Shown here in pieces: positions 1 through 64,000 of a stretch of DNA of 64,000 nt. How positions within the stretch are numbered: the first letter of the stretch is position 1; the number at the start of each line of letters is the position of its first letter. The DNA comes from Woeseiaceae bacterium (GTDB taxonomy: Bacteria; Pseudomonadota; Gammaproteobacteria; Steroidobacterales; Woeseiaceae). The notes beneath the pieces are model-generated. The model did not search any database, had not been told where the DNA came from, and was given only the letters and a program-made list of their open reading frames with translations. Both the position numbers and the translations under genes were made by a program. The DNA is taken from contig JASJCQ010000009.1 in the NCBI GenBank assembly GCA_030065915.1, positions 1 through 64,000 of the forward strand, read 5' to 3'.

Positions 1-1
1 C

Positions 2-733
2 AGCTGTGGTATCGCGTATCAGGTCTGGCACCTGGTCAGTGGTCGCAGTCGCATTCATCTCGCAGCTCGCCATCTGCGCTTGCATCTTGCGGTTATGGTC
101 ACACTGGCGCGGGTATCGCTCGGCGGTGTAATGCAGTTTCTGATCGTAACCTCGAGCTGGGTCATCGTGATCCGGGTCGTTGCCAGCTACGGCACTGCAG
201 CGGTTGCCGGCTTTACCATCGCACTGCGACTCATGGAGGTGGTGTTCCTTCCTGCCTGGGGTCTCGGAAATGCAGCGGCTACGCTGGTGGGTCAAAACCT
301 TGGAGCCAAACGGGTAGAGAGAGCACGGCAGTCTGCTCGGCTTGCGACGCGAGCCAATGTGGCGTTCATGTTTCTCGTGGCATTGGTGTTTATTGTTGCG
401 CCGGAGATTTTGCTACGTCCTTTTGGTGACGATGCAACCGTCTTAGCAGTAGCGACTCTTTGCCTGCAGGTGATCGGCATCGGGCTGCCAGTCTTTGCGA
501 TTGGTCTTGTGCTGACTCAGGCTTTAAACGGCGCGGGCGACACCGACTCGCCGATGTGGATCAACCTGGTCGCATTCTGGTTGATACAGATTCCGCTGGC
601 CTACTGGCTGGCGAATGACGTCGGCCTGGGTGCCGGCGGAGTCGCCTGGGCGATTGTGATCTCCGAGTCGATCATGAGCGTCATGGCACTGGCTGTGTTC
701 TATCGGGGACGGTGGGCGACAACTGCGGTTTAA
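2..733 (+). CDS. MATE family efflux transporter, C-terminal part
   Basis: The frame is open from the first bases of the window, so the gene begins upstream and only about 243 C-terminal residues are seen. They form several hydrophobic helices. The segment reading GNAAATLVGQNLGA followed by a basic stretch, and a later QALNGAGDT, match the second half of MATE (NorM-like) sodium- or proton-coupled multidrug exporters of the inner membrane. The protein stops at a TAA after a short hydrophilic tail. Substrate cannot be predicted. The family call is firm; the start is outside the window. Confidence 0.88.
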   Translation, partial: SCGIAYQVWHLVSGRSRIHLAARHLRLHLAVMVTLARVSLGGVMQFLIVTSSWVIVIRVVASYGTAAVAGFTIALRLMEVVFLPAWGLGNAAATLVGQNLGAKRVERARQSARLATRANVAFMFLVALVFIVAPEILLRPFGDDATVLAVATLCLQVIGIGLPVFAIGLVLTQALNGAGDTDSPMWINLVAFWLIQIPLAYWLANDVGLGAGGVAWAIVISESIMSVMALAVFYRGRWATTAV

Positions 734-1226
734 GCATCTGGCGACAGACCGGAATCAGTCGGCACAGGCCGGCCGATTCCACTTGCCGCACCGTCTAGTC
801 TCGTTCGCAGGACATCTAATCCTTCGCCGCAATGACGCAGACAACGCGCGCACGAGATACATGGTCGTCAGAGCGCAGGGAACTTAGAAATTTCCCTTGA
901 ACTGACGTGAACTGATCACCACAGAACTGCTGCAGGATCGACAAGCGCTAAAACCGGTTACGCCAGGCCTTGGCGATCATCTGTGGGACAGGACCGTCAT
1001 GGGTAAACTCAGCGTCGTCGAGAGTCAGTACACTTCGTATACTGAGTACCGCTTGCTTTGCAAATCGCTCGAGTTTCCGGCCCATCCGGAAGTCGTGGCG
1101 CGAGCGCCTTAAACGCCGGCTTGCCCGGCGCCCCGCAGGGGTGAGAATCGGCCCAAGCCGATACGAATCAATCCTTCCTCTTACAAACCATAGTCGACGC
1201 CGCACAAGGCAGGGACAAGGGTGTCA
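734..1226. other. Intergenic region, no gene recognised
   Basis: This is about 490 bases between the MATE gene and the convergent AraC-type gene. Short open frames on both strands have no recognisable domain, biased composition and no convincing ribosome binding site. A small GC-rich hairpin (GCCGG/CCGGC) lies near 1112-1126 without a T-tract. I see nothing else here. Confidence 0.5.
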
Positions 1227-2060
1227 CTACATCCTTCGCGCCGGCCTCACGTCGCGCCGAAAGGCGCCAGGTGTGATCCCAATGACTTCCTTGAATCCTC
1301 TTGAAAGATGGCTTTGATCCGAGAAGCCAGATGCGCTGGCGACTTCAGCCAAAGTCATGCGGCCCTGCTCAATGAGTAACATTGCGTGGTGAACACGCTT
1401 CTCTTTGATGAAGCTGCCTATCGACTTGCCGTAGTGCTTCCGGAATGTTCGGCTGAGATGTACAGGATGTACGCCGGCTTCGCGTGCAAGTCTCTCATTG
1501 CTATGGTCTTGCAGAAACTCACACTCCAGTTTTTCGACAATCCTGTCTAACCAAAGCGGCGCGAGTTTTCGTGTGCGTGTATCCGCCCTGGCCGCGTGCC
1601 CCAGCATCTCGAGGACCAGCCCCTCCGCAATCAATTCGGAGCCTTGCGACCAGTTTCTGAATTCGTTGCGCAGTCGTCGGGCCAGCAAAACAAGATAGGT
1701 GTTGTTCTCTGAGAACTCAGCGGGAGTTTTCGCGTAGTCGGCGAACTGCTTCATGAGTTCGTCTTTGACATACACGGAGAACGTCCGTCCGTTGGTGCGC
1801 GCCATGCCGTCGGCGTGAGAGATTTCTTGAGGTCGCCAGATAATCGTATTCGCCGAATGGTGAAACGTCTTGCTTCCCAGCTGTTCCCGATAGACACAGT
1901 TTTCGGTCAGCATGAAATAGGCCTGCACATGTTCGTGTATAGAGTAGTCGAATGCGCGTTCGTAGCGTTCTTCCACGAAGACTGCAGAGCTCGTACGACG
2001 TTTATGAACAACCAGGCGATCGTATTTGTATTCTTCTAGCGTCGATTTCGCGTCGTTCAT
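1227..2060 (-). CDS. AraC family transcriptional regulator
   Basis: A 277-residue regulator. The first ~160 residues look like the variable AraC sensor domain. Residues ~175-270 carry the two helix-turn-helix motifs of the family: LAREAGVHPVHLSRTFRKHYG, then the signature LAEVASASGFSDQSHLSRGFK...GITPGAFRR. The ATG has a GGAGA element a few bases upstream. It is transcribed away from the lipoprotein gene at 2292, so it could control that gene, but no operator was identified. Ligand and targets unknown. Confidence 0.9.
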   Translation of the reverse strand: MNDAKSTLEEYKYDRLVVHKRRTSSAVFVEERYERAFDYSIHEHVQAYFMLTENCVYREQLGSKTFHHSANTIIWRPQEISHADGMARTNGRTFSVYVKDELMKQFADYAKTPAEFSENNTYLVLLARRLRNEFRNWSQGSELIAEGLVLEMLGHAARADTRTRKLAPLWLDRIVEKLECEFLQDHSNERLAREAGVHPVHLSRTFRKHYGKSIGSFIKEKRVHHAMLLIEQGRMTLAEVASASGFSDQSHLSRGFKEVIGITPGAFRRDVRPARRM

Positions 2061-2291
2061 GGAGCGTCTCCAGTAAAACGTTGCATACGTGCAAGGACTG
2101 GTTCAGTTCGTTCAATACTACGAGTAGTCGATCATGTCATCTTCGCCTGAATGGGATTTGCCGGCGGCCAGCGATGGCTGGCTCCGACCAACTATTGACC
2201 GCCACGAACTCTCCAAAAAAAAGTACGCCATGCCAGCGATAACAGATGAAAACTAATGTAGACACGGTCGTTGGACTACAAATCTGATCCA

Positions 2292-3287
2292 ATGTTCATG
2301 AAGGCTGCCATAGCATTCCTCCTGGTTCTCACCGCCTGTTCTTCGCTTCCGGTGCACGAACTCGTGCAGCCGACGGATGCACCGGAATCGGCGAGTCCAT
2401 TTACGAGGCTGGTGGATCCCAGCGGCTGCGTCATCGAGCGGATCACGGAAGGCGATAGCGATCAATATCAGGTTCAGGGAGTGTCCACGGATGGGAGGTC
2501 ACTTCTCATGGCCGCCAGGCAGAAAGGTGCGCCCAATCTTGATTCGCAGGGTTATGAGATGGACCTCGGAACCGGAGAGAAGACAGATCTCTCCGATATT
2601 TTCACCAATTCCGGCACCTACTCACCCGACGGCAGGTTTATCGTCGTGGCTCAGGCGAGTGAGAACGGAAAGACCGACATCTACGAATACGAGAGAGCAA
2701 CCGGTGAACTGCAGCCGGTGGCATCCCACGACGACTGGGACTGGCTGCCTAGTTATTCACCTGACGGACGACTCATTCTGTTTAACTCGTACCGTGTGGA
2801 TGGGCAGTCCGATATTCACGTTTTCGAAAAATCTACGCAGACCCTGCGCCGCCTCACCGAGTACTCCGGCTACGACGCTCACGCACAATACTCACCGGAC
2901 GGTGAGCGCATAGTCTTCCATCGTCAGCAAGGCACACGAGAAGAGGGAGGGTACATTTTCGATCTGATTGTGCTTGACGTAGACACTGGCAGAGAGACTC
3001 AGCTGACCGACGGCCCATATGAGGAGAGCTATCCGGCCTGGGCGCCAGACGGACGCCACATCGTTCATAGCTCAGATATCGACGGGCAGCCTGGAAAGCT
3101 CAACCTCTACATCCTGGGTCCCGGTGGTAAAAGTGTATCCCGACTGACCAAGGGAGACTGGAAGGATAGCTATGCGTTCTGGACCCGAGACGGTGCATTC
3201 ATCTATTTCAACTCAGACCGGTCCGGCGCAACGAATATCTATCGGCTACCAATGGATGGGTTCGAGTGCGTCCGGGACGTGGACTGA
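2292..3287 (+). CDS. TolB-like beta-propeller (PD40) lipoprotein
   Basis: The protein starts with a hydrophobic signal and a lipobox (LTAC), so it is probably a lipoprotein of the periplasm. The body contains at least four PD40/WD40-like blades with the motif SPDGR or APDGR followed by a short beta strand (around residues 110, 155, 200 and 250). This is the repeat of the TolB propeller and of DPP IV-type N-terminal domains. There is no catalytic peptidase domain. An in-frame TTG lies at 2271, but ATG 2292 or 2298 places the signal peptide correctly. Role unknown; propellers of this type usually bind proteins. Confidence 0.75.
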   Translation: MFMKAAIAFLLVLTACSSLPVHELVQPTDAPESASPFTRLVDPSGCVIERITEGDSDQYQVQGVSTDGRSLLMAARQKGAPNLDSQGYEMDLGTGEKTDLSDIFTNSGTYSPDGRFIVVAQASENGKTDIYEYERATGELQPVASHDDWDWLPSYSPDGRLILFNSYRVDGQSDIHVFEKSTQTLRRLTEYSGYDAHAQYSPDGERIVFHRQQGTREEGGYIFDLIVLDVDTGRETQLTDGPYEESYPAWAPDGRHIVHSSDIDGQPGKLNLYILGPGGKSVSRLTKGDWKDSYAFWTRDGAFIYFNSDRSGATNIYRLPMDGFECVRDVD

Positions 3288-3435
3288 ACTTTCGATCATT
3301 GCTTCTCAGTTCACGAACCTTGGGCGCGTCAAAGAGACTATGGGTCCCCGTTCTTCGGCCTGCGAGCCTCAGCAGCTCATAAAGCAGCAGTTCGAAGTCC
3401 TTTGCGCGTTTCCGGAGGCCTTTCTCCTGAGAGTC

Positions 3436-4059
3436 CTAGTTCTTAAACCTGCCCATGAGTCGCTGGAACGCCGAAAGCCGCTGAAGCTTCTGCTTCACTC
3501 TTGCACCGAGGGGCGATGAGGAGTCGGGAAGCCGCCTTACAAGCTGAGGCGCGCGTTGCAGCAAGAGGCTGAGCCCCATGTATAGCGCCATCTTCCCCAA
3601 GAATACCGATGTAGCGATGGTTGAAGGGGACAGGCCGGCAGCGGTTGCCGCTGCGATAGACGGCCGGGGGGTGTCCGGGAAGATAGACAGCACCGCGAGT
3701 GCCGGGGCGCCGTATTCCAGAATGACAGCGCTACTGTTCGCGACGGCATCAGCCAAAACCGGGCTGGCTTCCAGCACATAGGACTTGGCCTCCTGAATAA
3801 CCAGCACGAGGATCAGCGCACTCGTCGCCGCTGCGAAGGCGAATGCGGCACCGATTAGTCGAGCGCGGTGCGGCTGGATAACCATAAGCGAGGCGGCCAT
3901 CAACTCGGCAGGAAGCAATGGCATTACGCTGTCAGTGGCTGCAACCAGCGTAAACGGCAGGAACGCATACGGGTGTTTCGCTACTGCCAGAAGTCTACGC
4001 GTCGCAGCGGAGGTCAGGCGCCGGTGCCGGCTCTGTCCAGAATCTCGGTTTGTGCTCAT
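3436..4059 (-). CDS. DedA/YqaA-like integral membrane protein
   Basis: About 207 residues when begun at ATG 4059; the frame stays open upstream, but that extension overlaps the SDR gene and is rich in Arg/Pro, so I exclude it. Several hydrophobic segments are present. Two family-like features are a Pro/Glu-containing re-entrant loop (MPLLPAELM) near residue 45 and the segment FPDTPRPSIAAATAAGLSP followed by a conserved Gly-Lys. These resemble YqaA/DedA (VTT domain) proteins of the inner membrane, which are linked to lipid scrambling and envelope homeostasis. The family match is by eye. Confidence 0.6.
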   Translation of the reverse strand: MSTNRDSGQSRHRRLTSAATRRLLAVAKHPYAFLPFTLVAATDSVMPLLPAELMAASLMVIQPHRARLIGAAFAFAAATSALILVLVIQEAKSYVLEASPVLADAVANSSAVILEYGAPALAVLSIFPDTPRPSIAAATAAGLSPSTIATSVFLGKMALYMGLSLLLQRAPQLVRRLPDSSSPLGARVKQKLQRLSAFQRLMGRFKN

Positions 4060-4085
4060 GCTGGCAGTCGAAAGTCGGATATCGG

Positions 4086-4823
4086 TCAGCTTCCACGCAT
4101 GATCCGGCGAGCCAGCCAGGGCGTGAGAGTTATCAGGAGACGCAGCATCTTCGCTTTGCCTATGTAGTGATCCTCGATGCCTCGCGCGACTCCGTTGAGC
4201 AAGTGATTCGCCGCGGTCGCTGCACTCATCTTGCCGCTGCCCCGGCCTTCGGTCATTGGAGTATCCACTAAGGGCATAAAGGCCTGATACACAGCGACGT
4301 TCGTCGCAGCGAGTTGATAGCGCAGTGACCGGGTGAAAACATCCAGGGCTGCCTTGGTGGCACAATAGACGGCTGAATCCGTCTTGGGCGCGAGGGCGAG
4401 GCCGGAATTGACGTTGACGATGGCCGACGCTCGGTCTTCGGCGATAAGGTACGGAAGCAGGCAGGCTGTCAGGCGGCATACGGACGTGAAATTAACGGTT
4501 ATCTCCCGCTCGATGGACGCGTGGTCGAAATCCGGATCCGTGAATCTGGGTGTGTGCTGGACGGCCGCATTGTTGATTAGCAAGTCGACACGTTCGAAGT
4601 TTGACTGAATCATGCCCACAGCCGTTTCAATCGCAGCCGCCTCTGCCAGATCGGCCTCGCAGATCAGTACTCGCGGGAACTCCCTCTGGAGGGCGTCCAG
4701 CCTGTGCCGGTTTCCTGCGATCACGAAAAGGGTATTCTCCCTGTCGAGCCGCTTTACAACTTCGTATCCGATTCCGGTCGTACCACCGGTAATCACGATA
4801 TTTTTGCCCTTTAGTTCCACCAC
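4086..4823 (-). CDS. Short-chain dehydrogenase/reductase, DltE-like
   Basis: A 245-residue classical SDR. It has the Rossmann motif TGGTTGIG at residues 12-19, NNAA at 84-87, the catalytic Ser140 and the Y153-x3-K157 pair. It should use NAD(P)H in the cytosol; the substrate cannot be read. The gene is divergent from the Crp/Fnr-type regulator with a 76-bp gap and lies just upstream of the small membrane protein gene, so those two may be co-transcribed. Confidence 0.9.
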   Translation of the reverse strand: MVELKGKNIVITGGTTGIGYEVVKRLDRENTLFVIAGNRHRLDALQREFPRVLICEADLAEAAAIETAVGMIQSNFERVDLLINNAAVQHTPRFTDPDFDHASIEREITVNFTSVCRLTACLLPYLIAEDRASAIVNVNSGLALAPKTDSAVYCATKAALDVFTRSLRYQLAATNVAVYQAFMPLVDTPMTEGRGSGKMSAATAANHLLNGVARGIEDHYIGKAKMLRLLITLTPWLARRIMRGS

Positions 4824-4880
4824 GGTATGCCGGATCGAATATGATGACGCGTACCCTAGAGGACATCTCCGCGCGCAGCA

Positions 4881-4894
4881 TTAACCTGGGTTAA
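4881..4894. promoter_or_regulatory. Palindrome between divergent genes, candidate operator
   Basis: The sequence TTAACC-TG-GGTTAA is a perfect 6+6 inverted repeat in the short gap between the SDR gene and the Crp/Fnr-type gene. It ends five bases before the regulator's ATG, so bound protein would block its translation start or leader. It does not match the canonical CRP or FNR site, so its use as an autoregulatory site is inference from position. Confidence 0.45.
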
Positions 4895-4899
4895 CGACC

Positions 4900-5436
4900 A
4901 TGCTTTTCACTGAAGTACCGGACGCTCTGGGAGCACCCATCCGTATGGAGCCTGGCGAGCATGTGTTCCGGCAAGGTGATTCAGACCGCAAGCTCTATCT
5001 CGTACGAGAGGGGTTGCTAAAGGCCTACTACCTTTCGAACGAGGGCAAAGAGACCATCAAGTCCTTTATCCTGCCCGGCGATTTCATCGGAAGCCTCAGT
5101 GCAGCTTACAAGCGGGAAGCGTGCTCCTTTAACCTCGTATGCGAGGAATCCTCAGTCCTCGTGCCAGTAGATTTCGACGTGATCTACCAGGCCAGCCGCG
5201 AGAATGCGGCAATTGGCTCGAAAATGCTGGACGTCTTGCTGGGACTTGCGATGAAGAAGGAGCGTCGAGAGATGGAGTTCCTTAGCCTTTCGGCGGAAGA
5301 TCGATACAGACAGCTTCTGGAGCGCTCTCCAGAACTGATTGAGCGGGTCAAACAGAAGGACGTCGCTCGTTATCTCGGTATCACGCCGGTAGCGCTCAGC
5401 CGTATCCGAAAACGATCACAGGAACGTCAAGGCTAG
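4900..5436 (+). CDS. Crp/Fnr family transcriptional regulator
   Basis: 178 residues, shorter than typical CRP (~210). Residues ~10-110 form a cyclic-nucleotide-binding-like beta roll (HVFRQGDSDRKLYLVREGLLKAYY, then GDFIGS). The C-terminal ~40 residues carry a compact helix-turn-helix (VKQKDVARYLGITPVALSRIRKR). No cluster of cysteines indicates an Fnr-type iron-sulfur sensor. It is divergent from the SDR gene, its likely target along with itself. Effector unknown. Confidence 0.88.
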   Translation: MLFTEVPDALGAPIRMEPGEHVFRQGDSDRKLYLVREGLLKAYYLSNEGKETIKSFILPGDFIGSLSAAYKREACSFNLVCEESSVLVPVDFDVIYQASRENAAIGSKMLDVLLGLAMKKERREMEFLSLSAEDRYRQLLERSPELIERVKQKDVARYLGITPVALSRIRKRSQERQG

Positions 5437-5790
5437 GCTGTCTTCTCGGCGGCGATGGTTATCGGATCGTAACTGCACTCCGTCAGGACCCCGATCTACA
5501 CGAAGAATCATCTGTGCAAAACCGGAACTACGCGAAGCCCGCTCCGGAAGGGCTGCGAGCATCGGCCAGGCTGGATCGAACACCGCCGGCGGACATTTGG
5601 CTGTCGAATAGACGGAAGTCTTACTCTGTTAGCAGCCATATACTTAGAGGTCGTTCTTGAATGTTACCAGGCGTCTCCTAATGGCGGGAACGAGACGTAG
5701 AGACTGTTTGAGGAAGACCGGCGCTTATGACCCTTGGCGGACATCAAGAATGCGAGTCCGTCTACGTTATCCAACAGGAGCCCAGCCGCC
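5437..5790. other. Intergenic region, nothing recognised
   Basis: About 350 bases between the Crp/Fnr-type gene and the convergent diguanylate cyclase gene. Short frames here are basic and low quality, and extend as shadows into the cyclase. I find no RNA gene and no clear T-tracted terminator. Confidence 0.5.
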
Positions 5791-6945
5791 TCACGCTCGC
5801 CGAACGAGGTTGCCAGTACCGATGCCCGACTCCGAACGGCCGCCACCGTTCGCGGCGATATTGCGGATAGCCTGGGTGTCCTCGATGCGAGCCGTAGCAT
5901 CGATGACGTGCACCTGGTTTCGCCCGGCGTTCTTGGCAGCGTAGCAGGCGGCGTCCGCCAGTCTGAACAGCGATTGCATGTCCTTAACCGCCGCACTCGG
6001 TGCGGCGCCGACACTGACACCGACGGTGAAATACGCCGTACTCCAGGCGAGCCGATAGCCGGAGACGGCATTGCGGATCGATTCTGCAATTTCTCGTGCG
6101 CGTTCCTGCGGACAGTTTTTCAGAAACACGGCAAATTCGTCGCCACCCAGACGTGCAGTCAGGTCGTCACTGCGAACGCATTCCTGAATGATCTGGCCGA
6201 TGTCAGTCAGTAGCTTGTCGCCTGCGGCGTGGCCGGCTTCATCGTTGACAGTCTTGAAGTGGTCCAGATCGCAGAACAGAAGAAAATGACCGTCCCGTTT
6301 GCCGGACAGCAACGCTGCTATGTTTTGCTCGAGTTCCACACGGTTCATCAGTCCGGTCAAGCCATCAAAGCTTGCCCGCTTCTCTAGCTGTGCTTGCGCT
6401 TCGCGCAGCGATTTCAGCAGGCCGGCGACGTACGGCGGAATCAGCGCCAACAGGATCAGAATGTTGATGCTGAGCATTCGCTGTTCATACCAATAGTCGC
6501 TCAGAATGAATACGGTACCGAATCCCACAATTGACAGAATCGCACAGCCGTACAGATAGGCGATGCCATAGCGGAATCCGTTGCCGAGCGTAACCCAAAG
6601 GTAGATGGCGGCGACCGCAGCCGCGCCTGCTTCGCCGAGAAACATTGCTGTCGAAATTGCGACGACGTCATGAACGATCCCGACAACTCGGCGGGTCACG
6701 GACACGCCCGGTGAAACAAGTACCGCGATAAACAGCGCTGCCGTTATGGCGAAGGCAATCGAAACGGCCCAGCGAGCGAGCAGTGCGTACGCCGCGTTAT
6801 CGGCATTGTTGGCAAAGAACGCAGAATGAAAGTAAACCATCGCGGTAGAGACGATGCCGAGTCGAATCAATACCTGGATGTGTTCAGCATCCTGGCGATG
6901 CGAAAAGCGCTGTTTGACAAAATGAATGGGATCGAACACGACCAT
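5791..6945 (-). CDS. Membrane diguanylate cyclase (GGDEF)
   Basis: 384 residues. The N-terminal ~180 residues contain several membrane helices preceded by a motif of the type R-x-DAEHIQVLIRL, like the membrane sensor region of RpfC-type hybrid kinases. A short linker leads to a GGDEF domain (DGLTGLMNR, then GGDEF). The active-site motif is intact, so it should make cyclic di-GMP from two GTP at the inner membrane. An RSDD placed five residues before GGDEF matches the inhibitory I-site, predicting product inhibition. A ~40-residue tail follows. No ligand can be named. Confidence 0.92.
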   Translation of the reverse strand: MVVFDPIHFVKQRFSHRQDAEHIQVLIRLGIVSTAMVYFHSAFFANNADNAAYALLARWAVSIAFAITAALFIAVLVSPGVSVTRRVVGIVHDVVAISTAMFLGEAGAAAVAAIYLWVTLGNGFRYGIAYLYGCAILSIVGFGTVFILSDYWYEQRMLSINILILLALIPPYVAGLLKSLREAQAQLEKRASFDGLTGLMNRVELEQNIAALLSGKRDGHFLLFCDLDHFKTVNDEAGHAAGDKLLTDIGQIIQECVRSDDLTARLGGDEFAVFLKNCPQERAREIAESIRNAVSGYRLAWSTAYFTVGVSVGAAPSAAVKDMQSLFRLADAACYAAKNAGRNQVHVIDATARIEDTQAIRNIAANGGGRSESGIGTGNLVRRA

Positions 6946-7355
6946 ACGTTCCGAGCAAGAGCAAGCAACGAAGTTATCGGCTGATGTTAAACGTTCTTGA
7001 GCGTGACTCCCTTGAGATTGCGACCTGCTAACGCCCGATAAAGTCTATCTTCAGTGCACGCCTGTTAAGGGTCCTAGTGACACCCAGAACGTGACCTACT
7101 GGCGGGGATTGAGGAGTTTCGTCGATGCGTCGTGGCCTAACAGCTGAGGGCCGATCATCTAACCGAGCCGACCATTCAATTAAGACTGTCGGATCAGTCC
7201 CTGCGAACCCGGCGGTCGAATGTTCGAAAATGCGCGCTAGCGTTTTGATCCGGAGCGGCGCTGCCGCGAAACCTGAAGGGCCTGAACAGCCCTGGCTGTT
7301 CTGAGTAATCCCTCCGGGCGCGTCAAAAAAAGCCAGCTTCGGCAGATTCAGATAA
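6946..7355. other. Intergenic region with one hairpin
   Basis: About 410 bases between two genes on the minus strand. The only structure I see is an 8-bp perfect inverted repeat, GAACAGCC-CT-GGCTGTTC, at 7284-7301, just downstream of the NTF2-like gene end. It has no T-tract on either strand, so it may be a weak terminator or an mRNA 3' end structure. No ORF is convincing. Confidence 0.45.
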
Positions 7356-7784
7356 TTATCCTAGCAAGAACTTCACTAGTGACATTCTCAGGCTCTTGAT
7401 GCCCATGCGCTCCGCCATAGCGAACGCAAACTTGGTGTAGGCGAAGAATGGCCTGATCATCACTTTCAGCGTCTTGACCTTGCCCTCCGGGTCGAGGTCA
7501 AACAGATCGATACCTTCCAGCGTCTTACCGTCAATTTCACCTTCGAATATCATCAGAACGCCGCCATCGCTCAATGCGGTAGAACGGGTATATCTAAAGT
7601 TCTCCAGGGTGCCTACGACGTTCTCCAGCACCTTCAGGATATAGGCCCGATCCGTGATGAGCTTGAAGGCAACCGGCGAAACCAGGTTCACATCCTCAGC
7701 CAGCAGAGCGTTTACCTTTTCGAAGCTCCGCTCTTCAACGGCCGAGTGCCAGTTTTCAATGAACTTGCCAGCTATGTCAGTCAT
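7356..7784 (-). CDS. NTF2-like (SnoaL-type) protein
   Basis: 142 residues with the cone-shaped NTF2 fold pattern: an N-terminal helix (FIENWHSAVEERSFEKVNALLAEDV), a DVNLVSPV strand, then alternating strands ending in KTLKVMIRPF. Family members bind small hydrophobic ligands or act as isomerases and cyclases; no specific activity can be assigned. It lies 105 bases downstream of the membrane protein gene on the same strand and may be the last gene of the HxlR-controlled operon. Confidence 0.7.
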   Translation of the reverse strand: MTDIAGKFIENWHSAVEERSFEKVNALLAEDVNLVSPVAFKLITDRAYILKVLENVVGTLENFRYTRSTALSDGGVLMIFEGEIDGKTLEGIDLFDLDPEGKVKTLKVMIRPFFAYTKFAFAMAERMGIKSLRMSLVKFLLG

Positions 7785-7889
7785 GTTATGGGCCTTTCAG
7801 GGGCTGTGGACGTGTCTTGTGCAGATACCAAGAATGGGATCGAGCCGAGTAACGCGGTCTACAAAACCCGCCGAGACTCGGTTTGACCC

Positions 7890-8579
7890 TTACATCGTAC
7901 GCTTAAGCGAGAGCAAAGAAAGACAATGAAAGAAAATAGCGTAGGGAACCAGGAACAAAGGGATCAACCCGGTCGGGAAGAGCAGCGAGTTATTCTCGAT
8001 CTCCGGAAAGAACAGCTGCTGCGGGCCCTCTGACGACGTGAAGCCGAAAAAGAACGCGCTGCTGAAGTCCGCGACTCCTAGCACAATGATTAGAAGAATT
8101 GCGTTGCGAGGAATCGAATCGCGCTGGCGATAGATCCAGAGCACGGCCGCAGCGGCGATGGCAACCGCCACGTCACCAATTCCAGCGGGATACGCAAATA
8201 TGCCCGGGATGTTCTTGCCCAGCATCTCGATCAGAAACACTGCGCCGATCGCGCGCCACAGCTGCAGCCCGATCAACCAGCGTTGCGAAAGTGGTTGTTC
8301 CAGGAACCAGTCTCGCCACACGACGAGCACAAGACTCGGTGCGGCCCAGCACGCCGGCACCACGAGCGAGCCGAGTGGTCCCGCGTTGCGCGCGATATCG
8401 GCCAGGCAGACCCACGACATTACGGCACCCCATACCAGGAAGCCCGCGCCGATGATTGCACCTTTACGTGGCGACGCGCCGCTAAAAACGTAGGTGCAGA
8501 AGACGTAGAAGGGCGTGACCAGCATTGCCGACATCACGACGATCACCGTCGCGGGATGCGCATCCATTATCGTGTACAT
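7890..8579 (-). CDS. Multi-pass membrane protein of unknown function
   Basis: 229 residues from ATG 8579, chosen because GGGAGGAA sits at the right distance; the frame is open further upstream, but that part is Arg/Ser-rich and overlaps the SRPBCC gene. There are about seven hydrophobic helices and a conserved-looking tract MLGKNIPGIFAYPAGIGDVAV. This organisation is seen in uncharacterised bacterial membrane proteins and I cannot name a function. It follows the SRPBCC gene by 37 bases. Confidence 0.7.
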   Translation of the reverse strand: MYTIMDAHPATVIVVMSAMLVTPFYVFCTYVFSGASPRKGAIIGAGFLVWGAVMSWVCLADIARNAGPLGSLVVPACWAAPSLVLVVWRDWFLEQPLSQRWLIGLQLWRAIGAVFLIEMLGKNIPGIFAYPAGIGDVAVAIAAAAVLWIYRQRDSIPRNAILLIIVLGVADFSSAFFFGFTSSEGPQQLFFPEIENNSLLFPTGLIPLFLVPYAIFFHCLSLLSLKRTM

Positions 8580-8616
8580 CGGAATTCCTCCCGTGGTCTC
8601 CACTGACGAGTGCACA

Positions 8617-9198
8617 TCAGCTCGACTCTGCGGCCGCTTCCGCCTTCGCCTTGATTTCCGCAAGCCAGATATCGTGCAGCCGACGGAGCTTGTTCGGCTG
8701 GAATAGTCGCTGCATGTAGGTGAGAAAGCCGTGCTGTGACTCATCGGTGATCACGGTGCTGCCGAATTCGGTGGGTACGACGAGCCAAGCGTGATAACCA
8801 CGGATAACGCGCCTTCGAGATTCCCAACTCAGCCTCGTTGGCGGCTGGAACTCCGTGACGGTCGATTCGAAGTTGAGACCCATCGTCTTCCAGGTGAAAA
8901 CAGATCCCTCCTCGAGCATCGCGGAATCGCCGACTACTTCGACATTGGACGCACCCTCGTACCAATCCGGCCAGGTCTCGGCCTGGATGAGAATGTCCCA
9001 GACCACTTGGGGTGGGGCATTAATATCGATCTTGTTGTGCACAAAGAAGCTGGCGGAATCCGGGTCATAGTCTTCGGGCCAGTTAATCGTTCCGGGCGCG
9101 GCTTCCGCTTCCTTCACGGCGTCGCTGATCGAAACGCAGGATGGGCCGGCGAGAATGGGAAGCAGAAGCGCGGCAAGGACGCGGCGAGCAGGTCTCAT
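8617..9198 (-). CDS. Exported SRPBCC (START-like) protein
   Basis: 193 residues. A hydrophobic export signal ends near Cys21; the surrounding GPSC is a poor lipobox, so lipoprotein status is uncertain. Residues ~50-175 match the SRPBCC/polyketide-cyclase fold (IDINAPPQVVWDILIQAETWPDWYEGASNVEV, then W-x-S-R-R). Such proteins hold hydrophobic ligands in a helix-grip pocket. AGGAG precedes the ATG. It is the first gene of a minus-strand operon and is divergent from the HxlR regulator with which it shares overlapping promoters. Confidence 0.8.
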   Translation of the reverse strand: MRPARRVLAALLLPILAGPSCVSISDAVKEAEAAPGTINWPEDYDPDSASFFVHNKIDINAPPQVVWDILIQAETWPDWYEGASNVEVVGDSAMLEEGSVFTWKTMGLNFESTVTEFQPPTRLSWESRRRVIRGYHAWLVVPTEFGSTVITDESQHGFLTYMQRLFQPNKLRRLHDIWLAEIKAKAEAAAESS

Positions 9199-9229
9199 TT
9201 GTCTTCTCCTGTCTGGGATTGGCTAGTCA

Positions 9230-9244
9230 GTTTCATTGTGGAAC
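9230..9244. promoter_or_regulatory. Operator-like palindrome 1 (HxlR)
   Basis: GTTTCATTGTGGAAC is an imperfect inverted repeat of the form GTT-n-CAT-n-rTG-n-AAC. It is repeated as a better copy 32 bp further on, about three helical turns. It lies at the predicted start of the minus-strand transcript toward the SRPBCC gene. Confidence 0.6.
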
Positions 9245-9246
9245 GC

Positions 9247-9275
9247 ACTATAGGGTATTGAGTTTCATTATGCAA
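9247..9275 (-). promoter_or_regulatory. Predicted promoter of the SRPBCC operon
   Basis: On the minus strand TTGCAT (9275-9270) and TATAGT (9252-9247) are separated by exactly 17 bp, a sound sigma-70 layout. Transcription would begin near 9240 and leave a leader of about 42 nt. The -35 box overlaps operator-like palindrome 2. Confidence 0.65.
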
Positions 9276-9286
9276 CTGACTATAGT
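9258..9286 (+). promoter_or_regulatory. Predicted promoter of the HxlR gene
   Basis: TTGAGT (9258-9263) and TATAGT (9281-9286) are 17 bp apart. The -10 box ends six bases before the ATG at 9293, so the transcript would begin at or next to the start codon and be leaderless. Palindrome 2 occupies the spacer. Confidence 0.65.
9262..9276. promoter_or_regulatory. Operator-like palindrome 2 (HxlR)
   Basis: GTTTCATTATGCAAC is a palindrome with arms GTT-n-CAT and ATG-n-AAC. It lies between the -35 and -10 of the HxlR promoter and covers the -35 of the divergent promoter, so one bound dimer could repress both genes. Assignment to the adjacent HxlR protein is inference. Confidence 0.65.
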
Positions 9287-9292
9287 CGTGTC

Positions 9293-9823
9293 ATGGAAAA
9301 GACCTCTTTCAGCTCAAGCCCGTGCTCAATCGCTCGTTCGCTGGACGTGTTGGGCGATTGGTGGAATCCGTTGATTATTCGGGAGTGCCTGTACGGAGTG
9401 CATCGTTTCGATGAGTACCAGAAGCACCTGGGTATCGGCCGGAATATCCTGACTCGCCGCCTGAAGCAGCTCGTCGGAGAGGGGTTGTTGGAGCGCAGGC
9501 TGTACCAGGAGAAGCCGCAGCGCTACGAGTACCACCTTACGGAAAAGGGCTACGACGCGGCGCGCGTATTGCTGGGTTTCATGAGCTTCGGCGAGAAGTG
9601 GTACTTCGACTCGGGAAAGGACCCGATCCGGTTATACGATCGGGACTCAGGAGCACAGGTCGTTCCGTTGCTCGTCGACGCGGCGACCAAGAAGCCGATT
9701 GATCCGCAGAAACTCTATGCAGGGCCAGGACCCGGTTTTCCGGAAAGCGACGTAGTGCGCCGAGAACGTTTCGACGAGTTTTTTAGGCGGAAGTCTGAGG
9801 TCGAACCGAACAAGACGACGTAA
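9293..9823 (+). CDS. HxlR family transcriptional regulator
   Basis: 176 residues. Residues ~8-100 form the MarR-related winged helix of HxlR proteins (SIARSLDVLGDWWNPLIIRE, then GIGRNILTRRLKQLVGEGLLERR, then YHLTEKGYDA). The extra ~70 C-terminal residues exceed the ~110 of minimal members and could be a sensing or dimer region. Most HxlR proteins are dimeric repressors of a divergent gene, here the SRPBCC operon. No Shine-Dalgarno precedes the ATG, in keeping with a leaderless transcript. Confidence 0.9.
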   Translation: MEKTSFSSSPCSIARSLDVLGDWWNPLIIRECLYGVHRFDEYQKHLGIGRNILTRRLKQLVGEGLLERRLYQEKPQRYEYHLTEKGYDAARVLLGFMSFGEKWYFDSGKDPIRLYDRDSGAQVVPLLVDAATKKPIDPQKLYAGPGPGFPESDVVRRERFDEFFRRKSEVEPNKTT

Positions 9824-9956
9824 GAGATCCGCTGAATATCGATTCGACCCCCGTGTTTGTTCTGTGATCCGTACGAGACAATTCTGTCCGTTGCATTCCT
9901 GCGATCACGCCGAAACGATGCGCTTTCTGCAATCAGCTTGCCTGTCTCGTACCCGC

Positions 9957-9983
9957 AAAAAAAGACCCCCTCTTTCGAGGGGG
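9957..9983 (-). terminator. Rho-independent terminator
   Basis: Read on the minus strand it is CCCCCTC-GAAA-GAGGGGG followed by TC and seven T, a textbook stem with a GNRA tetraloop. It lies about 120 bases beyond the stop of the IgGFc-binding-like gene and should end that transcript. Confidence 0.88.
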
Positions 9984-10103
9984 CCTCCTGGTTTTTGCCA
10001 ATCGCCGAATGGCTCGGCCCGGCGGCCGTCAATCAGTACCGCACAGTTACGCCAAATCGGAGACTCCGACCTGGCGGCGGTGCCGCGTCGGCCAGCAACG
10101 ATA

Positions 10104-11921
10104 TCAAGGTGCGCAACGCGAGTTGGTGCACTGCAACACACACTGGCGCGCATCGTTTACCGTTATTACGCCGTCGCCATCGTTGTCGGCCGGATCATCC
10201 GGGCCGGTGGCCGGCTGGTTACGACGCGCCGTGATCGCACGGATATCGTTGATATCGATCTGGTCGTTCCCGTCAATATCGCAGCGCTGTACGGTTTCTA
10301 CCGACAGGTTGATATCCACCGTGCACGTGTTGCCGGCACCGTCGGTACCCTGAACCGTGCCGTTGCCTGACGAGTTCGGATCCACGAGGTCGACGCTGAA
10401 CGTGGCCGCGCCGTCGCCCGGTGTGAACGGATCGACCGTCAATGCCAGGTTTGTCGCACCCGGAACCAGCGTTACAAAGAACACGCCACTGTCGTCGGGA
10501 AGATTGTCAGTCACAGAGCCGCTAGCCGATGGCGGCGGACCCGGGTTGACATTCGCTACGCAAATCGGCGCATCCGTCTCTGGCGGGTTGATGAACTGGA
10601 ACAGCGCACCGCCGGGATAGATGTACGAATCGAAGTCATCGTAACCCTCGACCGTTATTCCATGCGGTGCCGCGGTTGAGCTAGTTGTGTGCGTTCCACC
10701 TGCAATGGCTTCAACGGCAGCGCTTAGCGTCGTGCCCGGTACTGGCGTGAAATTCCCGGCAGGGACCGGAGCGCCGTCCAAGAGAATCGTTCCAGCTCCG
10801 ACATCAGCGTTATCCGCAATGATCGTTACAAAGTTGTCAGCGAACTGATCGCCTGGCGGGGTCGCGAACGTGTAACTCGACTGGAACTGTGCCGACGGGA
10901 TCATGTTGCCCATTGCCGGGTCTCCGGTTGTGTTACCCGGGAAACCCTGCCCGGTCATGTATTGAGTAACGTAAATCGGCTTATCGCCCTCGAACAAGTG
11001 ATTGCCGGTGAGCGGGCTCGTTTCGATAAACTGACCGGCGTTTATGGTTCCGATGACCGCGCCGTTCTGGCTGACCGTCGTGTCGTCCTCCGACGCGAGG
11101 ATCTTGTAGATTGAACCGCCCGTTCGCAGCGGCAGGTTTGCAACCGGAATGCTCGATCCCCAGGTCTGCAGCGGCTGCGCAACCTCGAAGATGTGGTCGC
11201 AAGCGAAGGTGCCGGTAGGAACGTTCGTGCAACCGTTTCCGTTGCTCAAACCGACAGGGCGATCTGCGCTAATGATCGAACCGGTCAGGTCACCCGCCGC
11301 TCCGACGGCCGATGTCGTGCGATTGTGATAGCCCTCGCCTCGGTTGAGCGTGACGTTGAACGGAACACCCGCAGCTCGGCCAATCAGAGCCTTCGTTGGT
11401 GTGATCGTGACGGTTGTATTGTCGAAGGCAGCGACGACCGTAAACTGGCCGCCAACCGCTGCAGCGTTGTAGGTCGCGACAAGATACTCCGTATTGAACG
11501 TCTCAACCGGTAACCCGAGAGCCGCGTCGGAAGTGAAGCCCTTCCTGTTGACCAGGTACATCGCAAACTCCGTCGAATCGTCACTAAACGCGCGGACTGC
11601 GTTGTTTCCAACAGCGTTGGGCAACCAGGCATTAGCCGTCTGAGTCGGCAGAGCGACGAGCGTGACGGTGCCGGGTGTTACCGCGACCGTGGTCGAAAAT
11701 GTCGGCGCATTTACCGGATATTCAACGGTGACCATTGTCGCCGTGTCACCCGTCAGCTGAACCTCGATATTGTGCACTCCACCCAGTGTGTTCGGGTTGA
11801 AGGCAACGATAAAATCGTCTCCCAGGTTGTCCAGGCTTTGCGCTTGTGCAGGTATCAGGAAAAAAGCGCATACCACGAATAGCAAAAGCTGAAAGAGACT
11901 GGTTGTTCTTGTATTACTCAT
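10104..11921 (-). CDS. Secreted IgGFc-binding-like protein with dockerin
   Basis: 605 residues with a clear signal peptide (cleavage after AQA near residue 28). Residues ~35-430 are an acidic beta-rich region resembling the IgGFc-binding protein N-terminal domain found in bacterial surface proteins. After a linker of strands, residues ~545-600 form a dockerin type I pair: CDIDGNDQIDINDIRA and DNDGDGVITVNDAR, each a calcium-binding loop. Dockerins dock onto cohesins, none of which is in this window. GGGAGGAA precedes the ATG. The gene stands alone and ends in a strong terminator. Likely an extracellular adhesin or scaffold-bound protein. Confidence 0.78.
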   Translation of the reverse strand: MSNTRTTSLFQLLLFVVCAFFLIPAQAQSLDNLGDDFIVAFNPNTLGGVHNIEVQLTGDTATMVTVEYPVNAPTFSTTVAVTPGTVTLVALPTQTANAWLPNAVGNNAVRAFSDDSTEFAMYLVNRKGFTSDAALGLPVETFNTEYLVATYNAAAVGGQFTVVAAFDNTTVTITPTKALIGRAAGVPFNVTLNRGEGYHNRTTSAVGAAGDLTGSIISADRPVGLSNGNGCTNVPTGTFACDHIFEVAQPLQTWGSSIPVANLPLRTGGSIYKILASEDDTTVSQNGAVIGTINAGQFIETSPLTGNHLFEGDKPIYVTQYMTGQGFPGNTTGDPAMGNMIPSAQFQSSYTFATPPGDQFADNFVTIIADNADVGAGTILLDGAPVPAGNFTPVPGTTLSAAVEAIAGGTHTTSSTAAPHGITVEGYDDFDSYIYPGGALFQFINPPETDAPICVANVNPGPPPSASGSVTDNLPDDSGVFFVTLVPGATNLALTVDPFTPGDGAATFSVDLVDPNSSGNGTVQGTDGAGNTCTVDINLSVETVQRCDIDGNDQIDINDIRAITARRNQPATGPDDPADNDGDGVITVNDARQCVLQCTNSRCAP

Positions 11922-12716
11922 TAAGGATTCCTCCCTGTCGCTCGTTGGCGGTCGTGCAGCGCAGAGCTGCCGCGCGGCACACTTTTACATATCACTGCAA
12001 TATGTATGCCGCGTTCAGCTTTTTAGCTAGAAAGCAATGAGTTATTGACAGAAGTTTATTGACTTTCCTCACTTTCTGTGCCCAACGCTTGGTTTTCTGT
12101 TAAATAATCCGACTCTGACATTCGTTGCGGTCAAGTCGGATGCACCCTTTCTGACGGTGCGTACCGGCCCAATGCTCACCGAAAGAGTGGAGCTTCAATT
12201 GTCGAAGTCCGACACATATCTCGTTGGCAGAATGGCCGGCAATAAACGTCGATGCGTTGAGATGCTCGAGACGAACTGTCAAAAAATCCGACACTCTGGC
12301 GCACTGACCCCCTGCAACGTATTGCTGAGGCGTCCGGATGGAGGTTCGACTCCTTTCAAGCGCTGAGTCGACAACGGGATCCCGACCGGAGTCAATTGGG
12401 GGAGTGTGGGTTGAGACAAGAAAACCTGCGTTCGAGAAACGCGTGAAAGCAAGCTTGGACGTGCGCCGCGAGCCGCGCACGAGGTGAGCATCAGCCAGGG
12501 CCAATTTGGACCAGTCCCTGTTAGACACGCGATTTGACAGGCCCGGAAGACACTCTTTTCGTTAAACGTCAATCCCGGGAAACCCGGCGGGATTACGAAG
12601 CGAATTTCTATTATCATCCTCGCCGTCGGAATGGCCTTTAAACGTTGGTCGAATTGCAGTCGCATCCGGCAATCTGACAACGTCTGTTTCAAACATTGAC
12701 CCGGGTTTTCCAGCTT
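11922..12716. other. Long intergenic region upstream of aconitase
   Basis: About 790 bases between divergent genes. It carries the ribosome binding site of the IgGFc-like gene and must hold both promoters. Overlapping short frames on the minus strand (about 12100-12692) lack domains and their translations look non-coding. Several CCGAC/GTCGG words occur in 12110-12310, but I could not resolve them into a defined repeat. No RNA gene recognised. Confidence 0.5.
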
Positions 12717-15482
12717 ATGAGCGCATACGCAGACTATTTACGAGACATCGAAAAGCGAAAAGGCGAGGGACTGCACCCAAAGCCTGTCGAGGACGCCGCA
12801 CTGGCTGCTGAACTGATCGCCAAGATCATTGACCCGGCCAACGAGCATCGCAAAGACTCACTCGAGTTTCTCATCTACAACACCTTGCCAGGTACGACGA
12901 GCGCCGCGGGCGAGAAAGCCCGGTTCCTCAGAGACATCATCCAGGGCAAGTACAGCGTCGAGGAGATTTCTCCGGAATTCGCATTTGAACTTCTGTCGCA
13001 CATGAAGGGCGGACCCTCGGTCGAAGTGCTGCTCGACCTGGCGCTGGGCGATGACCCGGCCACGGCAGCGAAGGCTGCCGACGTGCTCAAGACACAGGTG
13101 TTCCTCTACGAGGCCGATACGCAGCGGCTTGCGGCGGCCTTCAAGGACGGGCATGAGATCGCGACCGACATTTTGAAGAGCTACGCCGATGCGGAATTCT
13201 TCACCAAACTTCCCGAGCCTGAGGAGAAAATCCAGGTCGTAACTTGTGTCGCCGCCGTCGGCGACGTATCAACCGACCTGCTGTCTCCGGGCAACCAGGC
13301 ACACTCTCGCTCTGATCGTGAACTACATGGCAAGTGCCTGATGGATGAGGCGAAGCAGTCGGAGATTCGCGCGCTGCAGGAAAAACACCCGGACAAGCGC
13401 GTCATGCTGGTCGCGGAGAAAGGCACCATGGGCGTTGGGTCGTCGCGCATGTCGGGCGTCAACAATGTGGCACTGTGGACCGGTATCCAGGCGAGTCCCT
13501 ACATCCCGTTCATCAACATCGCTCCTATCGTTGGCGGCACGAACGGTATCTCGCCCATTTTCCTGACAACGGTCGGGGTTACCGGCGGCATCGGCATCGA
13601 CCTGAAGAATTGGGTCAGGAAACTGGATGCAGACGGCAAACCGGTGCTGGATGAGGATGGCGAGCCGGTGCTCGAGCAGGTGTTCTCCGTCGACTCCGGG
13701 ACCGTGCTGACGATCAATCTCAAGGACAAGAAACTCTACAACGAAGACGGCAGCCAGGAGCTGTGCGACATCTCGTCTGCGCTGACGCCGCAAAAACTGG
13801 AGTTCATCAAGGCCGGCGGATCCTACGCCGTGGTGTTCGGCAAGAAGCTGCAGTCCTTCGCCGCCGAGACGCTTGGTATCGACGCGCCGCAGGTTTACGC
13901 ATCATCGAGGGAAGTGTCACACGAAGGGCAGGGCCTCACCGCCGTTGAAAAGATCTTCAACAAGAACGCGGTTGGCGTCGCCCCGGGCACTGTGCTGCAC
14001 GCCGGGTCCGACGTCCGAGTGAAGGTCAACATCGTGGGCTCGCAGGACACGACCGGCCTCATGACGTCGCAGGAGCTCGAAATGATGGCGGCGACCGTCA
14101 TTTCACCGACGGTTGACGGTGCCTACCAGTCCGGCTGCCACACCGCGTCAGTCTGGGATATCCGCGCGCAGCGCAACATCCCCAAGCTGATGAAGTTCAT
14201 GAATGATTTCGGATTGATCACCGCGCGCGATCCGGACGGCGAATATCACGCGATGACCGATGTCATCCACAAGGTGCTGAACGACATCACCGTGGATGAC
14301 TGGGACGTCATCATCGGCGGCGATTCGCATACCCGCATGTCCAAGGGAGTCGCGTTCGGCGCCGACTCGGGAACGGTCGCTTTGGCGCTCGCTACCGGCG
14401 AGGCCACGATGCCGATACCGGAGTCGGTCAAGGTCACGTTCAAAGGCTCGCTGAAGGAGCACATGGATTTTCGCGACGTGGTCCACGCGACCCAGGCACA
14501 GATGCTCAAAGAGTTCGGCGACAACGTGTTCCAGGGACGAATCATCGAGGTTCACATTGGCACGTTGCTGGCCGACCAGGCGTTCACCTTCACGGACTGG
14601 ACCGCTGAGATGAAAGCGAAGGCATCCATCTGTATTTCCGACGACGAGACGCTGATCCAGTCCTTGGAGATCGCGAAGAGCCGAATCCGCACGATGATCG
14701 ACAAAGGCATGGACAACGAGCGGGTTGTCCTGCAGGGGCTGGTGGACAAGGCGGACAGTCGCATCGAGGAAATCCGGTCCGGTTCACGCCCGCCGCTGAA
14801 GCCGGATGACAACGCGAAGTACGCCGAGGAGTTTGTTGTCGACCTCGACCAGATCGATGAGCCGATGATCGCGGATCCCGACGTCAACAACGACGATGTG
14901 TCGAAGCGCTACACGCACGACACGATCCGACCGATTTCCTACTACGGAGGAACGAAAAAGGTCGATCTCGGTTTCGTGGGCTCCTGCATGGTGCACAAGG
15001 GCGACATGAAGATCCTGTCGCAGATGCTGCAGAACCTCGAGAAGGAGGACGGCGAGGTTGAGTTCAAGGCGCCGCTTGTAGTCGCGCCGCCAACCTACAA
15101 CATCGTCGACGAACTCAAGGAAGAGGGCGACTGGGACGTCTTAAGGAAGTATGCAGGTTTCGAGTTCGACGACGATGCACCCAAGAATGAGGCTCGACTG
15201 AAGTACGACAATATGCTCTACCTCGAGAGACCGGGGTGCAATCTGTGCATGGGCAACCAGGAGAAGGCCGAGAAGGGCGACACCGTGATGGCGACGTCGA
15301 CACGCCTCTTCCAGGGCCGCGTGGTCGAAGACTCGGACGACAAGAAGGGCGAATCGCTGCTGGCGTCAACGCCGGTGGTTGTCCTGTCGAGCATCCTGGG
15401 CAGGACCCCGAACATCCAGGAGTACGTGGCCGCTGTAGACGGCATCGATTTGACGGAATACGCGCCGCCGACGCAACACTAG
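12717..15482 (+). CDS. acnB: Aconitate hydratase B
   Basis: 921 residues from ATG 12717; a TTG seven codons earlier is in frame but less likely. It interconverts citrate and isocitrate in the TCA cycle, and AcnB proteins often also hydrate 2-methyl-cis-aconitate. The N-terminal HEAT-like domain (residues ~1-160) is followed by the swivel domain and the three catalytic domains, the AcnB order. The 4Fe-4S ligands are Cys757 (GSCM) and Cys841 and Cys844 (PGCNLCMGNQ). It is longer than E. coli AcnB (865) because of insertions, one in the 320-360 region. It is convergent with the next gene at 4 bp. Confidence 0.93.
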   Translation: MSAYADYLRDIEKRKGEGLHPKPVEDAALAAELIAKIIDPANEHRKDSLEFLIYNTLPGTTSAAGEKARFLRDIIQGKYSVEEISPEFAFELLSHMKGGPSVEVLLDLALGDDPATAAKAADVLKTQVFLYEADTQRLAAAFKDGHEIATDILKSYADAEFFTKLPEPEEKIQVVTCVAAVGDVSTDLLSPGNQAHSRSDRELHGKCLMDEAKQSEIRALQEKHPDKRVMLVAEKGTMGVGSSRMSGVNNVALWTGIQASPYIPFINIAPIVGGTNGISPIFLTTVGVTGGIGIDLKNWVRKLDADGKPVLDEDGEPVLEQVFSVDSGTVLTINLKDKKLYNEDGSQELCDISSALTPQKLEFIKAGGSYAVVFGKKLQSFAAETLGIDAPQVYASSREVSHEGQGLTAVEKIFNKNAVGVAPGTVLHAGSDVRVKVNIVGSQDTTGLMTSQELEMMAATVISPTVDGAYQSGCHTASVWDIRAQRNIPKLMKFMNDFGLITARDPDGEYHAMTDVIHKVLNDITVDDWDVIIGGDSHTRMSKGVAFGADSGTVALALATGEATMPIPESVKVTFKGSLKEHMDFRDVVHATQAQMLKEFGDNVFQGRIIEVHIGTLLADQAFTFTDWTAEMKAKASICISDDETLIQSLEIAKSRIRTMIDKGMDNERVVLQGLVDKADSRIEEIRSGSRPPLKPDDNAKYAEEFVVDLDQIDEPMIADPDVNNDDVSKRYTHDTIRPISYYGGTKKVDLGFVGSCMVHKGDMKILSQMLQNLEKEDGEVEFKAPLVVAPPTYNIVDELKEEGDWDVLRKYAGFEFDDDAPKNEARLKYDNMLYLERPGCNLCMGNQEKAEKGDTVMATSTRLFQGRVVEDSDDKKGESLLASTPVVVLSSILGRTPNIQEYVAAVDGIDLTEYAPPTQH

Positions 15483-15486
15483 ATGC

Positions 15487-17670
15487 TCAAGCCAGCGCCT
15501 CGCGTACCCGGTCTGGCGTGAGCGGTTGATGTCGAATACGCCGGCCGGTCAGCGCGAAAAACGCGTTGGCGATGGCAGGCGGTACCAGCGGATTGCCGGC
15601 CTCACCGATCTGGGTCGGTTTTTCGTTGTTCTCGGCCACGTAGACATCAATCGCAGGCGACTGGTTGTTGCGCAGAATCGTGTAATTGAAAAAGTTCTGC
15701 TGGTCGACCTGGCCGTCGGTGATTGTCACGCGTTCGAATAGTGCACTGCTGACGCCCCAAAGCACGCCGCCCTCAATTTGGTTAAGCGCGTTGTCAGGAG
15801 AGACGATCTGTCCCGCGTCCACGGCAATCCACACGTGATGAACCCGGATTGTGCCGGCGCTTTCATTGACTGAAATCTCGACGATGCCGGCAGCCTGGGT
15901 ATCGCCGTAGCCGGCGAATGCGAATCCGCGGCCTCGACCTTCGGCCAACGGAACGCTAGCCGCCATTTCTTCCACGCGATCGATCAATGCCGTGCCGCGA
16001 GCATTGTTTTCCATGATCGACCGCCTGAAATCGAGGGGATCAACGCCGGCCTCGGTCGCCACCTCGTCTAAGAACGCCTCTGCAGCGAAACTGGTGTACG
16101 CGGCTCCGATGCCGCGCCAGGGCAGGATGCGCGCATGCCTTTCGGTTTTGATGTGTTCCGCGAGGAAGTCAGGGATGTCGTAGAACTTACTCTCGGCGCC
16201 GCGCATCGAGATAATGTCGTTCGGGTCCACCTGTTGCCACCGGATCGGGTTGAAGTACTCGATCACAGACGGCGTCGCCACCCGGTGGTGCAGGACGGTA
16301 AGAACGCCGTTGTCATCGATCCCGGCTTTCAGGTACTGCGCCGCCGCGGGGCGGAATGCACCGAACTTGAGGTCATCTTCCCGCGACCAGACAACCTTTA
16401 CGGGCTGGTTGGCTTTTTTGGAACACAAGAGCGCATCGCGCAGGTAGTTCTGCATCAGCTCGGTTCGTCGACCGAAGCCGCCGCCCATGGTCATCATGTT
16501 CAGCCGGATGCGATCAGGTGTCGTACCGAGGACCTCCGTTGCCGTCCGCGTGGTCCAACTCTGGGTCTGGGTGCCGACCCAGATCTCGGCGCCCTTGCCG
16601 TCGGCATCGACGCTCGCGACTGCCGCCATGGGCTCGATCTGGGCGTGGTAGGCGTAGTCCGACGTATAAACGGCGTCGAACGATCTGCTCGCGCGAGCCA
16701 GCCCCGCTTTCACGTCACCGTGAGTGCTCCAGGCAGCGCCATCGGCTTTGCCCTCAGCGGCTTTGGTGTAGGCCGCCAGCGTGGCCGTGCTGCTGTACTT
16801 TCTGAACGGCGATGTCTCTGTCCATCTGACGTCGAGCGCAGCCCGCCCGGCAAAGGACGCGTGCAGGGTCTTCGCCATTACAGCAACGCCATCAGGCAAT
16901 GTCACGACATCGACGACATCCCTCGTCGCCCGTGCCTTTTCGTCATTCAGTGACGCGACAGACTCACCTTCCACCGGGCTTCGAAGCACGGTGGCGTAGA
17001 GCATGTCCGGGACGCGGACATCAATCGCATACTGAGCCTTACCGGTCGACTTCGCGGGGATGTCACGACGCGGAACGCGCTTTCCGATCAACGTGTACTG
17101 TTCGTGCGTCTTGAGTGTTGCCGGCGTTAAGAGCGCTGTCTCTGTGAAGTCCGGCAGCGCGACAACCTCGCCGTAGGTCATACTGCGACCGGAGGGTGCA
17201 TGCGTCACCCGGTTCTTGCCGGTTGCAACCGTTGCTGTGTCCACCTCCCATTCCGCCGCGGCTCGCGTCCTGATCATGTCACGCAGCGTGGCACCTGCCT
17301 GGCGCAGCACGTCAAAGTACCCGTAGACCGCTGAGCTGCCCGCCGTATAGAGGATCTTGCCAAACGCAGGATTGCCAAAACGACGATCGTCCTCGTCCAG
17401 CTGTTGAATCGAGACCTGGTCCCAGTCGGCATCCAGCTCATCAGCCAGAATCTGCGGCAAGGCGGTTTCACTGCCTTGTCCCATTTCCGTTGAGGGGAAC
17501 AGGATGAGAATGGAATTGTCCGGTTTGACCTCAACCCAGCCGGCGAAGACCTCCTGGGCATTCTCGCTTGCGTAGGCCTCTAAGCGAATGCCACCGGCAG
17601 ACAGTGCGACCGCTACGGCCGCCCCTGACTTGAGGAAAACCCGCCGCGAAACGTTTACGGGTGCGATCAT
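15487..17670 (-). CDS. Molybdopterin-binding subunit of an IorB-type oxidoreductase
   Basis: 727 residues from ATG 17670, which overlaps the stop of the small subunit gene (ATGA). An upstream in-frame extension is shadow sequence. A Tat signal (SRRVFLKSG) at residues ~8-17 predicts export of the folded cofactor-loaded protein. The body matches the xanthine-dehydrogenase-like large subunit of isoquinoline 1-oxidoreductase (EMGQGSETALPQILADELD; GGGFGRR; PWRGIGAAYTSFAAEAFLDE). With its partner it should hydroxylate an aromatic heterocycle or oxidise an aldehyde; substrate unknown. Confidence 0.9.
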   Translation of the reverse strand: MIAPVNVSRRVFLKSGAAVAVALSAGGIRLEAYASENAQEVFAGWVEVKPDNSILILFPSTEMGQGSETALPQILADELDADWDQVSIQQLDEDDRRFGNPAFGKILYTAGSSAVYGYFDVLRQAGATLRDMIRTRAAAEWEVDTATVATGKNRVTHAPSGRSMTYGEVVALPDFTETALLTPATLKTHEQYTLIGKRVPRRDIPAKSTGKAQYAIDVRVPDMLYATVLRSPVEGESVASLNDEKARATRDVVDVVTLPDGVAVMAKTLHASFAGRAALDVRWTETSPFRKYSSTATLAAYTKAAEGKADGAAWSTHGDVKAGLARASRSFDAVYTSDYAYHAQIEPMAAVASVDADGKGAEIWVGTQTQSWTTRTATEVLGTTPDRIRLNMMTMGGGFGRRTELMQNYLRDALLCSKKANQPVKVVWSREDDLKFGAFRPAAAQYLKAGIDDNGVLTVLHHRVATPSVIEYFNPIRWQQVDPNDIISMRGAESKFYDIPDFLAEHIKTERHARILPWRGIGAAYTSFAAEAFLDEVATEAGVDPLDFRRSIMENNARGTALIDRVEEMAASVPLAEGRGRGFAFAGYGDTQAAGIVEISVNESAGTIRVHHVWIAVDAGQIVSPDNALNQIEGGVLWGVSSALFERVTITDGQVDQQNFFNYTILRNNQSPAIDVYVAENNEKPTQIGEAGNPLVPPAIANAFFALTGRRIRHQPLTPDRVREALA

Positions 17671-18125
17671 GACGACATCTCGGAGGCGGCGCGCTGGACC
17701 GCCTTGACGATGCGGTTGTAGGTGCCGCAACGACAGAGGTTGGAACTCATCCAGTTGCGGATTTCTTCTTCGGAGGGAGACTCGTTCGAGTCGAGCAGTG
17801 CCGCTGCGCGCATGATCTGTCCGGACTGGCAGTATCCGCACTGCGGAACCTGTTCCTCGATCCAGGCTTTTTGCAGCGGGTGGTCGTCATTCTCGCTTAA
17901 GCCCTCGATCGTCTTGATGTTCATCCCGGCAACCCGGGCAAGAGTGATCTGGCAGGAGAACATCGGCGCACCTTGCATATGGATCATGCAGGCGCCGCAC
18001 ATGGCCGCACCACAGCCGTACTTGGTGCCGGTCAGCCCCAGTTCTTCACGAAGGAAGATGAGCAGCATGGTGTCCGGATCGGCGTCGGTTTCGACCTTCT
18101 TGCCGTTCAACGTGAATGAAATCAT
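17667..18125 (-). CDS. (2Fe-2S) subunit of an IorA-type oxidoreductase
   Basis: 152 residues, the usual size. An N-terminal plant-ferredoxin-like cluster site (GCGAAMCGACM) is followed by the second cluster domain (CGYCQSGQIM, then CRCGTYNRI). It passes electrons from the molybdenum site of the large subunit encoded immediately downstream. The 4-bp ATGA overlap implies translational coupling. There is no signal peptide, so it would be carried through Tat with its partner. No obvious Shine-Dalgarno precedes the ATG. Confidence 0.93.
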   Translation of the reverse strand: MISFTLNGKKVETDADPDTMLLIFLREELGLTGTKYGCGAAMCGACMIHMQGAPMFSCQITLARVAGMNIKTIEGLSENDDHPLQKAWIEEQVPQCGYCQSGQIMRAAALLDSNESPSEEEIRNWMSSNLCRCGTYNRIVKAVQRAASEMSS

Positions 18126-18216
18126 TGTCTAACAGTCCCGTTGTTGAGGATTACTGACGATCTGCTCGTATCAACCGCCCGAAGTGCCGTACAGGGATGG
18201 GTCGATGTTCTCTGCC

Positions 18217-18828
18217 TCATGCCTTGACCAATCCCTGCTCTATCATCGCGCGGCGCACACCTTCGTCCTGTTCCCAGCGTTCGAGGTACGCATTGAGGTT
18301 CGGGTACTCCCTGAGAGGTTTCGGAAGCAGCCGGCCCCAGCGGAGCATCGGGATCGCATAGGCATCGACGATGCTGCGCTTCTCGCCGACCATGTACTCG
18401 CGGTTGGCCAGGTGCGCGTCGAGATGGTCATAGAACTTGGCAACGAGCGCTTCCCCGGCCGCTTTAACCTGATCGAGTCCTTCCGGGTCCGTCGTGTAGC
18501 GCTGCGGATTGAAGAACGGGAAGAACGCCGGATGCAGATCGCCCGTCAGGAACGCCATCCAGTTGTTGATTTCGTACTCGGACTCCGGCGTGCTGTCGCC
18601 CGCCAGTTGGGCGTCGGGATTCGATGCCGAAAGCCAGTGCAGGATGGCATCGGCCTGCGTGTACAAGCGGCCCTCGTAATGGATCGCCGGCACGACGCCG
18701 AGCGGGTTGATCTTGAGGTAATCGGGATCGCCCTTGACGATACGCTCCGGTTCGAAATCGGCGCCCAGCCATTCGAGCACGATGTGCGGCGCCAGTGCGC
18801 AGGATCCGGGGAAATAGTAAAGCTTCAT
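18217..18828 (-). CDS. Glutathione S-transferase family protein
   Basis: 203 residues. The N-terminal thioredoxin-fold domain starts MKLYYFPGSCALAPHIVLEWLG, with Ser9 and Cys10 at the active-site position typical of beta-class GSTs, and the helical C-terminal domain follows. Cytosolic conjugation or peroxidase activity with glutathione is expected. It lies 90 bases upstream of the IorAB-type pair on the same strand, so co-transcription is possible but not shown. Confidence 0.9.
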   Translation of the reverse strand: MKLYYFPGSCALAPHIVLEWLGADFEPERIVKGDPDYLKINPLGVVPAIHYEGRLYTQADAILHWLSASNPDAQLAGDSTPESEYEINNWMAFLTGDLHPAFFPFFNPQRYTTDPEGLDQVKAAGEALVAKFYDHLDAHLANREYMVGEKRSIVDAYAIPMLRWGRLLPKPLREYPNLNAYLERWEQDEGVRRAMIEQGLVKA

Positions 18829-19161
18829 GCGCTCATCCTGTTGAATTGGTTAAGGAAAGGGTCAGCTCCGTCACAAGAGCTGTCATGTTCTTCCAAAGGG
18901 GGGTCGAGTTCCCTTCAGACCGTGTCGAAACAGTCCGTGCTCATGACCTTGGCCCATGCTGCGACGTAGTCGCACGAGTTGTATCGTATCGCATCGGGCG
19001 CGAGTGTTTAGTTCGATTTCCGGCCGGAACCCACGGAGTGGTTCTTCGGTGGCGCTAACGAAGACCACCCGAAGGTCATGAATGACGCATAAGTCACGCT
19101 GGAGACAGACCAGGCGGAGCCGAGGAGTGCGTTGATTTGATCAACGCGCTATAAACATCGG
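18829..19161. other. Intergenic region between divergent genes
   Basis: About 330 bases that must contain promoters for the GST gene and the nucleotidyltransferase gene. A TATAAA at 19150-19155 lies seven bases before the ATG at 19162, preceded by a small inverted repeat TTGAT-TTG-ATCAA around 19131-19144. Neither is strong enough to call. No gene seen. Confidence 0.45.
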
Positions 19162-19941
19162 ATGAAAACGAATGCCGCCAAAGCGATGCTACTGACGCGT
19201 CTCCAGCAGATTGCTGACGAGCTGGCGGCGCGTGAGGGTTCCCTGGCACTGCTCGGCCTGGGCTCCGTGGGGCGAGAGACGGACCGTCTCGACGAGTTCT
19301 CCGATCTCGATTTCTTTGTCATCGTCGAACCCGGCTACAAGGCAGGTCTCGTTGACAGTCTTGACTGGCTTGAAGCGATACGTCCGCTAGGGTTCTCGTT
19401 CCGGAATACGATAGATGGCCACAAGGCGCTTTTCGACGACGGCATCTTCTGTGAGTTCGCCGTCTTCGAGCCCGCGGAGCTGAAATCCATCCCCTTCGAG
19501 CCTGGCCGGGTTGTGTGGAGCCGCAGCGGCTTCGATGCGGAATTGCTTGCGCCTCCACCGCGAAGACTGGAATTCGGAGAGGCTGACGAAGAGTTTCTGA
19601 TTGGCGAGTTGCTCACCAATCTTTATGTAGGACTTGGGCGATATGCGCGCGGCGAGAAGCTATCCGCCTTCTTCTTCGTTCAACATCACGCGGTCGTCCG
19701 GTTGATTGCCCTGTTCGAACTCTGGGATGGCGGTACGCAGGGATCGAGAGACAGCTTCTCGAACGAGCGTCGCCTGGAGAAGAACCTGCCGCGTCATGCC
19801 GAGTTGATCGAATCCGTAACGCCGGGCTATTGGCACACACCCGAGGCGGCGGAGCGCATGCTCGAATTCCTCGCGCCTCGCACGAAGCTCAATGAACTCA
19901 TTACCGGTGAAATCAGAGACCTGATCGCGGACACCACCTAG
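19162..19941 (+). CDS. Nucleotidyltransferase-fold protein
   Basis: 259 residues. The segment LLGLGSVGRETDRLDEFSDLDFFVIVE is the polymerase-beta-type motif (GS followed by D-x-D) that binds nucleotide and metal; CEFAVF supplies a third acidic residue. A helical C-terminal half follows. This resembles the lincosamide/aminoglycoside nucleotidyltransferase group, but an antibiotic target cannot be inferred, as many chromosomal relatives are uncharacterised. Confidence 0.72.
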   Translation: MKTNAAKAMLLTRLQQIADELAAREGSLALLGLGSVGRETDRLDEFSDLDFFVIVEPGYKAGLVDSLDWLEAIRPLGFSFRNTIDGHKALFDDGIFCEFAVFEPAELKSIPFEPGRVVWSRSGFDAELLAPPPRRLEFGEADEEFLIGELLTNLYVGLGRYARGEKLSAFFFVQHHAVVRLIALFELWDGGTQGSRDSFSNERRLEKNLPRHAELIESVTPGYWHTPEAAERMLEFLAPRTKLNELITGEIRDLIADTT

Positions 19942-19978
19942 TCAATCGTCCCGCGCACACCCGTCGGAGTCACCAGAA

Positions 19979-20767
19979 TTAACCGTAAATCACAAATGTC
20001 TGGTAGCTCTTCGCCAGGAGACGGCCGTCTGGCGCCCAGATATCTGCCGTCGACGAACCGTAACCGTCTTTAAAGAAATTGACCCTTGCCAGGTAGCCCA
20101 GGAATTCCCCGCCACCGATACCGTCAAGCGGCTCGGCGAAGTGGATACCCCAGTTAATGGTCGACAATGCAGCGATCCGATCGTAATACGACACCGGAAC
20201 CGGCGGCCAAGTGTCAATCAGGCAGACCAGGTGTGACTTCGTGATGGGCTCCGGCGCGGTATCGAAACGCATCCAGCCGCCCAGTTCCGGGGCTCCATTT
20301 CCTTGGAAGGGCAGCCCTTCGGTAGTCACATGGAAATCAATAAACTGAGTATGCCCTGGGAATCCGGGGCCGCGCATCGGCATCGCGCCTTCGGCGTTCC
20401 AAGGCTTCAGTTTTGGCGGGCTGAAGGTTTCGATCTCAACCTCGCTTTCCAGCGTGGTCACGAAGTTGGCCTGCACGGTCACTCGGGCCGTGCCGTCCTG
20501 GATGATCTGTGCAGACCGCACGATCACCGTTCGGCCGGCGGACACTTCTTCCATCTCGATCTGAAAGGGTTTCTCCGGCTCCAGCGGCCTCAGGAATCCC
20601 ACCTTCAGGTAACGCAAGCGACGTTCAGGTCCCACGCCCCTCGATACGGCATCGCAGAGCAGGCCCGCGGAGAGTCCTCCGTACACCGTTCTGCCCTGAG
20701 CCCACGCGGCAGGAACGACTACTTCATCGTCTTCAGCGGCTACCGCCCTGATCTCGTCAAACAACAT
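19979..20767 (-). CDS. Acyl-CoA thioesterase (TesB-like double hotdog)
   Basis: 262 residues with two hotdog-like halves: AQGRTVYGGLSAGLLCDAVSR near the start and SYYDRIAALSTINWGIHFAEPL later, as in TesB-type acyl-CoA thioesterases. It would hydrolyse an acyl-CoA to free acid and CoA in the cytosol. It is the last of three minus-strand genes with 31-33 base gaps (enoyl-CoA hydratase, PaaI thioesterase, this gene) under the TetR-controlled promoter near 22160-22186. Chain-length preference unknown. Confidence 0.82.
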   Translation of the reverse strand: MLFDEIRAVAAEDDEVVVPAAWAQGRTVYGGLSAGLLCDAVSRGVGPERRLRYLKVGFLRPLEPEKPFQIEMEEVSAGRTVIVRSAQIIQDGTARVTVQANFVTTLESEVEIETFSPPKLKPWNAEGAMPMRGPGFPGHTQFIDFHVTTEGLPFQGNGAPELGGWMRFDTAPEPITKSHLVCLIDTWPPVPVSYYDRIAALSTINWGIHFAEPLDGIGGGEFLGYLARVNFFKDGYGSSTADIWAPDGRLLAKSYQTFVIYG

Positions 20768-20800
20768 CGTCTGTTCCCGTGGTGTCTTGAATGGTCGAGA

Positions 20801-21208
20801 TTATCGAGGATAAAGAATCAGCTGGGTACACGTGAATTTCGCCAGCAGCTTCTCTGTATCACCCGGGAAGATCGACGACTCCCAAACTTGTGTCGTTCGC
20901 CCTGAATGAATGCACTCGGAAACGCAGCGAATGGATCCTTCGGTGACCGTACCCATATGGTTCGACTTCAGCTCGATGGTCGTGAATCCGGACGCGCCTT
21001 CGGGCAGGTTGGCGAAGCACCCGTACCCTGCACCGGAGTCCGCTAGCGTTACAACGGTTCCCGCGTGGAGATAGCCGTTGAGTGCGAGGTGCTTCTTGGA
21101 TACTTTCAATCGCGCCTCTAGCCGTCCTTTCTGAACAGCTGTGACTTCGATACCGAGTAGTCCCGGGAGATGCTCGAGGTCCTTCTCGTTGAAATGTTCG
21201 GGTCTCAT
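20801..21208 (-). CDS. PaaI-type hotdog thioesterase
   Basis: 135 residues with the PaaI/YbgC-type hotdog pattern: LGIEVTAVQKGRLEARLKV, then LHAGTVVTLADSGAGYG with the catalytic acidic residue, then TTIELKSNHMG. It should cleave acyl- or aryl-CoA thioesters. CGGAGGAAG lies before the ATG. It is the middle gene of a likely fatty- or aromatic-acid catabolic operon. Confidence 0.88.
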   Translation of the reverse strand: MRPEHFNEKDLEHLPGLLGIEVTAVQKGRLEARLKVSKKHLALNGYLHAGTVVTLADSGAGYGCFANLPEGASGFTTIELKSNHMGTVTEGSIRCVSECIHSGRTTQVWESSIFPGDTEKLLAKFTCTQLILYPR

Positions 21209-21239
21209 CCGCGATCTTCCTCCGGTTCTTGATCAGATG

Positions 21240-22124
21240 TCAGAGTCCGAGCTCACTTTTCTTGCGAGGGTGCTGGTCTGCCGGTCCCTGGCTGTAGTCG
21301 TTGAACGGCGCATCGCGTTTGGTGACGGCCGCCTTGACTCCCTGGTCCTTGGCAACGTTTACGAATTCCCGGCCTTCCGGCGTATTGCGCATCATGCCAT
21401 CGAGGATGGGGCCCAGTGTCTGCGTGCTCTGCAGGCCCATGTTGTCATAGGCCTGGTTGACGATCAGCTTCATCGCCATCAACTGGGTCAGCGGTATGCT
21501 CGCGAGTTTATCGGCAAGCGCCTGCACGGTCTCGTCCAGCACCTCGAGAGGAACGGACTCGTTAATGAGCTCGATCCTCGCGGCCTCTTTGCCGCTGACC
21601 CACTCGCCCGTCAGCGCGTAGTACTTCGCCTTCGCGAGGCCAAGCCGATACACCCACATACCGGACAGATGGCAACCCCAGACGCGCGAGTAGGGCGTAC
21701 CGATGCGCGCATCGTCGGATGCGACGACGAGATCGGCACACAAGGCCATTTCCGATCCGCCGCCCATGCAGTAGCCGTGCACCTTGGCGATCGTCGGCTT
21801 CAACCCGCGCCACAGGCCCATGAACTGGGTCAGGTAGGTCTTGTACGGGTTGATGACCAGGTCCATGTCCATGCCGGGGTCGTAGTTTTCTTCCGTGATG
21901 CCCTCGAAGTGCTCCAAGCCACCTGAAAAATCGAAACCCGCACAGAACGCGTCACCGGCGCCCTCGAGGATGATGACCTTGACCTCGTCATCGGTATTCG
22001 CCCGGCGAAGCGCGTCATCGAGGTCCGACAGTAGCGACGGGCGCAGGGTGTTGTACTTCTCGGGACGGTTCAGCGTGATTGTCGCGATGGCGCCGGATTT
22101 CGAGAATAGAGCGTGTTTTGCCAT
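21240..22124 (-). CDS. Enoyl-CoA hydratase/isomerase (crotonase) family protein
   Basis: 294 residues with the crotonase core: GDAFCAGFDFSGG supplies the first oxyanion-hole segment, and VHGYCMGGGSEMALCADLVVAS the second. The usual catalytic Glu region lies in ARIGTPYSRVWG. It would hydrate or isomerise an unsaturated acyl-CoA during beta-oxidation of an unknown acid. As first gene of the three-gene operon it sits 35 bases downstream of a promoter with a built-in TetR-type operator. CGGAGAG precedes the ATG. Confidence 0.9.
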   Translation of the reverse strand: MAKHALFSKSGAIATITLNRPEKYNTLRPSLLSDLDDALRRANTDDEVKVIILEGAGDAFCAGFDFSGGLEHFEGITEENYDPGMDMDLVINPYKTYLTQFMGLWRGLKPTIAKVHGYCMGGGSEMALCADLVVASDDARIGTPYSRVWGCHLSGMWVYRLGLAKAKYYALTGEWVSGKEAARIELINESVPLEVLDETVQALADKLASIPLTQLMAMKLIVNQAYDNMGLQSTQTLGPILDGMMRNTPEGREFVNVAKDQGVKAAVTKRDAPFNDYSQGPADQHPRKKSELGL

Positions 22125-22158
22125 GGGGCTCTCCGGTCTGGGAAAATCAGGGTTCTAC

Positions 22159-22186
22159 ATCATAATTACCGATCGGTAAGTGTCAA
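22159..22186 (-). promoter_or_regulatory. Promoter of the acyl-CoA operon
   Basis: On the minus strand TTGACA (22186-22181) and TATGAT (22164-22159) are 16 bp apart, near consensus. The spacer contains the perfect palindrome at 22166-22179. Confidence 0.75.
22166..22179. promoter_or_regulatory. TetR-type operator 1
   Basis: TTACCGATCGGTAA is a perfect 14-bp palindrome inside the promoter of the enoyl-CoA hydratase operon, where bound repressor would exclude RNA polymerase. A variant of it recurs before the tetR start. The CCGATCGG type of centre resembles sites of TetR-type regulators of acyl-CoA catabolism. Confidence 0.75.
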
Positions 22187-22263
22187 TCTCTTTCATTATC
22201 TGCTATTAAAATCAATAATTATAATTAGTTATGCTAAGGCAGGAAATTTGGTCTTTTCAAGAA

Positions 22264-22277
22264 TTAACGATAGGTAA
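22264..22277. promoter_or_regulatory. TetR-type operator 2
   Basis: TTAACGATAGGTAA differs from operator 1 at two of 14 positions and ends seven bases before the tetR ATG at 22285. A good -10 (TATAAT, 22220-22225) lies upstream, so this site would act in the leader for autoregulation. Its place also argues against an upstream ATG at 22231. Confidence 0.65.
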
Positions 22278-22284
22278 GCCATTC

Positions 22285-22887
22285 ATGCAAGATACGACGC
22301 GCCAAAAGTTGCTCGCCGCGGCGAAGAAGCAGTTCGCGGAAAAGGGCTTCTACGGAGCCAGCATTGCCCAGGTGGCGGGCGAGGTCGGCCTCACGAAGCA
22401 GGCGCTGCTCTATCACTTCAAGCGTAAGGAAGACCTTTACGCGGAGGTGCTGGAGGAAATATCGCAACGCCTGCTGCGTCTCGTTCGCGCGACGGTGAGC
22501 AGCTCCGATGAACCCGAGCGCCAGTTCGAGGACATCTTCCTCGGCCTTTACGCGTTTTCACGCGAGTACCCGTTAGATACGCATATCCTGGTGCGCGAGT
22601 TGCTGGACAATAAGTCGCGTCTGGAGACGGTCAAGGAACTCTATCTTCTGCCGTTTCTGACAGAGATCGTCGCCGTCGTGCCGCGCATGAATGGTTTCGA
22701 GCAGGTTCAGCCGCCGGCCGCCTTCTGCATGGTTTACCAGATCATCGGCGGCATCGAGTATTTCGTCATCTCAACGCCGTCACTAAAACGAATGTACGGT
22801 GCGGAAACTTACGAGAGCTATCGCGACAATTTTCCAATCGAACTACGCAATCAGATTCGTCGGCTGATCGAAAGCTACCAGGCGTAA
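22285..22887 (+). CDS. TetR family transcriptional repressor
   Basis: 200 residues from ATG 22285. The N-terminal DNA-binding domain is typical (KLLAAAKKQFAEKGFYGASIAQVAGEVGLTKQALLYHFKRKEDLYAEV). The C-terminal ligand domain is generic. An in-frame ATG at 22231 would add 18 residues, but the second operator lies inside that stretch and the shorter start fits the family. It should repress itself and the divergent enoyl-CoA hydratase/thioesterase operon, probably releasing DNA when an acyl-CoA binds. Confidence 0.92.
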   Translation: MQDTTRQKLLAAAKKQFAEKGFYGASIAQVAGEVGLTKQALLYHFKRKEDLYAEVLEEISQRLLRLVRATVSSSDEPERQFEDIFLGLYAFSREYPLDTHILVRELLDNKSRLETVKELYLLPFLTEIVAVVPRMNGFEQVQPPAAFCMVYQIIGGIEYFVISTPSLKRMYGAETYESYRDNFPIELRNQIRRLIESYQA

Positions 22888-22914
22888 GTCCGCGAGCGCG
22901 AGGCTCGTCCAGAT

Positions 22915-23457
22915 CTACTGATACGTCCCGCGTATCGGGTAGTTGTTCTCCGGGTTACGAATCCACTCGAGACCGCCCACGAAGATTTCGAGGTCAGGCC
23001 GGGCGAACGGGTTGTTCGACAGGTCAACGACCTGGACCTGACCGTCTGCATTGATGACGAACAGGCCGGGCTCAGCGAAGTTGTGGTCCGTCTCCTGTTC
23101 CGACCGCGGGACAGAAATGTACAAGCCGAGGTCCTGCATCTGCTCGAGGGTCAGCCCATAGAACAAGGGAAAGTTCACATCGAGTCGCGTCAGATGATCT
23201 TCCAGTTGCTCCTTGCTGTCGCCTGACACGGCGGCGACATCAATGCCGATGTCGAGCAGTCGCTGGCGGAAGCTGGAGAGACTGTTCAGGAACTTGGTGC
23301 ACATCGGGCAATGGCGGCCGCGATAGACAACGACCATTTGCCAGTCGGCATCGCCCGTGGGTTTGCTGATGTCGACAGGCGCATCGTCCTGACTGTTAAC
23401 GGAGAGAGCCGGGAAATTGGCGCCAGCGTGGAGTTTTGCTGTCGAGGAAGATTGCAT
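22915..23457 (-). CDS. Peroxiredoxin-like (AhpC/TSA-type) protein
   Basis: 180 residues from ATG 23457. A thioredoxin-fold protein with the active-site segment VVYRGRHCPMCTKFL near residue 50, then DVAAVSGDSKEQLEDHL and a GLFVINADG strand, as in AhpC/TSA-type peroxiredoxin-like proteins. The CxxC spacing suggests thiol chemistry on peroxides or disulfides. No signal peptide is seen. It is divergent from the zrgA-like gene with a 156-bp gap that contains a Zur-box-like sequence, so it may share metal control. Confidence 0.8.
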   Translation of the reverse strand: MQSSSTAKLHAGANFPALSVNSQDDAPVDISKPTGDADWQMVVVYRGRHCPMCTKFLNSLSSFRQRLLDIGIDVAAVSGDSKEQLEDHLTRLDVNFPLFYGLTLEQMQDLGLYISVPRSEQETDHNFAEPGLFVINADGQVQVVDLSNNPFARPDLEIFVGGLEWIRNPENNYPIRGTYQ

Positions 23458-23491
23458 GATTGGAAGTTCCAGTTTGGGATGCGGGACAATC

Positions 23492-23504
23492 GTTACAATA
23501 TATC
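23492..23504. promoter_or_regulatory. Zur-box-like sequence, copy 1 side
   Basis: GTTACAATATATC agrees with 11 of 13 positions of the gammaproteobacterial Zur core GTTATAATATAAC. The flanks fit only partly. It lies between the peroxiredoxin-like gene and the zrgA-like gene, 110 bases before the latter. Weaker than the box at 34567. Confidence 0.5.
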
Positions 23505-23613
23505 TTTGTCGAGCTCGAACTGGAACTGGATTCTCGCGGAACAAGAGAACCGTCCTGCCGTCTATGTAGAATACGCTGCACCACAAGACAAACGGCCGAT
23601 ACAAGGACGCTCA

Positions 23614-24417
23614 ATGACCGTTGCTTTAGACAAGGCTCTCCCGGCGACAGTCCAGTCGCAGGACGACACACCCGGATTCGCAGCGGAGCGCGATCAAGCG
23701 GCCGGCAGCCCGCGCCTGATCGCTGCACTTGGTCTGTTGATGTTCGCCTGGCTTCCCTCATACGTGTCGGCGCAGCACGTCCATGGAGTCATCGACCTGG
23801 GCGTCGTGATTGAGGACCAGATGCTGGCGGTGTCTGTTGATGCACCCTTGTCCGACGTCGTTGGTTTTGAGCATGCGCCCGGGAATGAAGAGCAAGCATC
23901 CAGGCTGGAGAAAGCCGCGGCAATACTCGCCAACGCTGATCTGATGTTCGGCTTGACGGGGACGGCCGGCTGCAATGTTACCAGTACAGAGATTACGGCC
24001 CCGGACTACCTTGAGGCGCTGATCGCGGGAGCGGAGGATCACGACGATCATCACGGCCACGACCATGATGACCACGACAAAGACCATGACGGACACGGCC
24101 ATGAAGACCCCGATCACGACCACGACAGCCACGGTCACGATCATGACGGTCATGAACATGATGACGACCACGACAGCCACGGTCACGATCATGACGGTCA
24201 TGAACATGATGACGACCACGGTACCGAGCATGCCGAGCTCAATGCTGCTTACCAGTGGACCTGCCGTAACCCGTCGGAGCTCGATGCGCTCGCGCTTAGT
24301 TTCGTCGAGAGCTTCGTGAGCGTAGAGACGGTGCGGGTCCAGCTTCTCACGTCCGATGGGGCGCAGGTAATGAGCCTGACGGGTAAAGACACATCGCTGC
24401 CACTAGCTCGACGGTAG
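23614..24417 (+). CDS. zrgA: ZrgA-like (DUF2796) His-rich periplasmic zinc-binding protein
   Basis: 267 residues from ATG 23614; the frame is open upstream but overlaps the divergent gene. After a ~30-residue N-terminal extension comes a hydrophobic export signal (cleavage near VSA-QH, ~residue 53). HVHGVIDLGVVIEDQ and the C-terminal WTCRNPSELDAL region match DUF2796. Residues ~139-208 are almost pure His/Asp/Gly, partly built by a perfect 48-bp tandem duplication at 24121-24216. In Vibrio this family is the Zur-regulated ZrgA of a zinc import system. It is first in a tight operon with an ABC ATPase, permease and DUF3299 gene. Confidence 0.82.
   Translation: MTVALDKALPATVQSQDDTPGFAAERDQAAGSPRLIAALGLLMFAWLPSYVSAQHVHGVIDLGVVIEDQMLAVSVDAPLSDVVGFEHAPGNEEQASRLEKAAAILANADLMFGLTGTAGCNVTSTEITAPDYLEALIAGAEDHDDHHGHDHDDHDKDHDGHGHEDPDHDHDSHGHDHDGHEHDDDHDSHGHDHDGHEHDDDHGTEHAELNAAYQWTCRNPSELDALALSFVESFVSVETVRVQLLTSDGAQVMSLTGKDTSLPLARR
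24121..24216 (+). repeat. Perfect 48-bp tandem duplication in zrgA
   Basis: Bases 24121-24168 and 24169-24216 are identical. Each encodes 16 residues (HDSHGHDHDGHEHDDD), so the His-rich loop can grow or shrink in frame by slippage. Confidence 0.95.
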
Positions 24418-24422
24418 GCGCA

Positions 24423-25151
24423 GTGTCCGAACCGGGAGCGGAATACGCCCACGCAGTGTCGGTCGAGGGCCTGCGTTTTGGCTATACGGCAGGCGAAGAA
24501 ATTCTGTCGATCGATGCGCTGGTCATTGAGCCGACCCAGCGCGTTTTTCTCTATGGCCCGAGCGGTTGCGGCAAGAGCACGCTGCTTTCCATGATCGGTG
24601 GCGTGCTTGTCCCTCAGGACGGGCGTGTCTCCGTGTTGGGCCAGGATCTGTCGGCGATGAAGGGGTCCGGGCGCGACCGTGTTCGAGCCGACCACCTCGG
24701 GATCATCTTCCAGCAGTTCAACCTGGTGCCTTACCTGTCGGTCGTCGACAACGTATGCCTGCCGTGCCGATACTCCCGGCGCCGGCTGCAACGCGCGGAA
24801 TCGGACGACGGAACCGTGGAGGCATCGGCTGCACGACTGTTGTCCGAACTCGGCATTGATGACCGACTCCGTGCGAGGCGTTCGACAGAGCTCAGTGTCG
24901 GCCAGCAGCAGCGCGTGGCGGCGGCCCGGGCGCTGATCGGACGGCCTGAGCTGATCATCGCGGACGAACCCACGTCGTCGCTGGATGCCGATCGCCGACG
25001 CGATTTTGTAAGCCTGCTGCTCACCGAGTGCGACAGCGCCAACAGCACGGTCATATTCGTCAGTCACGATCAATCGCTTGCCAGTCATTTCGATGAGGCA
25101 ATTGACCTCAGGGCAATCAACCGGGCGGAGCGCGATTCCGATGCTGCATAG
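24423..25151 (+). CDS. ABC transporter ATP-binding protein (zinc module, copy 1)
   Basis: 242 residues starting at GTG 24423, five bases after zrgA. Walker A GPSGCGKST, Q-loop FQQFN, signature LSVGQQQRVAAARAL, Walker B LIIADEPTSSLDAD and the switch His (VSHD) are all intact. Sequence style is LolD/MacB, which pairs with FtsX-like permeases rather than with ZnuB-type importers. The gene overlaps the permease gene by 11 bases. It should power the metal-related transport or periplasmic hand-over of this operon. Confidence 0.9.
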   Translation: MSEPGAEYAHAVSVEGLRFGYTAGEEILSIDALVIEPTQRVFLYGPSGCGKSTLLSMIGGVLVPQDGRVSVLGQDLSAMKGSGRDRVRADHLGIIFQQFNLVPYLSVVDNVCLPCRYSRRRLQRAESDDGTVEASAARLLSELGIDDRLRARRSTELSVGQQQRVAAARALIGRPELIIADEPTSSLDADRRRDFVSLLLTECDSANSTVIFVSHDQSLASHFDEAIDLRAINRAERDSDAA

Positions 25152-26385
25152 CATTCGAAACACGTTTTCTCTGGGCTTCAAGAGCCTGTGGAACCGGCGT
25201 GGCACGGCGGCGTTGACGCTTGCCTCGATCGCGGTGAGCGCTGCGTTGCTGAGCGTCGTCGATCGTGTGAGGACCGACGCGCAGGTAAGCTTCGCCAATA
25301 CGATCTCCGGTACGGATCTGATCATCGGCGCACGCAGTGGCGACCTGAACCTGCTGCTGTACTCCGTCTTCAGGATCGGAAACCCGACCAACAACATCAG
25401 CTGGAACAGTTTCGAGACTATCGCAGAGCGCCGGGAAGTCGACTGGTTGATTCCGATCTCCCTGGGCGATGCCCACAAGGGATTCCGCGTCCTGGGCACC
25501 AACCTGGACTACTTTGAGCACTACCAATACGCGGATGGCAGGACGCTGGATCTCTCAGACGGCAGCACCTTTACGCGTGCCACCGACGCCGTCATCGGTG
25601 CCGAGGTTGCCGAGCGTCTCGGCTACGAGATCGGCCAGCCGATTGTCATATCCCACGGCCTGACGGCGACGAGTTTTGTCACGCACGACGACAACCCGTT
25701 TACCGTCGTCGGTGTGCTGGCGAGGACGGGCACGCCCGTCGACAGAACCGTGCATATCAGCCTGGCCGGCATGGACCTGATCCATGCCGGACCCGGCGAA
25801 TTCAGTCTTCCGTCCTCACTGGACAGTTATGAACCCGACGCCATCACCGCGGTGTTCGTCGGACTCAAGTCCCGGGTGGCCGTTTTCTCGGTGCAGCGAT
25901 TTCTCAACGAGTATGAGCGCGAGCCTTTGTCGGCGGTGATTCCAGGCGTCGCATTGCAGCAGCTTTGGGGGTTGATCGGTGTCGCCGAGTACGCGCTGTT
26001 GGGCGTTTCGGCGATGGTGGTTTTGGCCGGGGTGCTCGGGCTGCTCGCGACCCTGCTGGTCAGCCTGAATGAGCGTCGACGGGAAATGTCCGTGCTGCGT
26101 TCGGTCGGTGCGCGGCCGGGCCACGTGTTTTCGCTGCTGCTGTCGGAGGCCGCGTTGCTGGCGTTTCTTGGGGCACTCGCAGGATTGCTGGCTGTCCAAC
26201 TGGCCGTGATTCTCGTTCGCCCGTATGCACTGGCGGAGTTCGGGATACAGCTGAGTGTGGGCCTGCGAGTCTTTGATTTCGCGGTACTTGCTGGAATACT
26301 GTTAATCGCCGTGCTGGTCAGCATCATCCCGGCCTGGCGCGCGTATCGAAATTCACTTGCGGATGGCCTCACCGTCAAGATCTAA
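25141..26385 (+). CDS. FtsX-like ABC permease (zinc module, copy 1)
   Basis: 414 residues from ATG 25141 inside the end of the ATPase gene. One N-terminal helix (TAALTLASIAVSAALLSVV), a large periplasmic domain (~residues 40-280), then three C-terminal helices with the FtsX-type segment LLATLLVSLNERRREMSVLRSVGARPGHVF. This is the MacB/LolCE architecture. Such proteins usually transmit ATPase motion across the membrane rather than form a classical import channel. No His-rich insertion, unlike the copy-2 permease. Confidence 0.88.
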   Translation: MLHSIRNTFSLGFKSLWNRRGTAALTLASIAVSAALLSVVDRVRTDAQVSFANTISGTDLIIGARSGDLNLLLYSVFRIGNPTNNISWNSFETIAERREVDWLIPISLGDAHKGFRVLGTNLDYFEHYQYADGRTLDLSDGSTFTRATDAVIGAEVAERLGYEIGQPIVISHGLTATSFVTHDDNPFTVVGVLARTGTPVDRTVHISLAGMDLIHAGPGEFSLPSSLDSYEPDAITAVFVGLKSRVAVFSVQRFLNEYEREPLSAVIPGVALQQLWGLIGVAEYALLGVSAMVVLAGVLGLLATLLVSLNERRREMSVLRSVGARPGHVFSLLLSEAALLAFLGALAGLLAVQLAVILVRPYALAEFGIQLSVGLRVFDFAVLAGILLIAVLVSIIPAWRAYRNSLADGLTVKI

Positions 26386-26396
26386 ACGGAACATCT

Positions 26397-26936
26397 ATGG
26401 CTTTTTTGAAACACACGTTGCGTACAGGCGTCCTGTTGACGCTGATCTTCAGCAGCGACTCATTTGCCAAGGACATCGAGGAGATTACCTGGCGAGACCT
26501 GGTGCCTGAAGGCAGCGCCGTGCACATTCCGGTGCCTTCGCACGGCCCCGGTGGCGACGACCTTACCGGAAACGATGCCTGGAACGAAGGGGAGCCCGAT
26601 GCCGCGGTTCCGGCGCAGTCCCTGTCGGGAGGCGTGGTCGAGGACTACAACGACAAGCTCGTGAAGCTGCCCGGTTTCGTCGTTCCGCTCGAGTATTCGA
26701 ACAAGGGCAAGATCACGGAGTTTCTGCTGGTGCCTTATTTCGGCGCATGCATTCACTACCCGCCACCCCCGCACAACCAGATCGTTTATGTTGTGCTCGA
26801 AGAACCGGTCGCACTGAGTTCGATCTGGGACCCTGTCTGGGCGATCGGCAAGTTCACGGCGGAATCGCACGACTCCTACCTGGCGACTGCCGGCTACACG
26901 ATGGCTGACACGAAGCTGGAAGACTTCGAATACTAG
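26397..26936 (+). CDS. DUF3299 periplasmic protein (zinc module, copy 1)
   Basis: 179 residues with a signal peptide. The conserved block is KLVKLPGFVVPLEY...ITEFLLVPYFGACIHYPPPPHNQIVYV, where a Cys and a His could bind metal. It follows the permease by 11 bases. DUF3299 proteins occur with DUF2796 and this ABC pair in Zur-regulated operons. The role is probably periplasmic metal handling; the biochemical function is not established. Confidence 0.82.
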   Translation: MAFLKHTLRTGVLLTLIFSSDSFAKDIEEITWRDLVPEGSAVHIPVPSHGPGGDDLTGNDAWNEGEPDAAVPAQSLSGGVVEDYNDKLVKLPGFVVPLEYSNKGKITEFLLVPYFGACIHYPPPPHNQIVYVVLEEPVALSSIWDPVWAIGKFTAESHDSYLATAGYTMADTKLEDFEY

Positions 26937-27093
26937 GGCGGGTCGACCTGATCCGTACGTTCAGGGAAACACCGGCCGTCCGATTCGGCTAAGCTACACG
27001 TCTCGTTGACGAAGCGGGCCCGCCCAGGGGGAGCGCAGCACCGACTCGATCGTGCTGCCAGGGGCGACCGTAAACAAGAACAAAGGAACGGCC

Positions 27094-30000
27094 ATGTCAA
27101 AGACACTCCGCTATCTGATTGTTGCTCTCGCTTGCCTCGCAAGCCATCTCAGTACGCATGCTCACGCCGACGAAGCCCACCCGCTCGCCAGTCTTCCGCT
27201 CAGGAGCATCGGACCTGCGCTGACGTCCGGACGTATTTCCGACTTCGCTTTTCACCCGGAGCACGATCACGTCTATTACACCGCGGTATCGTCGGGTGGT
27301 CTGTTCAAGACCGAAAACAACGGCACGACCTGGACGCCGCTGTTCGACGGTGAGGGCTCCTACGCGCTGGGTGTCGTCGAACTCGATCCGGCCAATCCCA
27401 TGGTCGTCTGGGTGGGTACGGGCGAGAACAACGCGCAGCGCAGTGTCGGCTTCGGCGACGGCGTCTACAAGTCGATCGACGGAGGCGTCACCTGGAACAA
27501 CATGGGCCTCAAGGACTCGGGCCACATCAGCCAGATCTGGATCGATCCCGAGGATTCCGACACCGTGCTGGTCGCAGCACAGGGACCGCTGTGGAATTCA
27601 GGCGGGGATCGGGGACTGTACAAGACGACCGATGGTGGCGAGAACTGGGAGCGTATCCTGTCCGTCGACGAGCACACCGGCATCAACGAATTCGTGGTCG
27701 ATCCGAGAGACAGTCAGCGAATCGTCGCATCGAGCTACCAGCGCCGCCGGCATGTATGGACGCTGATCAACGGCGGCCCGGGCAGCGGCATCCACCGCAG
27801 CGAAGACGGCGGTGATACCTGGACCGAAATAACGACTGGGCTGCCAGAAGACAACATGGGTCGCATCGGCCTCGCCGGATCGCCCAGCGATCCGCACAGG
27901 ATCTACGCGATTATCGAGGGCAGCGACGACGAGCGCGGGGTCTATCATTCCAGCGACTTCGGCTTACGCTGGGAGAAACGCTCGGACCATATGACGACGA
28001 GCCCGCAGTACTACAACGAGCTGGTTGTCGACCCGGTCAACCCGGATCGTGTGTTCTCACTGGATACCTTTACCTTTGAGTCGAAGGATGGCGGTCGTAC
28101 GTGGTCCCGTCTCGGCATCGAATACCGCCACGTCGACGACCACGCGCTCTGGATCAATCCGGACAATACGGCGCACCTCATTATCGGCGGTGACGGCGGT
28201 ATCTACGAGAGCTACGACGACGGTGCGAACTGGCGGCATATCGGTAACCTGCCGATCGTCCAGTTCTATCGCATACAGCCCGACTATGAAGAACCGTTCT
28301 ACAACGTCTGTGGCGGCACGCAGGACAACAACTCCATGTGTGGACCGTCTCGAACGACCCTGCGTCACGGCATTGCCAATCGCGAGTGGGACCTGGTCCT
28401 GGCCGGCGATGGCTACGAGCCACAGTTTGACCCGGACGATTCCAACATCATCTACGCGCAGTACCAGTACGGCGGACTCGCTCGCTACGACAAGACCAGC
28501 GGTGAACGGGTGTACATCGTGCCGCACCCGGGCAGTGGGGAGAACAACTACAAGTGGAACTGGAACACGCCGCTGATCGTCAGCCCGCATAACAGCAAGC
28601 GAATTTACTATGCGGCGGAGAAACTGTTTCGTTCCGACGATCGCGGCGACAGTTGGGAGGCGGTCAGTCCGGACCTGACTCGCCAGCTCGATCGCAACAA
28701 ACTTCCGGTCATGGACCGCGTGTGGAGCATCGATACGATTGCAAAGAACGATTCGACGTCCATCTACGGCGCGGCGATTGCGTTGTCCGAAAGTACCCTG
28801 GTGGAAGGACTAATCTACGTCGGGACGGATGACGGCGTCATGAACGTGACCGAAGACGGCGGCCAGACCTGGCGCCGCACCGAGTCGTTCCGCGGAGTGC
28901 CCGACATGTCGCTGATCGAGGATACGGTCGCATCGCTGCACGACGCGGACGTCGCCTACGCGACGATCGACAACCACAAGCGCGGCGATCACAAGCCCTA
29001 CGTTCTGAAGACCGAGAACCGGGGGCGGAGCTGGTCCCTGATTTCTTCAGATCTGCCGGAGCGCGGTTCCGCACACACCATCGTTGAGGACCATGTCGAC
29101 CCCGACCTGCTGTTTGTCGGAACGGAGTTTGGCCTGTTCTTCACGCAGGACGGCGGATCGTCATGGCACCGCCTGAAGTCCGGACTGCCGACAATCTCCG
29201 TCCGCGACATTGAGATCCAGCGCCGCGAGAACGACCTCGTCGTTGGCACCTTTGGCCGCGGCATCTACATTCTTGACGACTATTCGCCGCTGCGCACCAA
29301 GCAGGGCGACGTAGAGTCGCAGCACCTGTTCGAAGTCCGCGATGCCTGGTCGTATGTCGTCGGCGACGTGCTGGGCTACGGCGAAAAAGGATTCCGGGGC
29401 GCAGACTTCTACAGTGCGCCAAACCCGCCTTTCGGAGCCGTGTTCACGTATCGCCTCGAGAACGCCATAGAAACTGCCAAAAAGACCCGTCGGAAGGCCG
29501 AGATCGATATTGAGAAAGAAGGCGGCGACACACCGTACCCGGACTGGGAGAGCGTTCGTGCGGAGGACCGGGAAGAAGATCCGGCGGTGCTGCTGATCGT
29601 GCGCGACAGCGACGGCAACGTCGTCAGTCGGGTCCTGGGTGAGACGTCGGCCGGTCTGCATCGGACTGCCTGGGACCTGCGTTGGCCCGCCACCGATCCG
29701 GTGAGCCTGACGCCGCCAGCCTTCCGTGCCCCATGGGCCTCCGACCCGCAAGGACCGCTGGCCGTCCCCGGAGAGTACACGGTCAGTCTCGCGATTCGAC
29801 AGCAGGGCACGTTGACTGAAGTCGACGGTCCACGCTCATTCACGGTCAAGTCGATGCCGCAGGGCAGCGAGACGAGCGACAATCCGGATGCTGTCCTGGC
29901 CTTCAAGCGCAAGGCCGGTGAGCTACACCGGGCCGTCGCCGGCGCCGGCCAATTGTCGGCCGCGGTGAACCAGCGAATCGATCACCTCAAGCGCGCGATT

Positions 30001-30348
30001 CCGCTGACGTCTTCCGCCGATGAAACACTGGAGCAACGGCTTCGCGACATCGAGGCGCGGCTCGACGACTTGAACGTATTGTTGTCGGGCGATACCAGCG
30101 TGTCGTCTCGAAACGAACCAACCCCGTGGTCGGTGACGCGTCGTGCGGACGTTGTCTACGGCCTGCTCCTGAACGTTCGTTCGGACGTGCCCGAACAGTA
30201 CGAGACGTCGTATGCGATCGCCGCGGCAGAGTTTCGCAAGGTCCTCGATGACCTGACGTCGATCGAGTCCGATCTTGCCGCGCTCGAGGCTGAGCTGGAG
30301 CGCCTTGGCGCACCGTATACGCCGGGGAGAGTGCCGAACTGGCGATAG
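27094..30348 (+). CDS. Secreted BNR/sortilin-like beta-propeller protein
   Basis: 1084 residues from ATG 27094, with a signal peptide (cleavage near AHA-DE). The first ~740 residues carry repeated Asp-box/BNR motifs, for example GLFKTENNGTTWTPL, GVYKSIDGGVTWNNM, GLYKTTDGGENWERI and GIHRSEDGGDTWTEI, as in VPS10/sortilin and glycosidase-like propellers. A C-terminal ~350 residues hold a strand-rich domain and a helical tail. Usually labelled glycosyl hydrolase, but I see no catalytic set. It lies 157 bases after the DUF3299 gene, so operon membership is open. Confidence 0.82.
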   Translation: MSKTLRYLIVALACLASHLSTHAHADEAHPLASLPLRSIGPALTSGRISDFAFHPEHDHVYYTAVSSGGLFKTENNGTTWTPLFDGEGSYALGVVELDPANPMVVWVGTGENNAQRSVGFGDGVYKSIDGGVTWNNMGLKDSGHISQIWIDPEDSDTVLVAAQGPLWNSGGDRGLYKTTDGGENWERILSVDEHTGINEFVVDPRDSQRIVASSYQRRRHVWTLINGGPGSGIHRSEDGGDTWTEITTGLPEDNMGRIGLAGSPSDPHRIYAIIEGSDDERGVYHSSDFGLRWEKRSDHMTTSPQYYNELVVDPVNPDRVFSLDTFTFESKDGGRTWSRLGIEYRHVDDHALWINPDNTAHLIIGGDGGIYESYDDGANWRHIGNLPIVQFYRIQPDYEEPFYNVCGGTQDNNSMCGPSRTTLRHGIANREWDLVLAGDGYEPQFDPDDSNIIYAQYQYGGLARYDKTSGERVYIVPHPGSGENNYKWNWNTPLIVSPHNSKRIYYAAEKLFRSDDRGDSWEAVSPDLTRQLDRNKLPVMDRVWSIDTIAKNDSTSIYGAAIALSESTLVEGLIYVGTDDGVMNVTEDGGQTWRRTESFRGVPDMSLIEDTVASLHDADVAYATIDNHKRGDHKPYVLKTENRGRSWSLISSDLPERGSAHTIVEDHVDPDLLFVGTEFGLFFTQDGGSSWHRLKSGLPTISVRDIEIQRRENDLVVGTFGRGIYILDDYSPLRTKQGDVESQHLFEVRDAWSYVVGDVLGYGEKGFRGADFYSAPNPPFGAVFTYRLENAIETAKKTRRKAEIDIEKEGGDTPYPDWESVRAEDREEDPAVLLIVRDSDGNVVSRVLGETSAGLHRTAWDLRWPATDPVSLTPPAFRAPWASDPQGPLAVPGEYTVSLAIRQQGTLTEVDGPRSFTVKSMPQGSETSDNPDAVLAFKRKAGELHRAVAGAGQLSAAVNQRIDHLKRAIPLTSSADETLEQRLRDIEARLDDLNVLLSGDTSVSSRNEPTPWSVTRRADVVYGLLLNVRSDVPEQYETSYAIAAAEFRKVLDDLTSIESDLAALEAELERLGAPYTPGRVPNWR

Positions 30349-30386
30349 GGTTCACGACGGCTGTGCGCTTCGCGTACAGTCCGGCC

Positions 30387-31154
30387 ATGCGTTCGCTGAC
30401 AGCATTGATCCTGCTTGCGCTGGCCGGCCTGGCCTGCGCCCATCCGGAGGACGAATTCTGTGTGCCGGGTGAGGGCGGGCTCGACCCCGCGCTCTGCGAG
30501 GAGCTGAATGCGATACAAAGCGGTAGCGAGCTGCGACCGCTGCTTGACGAGCAGGGTAATGAGCTCGGCTCGCTGGCTACCGCCTGGTTGTACACCGGTA
30601 TCGGCGTCCGCCATATCCTGCCGGGCGGTCTCGATCACATCCTGTTCGTGCTGGCCCTGTTCCTGACGTCGACGCGGCTCAAGGCACTGGCGCTGCAGGT
30701 TACGATGTTTACGCTGGCGCACAGCCTGACACTGGGCATGGCGGCGGCCGGGTGGATAAGCCTGAATTCGGGCTGGGTCGAGGCGCTGATCGCCGCCACG
30801 ATTGCGTTCGTCGCTATCGAAAATCTGTTTGTGAAACATCTGCCGAGCTGGCGGTTGCCGGTGGTCTTCCTGTTCGGACTACTGCACGGACTGGGCTTCG
30901 CCGGATTCTTCGGCGAGCTGGGGCTTCCGGAGAACCAGTTTCTCGCCGGGCTGGTCGGCTTCAACGTCGGGGTGGAAATCGGCCAGATCGGTGTCTTACT
31001 CGTAGCCCTGGCCCTGGCTACGGCATTGCGGCGCAGGTTCGAGGCGAAGCAGTTGCCCGAACTGACCTATCGGCGTTTCGTGGTTCTGCCCGGGTCGCTC
31101 GCTATTGCGGCCATCGGGTCGTTCTGGACGTTCGAGCGACTGCTTGCGATTTGA
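30387..31154 (+). CDS. HupE/UreJ family membrane protein
   Basis: 255 residues from ATG 30387 (a GTG eight codons earlier is the alternative). A signal peptide ends near CAHPED, a ~60-residue periplasmic part follows, then six or so helices with GIRHILPGGLDHILFVLAL-like and FTLAHSLTLG motifs and LLHGLGFAGF. This is the HupE/UreJ second subfamily; related proteins move nickel or cobalt. Being 38 bases after the BNR gene, close to the zinc operon, a metal role is plausible. Confidence 0.82.
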   Translation: MRSLTALILLALAGLACAHPEDEFCVPGEGGLDPALCEELNAIQSGSELRPLLDEQGNELGSLATAWLYTGIGVRHILPGGLDHILFVLALFLTSTRLKALALQVTMFTLAHSLTLGMAAAGWISLNSGWVEALIAATIAFVAIENLFVKHLPSWRLPVVFLFGLLHGLGFAGFFGELGLPENQFLAGLVGFNVGVEIGQIGVLLVALALATALRRRFEAKQLPELTYRRFVVLPGSLAIAAIGSFWTFERLLAI

Positions 31155-31155
31155 C

Positions 31156-31182
31156 GGTCCGCCGCCGCAACGACGGCGGACC
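31156..31182. terminator. Hairpin between convergent genes
   Basis: GGTCCGCCG and CGGCGGACC form a 9-bp perfect stem around a 9-base loop between the HupE-like gene and the M3 peptidase gene, which converge here. There is no T-tract, so it is a probable but weak bidirectional terminator. Confidence 0.55.
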
Positions 31183-31196
31183 ATCCATTCTGCTCC

Positions 31197-33359
31197 TTAG
31201 CTTCCGGTGGCGAAGCCACGTCCCTCCAGCAGCGGATCGATGCTGGGGTCCTTGCCGCGGAACTCGCGATACAGTTCGTCGGCCTCACGCAGACCGCCGG
31301 CTTCGTAAATCCACTTCTTCAGGCGGCCAGCGGTTTCCGGGTCGAAAATGTCCTCGGCTTCGAGGAAGGCATTGAAACCGTCGGCATCGAGAATCTCGGA
31401 CCACAGATACGCGTAGTAGCCCGCCGAGTAGCCGCCCGCGAAGGTGTGCGAGAAGTACTGCGAACGGTAGCGCGGCTCGATTTCGTCGATCAGGCCGTAC
31501 TCATCGAGAATCTTCTCTTCGAAAGCCTTCGCGTCGGTGATCTTGCTGGCTTCCTCCGAGCTCAGCATGTGCCAGCGAAGGTCGAGCAGCGAGGCAGCGA
31601 CATACTCCGTCGTGGCAAAGCCCTGGTTGTGGTTTGCCGCCGCGAGCAGTCGCTCGACGAGATCCGTCGGAATAACTTCGCCGGTCTCGTAGTGGCGCGC
31701 GTAGAGTTCGAGCATCAGCGGCTGTGACGTCCAGTGCTCGAGGATCTGCGCCGGAAACTCCGTGTAGTCCCTCGGGCCGTCTACGCCTGAAAAGGTCGGA
31801 TAGTCGATCTGCGTCAGCAGGCCGTGCAGTCCGTGTCCGAACTCGTGGAACAAAGTCTCGACTTCCGAGAAACGCATCAGCGCCGGCGAACCCTCCGGCG
31901 GCTTGGACAGGTTCATGTTGTTGGTGACGATCGGACGAATCCGCTCACCCTCGATGTTCGACGTTGGACGATAGCTGTTCATCCATGCGCCGCCGCGCTT
32001 CGAGTCTCGTGCGAACATGTCCATCATGAACACGCCGAGGTGCTCGCCTTCTTCATCCTTGATTTCGTAGGCCGTCACCACGTCATTCCAGACCGGAACT
32101 TCGATCTCTTCGAGGGTGACGTTGAACAGGCGTTTCGCCATCTCGAAGGCGCCATCCGTTACGGCACCGAGCTCGAAGTAAGGCTTCAGCTGGTTCTCAT
32201 CGAGGTTGAAACGTTGTGCGCGCAGCTTCTCCGAGTAGTGCCACCAGTCATGGCCCTCGAAGGTGAACTCATCGCCGATCAGCGCCTGCATGTCGGCACG
32301 TTCCTGCTTGGCTTGTGCGAGTCCGGGCTCCCAGACGCGCAACAGGAAGTCTTCGGCTCCTTGCGGCGTCTTGGCCATGCGCACGTCGAGCTGATAGTGC
32401 GCGTGAGACGCGTACCCCATCAACTCCGCACGCTTGGCGCGCAGCTGCGCAACTTCGATCAGCAGCGGGCTGTTGTCGTATTCGCCCGAATTGGAGCGAT
32501 TCGTGTAGCCGTCGAACAAGCGTTTGCGCAGCTCGCGGTTCTCCGATTGCGTCATAAAGGTCTCGTAGACGCTGCGGTTCAGGCCGAGAACCCAGGCCTG
32601 CTTCTCGTCGTCCCAGATGCTGGCTTTGAAGTCTTCGGAAAGACCGGCCGTGTCGGCCTCGTCGGTCAGCTCGATCGTGAAGGCCTTGGTGGAAGCCAGC
32701 AGGTTCTGTGCAAACTGCGTCGTGAGCACGGACAGACGGGAATTGATGTCGGCTACTTCGGCTTTGACGTCGTCCGTCAGTCCCGCGCCTGCGCGGACGA
32801 AGCGGCGATGCGTCAGTTCCAGCAGCCTGGCTTCCTGCTCACCCAGGTCCAGGCTTTCACGCTGTTCGTAGACGGCCTGGACGCGCTTGAACAGCTCGTC
32901 GTTGAAGGTGATCGCGTCGGTTTCGCGCGACCACATCGGACCGATTTCCTGCTGCAGCTGGCGCAGTTCGTCGTTCAGCTCCGTGCCGACCAGCGGGTAA
33001 AACGTGTACCGAACCTGAGAGACGGTGGAGCCGGCCTTCTCCAGTGCAAGGATCGTGTTGACGAACGTTGGCGGTTCCGGGTTGTTGACGATCGCGTCAA
33101 TCTCGGCGCGCAGCTCCAAAACGCCTTTCTTAAAGGCCGGCAAAAAGTGCGAGTCCTCGATTTCCGCAAATGGCGGTACGCCGAAGGGCGTGTCCCACTC
33201 TTCGAGGAACGGATTACCTGCCAGTTCGCTGTCTGTAACGGTCATGTCGGGTAGATCACCTGATTCCTGATTTGCAGAGGTCGAAGCCTCGTCGCTGCCG
33301 CTGCAGGCAGCCAGAATTGCGGTCGCCGAGAGCAGCGTCGCGAGTTGTTTCAGTTTCAT
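31197..33359 (-). CDS. M3 family metallopeptidase (Dcp/oligopeptidase-like) lipoprotein
   Basis: 720 residues. An N-terminal signal with lipobox LAAC predicts membrane anchoring in the envelope. The zinc motif HEFGH lies near residue 503 with downstream Glu in the EFPAQILEHW segment, as in M3A peptidases. Size and sequence fit the peptidyl-dipeptidase Dcp/oligopeptidase A family, which removes dipeptides or cleaves short peptides. Zinc dependence is known for the family. No operon partner. Confidence 0.93.
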   Translation of the reverse strand: MKLKQLATLLSATAILAACSGSDEASTSANQESGDLPDMTVTDSELAGNPFLEEWDTPFGVPPFAEIEDSHFLPAFKKGVLELRAEIDAIVNNPEPPTFVNTILALEKAGSTVSQVRYTFYPLVGTELNDELRQLQQEIGPMWSRETDAITFNDELFKRVQAVYEQRESLDLGEQEARLLELTHRRFVRAGAGLTDDVKAEVADINSRLSVLTTQFAQNLLASTKAFTIELTDEADTAGLSEDFKASIWDDEKQAWVLGLNRSVYETFMTQSENRELRKRLFDGYTNRSNSGEYDNSPLLIEVAQLRAKRAELMGYASHAHYQLDVRMAKTPQGAEDFLLRVWEPGLAQAKQERADMQALIGDEFTFEGHDWWHYSEKLRAQRFNLDENQLKPYFELGAVTDGAFEMAKRLFNVTLEEIEVPVWNDVVTAYEIKDEEGEHLGVFMMDMFARDSKRGGAWMNSYRPTSNIEGERIRPIVTNNMNLSKPPEGSPALMRFSEVETLFHEFGHGLHGLLTQIDYPTFSGVDGPRDYTEFPAQILEHWTSQPLMLELYARHYETGEVIPTDLVERLLAAANHNQGFATTEYVAASLLDLRWHMLSSEEASKITDAKAFEEKILDEYGLIDEIEPRYRSQYFSHTFAGGYSAGYYAYLWSEILDADGFNAFLEAEDIFDPETAGRLKKWIYEAGGLREADELYREFRGKDPSIDPLLEGRGFATGS

Positions 33360-33835
33360 TTTGACGTCCAGTTTTGCCTTGCCACCCCGTTCGGGTGGGC
33401 TGTGAGGAGCGGATTCTTACAAAAGAAACCGCTTTTTTGAATCCTGGAGGTGACAGACCGGCCAAATGACAGAAGGTTCGAGATCCGCGTCGTCGATCCG
33501 GGTATTCGCGCCGGGCATGGTTTCCGCCGAAGTAAAAACCCGCGAAACCGTGCAATCGTGCCGGTTGCAAACATCCACTGACTCCTGGTTGGCCGCGTCC
33601 GTGCGGCCGCATCTCTTTCTCAGCAGACGTGACGCAACTCGAACGCCGGAACGCCCACGAAGCGGTTGCGTCAATAGTTTCTGCGCAATGCTTGCTATGC
33701 GCCAGTGTACTCACCGCCGCCGGAAAACAGAAGAGACATCGATTTTTTCGAAGTTTCTGCGGTCGTTTTTCGACTTGAATTTAAGGTTTCTCGTGCGTAA
33801 AAAGGCGCTCCCACCCCCAAGACTGAGGATTTTTC
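33360..33835. other. Intergenic region between divergent genes
   Basis: About 475 bases between the M3 peptidase gene and the secreted NTF2-like gene. Both promoters should be here. GAGG precedes the ATG at 33836 by seven bases. Short frames overlapping it on the minus strand look non-coding. No Zur box or strong palindrome noticed. Confidence 0.5.
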
Positions 33836-34402
33836 ATGCGTAACCTGACAGTTTCAAAAGTCGCGTTGATTGCTTCGGCCATGACGTTCTCGACCGCGTT
33901 GATGGCCGGCCAGTTTTCCGATCACGTAAACGAGCTGCCGAAAGGGCCGGCGATCACCCAGAGCGACGTCGAGAACGCCCAGAAAGCCTGGGGCGACGCC
34001 GTTGTTGCCATCGGCAAAGCCGGCGATGATGCCGCTGCTGTCGCCAAGAAAGCGGCCAAGACAGCCTACGCATTCGAGCTGGGCCCGATCCAGTTCAAGC
34101 CGACGCTGGCATCAGAACAGCCGTTCCGACCGGACCTCGAAGGCACGCTTAGCTACTTCGTGTCTGGCAATGACAAGTTCGCTGAGGACTCCGGTTTCGC
34201 GCTCAAGCCGTGGTCCAACGTTCGTTTCGATAATCACACGGTGAATATGCAGGGCAACATTGCCATCGCCATGGGCCACTACTACTTCACGGGTCCGGAC
34301 GGCTCGGAAACGAAGGTTGAGTACACGAAAGGTTACGTCAAGACCGAAGACGATCGTGTGTTGATCTTCCTGCAGGACTCATCTCTGCCGTATCAGAGGT
34401 AA
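33836..34402 (+). CDS. Secreted NTF2-like protein
   Basis: 188 residues with a signal peptide (cleavage near LMA-GQ). The mature part starts with a helix (AITQSDVENAQKAWGDAVVAIGKAGDDAA) and ends with strands (NVRFDNHTVNMQGNIAIAMGHYYFTGPDG... YTKGYVKTEDDRVLIFLQDSSLPY), an NTF2/SnoaL-like layout. Homologues are often mislabelled phosphoribosyl-AMP cyclohydrolase; the histidine-pathway motifs are not present. Periplasmic; function unknown. It ends at a strong hairpin. Confidence 0.75.
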   Translation: MRNLTVSKVALIASAMTFSTALMAGQFSDHVNELPKGPAITQSDVENAQKAWGDAVVAIGKAGDDAAAVAKKAAKTAYAFELGPIQFKPTLASEQPFRPDLEGTLSYFVSGNDKFAEDSGFALKPWSNVRFDNHTVNMQGNIAIAMGHYYFTGPDGSETKVEYTKGYVKTEDDRVLIFLQDSSLPYQR

Positions 34403-34423
34403 CAAAACCGCGGCAACGATCTG

Positions 34424-34448
34424 CAGGGCCCGGCCTCGCCGGGCCCTG
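34424..34448 (+). terminator. Strong hairpin terminator
   Basis: CAGGGCCCGGC-CTC-GCCGGGCCCTG is an 11-bp perfect stem with a 3-base loop, 22 bases after the stop of the secreted NTF2-like gene, followed by TTTCGTT. Strong stem, weak T-tract. Confidence 0.8.
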
Positions 34449-34566
34449 TTTCGTTGGCAGCGAGTCCCTGCTGCGAGCGGCAGGGGCTCGCTTTCGTTTA
34501 GTTTTGCGAATTCAGTGGCTCATCGCCGGGCGATGCTGCCCAGCGCTGCCTTGTGTGCGATTCCCT

Positions 34567-34587
34567 AAATGTTATAAAATCACATTT
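34567..34587. promoter_or_regulatory. Zur box
   Basis: A 21-bp site with arms AAATGT and ACATTT around TATAAAATC. The left half AAATGTTATA and the outer right half ACATTTC match the gammaproteobacterial Zur consensus (arms GAAATGTTATA and its complement). It lies 137 bases before the MerC-like gene, first of an operon that ends with a Zur-type regulator. Confidence 0.8.
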
Positions 34588-34724
34588 CACAACAACTCGA
34601 TCGCGACCAGTTCGACGCTCGCAGACAATCTCCCTGAACCGTTGCAGCCCTTCTCGAAGGTCCGGTAGCGACCGGAACGTCTTTTTGCGAATGCTGACGA
34701 CCTCACTGAGCAGGACCCCCGATA

Positions 34725-35171
34725 ATGAGCACCAGTACCACCGTCTTACCGACCGATCTGGGTCGCGGCGTCTCCAGGCTTAACCTGCTGGCCGCTGGTC
34801 TGTCGGCCGTGTGCTTGATCCATTGTCTGGCTTTGCCCGTGTTGATCTCATTGCTGGCGCTGTCCGTCCCGTTTACCGAGAATGAATTCGTTCATGTGGG
34901 CCTGGTGCTGATGGCGGCTCCCGCAACGCTCTGGGTGATGCACAAGTCACGCTCGCACCGGAACCATCGACTGTTTATTGCTGTGGCGGCCATCGGGCTT
35001 ACGCTGTTGCTGGCAGGCACCTTCTTCTCTCCGCTTGCCAGCTTCGAAGAACACCTGACTATCGTCGGCGCTCTGCTGCTCGTGACGGCGCATATCAGGC
35101 ACTGGTCCAATCTCCGGGTTGCGAGTCGAACTGTGGGGCACATCGATAGTCAAAGCCGATCTACCGGCTAA
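34725..35171 (+). CDS. MerC-domain membrane protein
   Basis: 148 residues with four hydrophobic helices. The first helix contains VCLIHCLALPV, the Cys/His/Pro motif of MerC-type proteins; the end is a basic His-containing tail. MerC takes up mercury in mer operons, while chromosomal relatives sit in metal-homeostasis loci. Here it leads a Zur-boxed operon, so zinc or related metal traffic is the better guess. The following ATPase gene starts 22 bases later. Confidence 0.8.
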   Translation: MSTSTTVLPTDLGRGVSRLNLLAAGLSAVCLIHCLALPVLISLLALSVPFTENEFVHVGLVLMAAPATLWVMHKSRSHRNHRLFIAVAAIGLTLLLAGTFFSPLASFEEHLTIVGALLLVTAHIRHWSNLRVASRTVGHIDSQSRSTG

Positions 35172-35193
35172 CGGACGTCCATCCTTTGCCCGA

Positions 35194-35841
35194 ATGAGCG
35201 CTGCTGTAGAAGTAACCGATCTTCGCTTTGGCTACGGTGACCGACCGGTAGTCGACGTTTCCCGCTGCGAACTGGAGCAAGGCGCCAGCCTGGCTGTCAT
35301 CGGTCCATCCGGTTGTGGCAAAACGACCTTCCTGCACTTGCTGGCCGGACTCCTGGAGCCGGGCTCCGGCAGTATCCGACTGATGGGACAGGACTTGTCC
35401 GAGTTGAGCGGTGCCGCGTTGGATCGCTTTCGCGGTCGGCACATCGGCCTCGTTTTTCAGCAGTTCCACCTGATGCGGGCATTGAACGTCCGGGCCAACC
35501 TCCAGCTGGCCGCGAAACTCGCGCGTTGCAAGCTAGAGAGTGACGAACTGGATGGGCTGTGCCGGCGGCTCGGATTGGATGGCCTTGAGCATCACAAGCC
35601 ATCCATGTTGAGCCAGGGACAAGCCCAGCGCGTAGCGATCGCGCGCGCGCTGGTCCACCGCCCGCCCATCATCATGGCCGATGAGCCAACATCCTCGCTC
35701 GATGACAACAATGCGAAACAGGTTATCGGTTTATTGAAAGAAACGGCCGCGGCCGCCGACGCTGCGTTACTCGTTGTCACACACGACCAGCGTGTCCGCG
35801 GCCTGCTGGATACTGAGCTCGAACTCAAGGCGCCGGCATGA
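35194..35841 (+). CDS. ABC transporter ATP-binding protein (zinc module, copy 2)
   Basis: 215 residues from ATG 35194. Walker A GPSGCGKTT, FQQFH Q-loop, signature LSQGQAQRVAIARAL, Walker B IIMADEPTSSLDD and VTHD are intact. It is LolD-like, shorter than the copy-1 ATPase and clearly its paralogue. Its stop overlaps the permease start (ATGA). Confidence 0.9.
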   Translation: MSAAVEVTDLRFGYGDRPVVDVSRCELEQGASLAVIGPSGCGKTTFLHLLAGLLEPGSGSIRLMGQDLSELSGAALDRFRGRHIGLVFQQFHLMRALNVRANLQLAAKLARCKLESDELDGLCRRLGLDGLEHHKPSMLSQGQAQRVAIARALVHRPPIIMADEPTSSLDDNNAKQVIGLLKETAAAADAALLVVTHDQRVRGLLDTELELKAPA

Positions 35842-37268
35842 CCTGGCTACGGCTGGCCTTCGCAAACCTGGGATTGTCGCCGCTGACGTCGGCGGTGAAC
35901 GTTCTGCTGATGACCCTCGGCACGGCCAGTATCGTGCTTCTGCTGCTTGCCGGTTCCCAGGTGTCCGACACGATGTCTCGCGACGCCAGGGGTGTCGACC
36001 TCGTGTTGGGCGCCAAAGGCAGCCCGGTGCAGCTGGTGCTTGCGGCCGTCTACCACGCGGATGTTCCGCCAGGAAATATTCCGCTGGCAGCCGCCGAGCG
36101 CTGGGCAGGTGACCCAAGAATCGCCCGCGCCGTGCCGCTGTCACTGGGCGACAGCTATCGCGGCTTCCGCATTGTCGGTACCAGCGCGGAGATCAAGGAA
36201 ATCTATGGCGCCGAACTGGTCTCCGGACGCGCCTGGGCTCAGACGATGGAAGCCGTCGTCGGCTCCGCCGTCGCTGAGGCGGCGGACCTGGAGGTCGGCA
36301 CCCAGTTCGCCGGTGCGCACGGGCTCGGCGATGGTGGTCATATTCACGACTACCGCCCGTACCGCGTTGTCGGGGTACTGGAACCGACCGGCTCCGTTGT
36401 CGATCGATTGATACTGACCTCCCTGGACAGCGTCTGGGACCTGCATTCCGGCGATCACTCGCACGACCACGAGGAACACGACGACTCACATGGCGATGAT
36501 GCCCATGACCATGAGGATCGCGGACACTCGGACGGCGAAAACGCCCACGGTCACGAGGGACATGACCACTCGAAGGTCGACGAGGCCCACGACCATCAGG
36601 ATCTCGACCACTCGCAGGATAGCGATGTCCACGGTCACGAGGAACACGACCACTCGCACGGCGACGAGGATCGGGCGCACTCGCACGACGAAGCGGACAA
36701 GCAACGCGCGCACGAACGCAGCAGAAGCGAGATAACGGCGATGCTGTTGACCTATCGCTCGCCGATGGCAGCAGCGACCCTGCCGCGCCAGGTCAATGCC
36801 GATTCGGACTTGCAGGCGGCAGCGCCCGCCGTTGAGGTGTCCCGAGTGTTGCAGCTCATCGGGATCGGGCTGGACGGCCTGGAGGCCTTCGCCTGGGTCC
36901 TCATTGTCACGGCCGGATTGTCGGTGTTTGCAGCGCTCTACGGGTCACTGCATTCACGAAGGCGCGACCTCGCTACCTTACGCTGCCTCGGCGCGACACG
37001 TTCGGAACTGCTGATTTCGCTGCTGCTCGAGGGACTGCTGCTGTCCGTCATCGGCGTTGCGCTCGGTTTTGCTGCTGGCCATGTCGCAATGGAAATCCTG
37101 GGCGGCTGGCTGGAAAGCGCCCGTGGCGTTGCGCTGACCGGCTGGGTCTGGCTGCCGGTCGAGACGGTCCTGTTGCTAGGCTTGTTTGCGGTCGGCGTCA
37201 TTGCGGCGGCCATCCCCGCGGTGCAAGCTTATCGAACCGACCCCGCCAGAACGCTGTCAGAGAATTAA
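35838..37268 (+). CDS. FtsX-like ABC permease with His-rich insertion (copy 2)
   Basis: 476 residues. Architecture is as in the copy-1 permease: an N-terminal helix, a periplasmic domain (SLGDSYRGFRIVGTSAEIKEIYGAELVSGRAW parallels SLGDAHKGFRVLGTNLDYFEHYQYADGRTL in copy 1), then three C-terminal helices (SLHSRRRDLATLRCLGATRSEL). Residues ~203-300 are an insertion of repeated His-Asp/Glu clusters, expected to lie in the periplasm and bind several zinc ions. It replaces, in cis, the His-rich loop that copy 1 has in ZrgA. Confidence 0.88.
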   Translation: MTWLRLAFANLGLSPLTSAVNVLLMTLGTASIVLLLLAGSQVSDTMSRDARGVDLVLGAKGSPVQLVLAAVYHADVPPGNIPLAAAERWAGDPRIARAVPLSLGDSYRGFRIVGTSAEIKEIYGAELVSGRAWAQTMEAVVGSAVAEAADLEVGTQFAGAHGLGDGGHIHDYRPYRVVGVLEPTGSVVDRLILTSLDSVWDLHSGDHSHDHEEHDDSHGDDAHDHEDRGHSDGENAHGHEGHDHSKVDEAHDHQDLDHSQDSDVHGHEEHDHSHGDEDRAHSHDEADKQRAHERSRSEITAMLLTYRSPMAAATLPRQVNADSDLQAAAPAVEVSRVLQLIGIGLDGLEAFAWVLIVTAGLSVFAALYGSLHSRRRDLATLRCLGATRSELLISLLLEGLLLSVIGVALGFAAGHVAMEILGGWLESARGVALTGWVWLPVETVLLLGLFAVGVIAAAIPAVQAYRTDPARTLSEN

Positions 37269-38173
37269 TGGCCCTTGAGAACGTGAAAAACCTGAATCTT
37301 TGCCTCGCACTGGCTGCGTTGCTGGCGATGCTCCCGACACACGCGCTCGCGCAGCACGCGGGCGGCACGCTAACCCAGGATGAGATGGGCGCGGAGCCCG
37401 ATTTCGATACGGAGTTCAAAGAGTGGGAGCCCCAGGCGGCGATGGATTCGGTCGGGGTGGAAGACGCCGGCGAGATGTCGCTCAAGCCCGTCGTCGAGAA
37501 CGGTTACCTCGACGAACAGGGCCGCCTGGTCGTCGATATCTACCAGGAGGATTTCGCCTACCTCGCCGTCGAAGTTCTGTCGGAGCGTGACGAGTACGTG
37601 GACGGCGCAGCACTGGAGATCTCAATCGACGGCACCAGCGAGTTGTATGTGCCGCCGGACCCTGAAACCAACCAGTACGGCGTGTTCGAGTTCTCGTTGA
37701 TCGGCGGTGACATGGGTCTGGACACAGTGACGGTCTCGCTGGGTGAGGTCACCATCGACATACTGGTCAACATCATCAGTTTTGAAGCTTTTACGATGCC
37801 GATTCCCGAGGTTGTCGAAGGTGGTATTCCCTGGGAGGCGCTGCTCAAGGCCGAAGTGACGTTTGACGAGTACACACTGCTCGCGTCATTCCCCGACGAG
37901 GTTAGCGAGCGTGACGGTGAAACTCTGAAGATCTCCGGGTTTATGATGCCGCTGGAGACCGAGCCGAAACAGAAGTGGTTCCTGCTGACATCGAATCCGC
38001 CGCATTGCTTCTTCCACATTCCGGGCGGTGCTGCGGGCGTGATCGAGGTTTTTTCCGAGGAAGGAATCGAGGTATCGTGGGAGCCGGTCATCCTCGAAGG
38101 GCGTTTCGAAGTACTGGCGAAGAGCGAGAGCGCCGTGTACCAGTTGCACGATGCCCAATTGGTCGAAAACTAG
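37268..38173 (+). CDS. DUF3299-like periplasmic protein (copy 2)
   Basis: 301 residues with a signal peptide (cleavage near ALA-QH). The start overlaps the permease stop (TAATG). An acidic N-terminal half (~residues 30-200) has no known domain. The last ~90 residues (LKISGFMMPLETEPKQKWFLLTSNPPHCFFH...) resemble the DUF3299 block of the copy-1 protein, with PPHCFFH as likely metal ligands. So it is a larger paralogue carrying an extra domain. Probably works with the ABC pair in the periplasm. Confidence 0.72.
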   Translation: MALENVKNLNLCLALAALLAMLPTHALAQHAGGTLTQDEMGAEPDFDTEFKEWEPQAAMDSVGVEDAGEMSLKPVVENGYLDEQGRLVVDIYQEDFAYLAVEVLSERDEYVDGAALEISIDGTSELYVPPDPETNQYGVFEFSLIGGDMGLDTVTVSLGEVTIDILVNIISFEAFTMPIPEVVEGGIPWEALLKAEVTFDEYTLLASFPDEVSERDGETLKISGFMMPLETEPKQKWFLLTSNPPHCFFHIPGGAAGVIEVFSEEGIEVSWEPVILEGRFEVLAKSESAVYQLHDAQLVEN

Positions 38174-38223
38174 GTCGCGTTGAGGCTTTGCGAGGATGTG
38201 CCGAACGATGAAAGAGGCAGTTG

Positions 38224-38706
38224 ATGTCTGGTCAGATTAAGGAAACGTCCGGATCTGCGGCAGCTGATGCGTCCATCAGCCTCGCGGAGGAGCGTTGCAA
38301 GGCTGCCGGCGAACGGCTGACGCCGGCTCGTCGCGAGGCCTACCGCGCAATGCTCGAACAGGACAAGCCGCTATCGGCCTACGAACTCATTGCCGTGCTC
38401 GAAGAGCTCAAGGGCAAGAAGATAGCGCCGCTGACCGTCTACCGGCACCTGGATTTCCTGATACGCGTAGGTCTCGTTCACCGGCTCGAGTCGACACACT
38501 CCTACGTCGCATGTGTTCACCCCGATCATGCGCACGAAACTCACTACCTGCTGTGTTCGGAGTGCGGCAGCGCGGATGAAGTCGAATCCAGAGCGCTTGG
38601 CAGTCTCTTGGACGAGATTGCGGATCGTCACGGCTTCCAGCCGGAGAATGCCATTGTCGAGATCAAGGGCGTCTGCGGAGACTGCGCTACCGACGAGGAA
38701 AAGTAA
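38224..38706 (+). CDS. zur: Fur-family regulator, probably Zur
   Basis: 160 residues. The winged helix (LTPARREAYRAMLEQDKPLSAYELIAVLE, then PLTVYRHLDFLIRVGLVHRLES) is followed by a metal domain with Cys97, HPDHAHETHYLLC, C111-x2-C114 and C151-x2-C154, the two CxxC pairs that hold structural zinc in Zur. It sits 50 bases after the DUF3299-like gene, in an operon with a Zur box at its head, so it would repress its own operon when zinc is ample. ATG 38224 chosen over the adjacent TTG. Confidence 0.88.
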   Translation: MSGQIKETSGSAAADASISLAEERCKAAGERLTPARREAYRAMLEQDKPLSAYELIAVLEELKGKKIAPLTVYRHLDFLIRVGLVHRLESTHSYVACVHPDHAHETHYLLCSECGSADEVESRALGSLLDEIADRHGFQPENAIVEIKGVCGDCATDEEK

Positions 38707-38787
38707 CCATGGGCATCGAGACTACCCCGCCAGAAAGGTGCTGCTCACCGGCCTTCGAGTGTCGTCCGGACGCTCTTGCCGAGACCG

Positions 38788-40689
38788 TCAGCTCTTTCGC
38801 CTGATAGCAATTACGCTCGGTCTGGGCGGTACGCCGTTCTCGAAGTCCGGCCACCGTGTGGTCGGGTTCTCGAACGTCGCTTCCGCGCCATCCCCCGGGT
38901 GCTGGACAGCCAGGAACAGGGTTTCTCCATTTGGCGTGAACTTCGGGCCGCAGACTTCCGCACCTGCCGGCGCCCGAAAGAATGCCTTACCTGTGCCGCG
39001 GCGTTCACCCGTTGTTTCCATCGCCCACAGCCCATCGGCAGCGCCCGTTTCCTCGTTGCCGTCGGTCGAGACCCACAGTCGTCCCGACGGGTCGATCGCG
39101 CAATTGTCAGGGCTGCCGAACCAGCCGTTCTCACTGGTGGACGGATTCCAGTCGGCATCTACCGCGGGATCGCTTGGGTCGCCGCACCTCACCATGATGT
39201 CCCAGCGTGATTCGGTGGACGTGAAGTCGCCGTTGGGTTCGACGATCTGGATGATGTGACCGAAGGCGTTGTGTGCACGAGGATTCGCCGCATCGACCTG
39301 GTCAGTTGTCCGGAGGTGATTGTTGGTTAGCATGACCCAAACCGATCCGGTCCGGGAATCCGGCTCGACATCCTCCGGCCGGTCCATGGGCGTTGCGCCG
39401 AGCAAGTCGGCGGCGCGCCGGGTCTCGATCAGCACATCGGCCTGGGATTCGAAACCGTTCTCTGCCGTCAGCGGACCGTGTCCGTGGCGGACCGGCAGCC
39501 AGGCTACTGATCCATCCTCGTCGAAGCGGGCTACGTATAGCGTTCCATTGTCCAGAAGATCGATGTTCCTGGCGGGATTGTCGGTGTCCACTCGATCGGC
39601 CGAGACAAACTTGTAGACATAGTCGAAACGCTGATCGTCGCCCATGTAGATTACGAGGCGTCCGTCCGGAGCGATTACGCTTTCGGCGCCCTCATGCTTG
39701 AAGCGACCCAGAGCCGTGCGTTTCTTCGGCGTAGAGTCTGGGTTCATCGGATCGACTTCGACGACCCAGCCAAAACGGTTGGGCTCATTAGGTTCCTCGG
39801 CGAGTTTGAAGCGGTCGAAGTGTTGGCCCCATGCAAACAGGGTTGTCGGCACACCGTAGCGCTTCAGGTTGTCGGTTTCCGGATGGCCTTCGGGCGGCTC
39901 GCCAACGAAGTAGTAGTTGAAGTTCTCTTCCGCCATGAGCCATGTGCCCCAGGGGGTGATGCCGCCGGCACAGTTGTTCATCGTGCCGGAGGCCAGCCGG
40001 CCTGACGGGTCATCGCTGGTCACCATGCGGGGCGAACCCGCTGCCGGGCCACGAATCTCCATCGGTGTTCGGTGCGGTGTAATCCGTCGGTTGTATTCTG
40101 AGCCAATAACCGGCTTCCATCCCGTATTGGTCTGGACCACCTCAACGACGCTACCGCCGTGGGCGGCCATTTCCGCCAGGCAAAGATCTGCCGTCATGGA
40201 ATCCGGGTAGGTTGCAACGACTCCCGGAAACATCAGGGCCGTCGACGTGTACTCGTGGTTTACGCACAAGAGGCCGCGAGCCTGGCCGTCTTCGTCGTCG
40301 GGCAGCGTTACGAAACCCAGGTAGTCGTTGTTGTAGCCAAATTGCCGGAGCTGGGCCGATTCGGTCTGGCGCTTCGGGTCAAACGGAGGACTGTCTTCAA
40401 ATAGCGCATCGCCCCAACGAATGACAAGATCGGCCGAGTATCCTTTGGGCACATGGTGAGTGCCGTCCAGCGCCCGGGATATCTCCTCGAAATCAAAGTC
40501 GATCGCCGCCGGCGCCGCCTGCGTCGCAGCGTCGTCGGTAGCACAACCGCCGATCGCCAGTGTCACCGTGGTCGCGGTTACGCCGCCGAGAAACGCCCGT
40601 CGCGACAGGCGGGTCTCGATCAAGTCGTTGATCGTGCGCGCGCCAGTGGCTATGCGCGGATTGGAGGTCTTGTCGTCGGGGTCCGTCAT
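38788..40689 (-). CDS. PhoX-like phosphatase (DUF839), Tat-exported
   Basis: 633 residues. A Tat signal (SRRAFLGG, residues ~29-36) leads into a hydrophobic stretch ending in IGGC, which could make it a Tat lipoprotein. The body matches the PhoX family: VNHEYTS, GGSVVEV, NNCAGGITPWGTWLMAEENFNYYF, and GRFKHEGA, the regions that bind iron and calcium. PhoX is an alkaline phosphatase of phosphate scavenging. No Pho box was found, and it stands alone, convergent with zur. Confidence 0.9.
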   Translation of the reverse strand: MTDPDDKTSNPRIATGARTINDLIETRLSRRAFLGGVTATTVTLAIGGCATDDAATQAAPAAIDFDFEEISRALDGTHHVPKGYSADLVIRWGDALFEDSPPFDPKRQTESAQLRQFGYNNDYLGFVTLPDDEDGQARGLLCVNHEYTSTALMFPGVVATYPDSMTADLCLAEMAAHGGSVVEVVQTNTGWKPVIGSEYNRRITPHRTPMEIRGPAAGSPRMVTSDDPSGRLASGTMNNCAGGITPWGTWLMAEENFNYYFVGEPPEGHPETDNLKRYGVPTTLFAWGQHFDRFKLAEEPNEPNRFGWVVEVDPMNPDSTPKKRTALGRFKHEGAESVIAPDGRLVIYMGDDQRFDYVYKFVSADRVDTDNPARNIDLLDNGTLYVARFDEDGSVAWLPVRHGHGPLTAENGFESQADVLIETRRAADLLGATPMDRPEDVEPDSRTGSVWVMLTNNHLRTTDQVDAANPRAHNAFGHIIQIVEPNGDFTSTESRWDIMVRCGDPSDPAVDADWNPSTSENGWFGSPDNCAIDPSGRLWVSTDGNEETGAADGLWAMETTGERRGTGKAFFRAPAGAEVCGPKFTPNGETLFLAVQHPGDGAEATFENPTTRWPDFENGVPPRPSVIAIRRKS

Positions 40690-41030
40690 GCTCCGTAAGT
40701 CCTTGCTTTCGTCATTGGTCTACTATCATTTCACCGAGCGTACTCCGCAGCGGCCGCGAGACATACGGTGGCGTCGGTGGTCGCGTAAGAGGCTTAGTAT
40801 GGCGGATGAAGATTACCGTTTTACCATGATCGCTGGGTGCTGCGCTCAGCATTGAGCAGGCCGCAACGGCAATAGCCCCATTCTAAGCGCTTCTCTCCCT
40901 CGCCGTCTTCCAAAAGGGCTTATGGAATCCATGAATCGACTGCTTTCAAGCTCGTTCAGGCCCCGAGATAGTCGACAATCGGCTACCGGAATCATGTAGA
41001 TTGCTTGCATCGCCCGCTGCTGAGACAACC
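40690..41030. other. Intergenic region between divergent genes
   Basis: About 340 bases between the PhoX-like and acid phosphatase genes. Promoters for both are expected; I could not place a Pho box or other operator with confidence. No gene seen. Confidence 0.45.
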
Positions 41031-41873
41031 ATGGCCCTTTGTCGAACAGTTTTCTCTTCGCTGATTTTCTTTGCGCTGACCGGTTGCGCCGCAATCGATG
41101 AAACTGCGCCCGAAACGGCACACGACAATACCGATGCCGTCATCTGGTTGCAGTCGTCGACCGAGTACGCGGCGGCGACCGCCGGCGTCTATGCCGCGGC
41201 TACAACAGCGCTTCAGGGTATGGCGCAGACCGCGGCGTCGCCGACCAGCGGCATGGCTATCGTGCTGGACGTCGATGAGACGGTGCTCGATAACTCGCCA
41301 TACCAGGGACAGTTGGTGTTCGACGACGCGAACTACGGCACAGAAAGCTGGGACCGCTGGGTGGCACTGCGGACTGCGGCCGAGGTCCCGGGTGTCGTAG
41401 ACTTCATCCGCAGCGCTCAGTCGCTCGGTTTTCACGTGGTCTTCATCACGAACCGGCCGTGCCGCGCAAGGCCTGACAGCACCGACGTCTGTCCGCAAAT
41501 CGAGGATACCCGTGTCAACCTCGAGGCCATCGGTATCGATACCTCTCTAACCACGATCTACCTGCGTGGCCAGCGACCACCCGAATCGTGCCGCGCCCTG
41601 TTGACGACAGAAGAGCAGGCCGACGGCACGTGGTCGCAGTCTGACAAGACGTCCCGTCGGGCCTGCGTGGGGCTCGATCGCGAAATCGTCATGCTGTTTG
41701 GCGACCAGATGGGCGACTTTACCGAGGAGCACGGCGCGTCCGGCCGACAGACAGCCGCCGACTTCGACGAGAACTGGGGCAGGACCTGGTTCATGTTGCC
41801 GAATCCGACCTATGGCGGCTGGAAGCCGCGGACGCCCGCCGAAAAACGCGCCTTGATGCGCGGCATCGACTGA
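41031..41873 (+). CDS. HAD acid phosphatase, lipoprotein e(P4)-like
   Basis: 280 residues from ATG 41031. A lipobox (LTGC, ~residues 15-18) predicts an outer-membrane lipoprotein. The HAD nucleophile motif is DVDETVLD (Asp80, Asp82), followed by FITNRP and a C-terminal GDQMGDF. This is the 5'-nucleotidase lipoprotein e(P4)/class C acid phosphatase family, which dephosphorylates nucleotides for uptake. It ends in a clear terminator. With the divergent PhoX gene it suggests local phosphate scavenging. Confidence 0.9.
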   Translation: MALCRTVFSSLIFFALTGCAAIDETAPETAHDNTDAVIWLQSSTEYAAATAGVYAAATTALQGMAQTAASPTSGMAIVLDVDETVLDNSPYQGQLVFDDANYGTESWDRWVALRTAAEVPGVVDFIRSAQSLGFHVVFITNRPCRARPDSTDVCPQIEDTRVNLEAIGIDTSLTTIYLRGQRPPESCRALLTTEEQADGTWSQSDKTSRRACVGLDREIVMLFGDQMGDFTEEHGASGRQTAADFDENWGRTWFMLPNPTYGGWKPRTPAEKRALMRGID

Positions 41874-41881
41874 CGATCCGG

Positions 41882-41907
41882 GCCTGGTCCGGGAGCCAGG
41901 CTTTTTT
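41882..41907 (+). terminator. Rho-independent terminator
   Basis: GCCTGG and CCAGGC form a stem around an 8-base loop, followed directly by six T. It lies nine bases after the acid phosphatase stop. Confidence 0.88.
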
Positions 41908-42042
41908 CCCGGAGACAGATAGACATGTACCCCCGTCAGCGCATTACGAGCGCGCGATCGATCTGCCTGTGTTCTGATTCCGGCAGGATTCTCGTACTTC
42001 AAGACGTAGCCCAGTCAATTGAAGTCTTGGAGCGTTCAGGCG

Positions 42043-45000
42043 ATGAGAATCAATCGGAATCGAATTGCGATTGCGGCAGCTTTCGCTTTGCTGTCCGCTT
42101 GCGGTGGTGCTGACGACAGCGAACCGGCACAGGGAGAATCGAATACAACAACGTCGTCCAGCCGCGCGGAGTCGGTGGAGTTGCCGTCGTCACTCAGCCT
42201 GGCTGAATACGATCGATTGAGAGACGATATCGACTTTGACAAGGTACCGCTGCGCGTCATTCCGCGGCTGGATCCGTCCGATCGGTTGAGCCTTGCGGAC
42301 ATCGACGACGCCAGCGAGGCACTCATCGACGCGATTGCAGACGGGGACTTCAGGCGGGCCGACCGGGTTTTCGCGTCCGCATCCTCGCGATGGCGAAACG
42401 ACCTGACCCATCGTGCAAATGATGCCGCGGCCGACGCCTACGGCGACAGGGACTACGCCCGCGCATATCGATTCGATCGATATCTGAACCTCGACACTAC
42501 GGCGTTCTGGTTGCTCGATGCTGAATTCGTCTATGGTCGAGTGGCTGACAAAGGCACCGGCGATCCGCTTACAGGCGCTGTTATTTCGTACAACGGCAGC
42601 GGTTATCCGCAGTCGGTGCAGACAAGTGAAGATGGCAGCTTCGGCATCCTGTTGCCGGTTAACCGGCCGTCGGCTCTTGATGTTGAGCACGCCGACTACG
42701 AACCGACGCGCGTCTTCAATACGCCGAGCGGAGAACCCATATCGCCGGCCGTACTCGCCGGACAGAGTCTCAACATACTGTTGGGGACGGGCTTTCCGCG
42801 GCTTACGTTTAAGGGACGCGTTGTCGACGCCGCTACCGGCGAGCCAATCGCCGGCTTCCCGGTCATGGCGGGCTTCGACCCGATCGAAGGAGCGACTGAG
42901 CTCAACCTGCAACAAGCAATGGGCAAGTTCGGCCGCCAAACGGACGCGGATGGCCGCTTCGAGATTACCGACTTGCCGGTCGATACGGTCCACGTGATAT
43001 CGCAGGGGCCACACAACGGCGAGCTGTACGTCTTTCAGCAGAAGAATCTGAGGTTTGAGGATGGTATCGAACAGGTGATCGAAATCTCCGGCCGGAAGGT
43101 GAAGCTCGAGATTCCGCTGATCGTGCGCGGCACCGTTCGCGACAGCGCAACAGGCGCTGCGGTCGCGCGCGCTCGTGTCTCGGCCGGTGGCTGGAAAGCC
43201 GAGAACACGGATGCGAACGGTCGCTTCATTATCCAGCTGGATACGGGCAAGGACTGGCAGCTCACAGCCAGTCACCCGGCCTATCACAGCAGCCAGCCGA
43301 GGCCGTTCTCGTCGGCGGAATCGAAAGTCGTCGACACCGAGATCCTGCTGGACCCGATTACGACTGGCACGATTCTCGGCACGGCGATCAACGCGGCGAC
43401 GGGTGAACCCATCGTCAATGCCGTCATCGAGATTGCAGGGCAACGTATTCGCACGGACAGCCTCGGGCGCTTCCGGGCCGAGGAGATCGAGTCGGGCGAA
43501 GTGACGGTCAACGCAGCGCAGTCCGGTTATCGTGCTGACAGCGAATCGCTTTTACTCGAGGCGCTTCAAACCGCCGAAGCGACGCTGGAACTCGAGCCGA
43601 TTACGACGGGTACGATCATTGGCGTCGTCACTGACGACACGAGCAATGCACCGCTCGCTGGCGTTGCCGTCGCAGCTGGCGATCGTTCCACGACCACGGA
43701 CGACGATGGCCGCTTCGTGCTCGAAGAGGTCGAGGCGGGTCTGCTTGAGGTCAGCGCCGGCAAGAGGCTCTATGTGCCCGGCTCGAACGACGTGCAACTC
43801 GACGCGATGACGACCGTTGAGACGCAAATCGCACTGACACCTATCACATGGGGCAGCGTCCGCGGCACCGTCCGTGATGCCGCCACCGGCCGGCCGCTTC
43901 CTGGCACTGACGTGAACATCGGTGCGATCAAGGTCCGAACCGACAGCAACGGTGAGTTCGTCGCCGAAAACGTGCCCGCCGGGCCGGTATCCATTGTCGC
44001 GAAGCGTGCCCGGTATCACGACGCGCAGGCCGCACTCGAACTGCCGCGCGACGGCAGTGTGGAGCAGCACCTGCGGTTGTCAGCGATTACGACCGGCACG
44101 ATCCTCGCTGTCGTCACCGATGCAAGCTCCGACGCGCCGGTTTCAGGCGCGGAGATCATGCTCGGAAATCGCCGCATGACGACGGACGCCCAGGGGAAAG
44201 TTGTCGCTACCGAAGTACCAGCCGGCGACATTGCGGTCAATGCGACTGCACACCTGTACGAACCGGGCTCCGACGAGGTATCGCTCGAGGCGGCAGGAGA
44301 AGTCAGCGTTGCCATCCAGCTCATCCCGATCACGTACGGGACGATCTACGGCAAGGTCGTCGACAAATCGACCGGTGCTCCGATCGCGAATGCATCGATT
44401 CGCGTCGGCGGACGGGATTTACGTTCCAACAGGACGGGCGAATTCCGCGCTGAGCGCATCCCGTCGGGATCGATATCGGTCAGTGCCGAGCTTTCTCGCT
44501 ATCGTGGCGATCAACAAACGGTAGCACTCGAGCGTGGTACCGAGCGCGAAGTCAGTCTGGAACTGGACCCGATCACGACCGGCACCGTGCGCGGCGTGGT
44601 CAGAAACGCGGCTGACGGCAAGACCGTCGCCGGCGCCAGCGTGACCGTTGGCGGTCTGTCTGCGACGACGGCGACTGACGGGCGCTTCCAGATCGAACAA
44701 GTGAGCGCCGGCGATGTCACCGTACGGTCCAGCGCGCGCCTGTTCGAGGCCGGCGAGGCGAGCGTCGTAGTCGAAGCAGCAGCGGCGGTCGAGACGGCCA
44801 TCGACATGGTCCCGATCACCTACGGCTCCATCAGCGGCACGGTCGTAGACGCCACGAGCGGGGAGCCGATCGGTGGGGCCAGCGTTGCTGCCGGACAGCG
44901 AACCGTCCGTACGGATGCGTCCGGTCGCTTCGAGTTGCAGCGCGTCACGGCCGGGGACGTCAGCGTCAACGCGTCGAAACCCATCTACCTCAACAACAGC

Positions 45001-45933
45001 ATCAGCGTCTCTTTGGCGGCCGGCGAAGCTGAGACCGTCAGGCTGCGCCTGGAGCCGATTACCTGGGGAGCCGTGACGGGAGTTGCTACCGACGCGGAAA
45101 CCGGGCGGCCATTGCCGAATGCCGAAATCGCCATTGGTACGCAATCACTCCTAAGTGATGCAAGCGGGCGTTTCCGCGCCGAAAAAGTGCCGGCCGGGCG
45201 CCTGACCGTTACGGGAAAATACTCCGCCTACGAACCCGACTCCGTCGCCATCGAGCTTGAACCGGACCGGGAGCGCGGGGTCGCCTTGAAACTCGTGCCG
45301 ATCAAGATCGGTGACATTGCCGGTCGTGTTATCGATGCCAAGACGGGTGAGGCGATCGGGCAGGCGCGCGTCATCGTCGGCCGGCTGGCCACAGAGACCC
45401 GGCCTGACGGTTCCTTTGAGTTCGCGAACGTCAACGTCGGACGCAACGTCGTGGCGGCAAGACACCCCGACTACGCCAACGGTTCCGCGTCGGCCGAGGT
45501 CGTACCAGCCGATACCGTCGACGTGACGATTGAGCTCGACCTTCGTCGCGAGGACGTCACGAGCCTCGAGGCCGAACTGGCCAAGAGCGGCACCATCGAC
45601 CTCTACGGGATCTACTTCGATTCCGGCAAGGCGCAGTTCAAGCCATCGTCGCTGTCGACGTTGAGGGCGGTGCTCGAAGTCTTGAAACGAGCGCCCGACC
45701 GTCGCTTCCGCATCGCGGGGCATACCGACTCCGATGGTGCTGACGGCTACAACCAGGACCTTTCCGAGCGACGGGCGCGAACCGTCATCGAATGGCTCGT
45801 GGACAATGGTATCGACGCGAGACGGCTGGACGGCGTCGGTTTCGGTGAGGCTCGCCCGGCGGCGCCGAACGATACGGAATCCGGCAAGGCGCTGAACCGC
45901 CGCGTGCAGCTCAGCTATGCCGACACGCCGTGA
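42043..45933 (+). CDS. Giant lipoprotein of tandem beta-sandwich repeats with C-terminal OmpA domain
   Basis: 1296 residues from ATG 42043 (a TTG eight codons earlier gives a poorer signal). Lipobox LSAC near residue 18. After ~150 residues come about twelve carboxypeptidase-regulatory-like (CarboxypepD_reg) units; eight consecutive ones (residues ~440-1087) are each exactly 81 residues and begin T-T/W/Y-G. Residues ~1186-1296 are an OmpA-like peptidoglycan-binding domain (GHTDSDGADGYN, then LSERRA, then NRRVQLS). It could span from the outer membrane to peptidoglycan or reach outward. No enzymatic domain. It heads the envelope locus. Confidence 0.88.
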   Translation: MRINRNRIAIAAAFALLSACGGADDSEPAQGESNTTTSSSRAESVELPSSLSLAEYDRLRDDIDFDKVPLRVIPRLDPSDRLSLADIDDASEALIDAIADGDFRRADRVFASASSRWRNDLTHRANDAAADAYGDRDYARAYRFDRYLNLDTTAFWLLDAEFVYGRVADKGTGDPLTGAVISYNGSGYPQSVQTSEDGSFGILLPVNRPSALDVEHADYEPTRVFNTPSGEPISPAVLAGQSLNILLGTGFPRLTFKGRVVDAATGEPIAGFPVMAGFDPIEGATELNLQQAMGKFGRQTDADGRFEITDLPVDTVHVISQGPHNGELYVFQQKNLRFEDGIEQVIEISGRKVKLEIPLIVRGTVRDSATGAAVARARVSAGGWKAENTDANGRFIIQLDTGKDWQLTASHPAYHSSQPRPFSSAESKVVDTEILLDPITTGTILGTAINAATGEPIVNAVIEIAGQRIRTDSLGRFRAEEIESGEVTVNAAQSGYRADSESLLLEALQTAEATLELEPITTGTIIGVVTDDTSNAPLAGVAVAAGDRSTTTDDDGRFVLEEVEAGLLEVSAGKRLYVPGSNDVQLDAMTTVETQIALTPITWGSVRGTVRDAATGRPLPGTDVNIGAIKVRTDSNGEFVAENVPAGPVSIVAKRARYHDAQAALELPRDGSVEQHLRLSAITTGTILAVVTDASSDAPVSGAEIMLGNRRMTTDAQGKVVATEVPAGDIAVNATAHLYEPGSDEVSLEAAGEVSVAIQLIPITYGTIYGKVVDKSTGAPIANASIRVGGRDLRSNRTGEFRAERIPSGSISVSAELSRYRGDQQTVALERGTEREVSLELDPITTGTVRGVVRNAADGKTVAGASVTVGGLSATTATDGRFQIEQVSAGDVTVRSSARLFEAGEASVVVEAAAAVETAIDMVPITYGSISGTVVDATSGEPIGGASVAAGQRTVRTDASGRFELQRVTAGDVSVNASKPIYLNNSISVSLAAGEAETVRLRLEPITWGAVTGVATDAETGRPLPNAEIAIGTQSLLSDASGRFRAEKVPAGRLTVTGKYSAYEPDSVAIELEPDRERGVALKLVPIKIGDIAGRVIDAKTGEAIGQARVIVGRLATETRPDGSFEFANVNVGRNVVAARHPDYANGSASAEVVPADTVDVTIELDLRREDVTSLEAELAKSGTIDLYGIYFDSGKAQFKPSSLSTLRAVLEVLKRAPDRRFRIAGHTDSDGADGYNQDLSERRARTVIEWLVDNGIDARRLDGVGFGEARPAAPNDTESGKALNRRVQLSYADTP
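43360..45303 (+). repeat. Eight tandem 81-residue (243-bp) repeats
   Basis: Eight units run without a gap, each exactly 243 bp, encoding T-x-G-[TS]-[IV] ... TG-x-P-[IL] ... GRF ... G-[DE]-[VI]-x-V ... PI. They are diverged in DNA but invariant in length, with no insertion or deletion. Flanking units (three before, one after) have other lengths. Confidence 0.9.
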
Positions 45934-46041
45934 GTCAGCCGGCCGCGCCTGATTGTTCGGATTTCCCGCGCGACTGCGTATTAACAGACAAAGGTGTCGC
46001 ATCGCGCGACATCATCATCAGACTAGCGAGGCAGACTCGAC

Positions 46042-47337
46042 ATGAAATCAATAGCAGCGGCGCTCGTTCTTATCCTGTTGGCTTCGACAGCGGCAGATGC
46101 ACAGCCGTATCAATTCGAGCAGGACCAGTCAGCCCCAACAGAGATTATTCTGTTTGATGATCCGCAGAACGAGGGCGTGAGACTCGGTTCGAGTGCGGCT
46201 TTACTAGGAGGCGACCCCGCGCGACTTTTCTTGAAGGGCCTCATCGAGTTCCAACCCGTCGACATATTCATCGCACCCGTAGAATCCGGGCAGACTCTCA
46301 AGGTCAACCTGGTCAAGGCGACGTGGGAAGACGTCGTCGACTCGTGTACTGCGACCGTCAACAAAGCGTGCCAGTTCAGTGTTCGAACGCTGGGCGACGT
46401 CGGTATCAGCATCTCCGGCGACAACGGGACCGAGTACGCGCTACTGACGGTAGTAGGTGCAGAAATACGACCGCAGCTAGACACGCCGTTCTATCAGATC
46501 AGCACTGACGACCTTGCGTCGCTGGAGTCGCCGGCGATCGAGGACGAAGACGCAGCTGAATCCGAATCGAACACGCTGGTTTACTTGCTCGTGGCTGCGG
46601 TCGTCGCGCTGCTGCTCATCGTCGTGTTTCTGCTGGGCAAGCGTTCGCAACAGGCGGCCATGCTGCTGATCGCAGCCTTCATTGCTCTGCCGGGTCCCGC
46701 CGACGCTCAGGAAGAGATATCGGACGAGCTTCGCGAACGCATTCGTGAGGAAATTGCCACCGGTATCAAGGCTGAAATGAAACGCTTCGATTACGCCAAG
46801 GAGCACCTGGAGAAGGTCACCGATGTCGCCGATACGATCAATGAGCTGCGCACGGCCAAGAAAGACTTCGACACATTCTGGTCGGCCTATACCGGCCTCG
46901 GCAAATGCTTCAATACCGGGGCAGCGTGGTCCGGAAGAGAACGTATTCCGTCATTCTGCGAGGATCAGGAAGGCTGTGACAACTGCTTTCTCGCCGCTCG
47001 CGAGCAGTTCAACCTGACCCGCTATTACCTCGGTCGCTTAAAGACCATTCATTCCTGCACGATCAAGATGACGGACAGCGCCAAGGCATTTGGAGACTCG
47101 TTGTCGAGCGCTACCGGCAGCGGCCTGGGCTGGTATGAAGCAAGACAGAAGATCGATCAATCGGTAGAAAGCCTGAACAAGGCCTACGACAACAAGTACA
47201 AGGAACTGATGGGTGACCTGAGTAACTCGATGATCGAAATGTCGATTTGCGAAGCCAAGTACGGCCTCAGGGACTGGTACGACCGATTCGGCTTCGTCTA
47301 TTACGAGTTCATGAAAGACAAGTACGAACGGAATTAG
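46042..47337 (+). CDS. Unknown envelope protein with two signal-peptide-like segments
   Basis: 431 residues; no family recognised. An N-terminal signal peptide is cleaved near ADA-QP (~residue 20). A beta-rich part follows to ~170, then an acidic linker, a strong membrane helix (residues ~178-198), a KR pair, and a second hydrophobic segment ending in ADA-QE (residue 222), itself shaped like a signal peptide. The rest (~223-431) is helical with several Cys (C-x4-C-x2-C-like EDQEGCDNCF). It follows the giant lipoprotein by 108 bases with GAGG before the ATG. Confidence 0.7.
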   Translation: MKSIAAALVLILLASTAADAQPYQFEQDQSAPTEIILFDDPQNEGVRLGSSAALLGGDPARLFLKGLIEFQPVDIFIAPVESGQTLKVNLVKATWEDVVDSCTATVNKACQFSVRTLGDVGISISGDNGTEYALLTVVGAEIRPQLDTPFYQISTDDLASLESPAIEDEDAAESESNTLVYLLVAAVVALLLIVVFLLGKRSQQAAMLLIAAFIALPGPADAQEEISDELRERIREEIATGIKAEMKRFDYAKEHLEKVTDVADTINELRTAKKDFDTFWSAYTGLGKCFNTGAAWSGRERIPSFCEDQEGCDNCFLAAREQFNLTRYYLGRLKTIHSCTIKMTDSAKAFGDSLSSATGSGLGWYEARQKIDQSVESLNKAYDNKYKELMGDLSNSMIEMSICEAKYGLRDWYDRFGFVYYEFMKDKYERN

Positions 47338-47346
47338 CCGCTGCAC

Positions 47347-47766
47347 CTATTCCTCTATTGTCTCACAAGCGTCTGAGTTCAGGGCTTTCGTCAGTGGATC
47401 CGGGTTCGATGTGCTGATTCGGATAGTCGCACCGCCGAAGATGCCGACGGCCTTGCCCAGGTCCGAGAATCCCTGCGCCAGTACGCTGAGTTGCTCGACC
47501 GGGAAGGCGCAACGGATGACGTAAGGCCCGGTGATGTCCATCCGAACCGCACAACGATCGTCACGACGCCCCTCGACAGTGTGCTCAAGCGCGCCGCCGC
47601 CGATGCCAGCGTTGATCGCCAGGGAACCGGCCTCGCAGTTCTCGACGAGGTCAGCAAATGACTGCATGTCGCGGCGGTATTTGAGCGGGCCCGCGAAGTA
47701 ATTCCACACAAAGAACCCTGCGACGGCGATAACGACGACGGACGCCATTGGCTTAACGATCTTCAT
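47347..47766 (-). CDS. Small membrane-anchored protein, unknown function
   Basis: 139 residues with one N-terminal helix (ASVVVIAVAGFFVWNYF) acting as signal or anchor, and a small periplasmic part with Cys44, Cys72 and further Cys residues. No domain recognised. GAGAGGT precedes the ATG. It is last in the operon sigma factor - kinase - DUF3592 - this gene, and converges with the 431-residue protein gene at 9 bp. Confidence 0.65.
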   Translation of the reverse strand: MKIVKPMASVVVIAVAGFFVWNYFAGPLKYRRDMQSFADLVENCEAGSLAINAGIGGGALEHTVEGRRDDRCAVRMDITGPYVIRCAFPVEQLSVLAQGFSDLGKAVGIFGGATIRISTSNPDPLTKALNSDACETIEE

Positions 47767-47778
47767 TTTGTTTACCTC

Positions 47779-48192
47779 TCAGTGCTTGGGTGACCAGGAG
47801 CCGCGCTCGAGCACGGAGTTTCCCGGGTTGTCGGGGTCGTAGAAAACGTCGACGCGCTTGCCGGACGGATATGAGCCCACCAGGACTTCCTTGCGCTTGA
47901 CCGGCAGCAGCTGCTGGTCAAATCTCACGACATCGTTTCGATAGAGTTTGTTGTCGACGACGTATTCGTAGTTCACGTCGACCTGGGGATTCGCCTCGTC
48001 GGCGTCGGATTTTTCACTCTGGCGACCGACGAGATCGGAGTGCGTCACGAGACCCGCCACGCGTGGCCAGTCAATACTCGCCGATGCGACGGCGCTGGCG
48101 TCGGTGTCGACGCGACTTACGACGTAGTAGCTGCCCGCGCCACACAGACAGAGCAGTAGTCCGGTTGCAACGAGATTTGTGCGGGTTGCCAT
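47779..48192 (-). CDS. DUF3592 protein (minus arm)
   Basis: 137 residues: an N-terminal membrane helix (LVATGLLLCLCGAGSYYVV) and a periplasmic DUF3592-like domain (VDVNYEYVVDNKLYRNDVVRF, then YPSGKRVDVFYDPDNPGNSVLERG). The family has no known activity. It lies 33 bases after the kinase gene. A second DUF3592 gene sits on the opposite arm at 54337. Confidence 0.75.
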   Translation of the reverse strand: MATRTNLVATGLLLCLCGAGSYYVVSRVDTDASAVASASIDWPRVAGLVTHSDLVGRQSEKSDADEANPQVDVNYEYVVDNKLYRNDVVRFDQQLLPVKRKEVLVGSYPSGKRVDVFYDPDNPGNSVLERGSWSPKH

Positions 48193-48225
48193 ACTCCGTC
48201 TTACGTAGACGGGCTGGCTAGTGGA

Positions 48226-51069
48226 TCATTCGCGAGCTTGCGGGCAGGTCTCGATTGACTGCGCAATCTCCGTCGATGGTGAAACCAATTCGCCATACTG
48301 CGAGTACAGTTCTCGAGCTTCGTCGCAGCGTCCGTTTAGCGCGGCGACATAGGCGACGCCGATCTGCACCGTCGCCAGGTTTGGATGTGCGGGCGGAAGC
48401 GCCTCAGTAGCGACATCGGCAGCGCGTCGATAGCTCGTCTCCGCTTCCGCCAGTCTTCCGGCGTCGACCAGCAGCCTGGAGAGCCCGTTCAGTATGGCGA
48501 CGACGTTGGGATGTTTCGGTCCGGCCGTCGCCTCGAAGATCTCCAGTGCTTTGCGGTAGTTGGGTTCTGCAGCCGCGAGATCGCCCATGTCATGCTGCAC
48601 GCCGGCCAAGGCGTTTCGAGCGACGCCCGCAAGGTGGTGTTCTTCGCCGAGCGCCCCCACGAGAATGGCGAGACCGTCATTGCTGGCCTCGAGAGCATCG
48701 TCCAGCTGGCCGAGCGCGCGTTGCATCGATCCGACGTTGATCGTCATTATTCCCACCGTCGGGTGCTGCGGTCCGTATGCCTGGGTCGCGCCAGCCAGGG
48801 CCCGCTGGGCATAGTCGAGAGCAACCTCGGTGCGGTTGAGCCCCCGATAGAAGACGGCCAGCGAGTTCAGGCTGTTTGCTGTTTCCGGGTGTTCGGGGCC
48901 GAGCATCGACTCGTTGATCGACGACGCCGCGAGGTACAGCGCTTCCGCCTGCTCATTCTCGCCGCGTTGGCGGGCGATGCCGGCGAGCTCCTTCAGCGTC
49001 ACGGCCAGGTCGGGATGTTCATCACCCAGCAATCGTTGTCGCAATGCGCGTGCCGACTCCAGCACCTCGCGCGCCTCGTCCAGCTCGCCGCGCTGAATCA
49101 GCATGACGCCGATGTCGTGCTGGATCCACGCGAACTGTGTCGTATTGTCCGAGCCGCTGTCTTCGAGCCGCGCGACTGCCTGCCGAAGCAGGTCGAGCCC
49201 GAGCTGACTGTCGCCTGCGCTGAATTCCAACGTGCCGAGTCGATACAGGTCGCGTGCGATGTCCTCGGCCGGCGCGAGTCGTTCCCGGTCGATGGCCAGC
49301 GCCTCTTCGAACGCATCCCGGGCCGCGTCGAACTGCGCCTGCTCTCGGTTCAGCTCGCCGAGCTCGATCAGCAGCCTGCTGCGCGCGGCGTCTTCCGTGA
49401 TGCCGATCGATGCGTCGGCCCGCTCCAATACGTCGGCCGAATCGGCAAACACCCCCGATTGCCGATGGAGTTTGGCGAGCGTGAGCAGCGCGTCGAATCT
49501 CTTCGCGCTGTCGCCCGTCGATTCGAAGAGCGCGTCGGCCTGCGCGGCGAGCGGTAACGCCGTGTCATACAGGCCGAGTTGTCCGTAGGTATTGGCCAGC
49601 AAGAGCGCCATCTCGCCGTGAAGTTGCGGCTGGTTGGCGAGCTGCTGATCGATGCGCGTGGCGCCGAGGTCCAGCAACTGTCGCGCCGTCAGCTGCTCGC
49701 CGAGACTCTTGTCTGGACCGGCAAACTCGAACAGGCTGGTCACAAAGTCACGGGTCTCGTTCGCCTTGGCGGCTTCGAGTCGTGCCAATGCTGCGGCCGT
49801 CTCGGCCTGGCGCGCCTGGTACAGGGCAAGCCCGGACGTTGCCATCAAACCGGCGACCGCGGCGATGCCGAGCGGAAACCCGAGCGGGTGCCGCGATGCA
49901 AATTTCTTAAGCCGGTAGCCCAGCGTGTCAGCGCGCGCCTCGACCGGAAGACCGTCCAGGTAGCGACGCAGATCAGCCGCGAAGGCCTCGACAGACACGT
50001 AGCGTCGCTCGGGCTCAGCGCGCAACGCTTTGAGTGCGATCTTCTCGAGGTCCCCCGCAATGGCTCGCGATAGCTTGCGCCAAGTCACGCGGCGCGCTGC
50101 CGCGATGCGCTCCCGTTCCTGCGACGCGGTGTTGGTGCCAAGCTGTGCGAATGTCGGCGCACCACTCTTTCGAATCTCACGTTCGATGTCGAGCGCTGAA
50201 CCCGATACGCGTGCAAACGGTCGGCTGCCCGAGAGCAGTTCAAACAGGAGTCCGCCCAGGGCATACACGTCAACCGCCGTCGTAACCGCGCCGCCGCCGA
50301 ACTGTTCCGGTGCCGCGTAGTCCGGCGTCAGGGCACGGAGCGAGGTCCGGGTCCTGTCTGTGCTGTCCTCTGACAGAATCTTGGCGATACCGAAGTCGAG
50401 GAGCTTCGGCTGGCCGTTGTCGTCGACAATGATGTTGCTGGGTTTAAGGTCGCGGTGCACGATCAGATTACTGTGCGCGTAGCTCACCGCATCACACACC
50501 GCGAGCAGCAATCGAAGGCGATCGCGAATGTCGAGGCGTTGTTCGTCGCAGTATTCTGTGATCGGGCTGCCGGCGACGTACTCCATTGCGAAGTAAGGCT
50601 GCCCCTCGTCGGTGAAGCCACCGTCGAGCAGGACAGCGATATTGGGGTGCTTGAGCGATGCGAGGATCTGGCGCTCCTGGATAAAGCGCTGCTGCCAGTG
50701 CTCCGTCTGCCGCAACGGCGATATGAGCTTCAGTGCGACCGTCTGCTCGAAGTCCGCGTCGCTGCGTTCGGCGCGATAAACCGTCGCCATGCCGCCCTCG
50801 CCAAGTCGGTCTACGATTCGGTATTGACCAACTTGTTCGGGTGCCTTTGCCTCGACCAACTCGCCGACCGCCATGTCCGCGAGGTGTTGCTCTGCCTCCT
50901 TGTCGAGTAGACCCTGTGCTCTCGAGTCGGCCCGCAGCAGAGCCAGCACACGATCGCGCATGGCCGAATCGTCACAGTGCTCGTCGAGAAACGCCGCCTG
51001 TTCCGATGGCTCGAGGTCGAGCAGTTGCTCGAACAGCTCCATGGCTCGCCGTTCACGCTCGTGTGTCAC
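48226..51069 (-). CDS. Ser/Thr protein kinase with TPR repeats
   Basis: 947 residues beginning at GTG 51069. Residues 1-75 are a helical leader common to this kinase class. The kinase domain (~83-370) is complete: LGEGGMATVY loop, Lys114, HRDLKPSN at 205-212, DFG at 225-227, APE at 253-255. A membrane helix lies near 398-418. Residues ~440-940 are tetratricopeptide repeats, so the kinase is cytosolic and the TPRs probably periplasmic. Its start overlaps the sigma factor stop (GTGA), implying co-translation. Substrates unknown; the sigma factor is an obvious candidate. Confidence 0.92.
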   Translation of the reverse strand: MTHERERRAMELFEQLLDLEPSEQAAFLDEHCDDSAMRDRVLALLRADSRAQGLLDKEAEQHLADMAVGELVEAKAPEQVGQYRIVDRLGEGGMATVYRAERSDADFEQTVALKLISPLRQTEHWQQRFIQERQILASLKHPNIAVLLDGGFTDEGQPYFAMEYVAGSPITEYCDEQRLDIRDRLRLLLAVCDAVSYAHSNLIVHRDLKPSNIIVDDNGQPKLLDFGIAKILSEDSTDRTRTSLRALTPDYAAPEQFGGGAVTTAVDVYALGGLLFELLSGSRPFARVSGSALDIEREIRKSGAPTFAQLGTNTASQERERIAAARRVTWRKLSRAIAGDLEKIALKALRAEPERRYVSVEAFAADLRRYLDGLPVEARADTLGYRLKKFASRHPLGFPLGIAAVAGLMATSGLALYQARQAETAAALARLEAAKANETRDFVTSLFEFAGPDKSLGEQLTARQLLDLGATRIDQQLANQPQLHGEMALLLANTYGQLGLYDTALPLAAQADALFESTGDSAKRFDALLTLAKLHRQSGVFADSADVLERADASIGITEDAARSRLLIELGELNREQAQFDAARDAFEEALAIDRERLAPAEDIARDLYRLGTLEFSAGDSQLGLDLLRQAVARLEDSGSDNTTQFAWIQHDIGVMLIQRGELDEAREVLESARALRQRLLGDEHPDLAVTLKELAGIARQRGENEQAEALYLAASSINESMLGPEHPETANSLNSLAVFYRGLNRTEVALDYAQRALAGATQAYGPQHPTVGIMTINVGSMQRALGQLDDALEASNDGLAILVGALGEEHHLAGVARNALAGVQHDMGDLAAAEPNYRKALEIFEATAGPKHPNVVAILNGLSRLLVDAGRLAEAETSYRRAADVATEALPPAHPNLATVQIGVAYVAALNGRCDEARELYSQYGELVSPSTEIAQSIETCPQARE

Positions 51070-51632
51070 GGCGACTCCAGTTCGGCGTAGAGAAACGCAC
51101 GCGACCGTCGCCAGTCGCGCTTGATGGTCATGTCCGACACACCGAGGTATTCGGCGATCTCCTCGATCGTCAGACCGCCGAAGAACTTCAATTCGACAAC
51201 CTGGTGGCCGCGCTCATCAATGTCCTGCAGACGTTCCAGCGCGTCCTCCAGTGACAGGATCTGTTCCGACAGTTGGGCGGCGGATATCTGTCCCTCATCC
51301 AGCGACAGCCGGTGCCAGTCGCCGCCGCGTTTCCGGGCGGATTTCTGTCTTGCGTAGTCGACAAGGATATGGCGCATGGCGCGCGCTGCAGTCGCGAACA
51401 GATGGCTGCGCCCGTCCAGCCTGGCGAGCTTGTCGGATCCGAAGAGTCGGAGCGAGGCTTCATTAACGAGGTCGGTCGTACACAGGGTCCCCCTGCGGTG
51501 CGCACCGAGCTGACTGTGGGCCAGTTTTCGCAGGGTCGGGTAGATGTGGGCGAAAAGATCGTCATGAGCCTTCGCGTCGCCGTCTGCGGCGCGATGCAGC
51601 AGGCCGGTCAGGTTGTCGGCACGCCCCTCCAT
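51066..51632 (-). CDS. ECF-type RNA polymerase sigma factor
   Basis: 188 residues from ATG 51632; the frame is open further upstream without a better start. Region 2 (DLFAHIYPTLRKLAHSQLG ... LFATAARAMRHILVDYARQKSA) and region 4 (VVELKFFGGLTIEEIAEYLGVSDMTIKRDWRRSRAFL) are clear. It belongs to the ECF-like group often encoded beside Ser/Thr kinases with TPRs. No anti-sigma gene is adjacent, so kinase-dependent activation is the likely control. It is divergent from the repeat protein gene, 110 bp away. Confidence 0.9.
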   Translation of the reverse strand: MEGRADNLTGLLHRAADGDAKAHDDLFAHIYPTLRKLAHSQLGAHRRGTLCTTDLVNEASLRLFGSDKLARLDGRSHLFATAARAMRHILVDYARQKSARKRGGDWHRLSLDEGQISAAQLSEQILSLEDALERLQDIDERGHQVVELKFFGGLTIEEIAEYLGVSDMTIKRDWRRSRAFLYAELESP

Positions 51633-51727
51633 GTCTGGATCATACCGTGCAGGCCCATCGTAGCCCAAGGAAACGCGCTGCGGACGCATGTTCCGAAAGG
51701 CCCACGGAGTGCGTATTACCCCATGGA

Positions 51728-51734
51728 AAGGAGG
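51728..51734 (+). promoter_or_regulatory. Strong ribosome binding site
   Basis: AAGGAGG lies eight bases before ATG 51743 (five before an adjacent in-frame GTG). It fixes the start of the repeat protein well downstream of the open frame's first codon. Confidence 0.8.
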
Positions 51735-51742
51735 AATTCGTG

Positions 51743-54271
51743 ATGATCAAACGCCCGGCAATTCGCACCGCCCTCATCGTGCTGCTGGCCGCGATGCCAC
51801 AGCTTGTGCTGGCCAAGGATTCGTCGCCACCCGCTGGCGGCAAGTCGGACAAGAAGTCCATCTACCAGCAATACTACTCGTCGGTGGAGGCGATGCAGGC
51901 AGAGCATCGCCAGAAACTTGCAGACATCGACAAGCGCTACAGCGAGGCCATGCGGGAGTACTCGGCAGAGAATGTAAAACGATCAAAAGCGCTGGCAACG
52001 GACCACAGCGCTGCGCACAAGGCGCTGGGCGGCAAGAACCTGTCGGGGGCCGAGAAGCAGGCCGAGTATCGCAAGATTCAAAAGGACAACACCGAGCGTC
52101 GCAAGAACCACGCAGAGTGGCGCGACACAACGACAAGCAGGCTGAACGAGGAGTACCACACGGCGCGGAGGGCCGAAATCGATCGCCACAAACAGCAGAT
52201 GGACCGTTTGCTGGCCGAGCGTAACGACAGTCTTGCGATTTCGCGTGCCGCCAGCACGCGAGTTGCGCTCCCGCCGGATGTCTCGTCCCTCGGAGACGAC
52301 GAAAACGAGGACGCAGGAACGGCGGACCGCGAGCACCTCGGCCGCGGGGAAGGCTCGCAGATCGCCGAAGTCAGGACCGGCGACAGCATCGGCGGATCAG
52401 GCAACGACACCGATTCCCTGGCCCGCGACGACGACGGCCAGGCCGGGATCGGTCGTGCGCCGAGTAGTGCTGCCCCCGGTGGAGACAAGAGTGCAAAGAC
52501 GGCGGGCGGTACGGTCCGCCGTTCGACCGACAGCGGTGTCGATGTGCCGGTTAGAGATTCTTCGGGTGAGTATTACGAATACGGAGACGGCTCGCGCGTT
52601 CAGGCCGTGGGCGCTGATGGCAGCGTCGGCAAGGTCAACGACAAGGGCGACATCGTGTACGGCGATGGCACGACGGTCGTGCACACCGGTGACCAGGAAG
52701 TCACCGTACATCGACCGGACGGCTCGTCGACGACACGTCGGGTCAACGATGCTGGCGCCTGGGAGACGACCGACCGGCGATCCGCCGACGATTACCCGAG
52801 CGGCAGCACGATCGATGCGCCCGTTCGCGATGCGGACGGATCGTCGTTCGAGTACGGCGACGGCACGCGCGTGCAGGCCGTGGGGCCGGACGGCAGCGTT
52901 GGCAAGGTCAACGACAAGGGCGACATTGTATACGGCGATGGCACGACGGTCGTGCACACCGGCGACCAGGAAGTCACGATCCACCGGCCGGATGGCTCCT
53001 CGACTACTCGCCGGGTCAACGATGCCGGGGCCTGGGAAACGACCGATCGGCACTCCGCCGCCGACCAGGCGGGCGGCAATGCACCGGTGCGTGATGCAGG
53101 TGGAACGTCGTTCGTGTTCGGGGACGGCACGCGCGTGCAGGCCATGGGTCCGGACGGCAGCGTCGGCAAGGTCAACGACAAGGGCGACATCGTGTACGGC
53201 GACGGCACGACGGTCGTTCACACCGGCGACCAGGAAGTCACGATTCACCGGCCGGATGGCTCCTCGACGACACGTCGGGTTAACGATGCGGGCGCCTGGG
53301 AGACGACCGATCGGCGATCCGCCGACGATTACCCGAGCGGCAGCACGATCGATGCACCCGTTCGCGATGCGGACGGTACCTCGTTCGAATATGGCGACGG
53401 CACGCGCGTGCAGGCCGTGGGTCCGGACGGCAGCGTCGGCAAGATCAACGACAAGGGCGACATCGTGTACGGCGATGGCACGACGGTCGTGCACACCGGA
53501 GACCAGCAGGTCACTGTCCACCGCCCGGATGGTTCGTCGACGACGCGACAGGTTAACGAAGATGGGCAATGGCAGACGGTGGGCCACAACAAGCCCTACA
53601 GTGAAGGCTCAGGCTCGAATGACAAGTACGGCAGCGGCAGCGGCGCTGGCGGCAGCAGCAGCTCCGAAAGCGCCAGCGGCAGCTCCGGTGGCGGCTCGAG
53701 CGGTGATTCCGGCAGCAGCTCGGATAGCAGCTCCGACGACTCAAGTGACGAGGGCAAGGACAGCAGTAGCGGCAACGACTCCGATGAGAGCGGCAGCGCC
53801 GAGGGTGAATCCGGCGACAGTGGCTCGTCAGAGTCAGCGGACGATGCCGATGCCGAAGGAGAGGGTAAGGAATACTACGGCGAGTCCGGAAGCGGTCGGC
53901 AGACCGGGCCCAGCGACATCGTTCAGGGCATTGTCGATCGCGCTACAGGCCAATCCACCGAGGTCGAATCCGCTGTGCCGGAGCCGTGTACGGATTCGGG
54001 CGGCTTCGGTGTCACTCAGCCAGGCGTGGGTGGCACGGGTTCCTGTGTCCCGGGGCATCTGCCCACCATTTCGGAAGACAATGACCAGCAGCCAGCCAGC
54101 CCGGATGCCGGTTCATCGGCTGACAACGAAGACCTGCGTCGAGCAGGTAGTACCGACCTCGGTGGTCGCATTACGCAACCGGGGCTGGGTGAAGACGGAT
54201 TTCCCGTCGAGGATCTGCCTTCGCAGTCAGCACTGGATCAGTCACCCGTCGTTAACCCGCCGCCGGACTAA
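51743..54271 (+). CDS. Secreted protein with four near-identical repeats and Ser/Gly/Asp-rich tail
   Basis: 842 residues; no family recognised. Signal peptide (cleavage near VLA-KD). Residues ~30-165 are a charged helical region likely to form a coiled coil. Four repeats start near residues 269, 360, 448 and 539; each contains YGDG-x-R-VQA, GSVGKVNDKGDIVYGDGTTVVHTGDQ and HRPDGSSTTR, a beta-hairpin style seen in extracellular fibres. Residues ~620-715 are almost only Ser, Gly and Asp. The remainder is Pro- and acid-rich. Divergent from the sigma-kinase operon and probably its target. Confidence 0.75.
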   Translation: MIKRPAIRTALIVLLAAMPQLVLAKDSSPPAGGKSDKKSIYQQYYSSVEAMQAEHRQKLADIDKRYSEAMREYSAENVKRSKALATDHSAAHKALGGKNLSGAEKQAEYRKIQKDNTERRKNHAEWRDTTTSRLNEEYHTARRAEIDRHKQQMDRLLAERNDSLAISRAASTRVALPPDVSSLGDDENEDAGTADREHLGRGEGSQIAEVRTGDSIGGSGNDTDSLARDDDGQAGIGRAPSSAAPGGDKSAKTAGGTVRRSTDSGVDVPVRDSSGEYYEYGDGSRVQAVGADGSVGKVNDKGDIVYGDGTTVVHTGDQEVTVHRPDGSSTTRRVNDAGAWETTDRRSADDYPSGSTIDAPVRDADGSSFEYGDGTRVQAVGPDGSVGKVNDKGDIVYGDGTTVVHTGDQEVTIHRPDGSSTTRRVNDAGAWETTDRHSAADQAGGNAPVRDAGGTSFVFGDGTRVQAMGPDGSVGKVNDKGDIVYGDGTTVVHTGDQEVTIHRPDGSSTTRRVNDAGAWETTDRRSADDYPSGSTIDAPVRDADGTSFEYGDGTRVQAVGPDGSVGKINDKGDIVYGDGTTVVHTGDQQVTVHRPDGSSTTRQVNEDGQWQTVGHNKPYSEGSGSNDKYGSGSGAGGSSSSESASGSSGGGSSGDSGSSSDSSSDDSSDEGKDSSSGNDSDESGSAEGESGDSGSSESADDADAEGEGKEYYGESGSGRQTGPSDIVQGIVDRATGQSTEVESAVPEPCTDSGGFGVTQPGVGGTGSCVPGHLPTISEDNDQQPASPDAGSSADNEDLRRAGSTDLGGRITQPGLGEDGFPVEDLPSQSALDQSPVVNPPPD
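52547..53600 (+). repeat. Four tandem ~270-bp repeats
   Basis: Units begin at 52547, 52820, 53084 and 53357 (spacing 273, 264, 273 bp). Long runs are nearly identical at DNA level, with mostly third-position changes, so duplication or gene conversion is recent. Unit 2 to 3 has a shorter linker. Confidence 0.9.
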
Positions 54272-54336
54272 CGGATCCGCAGCGAGGAGGCGAGTAAAGA
54301 CATGTCAAGCAAAAATCGTCCGAGAGGTAGCACGCA

Positions 54337-54732
54337 GTGACCGCTGCCTACGCCACTATTGCCTTTGCCTTAGCCGTCGCGCTTGCCTGGATGGGTGTCC
54401 GCGCGCTGAAGCGCAAGCTGTTCGCGGCCGGAGCAGAGATGTCCAGCCTTATGTTGGAAGGCGAGCCGGCGAAGGCACGGGTACTCGCTGCCGAGCGACG
54501 ACGCATGGCGCGAGGCGAGTTCGAATACTACGTGACCTACACATTTCGGTCGCGCGACAATGAAGAACATCGTAAAGAGTTTCGCGTGTCACCCACCGAG
54601 CTCGACAACTATCTGGAGGGTGAGTCAATCGACATCGTTTACCTGCCGCGAGATCCATCGGTCAGTGCGACGCGTGAGATGGTGGATCGGGTGCGCAGCG
54701 CGCGGGCGAATCATTCGAGACCCGCCGCCTAA
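54337..54732 (+). CDS. DUF3592 protein (plus arm)
   Basis: 131 residues from GTG 54337, with GAGAGG upstream. An N-terminal membrane helix is followed by a DUF3592-like domain (FEYYVTYTFRSRDNEEHRKEFRVS, then YLEGESIDIVYLPRDPSVS). The counterpart of the minus-arm gene at 47779, though diverged from it. It is 65 bases after the repeat protein gene and 22 before the lipoprotein gene. Confidence 0.72.
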   Translation: MTAAYATIAFALAVALAWMGVRALKRKLFAAGAEMSSLMLEGEPAKARVLAAERRRMARGEFEYYVTYTFRSRDNEEHRKEFRVSPTELDNYLEGESIDIVYLPRDPSVSATREMVDRVRSARANHSRPAA

Positions 54733-54754
54733 ACGTTTAACTGGAGAAGATGAC

Positions 54755-55183
54755 GTGAACAATAGACTAACCATTGCGCTACTGAGCGTGCTTATCCTGT
54801 TGTCTCAGGCCGCTTGCGGCGACGGTGGCAGCGAGGAAGGTGACGCCCGTGACTTCGACTCACCCCTGGCAGAAGACGGAGGCGCCAGCCTGGCGGACCT
54901 CCCGGACGACTTTCCACCCGAGCTGATCCCTCCAAGTTATGATCGCATCGAGTACACGGATATGTCGCTCATGGGCGGCACCAGAGGCGTCTCCTTCGAG
55001 GTCACGGGCGACGTGCAGGCGTCGATCGACCACTACACGGCCCTGCTTGGCGAGCCTACACTGAGCGTCGAGGCGCAGGAACGATTGGTGCAATGGCAGA
55101 CGACACCGTTCAAGCCTTGGATCTTTAGCGTGATGGGTACCGCAGACGAAACGATCGTAGCTGCGAGCGCTTTGCCGGAATAA
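54755..55183 (+). CDS. Small lipoprotein, unknown function
   Basis: 142 residues from GTG 54755 with GGAG a few bases upstream. Lipobox SQAAC near residue 20. An acidic N-terminal linker is followed by a compact alpha/beta domain (SFEVTGDVQASIDHYTALLGE, then VQWQTTPFKPWIFSVMG). No family recognised. Last gene of the plus arm of the kinase locus. Confidence 0.72.
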   Translation: MNNRLTIALLSVLILLSQAACGDGGSEEGDARDFDSPLAEDGGASLADLPDDFPPELIPPSYDRIEYTDMSLMGGTRGVSFEVTGDVQASIDHYTALLGEPTLSVEAQERLVQWQTTPFKPWIFSVMGTADETIVAASALPE

Positions 55184-55353
55184 CGGGTATTGCACAGATA
55201 GCAGCGTTGCGAGGCCAGAGTGTTAGCCTGATCCCGAGACCTCGCAAGAGCTACGCCCTGGAAATCTTCAATCTCCGAAGTCGGCCGGACATGATCAGGC
55301 CGTCGCGGATATTCAGTCCCATCAGGCTGAGGTTAGATTCCTGGATCTCGCGA

Positions 55354-56259
55354 TCAGCGATCCGCTTTGAAGGCACGCTCTCGGATCTGCTCTTTCAGGA
55401 ACCGCGTCAACATTCGCTGCCGCACAGTGGCGAAACGGCTGTCCGGATAGACAATGTTGACGGGGAGGGCAGGAATCTCAAAGGGCGAGAGCACGCGCCG
55501 GAGTCTGCCGTCTCGCAACGGACTTTGAACCTGGTAGGAAAGGAACTGGCCGAATCCGACGCCGTCAATGCAAGCGTCGATCGCAGCGCCGACCTGGTTG
55601 CAGCTGAATCGGCCGTGCACCTGGACGTTAACGTTGCGTGAGCCGTCTCGAAACGACCACGTCCCGGCGCGCGCGAGATTTCGAACCCTGATGCATGGAC
55701 GCTTCGAAAGTTGCCGAGGAATCTCAGGGGTTCCCACGCGATCGAGCAACGAAGGCGAAGCGCAGACGACTCGTCGAACCTCGCCCACAGGCAGTGCAAT
55801 CATCCCGGAGTCCTGCAAAGGTCCGATTCTCACTGCAAGGTCGATGCCCTCATCAACCAGATTCACATTACGGTCCAGCAGAAGCAGTTCAACGGAAATG
55901 CCTGGATGAGCTGCGATGAACCGAGTCATCAACGGCGCGACATGCATCTGGCCGAACTGAATGGGCGCAGTTATTCGCACCATCCCATGCGGGTCCGCAT
56001 CGTCTTGCTTCGCTGCGCGTTCGGCTTCATCGACGTCGTTAATGATCTGTCGGCAACGTTGCAGGTAGTCACTACCTTCGGGAGTGAGTGACATCCGACG
56101 CGTCGTACGTTGCAGAAGCCTCGTATCCAGATGCGTCTCGAGCGCTGCCAGCGAACGAACCACGGAGGGTTGCGAGCGATCGAGCAGCTCGGCAGCTGCC
56201 GTCAGGCTTCCGCTATCGACAATAGCGACAAAGGTCCGCATGGCGGCGAGGACGTCCAT
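55354..56259 (-). CDS. LysR family transcriptional regulator
   Basis: 301 residues. Winged helix at residues 1-60 (MRTFVAIVDSGSLTAAAELLDRSQPSVVRSLAALETHLDTRLLQRTTRRMSLTPEG type) and a substrate-binding-like effector domain in the CrgA/YafC group. It is divergent from the VOC protein gene, the standard LysR arrangement, so it probably controls the VOC and PNPOx-FNR genes. An inverted repeat ATAG-N8-CTAT at 56288-56303 in the gap is a possible binding site. Confidence 0.92.
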   Translation of the reverse strand: MDVLAAMRTFVAIVDSGSLTAAAELLDRSQPSVVRSLAALETHLDTRLLQRTTRRMSLTPEGSDYLQRCRQIINDVDEAERAAKQDDADPHGMVRITAPIQFGQMHVAPLMTRFIAAHPGISVELLLLDRNVNLVDEGIDLAVRIGPLQDSGMIALPVGEVRRVVCASPSLLDRVGTPEIPRQLSKRPCIRVRNLARAGTWSFRDGSRNVNVQVHGRFSCNQVGAAIDACIDGVGFGQFLSYQVQSPLRDGRLRRVLSPFEIPALPVNIVYPDSRFATVRQRMLTRFLKEQIRERAFKADR

Positions 56260-56287
56260 CGATTACTCCACTTTATGCAGTAATCAT

Positions 56288-56303
56288 ATAGTTTTAGATC
56301 TAT
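56288..56303. promoter_or_regulatory. Possible LysR-type binding site
   Basis: ATAG and CTAT flank 8 bases in the AT-rich gap between the LysR gene and the VOC gene. The spacing is close to, but not exactly, the T-N11-A pattern, so this is tentative. Confidence 0.35.
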
Positions 56304-56371
56304 TTATTCACTATTCCTACGCAGGCATGCTGATCCGCGACATCATCGAATCGACACAGGAGCCTGTAAAC

Positions 56372-56776
56372 ATGAATACCGTAAAGACAAAAGGCGCTCA
56401 CCACGTTGGGTTAACCGTACCCAGTCTCGCCGACGCTCGTACATTCTTTGAAGACGCGCTTGGATTTCAGTTAGTCGGTGAGGTCCCCGACTATCCCGCC
56501 GCGTTCGTCAGCGATGGCAGCATCATGATCACCTTGTGGCAGGCCGAGGAGCCCTCGACAGCGACGCCTTTCGACCGGCGTCGCAACATCGGCCTGCATC
56601 ACCTCGCACTGAGTGTAGATAGCCCGGAAAACCTCAAGCGCTTAGCCGATGAACTCGGGCTGCGCGAAGACACCGAGATTGAGTTCGAGCCGGAGGCGCT
56701 CGGCAGTACCGGACTTCGGCACATGATGTGCCGGATACCCGGCAACATCCGCCTTGAACTTGTCGCGAGCCGATAG
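56372..56776 (+). CDS. VOC (glyoxalase/dioxygenase-like) protein
   Basis: 134 residues from ATG 56372. Two beta-alpha-beta-beta-beta halves: HHVGLTVPSLADARTFFEDALGFQLVGE and LHHLALSVDSPENLKRLADEL, with His and Glu at metal-ligand positions and an ending RLELVA. A metal-dependent isomerase, lyase or dioxygenase; substrate unknown. It starts an operon with the oxidoreductase 11 bases downstream and is divergent from LysR. Confidence 0.85.
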   Translation: MNTVKTKGAHHVGLTVPSLADARTFFEDALGFQLVGEVPDYPAAFVSDGSIMITLWQAEEPSTATPFDRRRNIGLHHLALSVDSPENLKRLADELGLREDTEIEFEPEALGSTGLRHMMCRIPGNIRLELVASR

Positions 56777-56787
56777 GAGATCCGGCC

Positions 56788-58419
56788 ATGACAGCGACTG
56801 ATTCCCCCTTTCATCCCGGTGAGCAAGCCGTACAGGCGCGGATGGGCGTCAGAGAGGCCATCGAGCCTTGGGCCCGCAAAGTCATCCGCAGCTATATGCC
56901 CGATCAGCACCGCGAATTCTATGCGCAGCTTCCGTTCGCTGTTGCTGCGGCCCGTGATGATCGCGGTCGACCCTGGGTAACGCTCTTGACCGGTGAACCT
57001 GGATTCATCACGTCGCCAGACGCGACGACGCTGGTTCTTGACACTGCCGTGCTGCCTGGCGATGCGCTCGAGTCTTCGTTCGGTGTCGGCGCCGAGATCG
57101 GGCTGCTCGGCATCGAGCTGGATACGCGGCGTCGCAACCGAGTCAATGGCGAGGTCATTGAATCGACTGCCGGCCAACTGAGGTTCGAGGTTGGCCAGGC
57201 GTTCGGCAACTGTCCGCAATACATCACGGAACGCGTCTGGTATGCCGCGGATGTCGACGGTGACGCGGCGAACTCGTCGCGTCATTCCAGCCTCGACGCC
57301 ACAATGCAGAATTGGATTCAACGAGCGGACACTTTCTTTATTGGGAGTGGGCACCGGGGCGACGATCCGTCCGCGAGCGATGGCATGGATGCATCTCATC
57401 GAGGCGGCCCCGCGGGATTTGTTCGCGTTGTCAGCCCGACACGAATTGTGTTTCCGGATTACGCGGGGAACAATCACTTCAATACGATCGGCAACCTGCT
57501 GCTGGATCCCCGCGTCGCAATGACGTTTGTCGACTTTGAGAACGGCGGTCTCCTGCAGCTGACGGGGCGCGCAACGATCGACTGGGACTCACCGGCCGTT
57601 GCCGAGCACCCCGGTGCGCAGCGATTGGTCGTGATCGGCATCGATGAGGTCGTTCAGCTCGAAGAGGTGCTGCCCATCCGGTTCCTCGAACCCAAGGGCC
57701 TCGTCCGCGAGCTGCGACTCACGGATCGCCGCCGCGAATCGGACGATGTCGTTTCCTTCCTCTTCGCGTCGCGCGACGGCGGTGAGCTTCCCGACTTCGA
57801 GGCAGGACAACATCTGCCGCTCGAGTTTCGAATCTCAGGTATGGATCAGCCGGTCACGCGAACGTATTCATTGTCCAACGGGCCCGGCGAAGGGCGTTAT
57901 CGCATCAGCGTCAAGCGGGAGCCTCAGGGCCTGATATCGCGCCTGCTACACGATCAGGTGGAGCCCGGTGCCGTGATCAACGCGCGCATACCAGCCGGCG
58001 ATTTCATCATCGGTCACCATGGGCGGCCGATCGTTCTGCTTAGCGCGGGTATCGGCGTAACGCCGATGGTCAGCATGCTGCATGCGATCACCAGCGAGCA
58101 GACGAATCGTGCCGTCTATTTTTTGCACAGCGCACGCGACGGTAAGCACCATCCGTTGGCCGCCGAGGTCGCCGGTATCGTTGCACAGCACTCTAACGTG
58201 GTCTCGCGAATCGCCTATACCCAGCCGCTGGACGACGATAGGCCTGGCCGCGATTACGATGTCAGCGGAAGGATTGACACCGACTTCATCCGTCAGACGG
58301 TGATCGATACTGACGCTGAGTATTACATCTGCGGCCCCGCCACGTTTCTGACCGCCATGAGCGACAGTCTCTTCGAACTCGGCGTAGGCGAAGATCGCAT
58401 CCATATCGAGCAGTTCTGA
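56788..58419 (+). CDS. PNPOx-FNR fusion oxidoreductase lacking a ferredoxin domain
   Basis: 543 residues. Residues ~40-300 are a pyridoxamine-phosphate-oxidase-like flavin domain (FYAQLPFAVAAARDDRGRPWVTLLTG). Residues ~315-543 are a ferredoxin-NADP reductase module with the FAD motif RTYSLSNGP and the NAD site GIGVTPMVSML, then CGP. Many relatives (~670 residues) have a C-terminal 2Fe-2S domain; this one ends right after GEDRIHIEQF, where that domain would begin. It should move electrons from NAD(P)H to a flavin and an unknown acceptor. Confidence 0.88.
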   Translation: MTATDSPFHPGEQAVQARMGVREAIEPWARKVIRSYMPDQHREFYAQLPFAVAAARDDRGRPWVTLLTGEPGFITSPDATTLVLDTAVLPGDALESSFGVGAEIGLLGIELDTRRRNRVNGEVIESTAGQLRFEVGQAFGNCPQYITERVWYAADVDGDAANSSRHSSLDATMQNWIQRADTFFIGSGHRGDDPSASDGMDASHRGGPAGFVRVVSPTRIVFPDYAGNNHFNTIGNLLLDPRVAMTFVDFENGGLLQLTGRATIDWDSPAVAEHPGAQRLVVIGIDEVVQLEEVLPIRFLEPKGLVRELRLTDRRRESDDVVSFLFASRDGGELPDFEAGQHLPLEFRISGMDQPVTRTYSLSNGPGEGRYRISVKREPQGLISRLLHDQVEPGAVINARIPAGDFIIGHHGRPIVLLSAGIGVTPMVSMLHAITSEQTNRAVYFLHSARDGKHHPLAAEVAGIVAQHSNVVSRIAYTQPLDDDRPGRDYDVSGRIDTDFIRQTVIDTDAEYYICGPATFLTAMSDSLFELGVGEDRIHIEQF

Positions 58420-58474
58420 GTTTCGGACGGCTGCTCGGGGCATCGCCTTTGTCGCTCGCACGGCCAAAACAAAA

Positions 58475-58496
58475 AGGGCGCCTTGAGAGGGGCCCT
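58475..58496 (-). terminator. Probable rho-independent terminator
   Basis: Read on the minus strand, AGGGC-C-CC and GG-C-GCCCT pair around TCTCAA with one C-C mismatch, followed by five T. It lies 35 bases beyond the small lipoprotein gene and between convergent genes. Confidence 0.65.
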
Positions 58497-58531
58497 GTGG
58501 GTTGGGCGTCAGCCTGGAGCAACACGGACGC

Positions 58532-58756
58532 TCAATGACACCTGCTTCTTGCATACCCGCTGTCAACAGGATCAGTACAAGGCTTCGCGTGCTGCATGGC
58601 GTTGATGTGCTTCGCGGTCGTGATCGCCTGCTTGTCGTCAGAGGATAGCGGCTGGAAGTACATCGCCAGGTTCGGTTCTGGCTGAGGAGCATTGTCGGTA
58701 GCAGCGCAGCCGACAATGAATGAGGAAGCAACAAGAATGGTCAGTAGTCTTTTCAT
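58532..58756 (-). CDS. Small lipoprotein, unknown function
   Basis: 74 residues with a good lipoprotein signal (VGC at residues ~15-17). The mature part is ~58 residues with two more Cys near the C-terminus (KPCTDP, ARSRC) that could form a disulfide. No family recognised. A terminator follows. Confidence 0.65.
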   Translation of the reverse strand: MKRLLTILVASSFIVGCAATDNAPQPEPNLAMYFQPLSSDDKQAITTAKHINAMQHAKPCTDPVDSGYARSRCH

Positions 58757-58980
58757 GGGTCTCGTCCCGTTCCGTGATTAGCAAAAAGTTCTGTGTCCAA
58801 TTTCGATCTGTTCTTGAGAAATTCCGGTCTTCGGTGTTCTCCGGATCGCCGTGTGTTCCACGAGCCGAAAGTTAGTGATTCCGGGGCCTGCGAGCTTGTG
58901 CGGAGCCCATTGCTTACCTATTTTTTTGCTATTTTTTGTGCCAATCTCGTCCGACCCTTGTTGCGAGAGAACGGCTGTCG

Positions 58981-59298
58981 ATGATCTTCCGGAGCTCAAC
59001 GGTGGAGCTGGATACGGAGCGTTTCTCGATCGCAAGAGAGGGCGAGGCGATACAGGCTCTGCGCGAATGGTGCGAGGCCGGTGGCTGCGAGGACCTGACG
59101 CAGGCACGGGTCTGCACCAATGTCGTGTTTGGTCATCCCGAGTTTCAGGCGCTGACTACAGAGATACTCGACGCACTCGCTGAGCAACGCGCGAGTCTTG
59201 CTCGCATGGAGGCCGCTGGAGAGTTGTTGCCGATACCGGGTGCCACGTATGCGCCGCTGTCTGAAAGCAAAGTGACCTGGCCGTCGAGGTATGCTTAG
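58981..59298 (+). CDS. Small hypothetical protein
   Basis: 105 residues from ATG 58981. Charged, mostly helical, with two close Cys (EWCEAGGCED) and a third (VCTNVVFG). No domain recognised; an in-frame ATG at 58936 is less likely. It is 8 bases before the next membrane protein gene, which supports translation as an operon. Confidence 0.5.
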   Translation: MIFRSSTVELDTERFSIAREGEAIQALREWCEAGGCEDLTQARVCTNVVFGHPEFQALTTEILDALAEQRASLARMEAAGELLPIPGATYAPLSESKVTWPSRYA

Positions 59299-59306
59299 CA
59301 AAGAAC

Positions 59307-60338
59307 ATGAATAACTCAGCCGACACCTCCGCGACTTTGCCCACATCATCACTGACACTGCGGGTGTACGAATCGTTGCCTGGCAACCCGATGAAGATAG
59401 GCATCGGCCTGGCGATCCTGTTGCTGCTGATCTACTGGACCGGACGGGTCCTCTTCGATGGTGCCGGCAACTCGTCATTTGAGGATGTTTTCGTCGCCGT
59501 GACTCAGCTGCTGGTACTCGCGTACTGCGTCTCAGCCTATGCTTATCTGTTGAAGAGTGTTCGCGAGACGGTTTCGGCGCTGTCACCGGCTGCACCGGAC
59601 GAAACTGCATGGCAGGCCGCATCAGAGCTAATCGGCCGGCATTCGGGGTGGCTCCTTGTAATTTTTGGGCTCGTCAACTACCTCGTCATCGGCGTTTTCG
59701 TCACCAATATCACCACGCCAGACCCGGTGAACCCGTGGGATTGGCGAAGCTGGACCTACGACCTTTACTGGCATCGCATCACGACGGTGTTTTTCGTCGG
59801 GTACATGGCGTGTTTCTGCTACGTGCTCGTCGTGGACTCGCTTCGGCTATCGCGATTGTCGGAGACGATCAGTTCCATTGACCTGCTGAACCTGAAGCCC
59901 TTGCATCCGCTGACACGCCAGGGACTGACCAATGCGCTCCTCGTGATTGGCATGGTTTCCGTCCTGTCTCTATTTGCGGTTGAAGCACGCTACTGGCCGG
60001 CGCTGGTCGGGTTTTGGCTGTCATTCATCCTGCTGGCGTGGATCGGGATGATGCTTCCTTTGCGCGGCATTCGAAAACAGATCAAAGCGGCAAGGGAGCA
60101 GGAACTCGACTGGTGTGAGAAGCGGCTCAGGGCGTCGCGGGATACGCTGAAGTCGGGCGACGGCGGGACGTCATCAATCGCCGAGGTTGCGGCGTACAGG
60201 ACGACTATTGAGAGCATCAGGAACTGGCCTTTCGATCACCTCACGCTGACGCGCTTCGCGTTGTACCTGCTGATTCCGCTTGGGTCCTGGCTGGGCGGTG
60301 CTTTCGTCGAGCGAGGCCTCGATCTAGTGCTTCAGTGA
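59307..60338 (+). CDS. Multi-pass membrane protein, unknown function
   Basis: 343 residues with about seven hydrophobic helices (starting KIGIGLAILLLLIYWTG near residue 30) and a charged cytosolic stretch around residues 250-310. No family recognised. Codon use and length support a real gene. It ends 14 bases before galT; whether it belongs to the galactose operon is open. Confidence 0.7.
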   Translation: MNNSADTSATLPTSSLTLRVYESLPGNPMKIGIGLAILLLLIYWTGRVLFDGAGNSSFEDVFVAVTQLLVLAYCVSAYAYLLKSVRETVSALSPAAPDETAWQAASELIGRHSGWLLVIFGLVNYLVIGVFVTNITTPDPVNPWDWRSWTYDLYWHRITTVFFVGYMACFCYVLVVDSLRLSRLSETISSIDLLNLKPLHPLTRQGLTNALLVIGMVSVLSLFAVEARYWPALVGFWLSFILLAWIGMMLPLRGIRKQIKAAREQELDWCEKRLRASRDTLKSGDGGTSSIAEVAAYRTTIESIRNWPFDHLTLTRFALYLLIPLGSWLGGAFVERGLDLVLQ

Positions 60339-60352
60339 TCCGCTGACTGAGC

Positions 60353-61399
60353 ATGTTCAATCCTGACGATCACTCTCACCGCCGATTCAATCCGCTGACG
60401 GGCGAGTGGGTGCTGGTATCGCCGCATCGGACAAAGCGGCCCTGGCAGGGGCAAGTGGAGAAACCGCCAGTCGATGAACGGCCCTCGTATGATCCCGACT
60501 GCTACCTGTGCCCGGGCAACGAGCGCGCCGGCGGTGTGAAGAATCCCGACTACACGAGCCCATTTGTCTTCCAGAACGATTTCAGTGCGCTCCTTCCCGA
60601 TGTACCACCGGGACAAGCCGGTGATCACGAACTGCTGCGGTCTGAAAGCGAGTCGGGTATTTGCCGCGTCATCTGCTTTTCTCCGCGGCACGACCTGACT
60701 TTGCCCGAGATGCCTGTCGAAGACTTGCGCCTCGTCGTCGACGTCTGGACGGAGCAGTACGCGGAGCTGGGTGCGATAAAAGACATCAACCATGTTCTGA
60801 TCTTTGAGAACAAGGGCGCGGTCATGGGTTGCAGCAATCCGCATCCGCACGGACAGATCTGGGCGCAGCGCCATGTACCCGGCGAGCCGGCGAAAGAGCT
60901 TTTCCACATGCAGCGCCACTTCGACAAGACCGGCAGAACGTTGCTCGGCGACTACCTGGGCGTAGAGCTTGAGCGCGAGGATCGAATCGTCTGCGAGAAC
61001 GAGCACTTTGCCGCGCTGGTGCCGTTCTGGGCGATCTGGCCATTCGAAACGATGATCCTGTGCAAGCGCCACGTAGTCAGTTTGCTAGAGATGACCGAGG
61101 CCGAGAGAGATGCGCTGGCCGATATCGTGAAACGTTTGACGACGAGGTACGACAATCTGTTTACCTGCAGCTTCCCGTACTCAGCCGGCATGCACCAGGC
61201 GCCAACGGACGGCGAGGTCTACGACGAATGCGACTGGCACATGCACTTCTACCCGCCATTGCTGCGTTCCGCGACCGTGAAGAAATTCATGGTGGGCTAC
61301 GAGATGCTTGGCGACCCGCAGCGCGATATCACTCCGGAGTCCAGCGCCGAGCGTCTGCGAAAACTTTCTGAAGTCCACTTCAAACAACAAGACGAATGA
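60353..61399 (+). CDS. galT: Galactose-1-phosphate uridylyltransferase
   Basis: 348 residues, the usual size. Zinc site CYLC at 50-53; active-site H164-P-H166-G-Q168 with the nucleophilic histidine that is uridylylated. It swaps UMP between UDP-glucose and galactose 1-phosphate in the Leloir pathway. Overlaps galK by four bases (ATGA). Confidence 0.95.
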
Positions 61400-62577
61400 G
61401 TACGACCCACGAAGCGATGATCGAGTCGGTCATCGCAGGTTTTGAAAAGCACTTTGGCGGCACAGACGGCGTGACAGTCGTGATGGCGCCGGGTCGCGTC
61501 AACCTGATTGGTGACCACACCGATCACAATGACGGCTTTGTGCTCCCGATGACGATCGACCGGGGTATCTACGTCGCGATTCGACCGCGCACCGACGGCA
61601 TCGTACGGGTTGCGTCGATTCGCTACGACGAACTTGCGGAGTGCAAGCTCGGCGACTTCGAGACGCCGACGCCAGGCAGCTGGCAGAGCTACGTGCTCGG
61701 CATTGTTGAAGAGCTGCGCCTGCGTGGTCACCTACGGCAAGGATTCGACGCGGTCGTTGATGGCAACCTGAACCTTGGCGCCGGTCTGAGTTCATCGGCG
61801 GCGCTCGAGGTGGCGACTGCAGCATCACTGCGGGAGATGGCCGGCTTCGACATGAACGATGTCGACCTCGTCACGATGTGCCAGCACGTCGAGCACAAGT
61901 ACGCCCACGTACTGTGCGGCATCATGGACCAGTTTGCCTGCGGTGTCGGCAAGTCCGGCCATGCGCTCATGCTCGACTGTCGTTCTCTCGACTACGAGCA
62001 CGTGCCGATTGAGCTCGGAGATCATCGCATCGTCATCATCAGCAGCGAGGTCAGTCGGTCCCTGGCCTCGTCGGCCTATAACACGCGTCGAGCCGAGTGT
62101 CAGGAAGGTGTGGAGTATTTCTCGCGGTTCGACGCGTCAATCCGGGCGCTGCGCGATGTCAGCCGGGAACTGTTCGATGCCAACAGCGACAAACTCACGT
62201 CGGTCGTTCGTCGTCGCTGCCGACACGTGCTGACCGAAAACCAGCGCGTCCTGGATGCGACTGAGTTACTGAAGGCGGGCGACCTGCAACGATTTGGGGA
62301 TCTTATGAAGGCCTCACACCGATCGCTGCGCGACGACTTTGAAGTTAGCTGTCCTGAGGTTGACCTGTTGGTAAATATTGCGAATAGAACGGACGGTGTC
62401 CTTGGGTCACGTATGACGGGCGGCGGATTCGGCGGTTGCACGGTAACGCTCGCGCACAAAGACGCCGTTGCGATACTTGTTGATAGTCTGACCGAATACA
62501 CGAAGAATACCGGCCTGAATCCAGGCGTGTTTGTGCTCGATAGAAACCTCGAGGCAGGCCCTGTCGCGCATCGTTAG
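61396..62577 (+). CDS. galK: Galactokinase
   Basis: 393 residues of the GHMP kinase family: the galactose signature [20 protein letters not shown], the ATP loop [11 protein letters not shown], and the C-terminal GGGFGGCTV. It phosphorylates galactose at C1 using ATP, feeding galT. galE is not in the window. Confidence 0.96.
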
Positions 62578-62591
62578 ATTAAGGAGACTTC

Positions 62592-63227
62592 ATGAACATC
62601 TCAGATCTGCTGGAAAGCAGTCGCGTGGTGCCATTGATACAGGCAGACGATCCGGCCGTTGCCGTAGAGACGTCACATGCTCTGGCCGCCGGCGGCTTAA
62701 AAGTCGCCGAGGTCGTGTTTCGAACCGATCGTGCGCTCGACTGTCTCCGCGCGGTTGCTGGTGAAGTACCGGAGATGGTCGCGGGGGCGGGAACCGTACT
62801 GACCTCCAAGCAGGCCGAATCCGCGCTCGATAACGGCGCAAAGTTCATCGTGTCGCCAGGGCTCGACGACGCCGTGGTCGCTGTTGCCAAGGAACACAAC
62901 GTGCCGGTCTACCCGGGCACGATGACGCCCAGTGAAGTGCAGCACGCGTTCAATCTAGGTCTCGATACAGTGAAGTTTTTTCCTGCATCGATCGCCGGTG
63001 GAGTGCCGGCTCTCAAGGCACTGGCGAGCGTCTTTCGTTCGATGCAGTTCATGCCGACGGGCGGTGTAGGCCCGGGCAACCTGGCCGATTTCTTATCCGT
63101 TCCGGCCGTGCTCGCCTGCGGTGGAAGTTGGCTGACACCCGCAGATGCAGTGGCGGCTGGCAACTTCGACAAGGTCACTGAGTTGGCGGCCGAAGCGGTT
63201 TCAATCGCGCGCACTGCGCGAGGATAG
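62592..63227 (+). CDS. eda: KDPG/KHG (2-dehydro-3-deoxyphosphogluconate) aldolase
   Basis: 211 residues, a class I aldolase. Family motifs are seen: EVVFRTDRALDCL with catalytic Glu region, AGTVLTSKQAE, and the Schiff-base Lys in DTVKFFPAS, then MPTGGVGPGNLADFL. It splits 2-keto-3-deoxy-6-phosphogluconate into pyruvate and glyceraldehyde 3-phosphate; a galactonate version (dgoA) cannot be excluded given its place 14 bases after galK. AAGGAGA precedes the ATG. Confidence 0.88.
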   Translation: MNISDLLESSRVVPLIQADDPAVAVETSHALAAGGLKVAEVVFRTDRALDCLRAVAGEVPEMVAGAGTVLTSKQAESALDNGAKFIVSPGLDDAVVAVAKEHNVPVYPGTMTPSEVQHAFNLGLDTVKFFPASIAGGVPALKALASVFRSMQFMPTGGVGPGNLADFLSVPAVLACGGSWLTPADAVAAGNFDKVTELAAEAVSIARTARG

Positions 63228-63349
63228 CCGCCGGAACATTCGCTCGTTGGTGTGACGAGGTTATGCCAGCTGTCGCTCGGACATCGTGTTGGCAGCGGCG
63301 CCAGGCCCGGTCCGGCGCTTAGGCGGCAGAGAGTCTTCAGCCGAAACGG

Positions 63350-64000
63350 CTATGAGACCGTGATGCGATACCCGTTGTGCTTACGAATATTCAGCACACG
63401 GTTGTCATCGAAGATCAGGTACTGGCCCTTGATACCCGCCAGGCGACCCTCGATCTTCGGCAGTTTATCGAAACCCACGCTCTTCACTTTTTCAGGGTAG
63501 TGCTCGACGGGGTAGTTGATCGAGCAGACCGAATCGTCAGTGTCGATGTACTGACGCAGGTCGGCGTCAAGCGTGTCGACCAACGAGGCCTTCGTTTCGA
63601 CAAGGTCCGCGTCGATCACTTCATTCTTCAGCATCCGTTGCCAGTTGGTTCGGTCCGTAAGATGTTCCTTCATCGCAACTTCAACGAGGCCGGCCGTGTA
63701 GCGGTTCGGAACACGCGCAAAGACGATCGCGTCCGTTGCGCCCTGGTCGATCCAACGGGTCGGCATCTGTGACGCGCGCGTAATACCTACCTTTATCGCG
63801 GAGCTCCTCGCGAGATAGACGATCTGCTCTACGAGGCAGTACTTTTCGGCCCATTCCATGTCGCGGGCCTCGCCCTCGTGGGCGCGACAGAGCTCGGGTC
63901 GAATGATGCACTCGCTGGCCTCGGGCGAGTTGCGGAAGCACGGGTAACAGAACCCCTGGCCGAAGGATTTTTTCGTCTCCCGACCGCAGGCGATACAGTT
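63350..64000 (-). CDS. DUF2797 protein, N-terminal end beyond the window
   Basis: About 216 residues are visible and the frame is open through the window's last base, so the start lies outside; an internal Met at 63859 is not the start. The N-terminal part holds Cys pairs (CIACG, FCYPCF, then ECII and LCRAHEG) typical of a zinc ribbon, followed by EKYCLVEQIVYLARSSAIKVGITRASQMPTRWIDQGAT, a GIY-YIG-like segment seen in DUF2797. Function unknown. It converges with the aldolase gene. Confidence 0.82.
   Translation of the reverse strand, partial: NCIACGRETKKSFGQGFCYPCFRNSPEASECIIRPELCRAHEGEARDMEWAEKYCLVEQIVYLARSSAIKVGITRASQMPTRWIDQGATDAIVFARVPNRYTAGLVEVAMKEHLTDRTNWQRMLKNEVIDADLVETKASLVDTLDADLRQYIDTDDSVCSINYPVEHYPEKVKSVGFDKLPKIEGRLAGIKGQYLIFDDNRVLNIRKHNGYRITVS

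Follow-up and report, generated by a model that had tools for sequence, protein, structure and literature searches.

Gene content of the two modules

The window, a 64,000-nucleotide stretch of the 99.98%-complete genome of a marine Woeseiaceae bacterium, carries two modules that each comprise an ABC ATPase, a MacB/FtsX-type permease and a DUF3299-related periplasmic protein. All nine genes named in the initial annotation are present where it had placed them, on the plus strand.

Copy 1 (23614-26936) begins with a gene for a His-rich periplasmic zinc-binding protein, ZrgA (DUF2796; 23614..24417; PF10986, E-value 4e-41), which matches the solved PA4063 structure (PDB 7ahw, 6.8e-21) and a structure entitled 'Zinc-binding protein' (8ezw, 2.7e-13) and scores 153.5 against the NCBIfam ZrgA model, under its cut-off of 185. 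It is followed by genes for a LolD/MacB-like ABC ATPase (24423..25151; PF00005, 4.1e-29), for which the top NCBIfam models DevA, FtsE, YbbA and LolD all stay under their cut-offs, a MacB/FtsX-type permease without a His loop (25141..26385; PF02687, 3.9e-18; PF12704, 9.8e-14) and a DUF3299 periplasmic protein of the ZrgE/PA4066 type (26397..26936; PF11736, 1.9e-41; PDB 4hsp, 4e-32). With these four components in a single predicted operon, copy 1 is, judging by gene content, an ordinary ZrgA-ATPase-permease-DUF3299 operon of the type of Vibrio zrgABCDE and Pseudomonas aeruginosa PA4063-PA4066. Its gene order is identical to that of the P. aeruginosa plasmid copy, with whose permease the copy-1 permease clusters in the tree (support 100/100), and its ZrgA and DUF3299 proteins match the structures 7ahw and 4hsp. 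Vibrio ZrgABCDE shares ZrgA, the ATPase, the MacB-like permease and DUF3299 (ZrgE) with copy 1; it differs in ZrgD (DUF2607), for which no gene was recognised in the window in a comparison made without a profile search.

Copy 2 (34725-38706) starts with a gene for a MerC-family membrane protein of the CxxHC subfamily (34725..35171; PF03203, 6.4e-18), continues with an ABC ATPase (35194..35841; PF00005, 2.5e-31), a MacB/FtsX-type permease with a periplasmic His loop (35838..37268; MacB_PCD and FtsX domains) and an Ig-like plus DUF3299 periplasmic protein (37268..38173; PF11736, 1.5e-4), and ends with a Zur-type FUR regulator (38224..38706; PF01475, 6e-14). The regulator gene starts with ATG at 38224, the ORF being listed from a TTG at 38221; its best NCBIfam model is Zur (2.3e-31), whose curated cut-off of 167 it does not reach (108.8 bits). 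The MerC and Zur-like genes that had been proposed to be built into this copy were thus borne out.

The copy-2 permease loop comprises 94 residues, 23 of them His. When the loop was located by alignment-based mapping, at least four His were counted in 117 copy-2 homologues and in 5 copy-1 homologues, out of the 120 best listed in each case. The structural model of the permease (pLDDT 76.8, the loop mostly below 50) points to the MacB, LolCDE and HrtBA folds, and the MacB_PCD and FtsX domains, four helices and large periplasmic domain place the protein among MacB/FtsX-type (type VII) ABC systems, which work by mechanotransmission. Like LolCDE and HrtBA, copy 2 has a separate ATPase subunit; it differs from these systems in its zinc-starvation gene company and His-rich loop, and no MacA-like or TolC partner was recognisable in those neighbour families that were searched against Pfam.

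The DUF3299 match of the copy-2 periplasmic protein covers the C-terminal part only and, at 22.3 bits, lies just over the cut-off of 22. A search with its model (pLDDT 87.1) in Foldseek gave PA4066 (4hsp) as the second match (9.6e-5, probability 1.00), the remaining top matches being mostly Ig-like or S-layer domains; the protein carries an extra Ig-like domain. No ZrgA accompanies copy 2 in the window, and in 80 loci there was no ORF with a ZrgA best match above 35 bits. Copy 2 therefore differs from both Vibrio ZrgABCDE and P. aeruginosa PA4063-PA4066 in its missing ZrgA, in the permease His loop, in the Ig-like domain on the DUF3299 protein, and in the MerC and Zur genes of its operon; its permease also lies outside the Zrg clade.

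The modules do not form one operon: they are 7.8 kb apart, and a separate Zur-type site precedes each (a strong one at 34566 for copy 2, a weak one at 23487 for copy 1). Between them lie genes for a sortilin/BNR-repeat protein (27094..30348, plus strand; PF15902, 8.4e-29) 3' of copy 1 and for a HupE/UreJ-type membrane protein (30363..31154, plus strand; PF13795, 1.1e-45), a minus-strand M3 peptidase gene and a small ORF. The sortilin and HupE genes possibly belong to the copy-1 transcript; they stand in identical order relative to copy 1 in another genome, G086.

Relationship of the two copies

BLASTP aligned the two permeases at 2e-24, with 32% identity over the best stretch; identity is 38% between the ATPases and 29% over 94 residues between the DUF3299 proteins (9e-7). 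The permease motifs noticed earlier as shared are real, since the columns around SLGD...GFR...GT, HG...H and G.L...G...DR can be aligned in both copies and in 24 copy-2 relatives. On the permease tree, for which midpoint rooting only was used, the copies fall into two deeply split clades with support of 100/100. A local origin of copy 2 from copy 1 is ruled out by this tree, and the duplication suggested initially is no recent event. Grouping of the copy-2 permease with unrelated transporters was not seen either, both permeases being related MacB-like proteins. On this phylogenetic basis, copies 1 and 2 are ancient paralogues, and copy 2 represents a sister type.

In 29 loci of the sister type, neighbouring genes encode Zur (18 loci), MerC (at least 17), CobW (14), DUF1826 (9) and a TonB receptor (7). 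The complete order MerC-ATPase-permease-DUF3299-Zur occurs in 8 of the 29; 11 lack a labelled Zur, some loci being cut by contig ends. The MerC/Zur arrangement thus recurs across these loci and is not peculiar to this genome.

Zur-type boxes

The box of copy 2 (34566..34588) agrees with the consensus at 19 of 22 positions, compared with a maximum of 15 among thirty simulated 64-kb windows, and is the sole site genome-wide that differs from the 19-base core by three mismatches or fewer, with 0 in the control; a chance match is ruled out by these two results. The boxes at 34566 and those found in the copy-2 loci match the gammaproteobacterial Zur consensus, which was used for scoring. Of the 29 copy-2 loci, 25 were usable for a search at the approximated start of the operon; 12 of these have a consensus box scoring at least 15 there, where the frequency in the remainder of these loci predicts 0.76. 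The 13 without a box include some loci cut by contig ends.

A weaker Zur-type box lies 5' of zrgA in copy 1 (23487..23509). It ranks second in the window with a PWM score of 19.0, the next site scoring 8.3, under a matrix from which it had been excluded; its 14 of 22 consensus matches occur about 1.3 times per 64 kb in simulated sequence, so that the box alone is within chance. It is retained as a Zur-type site because it is conserved in G086, where the orthologous copy-1 promoter scores 26.1 and CGTTACAATATATCTTT is identical.

The strong predicted box at copy 2 and the recurrent Zur neighbours support the link to zinc and Zur that had been proposed from the initial reading, in which the permease type and the MerC and Zur genes of copy 2 also held good; a recent duplication was not supported. 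Zur control of copy 2 is well supported as a prediction from these sites. Most likely, zinc-loaded Zur represses both operons, and hence also itself, since its gene stands at the end of copy 2.

MerC proteins of the CxxHC subfamily

MerC is a four-helix membrane protein. The copy-2 MerC has the CxxHC residues C30, H33 and C34 and two further histidines, H57 and H123. The complete motif was found in 28 of 30 MerC loci of the family, counted on the Pfam match intervals without preselection for Cys. A Zur-type box within 200 bp 5' of merC is present in 18 of the 30 loci, whereas the remaining 86,237 positions in these loci contain none; the matrix was trained on other loci, and 12 of the 30 lack a box at the threshold.

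All nine family genomes that carry the module have merC no more than 1.7 kb away from the match to the permease. One of these carriers (G069) has copy 1 only, together with merC, a divergent zur gene and a TonB gene behind a strong box. MerC genes with their own box were also found in family genomes without the module. In the family genome G105, assembled as a single contig of 4.06 Mb, the merC box scores 25.3.

The copy-2 type shares the PF03203 family with the MerC mercury carrier and differs in the conserved CxxHC with two further histidines, the frequent Zur boxes and the absence of adjoining mer genes in the window. The single MerC in a mercury cluster, accompanied by MerR, MerT and HMA proteins (G034), has neither a box nor CxxHC; as the only mer-cluster MerC differs in both respects, an assignment of the copy-2 gene to mercury was rejected. 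The motif, linkage and boxes suggest that CxxHC MerC may be a zinc carrier, because this subfamily often bears its own Zur box. Judged by title, none of the open-licence PMC papers listed dealt with MerC in a Zur regulon or with a link between PhoX and Zur; the main text of a Zur review (PMC6103462) contains no word beginning with 'mercur'.

Zinc importers in the genome, family and class

No match to ZnuA (PF01297), ZnuB (PF00950) or ZIP (PF02535) was found in the genome, the search covering these three families. ZnuABC shares Zur control with the modules; here, neither of its hallmarks, ZnuA and an ABC-3 permease, was found. ZnuA was not found in the eight other family carriers either. ABC-3 matches better than 1e-7, a threshold of our own choice, occur in 0 of 9 carriers versus 53 of 98 other family genomes (Fisher p 0.003, uncorrected for kinship); at the threshold of the tool, the counts are 2 of 9 versus 63 of 98 (p 0.027, likewise uncorrected for kinship). 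Two carriers, G071 and G072, have partial ABC-3 matches of 21.3 and 26.2 bits against a Pfam cut-off of 20.1, which may represent other, putative permeases; G071 also has a ZIP match.

In the wider class, ZnuA is also present in 8 of 9 genomes matching the Ig-DUF3299 alignment. Therefore, the module is no general replacement of ZnuABC, and simple replacement was rejected as a general explanation. Other zinc routes must exist, since both the module and a strong ABC-3 match are lacking in many family genomes.

Proposed function and alternatives

The zinc link of the copy-1 type and its MacB-like architecture are already in print. The Vibrio zrg genes are described as members of a Zur-regulated zinc gene set (PMC9817125, PMC9820375), and the MacB-like architecture is discussed in PMC9820375 and PMC11481552; the architecture judged unusual in the initial annotation is thus real and, for this type, known. 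The MerC/Zur recurrence, the His-rich loop inside the copy-2 permease and the lack of detected ZnuA, ZnuB and ZIP are added here.

The copy types, the missing ZrgA and the permease His loop are read from the sequence; from them, we infer a transport mechanism to which we give a probability of about 50%, namely two separate zinc-starvation operons whose ATPase-permease and DUF3299 proteins pass zinc to an inner-membrane carrier. Periplasmic zinc would be captured by a His-rich segment, which in copy 1 is ZrgA and in copy 2 is the loop of the permease. The ATPase-permease, for which domains of the MacB/FtsX type rather than those of classical importers were found in both copies, as proposed earlier, could act as a mechanotransmitter of the MacB/LolCDE kind that has no classical metal channel, ATP moving its periplasmic domains. 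Zinc would then be handed, with the aid of the DUF3299 protein, to the carrier, the likeliest candidate being the linked CxxHC MerC protein. As searches of its genome gave no ZnuA, ZnuB or ZIP, the organism may depend on operons of this kind. More tentatively, one could imagine a two-part importer, in which CxxHC MerC carries zinc across the inner membrane and the MacB-like mechanotransmitter, with its His-rich antenna, and Ig-DUF3299 load MerC using the energy of ATP, this being the main high-affinity route in family members where no ZnuABC was found.

Alternatively, both modules could be MacB-type exporters of a metal chelator or metal complex, switched on in zinc starvation, their His-rich parts stripping or buffering metal. 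The modelled MacB/LolCDE/HrtBA fold of the copy-2 permease is consistent with export, as are the pyochelin-cobalt data for PA4064-PA4065: for the P. aeruginosa counterpart of copy 1, PMC11481552 proposes pyochelin-cobalt export, not zinc import, and reports no relevant difference in Zn concentration. However, no chelator-biosynthesis, MacA-like or TolC-like protein appeared in the subset of recurrent neighbour families put to Pfam, and V. cholerae ZrgA is described in PMC9820375 as required for normal zinc-deficient growth in a znuA background. We consider export possible but doubtful. It is likewise unlikely that the modules load or move zinc among envelope proteins as a periplasmic metallation machine under starvation and take no part in import, which MerC or some other carrier would achieve alone. 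The MacB-like fold, the periplasmic partners, the Ig-like domain and the MerC genes with their own box in family genomes without the module would fit such a machine, while the linkage of MerC and module in every family carrier suggests a single pathway.

Very improbable, in our estimation, is a role of copy 2 and MerC in cobalt, copper or mercury handling, with the Zur-like protein as a different FUR-family sensor. The below-cut-off Zur match, the naming of MerC proteins for mercury and the nearby HupE gene, whose products are usually nickel/cobalt carriers, could be cited in its favour. However, the boxes match the gammaproteobacterial Zur consensus, the MerC of the true mercury cluster is different, and CobW and DUF1826 recur as neighbours, DUF1826 having a zinc link. 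COG0523/CobW-type proteins are linked to zinc in PMC6103462 and in the title of PMC2770081.

Two lines of literature thus meet on MacB-like permeases in zinc starvation, one on zinc uptake and the other on the export of metal-chelator complexes. The ZrgA-less sister type, with its permease His segment, the Zur-linked MerC and a host whose genome yielded no ZnuABC offer a clean test ground for them. If it is true that CxxHC MerC carries zinc, mercury-resistance names in such genomes would need to be changed.

Gene Content and Origin of the Two Modules

Pfam and NCBIfam scans confirmed every gene that the initial annotation had placed in the two modules. Copy 1 comprises zrgA (DUF2796; 23614-24417) and the genes of an ATPase (24423-25151), a permease (25141-26385) and a DUF3299 protein (26397-26936). 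Copy 2 carries the genes of MerC (34725-35171), an ATPase (35194-35841), a permease (35838-37268), an Ig-DUF3299 protein (37268-38173) and Zur (38224-38706), with overlaps of 1–4 bases between the ATPase, permease and DUF3299 reading frames. The stretch between the modules holds sortilin-like and HupE genes (27094-31154), located downstream of copy 1 on the same strand in an order kept in genome G086, followed by an M3 peptidase gene on the reverse strand and a small ORF (33836-34402). HupE could be a further metal carrier.

The two copies share 30–32% identity between permeases, 38% between ATPases and 29% over 94 residues between the DUF3299 parts. A permease tree of 41 rows, with midpoint rooting only and some long branches flagged by the program, placed the copy-1 permease with 11 others (100/100 support), among them a permease encoded by a DUF2796-ATPase-permease-DUF3299 operon on a P. 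aeruginosa plasmid. The copy-2 permease grouped with those of Gammaproteobacteria, Burkholderiales, Kordiimonadaceae and Bacteroidota (100/100 support). The closest relatives of both were found in other genomes, with 93% identity for copy 1 and 82% for copy 2. For both permeases the closest relatives with a name are labelled Woeseiaceae, so the host probably belongs to this family. The duplication suggested initially did not occur in place, a local origin being rejected by the two separate groups on the midpoint-rooted tree.

Distribution and Gene Neighbourhood of Copy 2

A scan of the genome collection for copy-2 relatives kept 80 loci from 121 relatives; 29 of them, selected by score, contain both the permease and the Ig-DUF3299 gene. 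All are titled Gammaproteobacteria or subgroups (28/29), except L012, titled Candidatus Binatia. Some of the loci end at contig ends. Since neighbour labels required more than 35 bits to the window proteins, the neighbour counts are lower bounds: Zur is present in at least 18 of the 29 loci (immediately following the DUF3299 gene in 15), MerC in at least 17 (immediately preceding the ATPase gene in 11), CobW in at least 14, DUF1826 in at least 9 and a TonB receptor in at least 7, and the five-gene order of the window is found in at least 8. The PF03203 search additionally revealed MerC in L006, L013 and L021; the names CobW, TonB, DUF1826 and PhoX each rest on the Pfam result for a single representative.

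Of 370 class genomes, that of the window among them, 10 matched the Ig-DUF3299 alignment. They belong to 9 of 272 genera, and the match sometimes spans the DUF3299 part only. The permease alignment matched 9 of 107 family genomes ("carriers"); G069 was matched through copy 1 only, and the window's genome and G086 carry both copies. Among loci L023–L080, most copy-2-clade ATPase-permease pairs of Bacteroidota have no gene labelled as DUF3299-like beside them, and most such pairs of Burkholderiales have a short one.

PhoX (38788-40689, reverse strand) is convergent to Zur, as in L001, and follows genes of copy 2, Zur or TonB at a short distance on the same strand in L022, L028, L066, L078, L002 and L011. 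PhoX is an Fe/Ca alkaline phosphatase, hence not zinc-dependent, and possibly a Zur-controlled zinc-sparing enzyme here.

Histidine-Rich Loop and Structural Models

The loop after the MacB-like core was mapped onto the window proteins for the best 120 homologues per search, which are near relatives. Among those listed for the copy-2 permease, 117 of 120 have at least four His in the loop (median 15.5), versus 5 of 120 for copy 1, where 106 have none. These five of the listed copy-1 permeases (P0241-P0360) are perhaps intermediates between both types. The copy-1 ZrgA is likewise His-rich; in our reading, the metal-catching segment sits on a separate protein in the copy-1 type and on the permease itself in the copy-2 type.

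The model of the copy-2 permease (pLDDT 76.8), with a disordered His loop, matched MacB, LolCDE and HrtBA structurally, and that of Ig-DUF3299 (pLDDT 87.1) matched PA4066 (4hsp) as well as domains of Ig-like or S-layer type. One Cys is invariant and one His nearly invariant in the Ig-DUF3299 alignment (72 rows), and this Cys aligns with the copy-1 DUF3299 protein. The Cys, together with the His, may form a metal site.

Predicted Zur Boxes

The copy-2 box (34566-34588) agrees with 19 of 22 positions of the gammaproteobacterial Zur consensus, compared to a maximum of 15 in thirty simulated windows (first-order Markov), and is the sole site genome-wide within 3 mismatches of the core. A consensus box was found at the approximated operon start in 12 of 25 usable copy-2 loci, versus 0.76 expected. 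The copy-1 box (23487-23509) has 14 of 22 consensus positions, a level that simulated sequence reaches roughly 1.3 times in 64 kb. Scored with a matrix whose training set did not contain it, this box ranks second in the window (19.0; next 8.3). The same promoter in G086 has a strong box (26.1) with 17 bases identical to the window's.

The copy-1 box may also control an AhpC/TSA peroxiredoxin gene (22915-23457, reverse strand), since only some 30 bp separate it from the start of that gene. The divergent gene at this position in G086 is CobW.

MerC

PF03203 matches were present in 63 of 107 family genomes, and in 9/9 family carriers MerC is no more than 1.7 kb away from the module. Among 30 MerC loci from the PF03203 search, 18 have a box with a score of 15 or more in the 200 bp preceding MerC; none occurred in 86,237 other positions. 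The 12 loci without a box include the genome's second MerC (G000:C10:32201-32533; L161 8166-8576, reverse strand), which is preceded by a Zur-type site scoring below the threshold (11.3), and that of G069, the last gene of a copy-1 operon divergent from Zur, with the operon's box at the opposite end. In this operon, zrgA is preceded by a 251-aa ORF with no match in Pfam (L160 4133-5156, reverse strand, the stretch ahead of zrgA); a doubtful 88-aa ORF in front of the 251-aa ORF shares bases with a Zur-type site (18.3 at 4999).

Read on Pfam match intervals, positions C30, H33, C34, H57 and H123 of the window MerC are kept in 29, 28, 30, 29 and 29 of 30 rows. The L123 MerC, which adjoins MerR, MerT and HMA proteins, lacks all three His and a box; it is a natural control, although a single one.

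Known Zinc Importers and the Proposed Role of the Modules

No profile match for ZnuA, ABC-3 or ZIP was found in the 99.98%-complete genome, whereas these profiles matched 11, 13 and 8 of 14 control genomes, respectively. ABC-3 matches better than 1e-7, a threshold set by us, were present in 0 of 9 carriers versus 53 of 98 other family genomes (Fisher p 0.003), and at the tool's own threshold of 1e-3 in 2 of 9 versus 63 of 98 (p 0.027), both p values ignoring kinship. The two carriers at 1e-3, G071 and G072, have partial matches barely above the Pfam cut-off. ZnuA had no match in the 8 other family carriers, nor in G129, but was found in 8 of 9 class genomes outside the family that matched the Ig-DUF3299 alignment; the missing-ZnuA pattern is thus valid for the family and not general.

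The direct evidence comprises gene content, phylogeny, the loop, the boxes, linkage and the failed importer searches. In the proposed mechanism, zinc would be captured by the His segment and handed over by the MacB-like pair, driven by ATP, and uptake would proceed through MerC. The main rival explanation, export of a metal chelate, is argued for P. aeruginosa in one study (PMC11481552), and work on V. cholerae and V. parahaemolyticus makes the case for zinc uptake (PMC9820375, PMC9817125). Whichever the direction of transport, we favour a role in zinc starvation for both copies.
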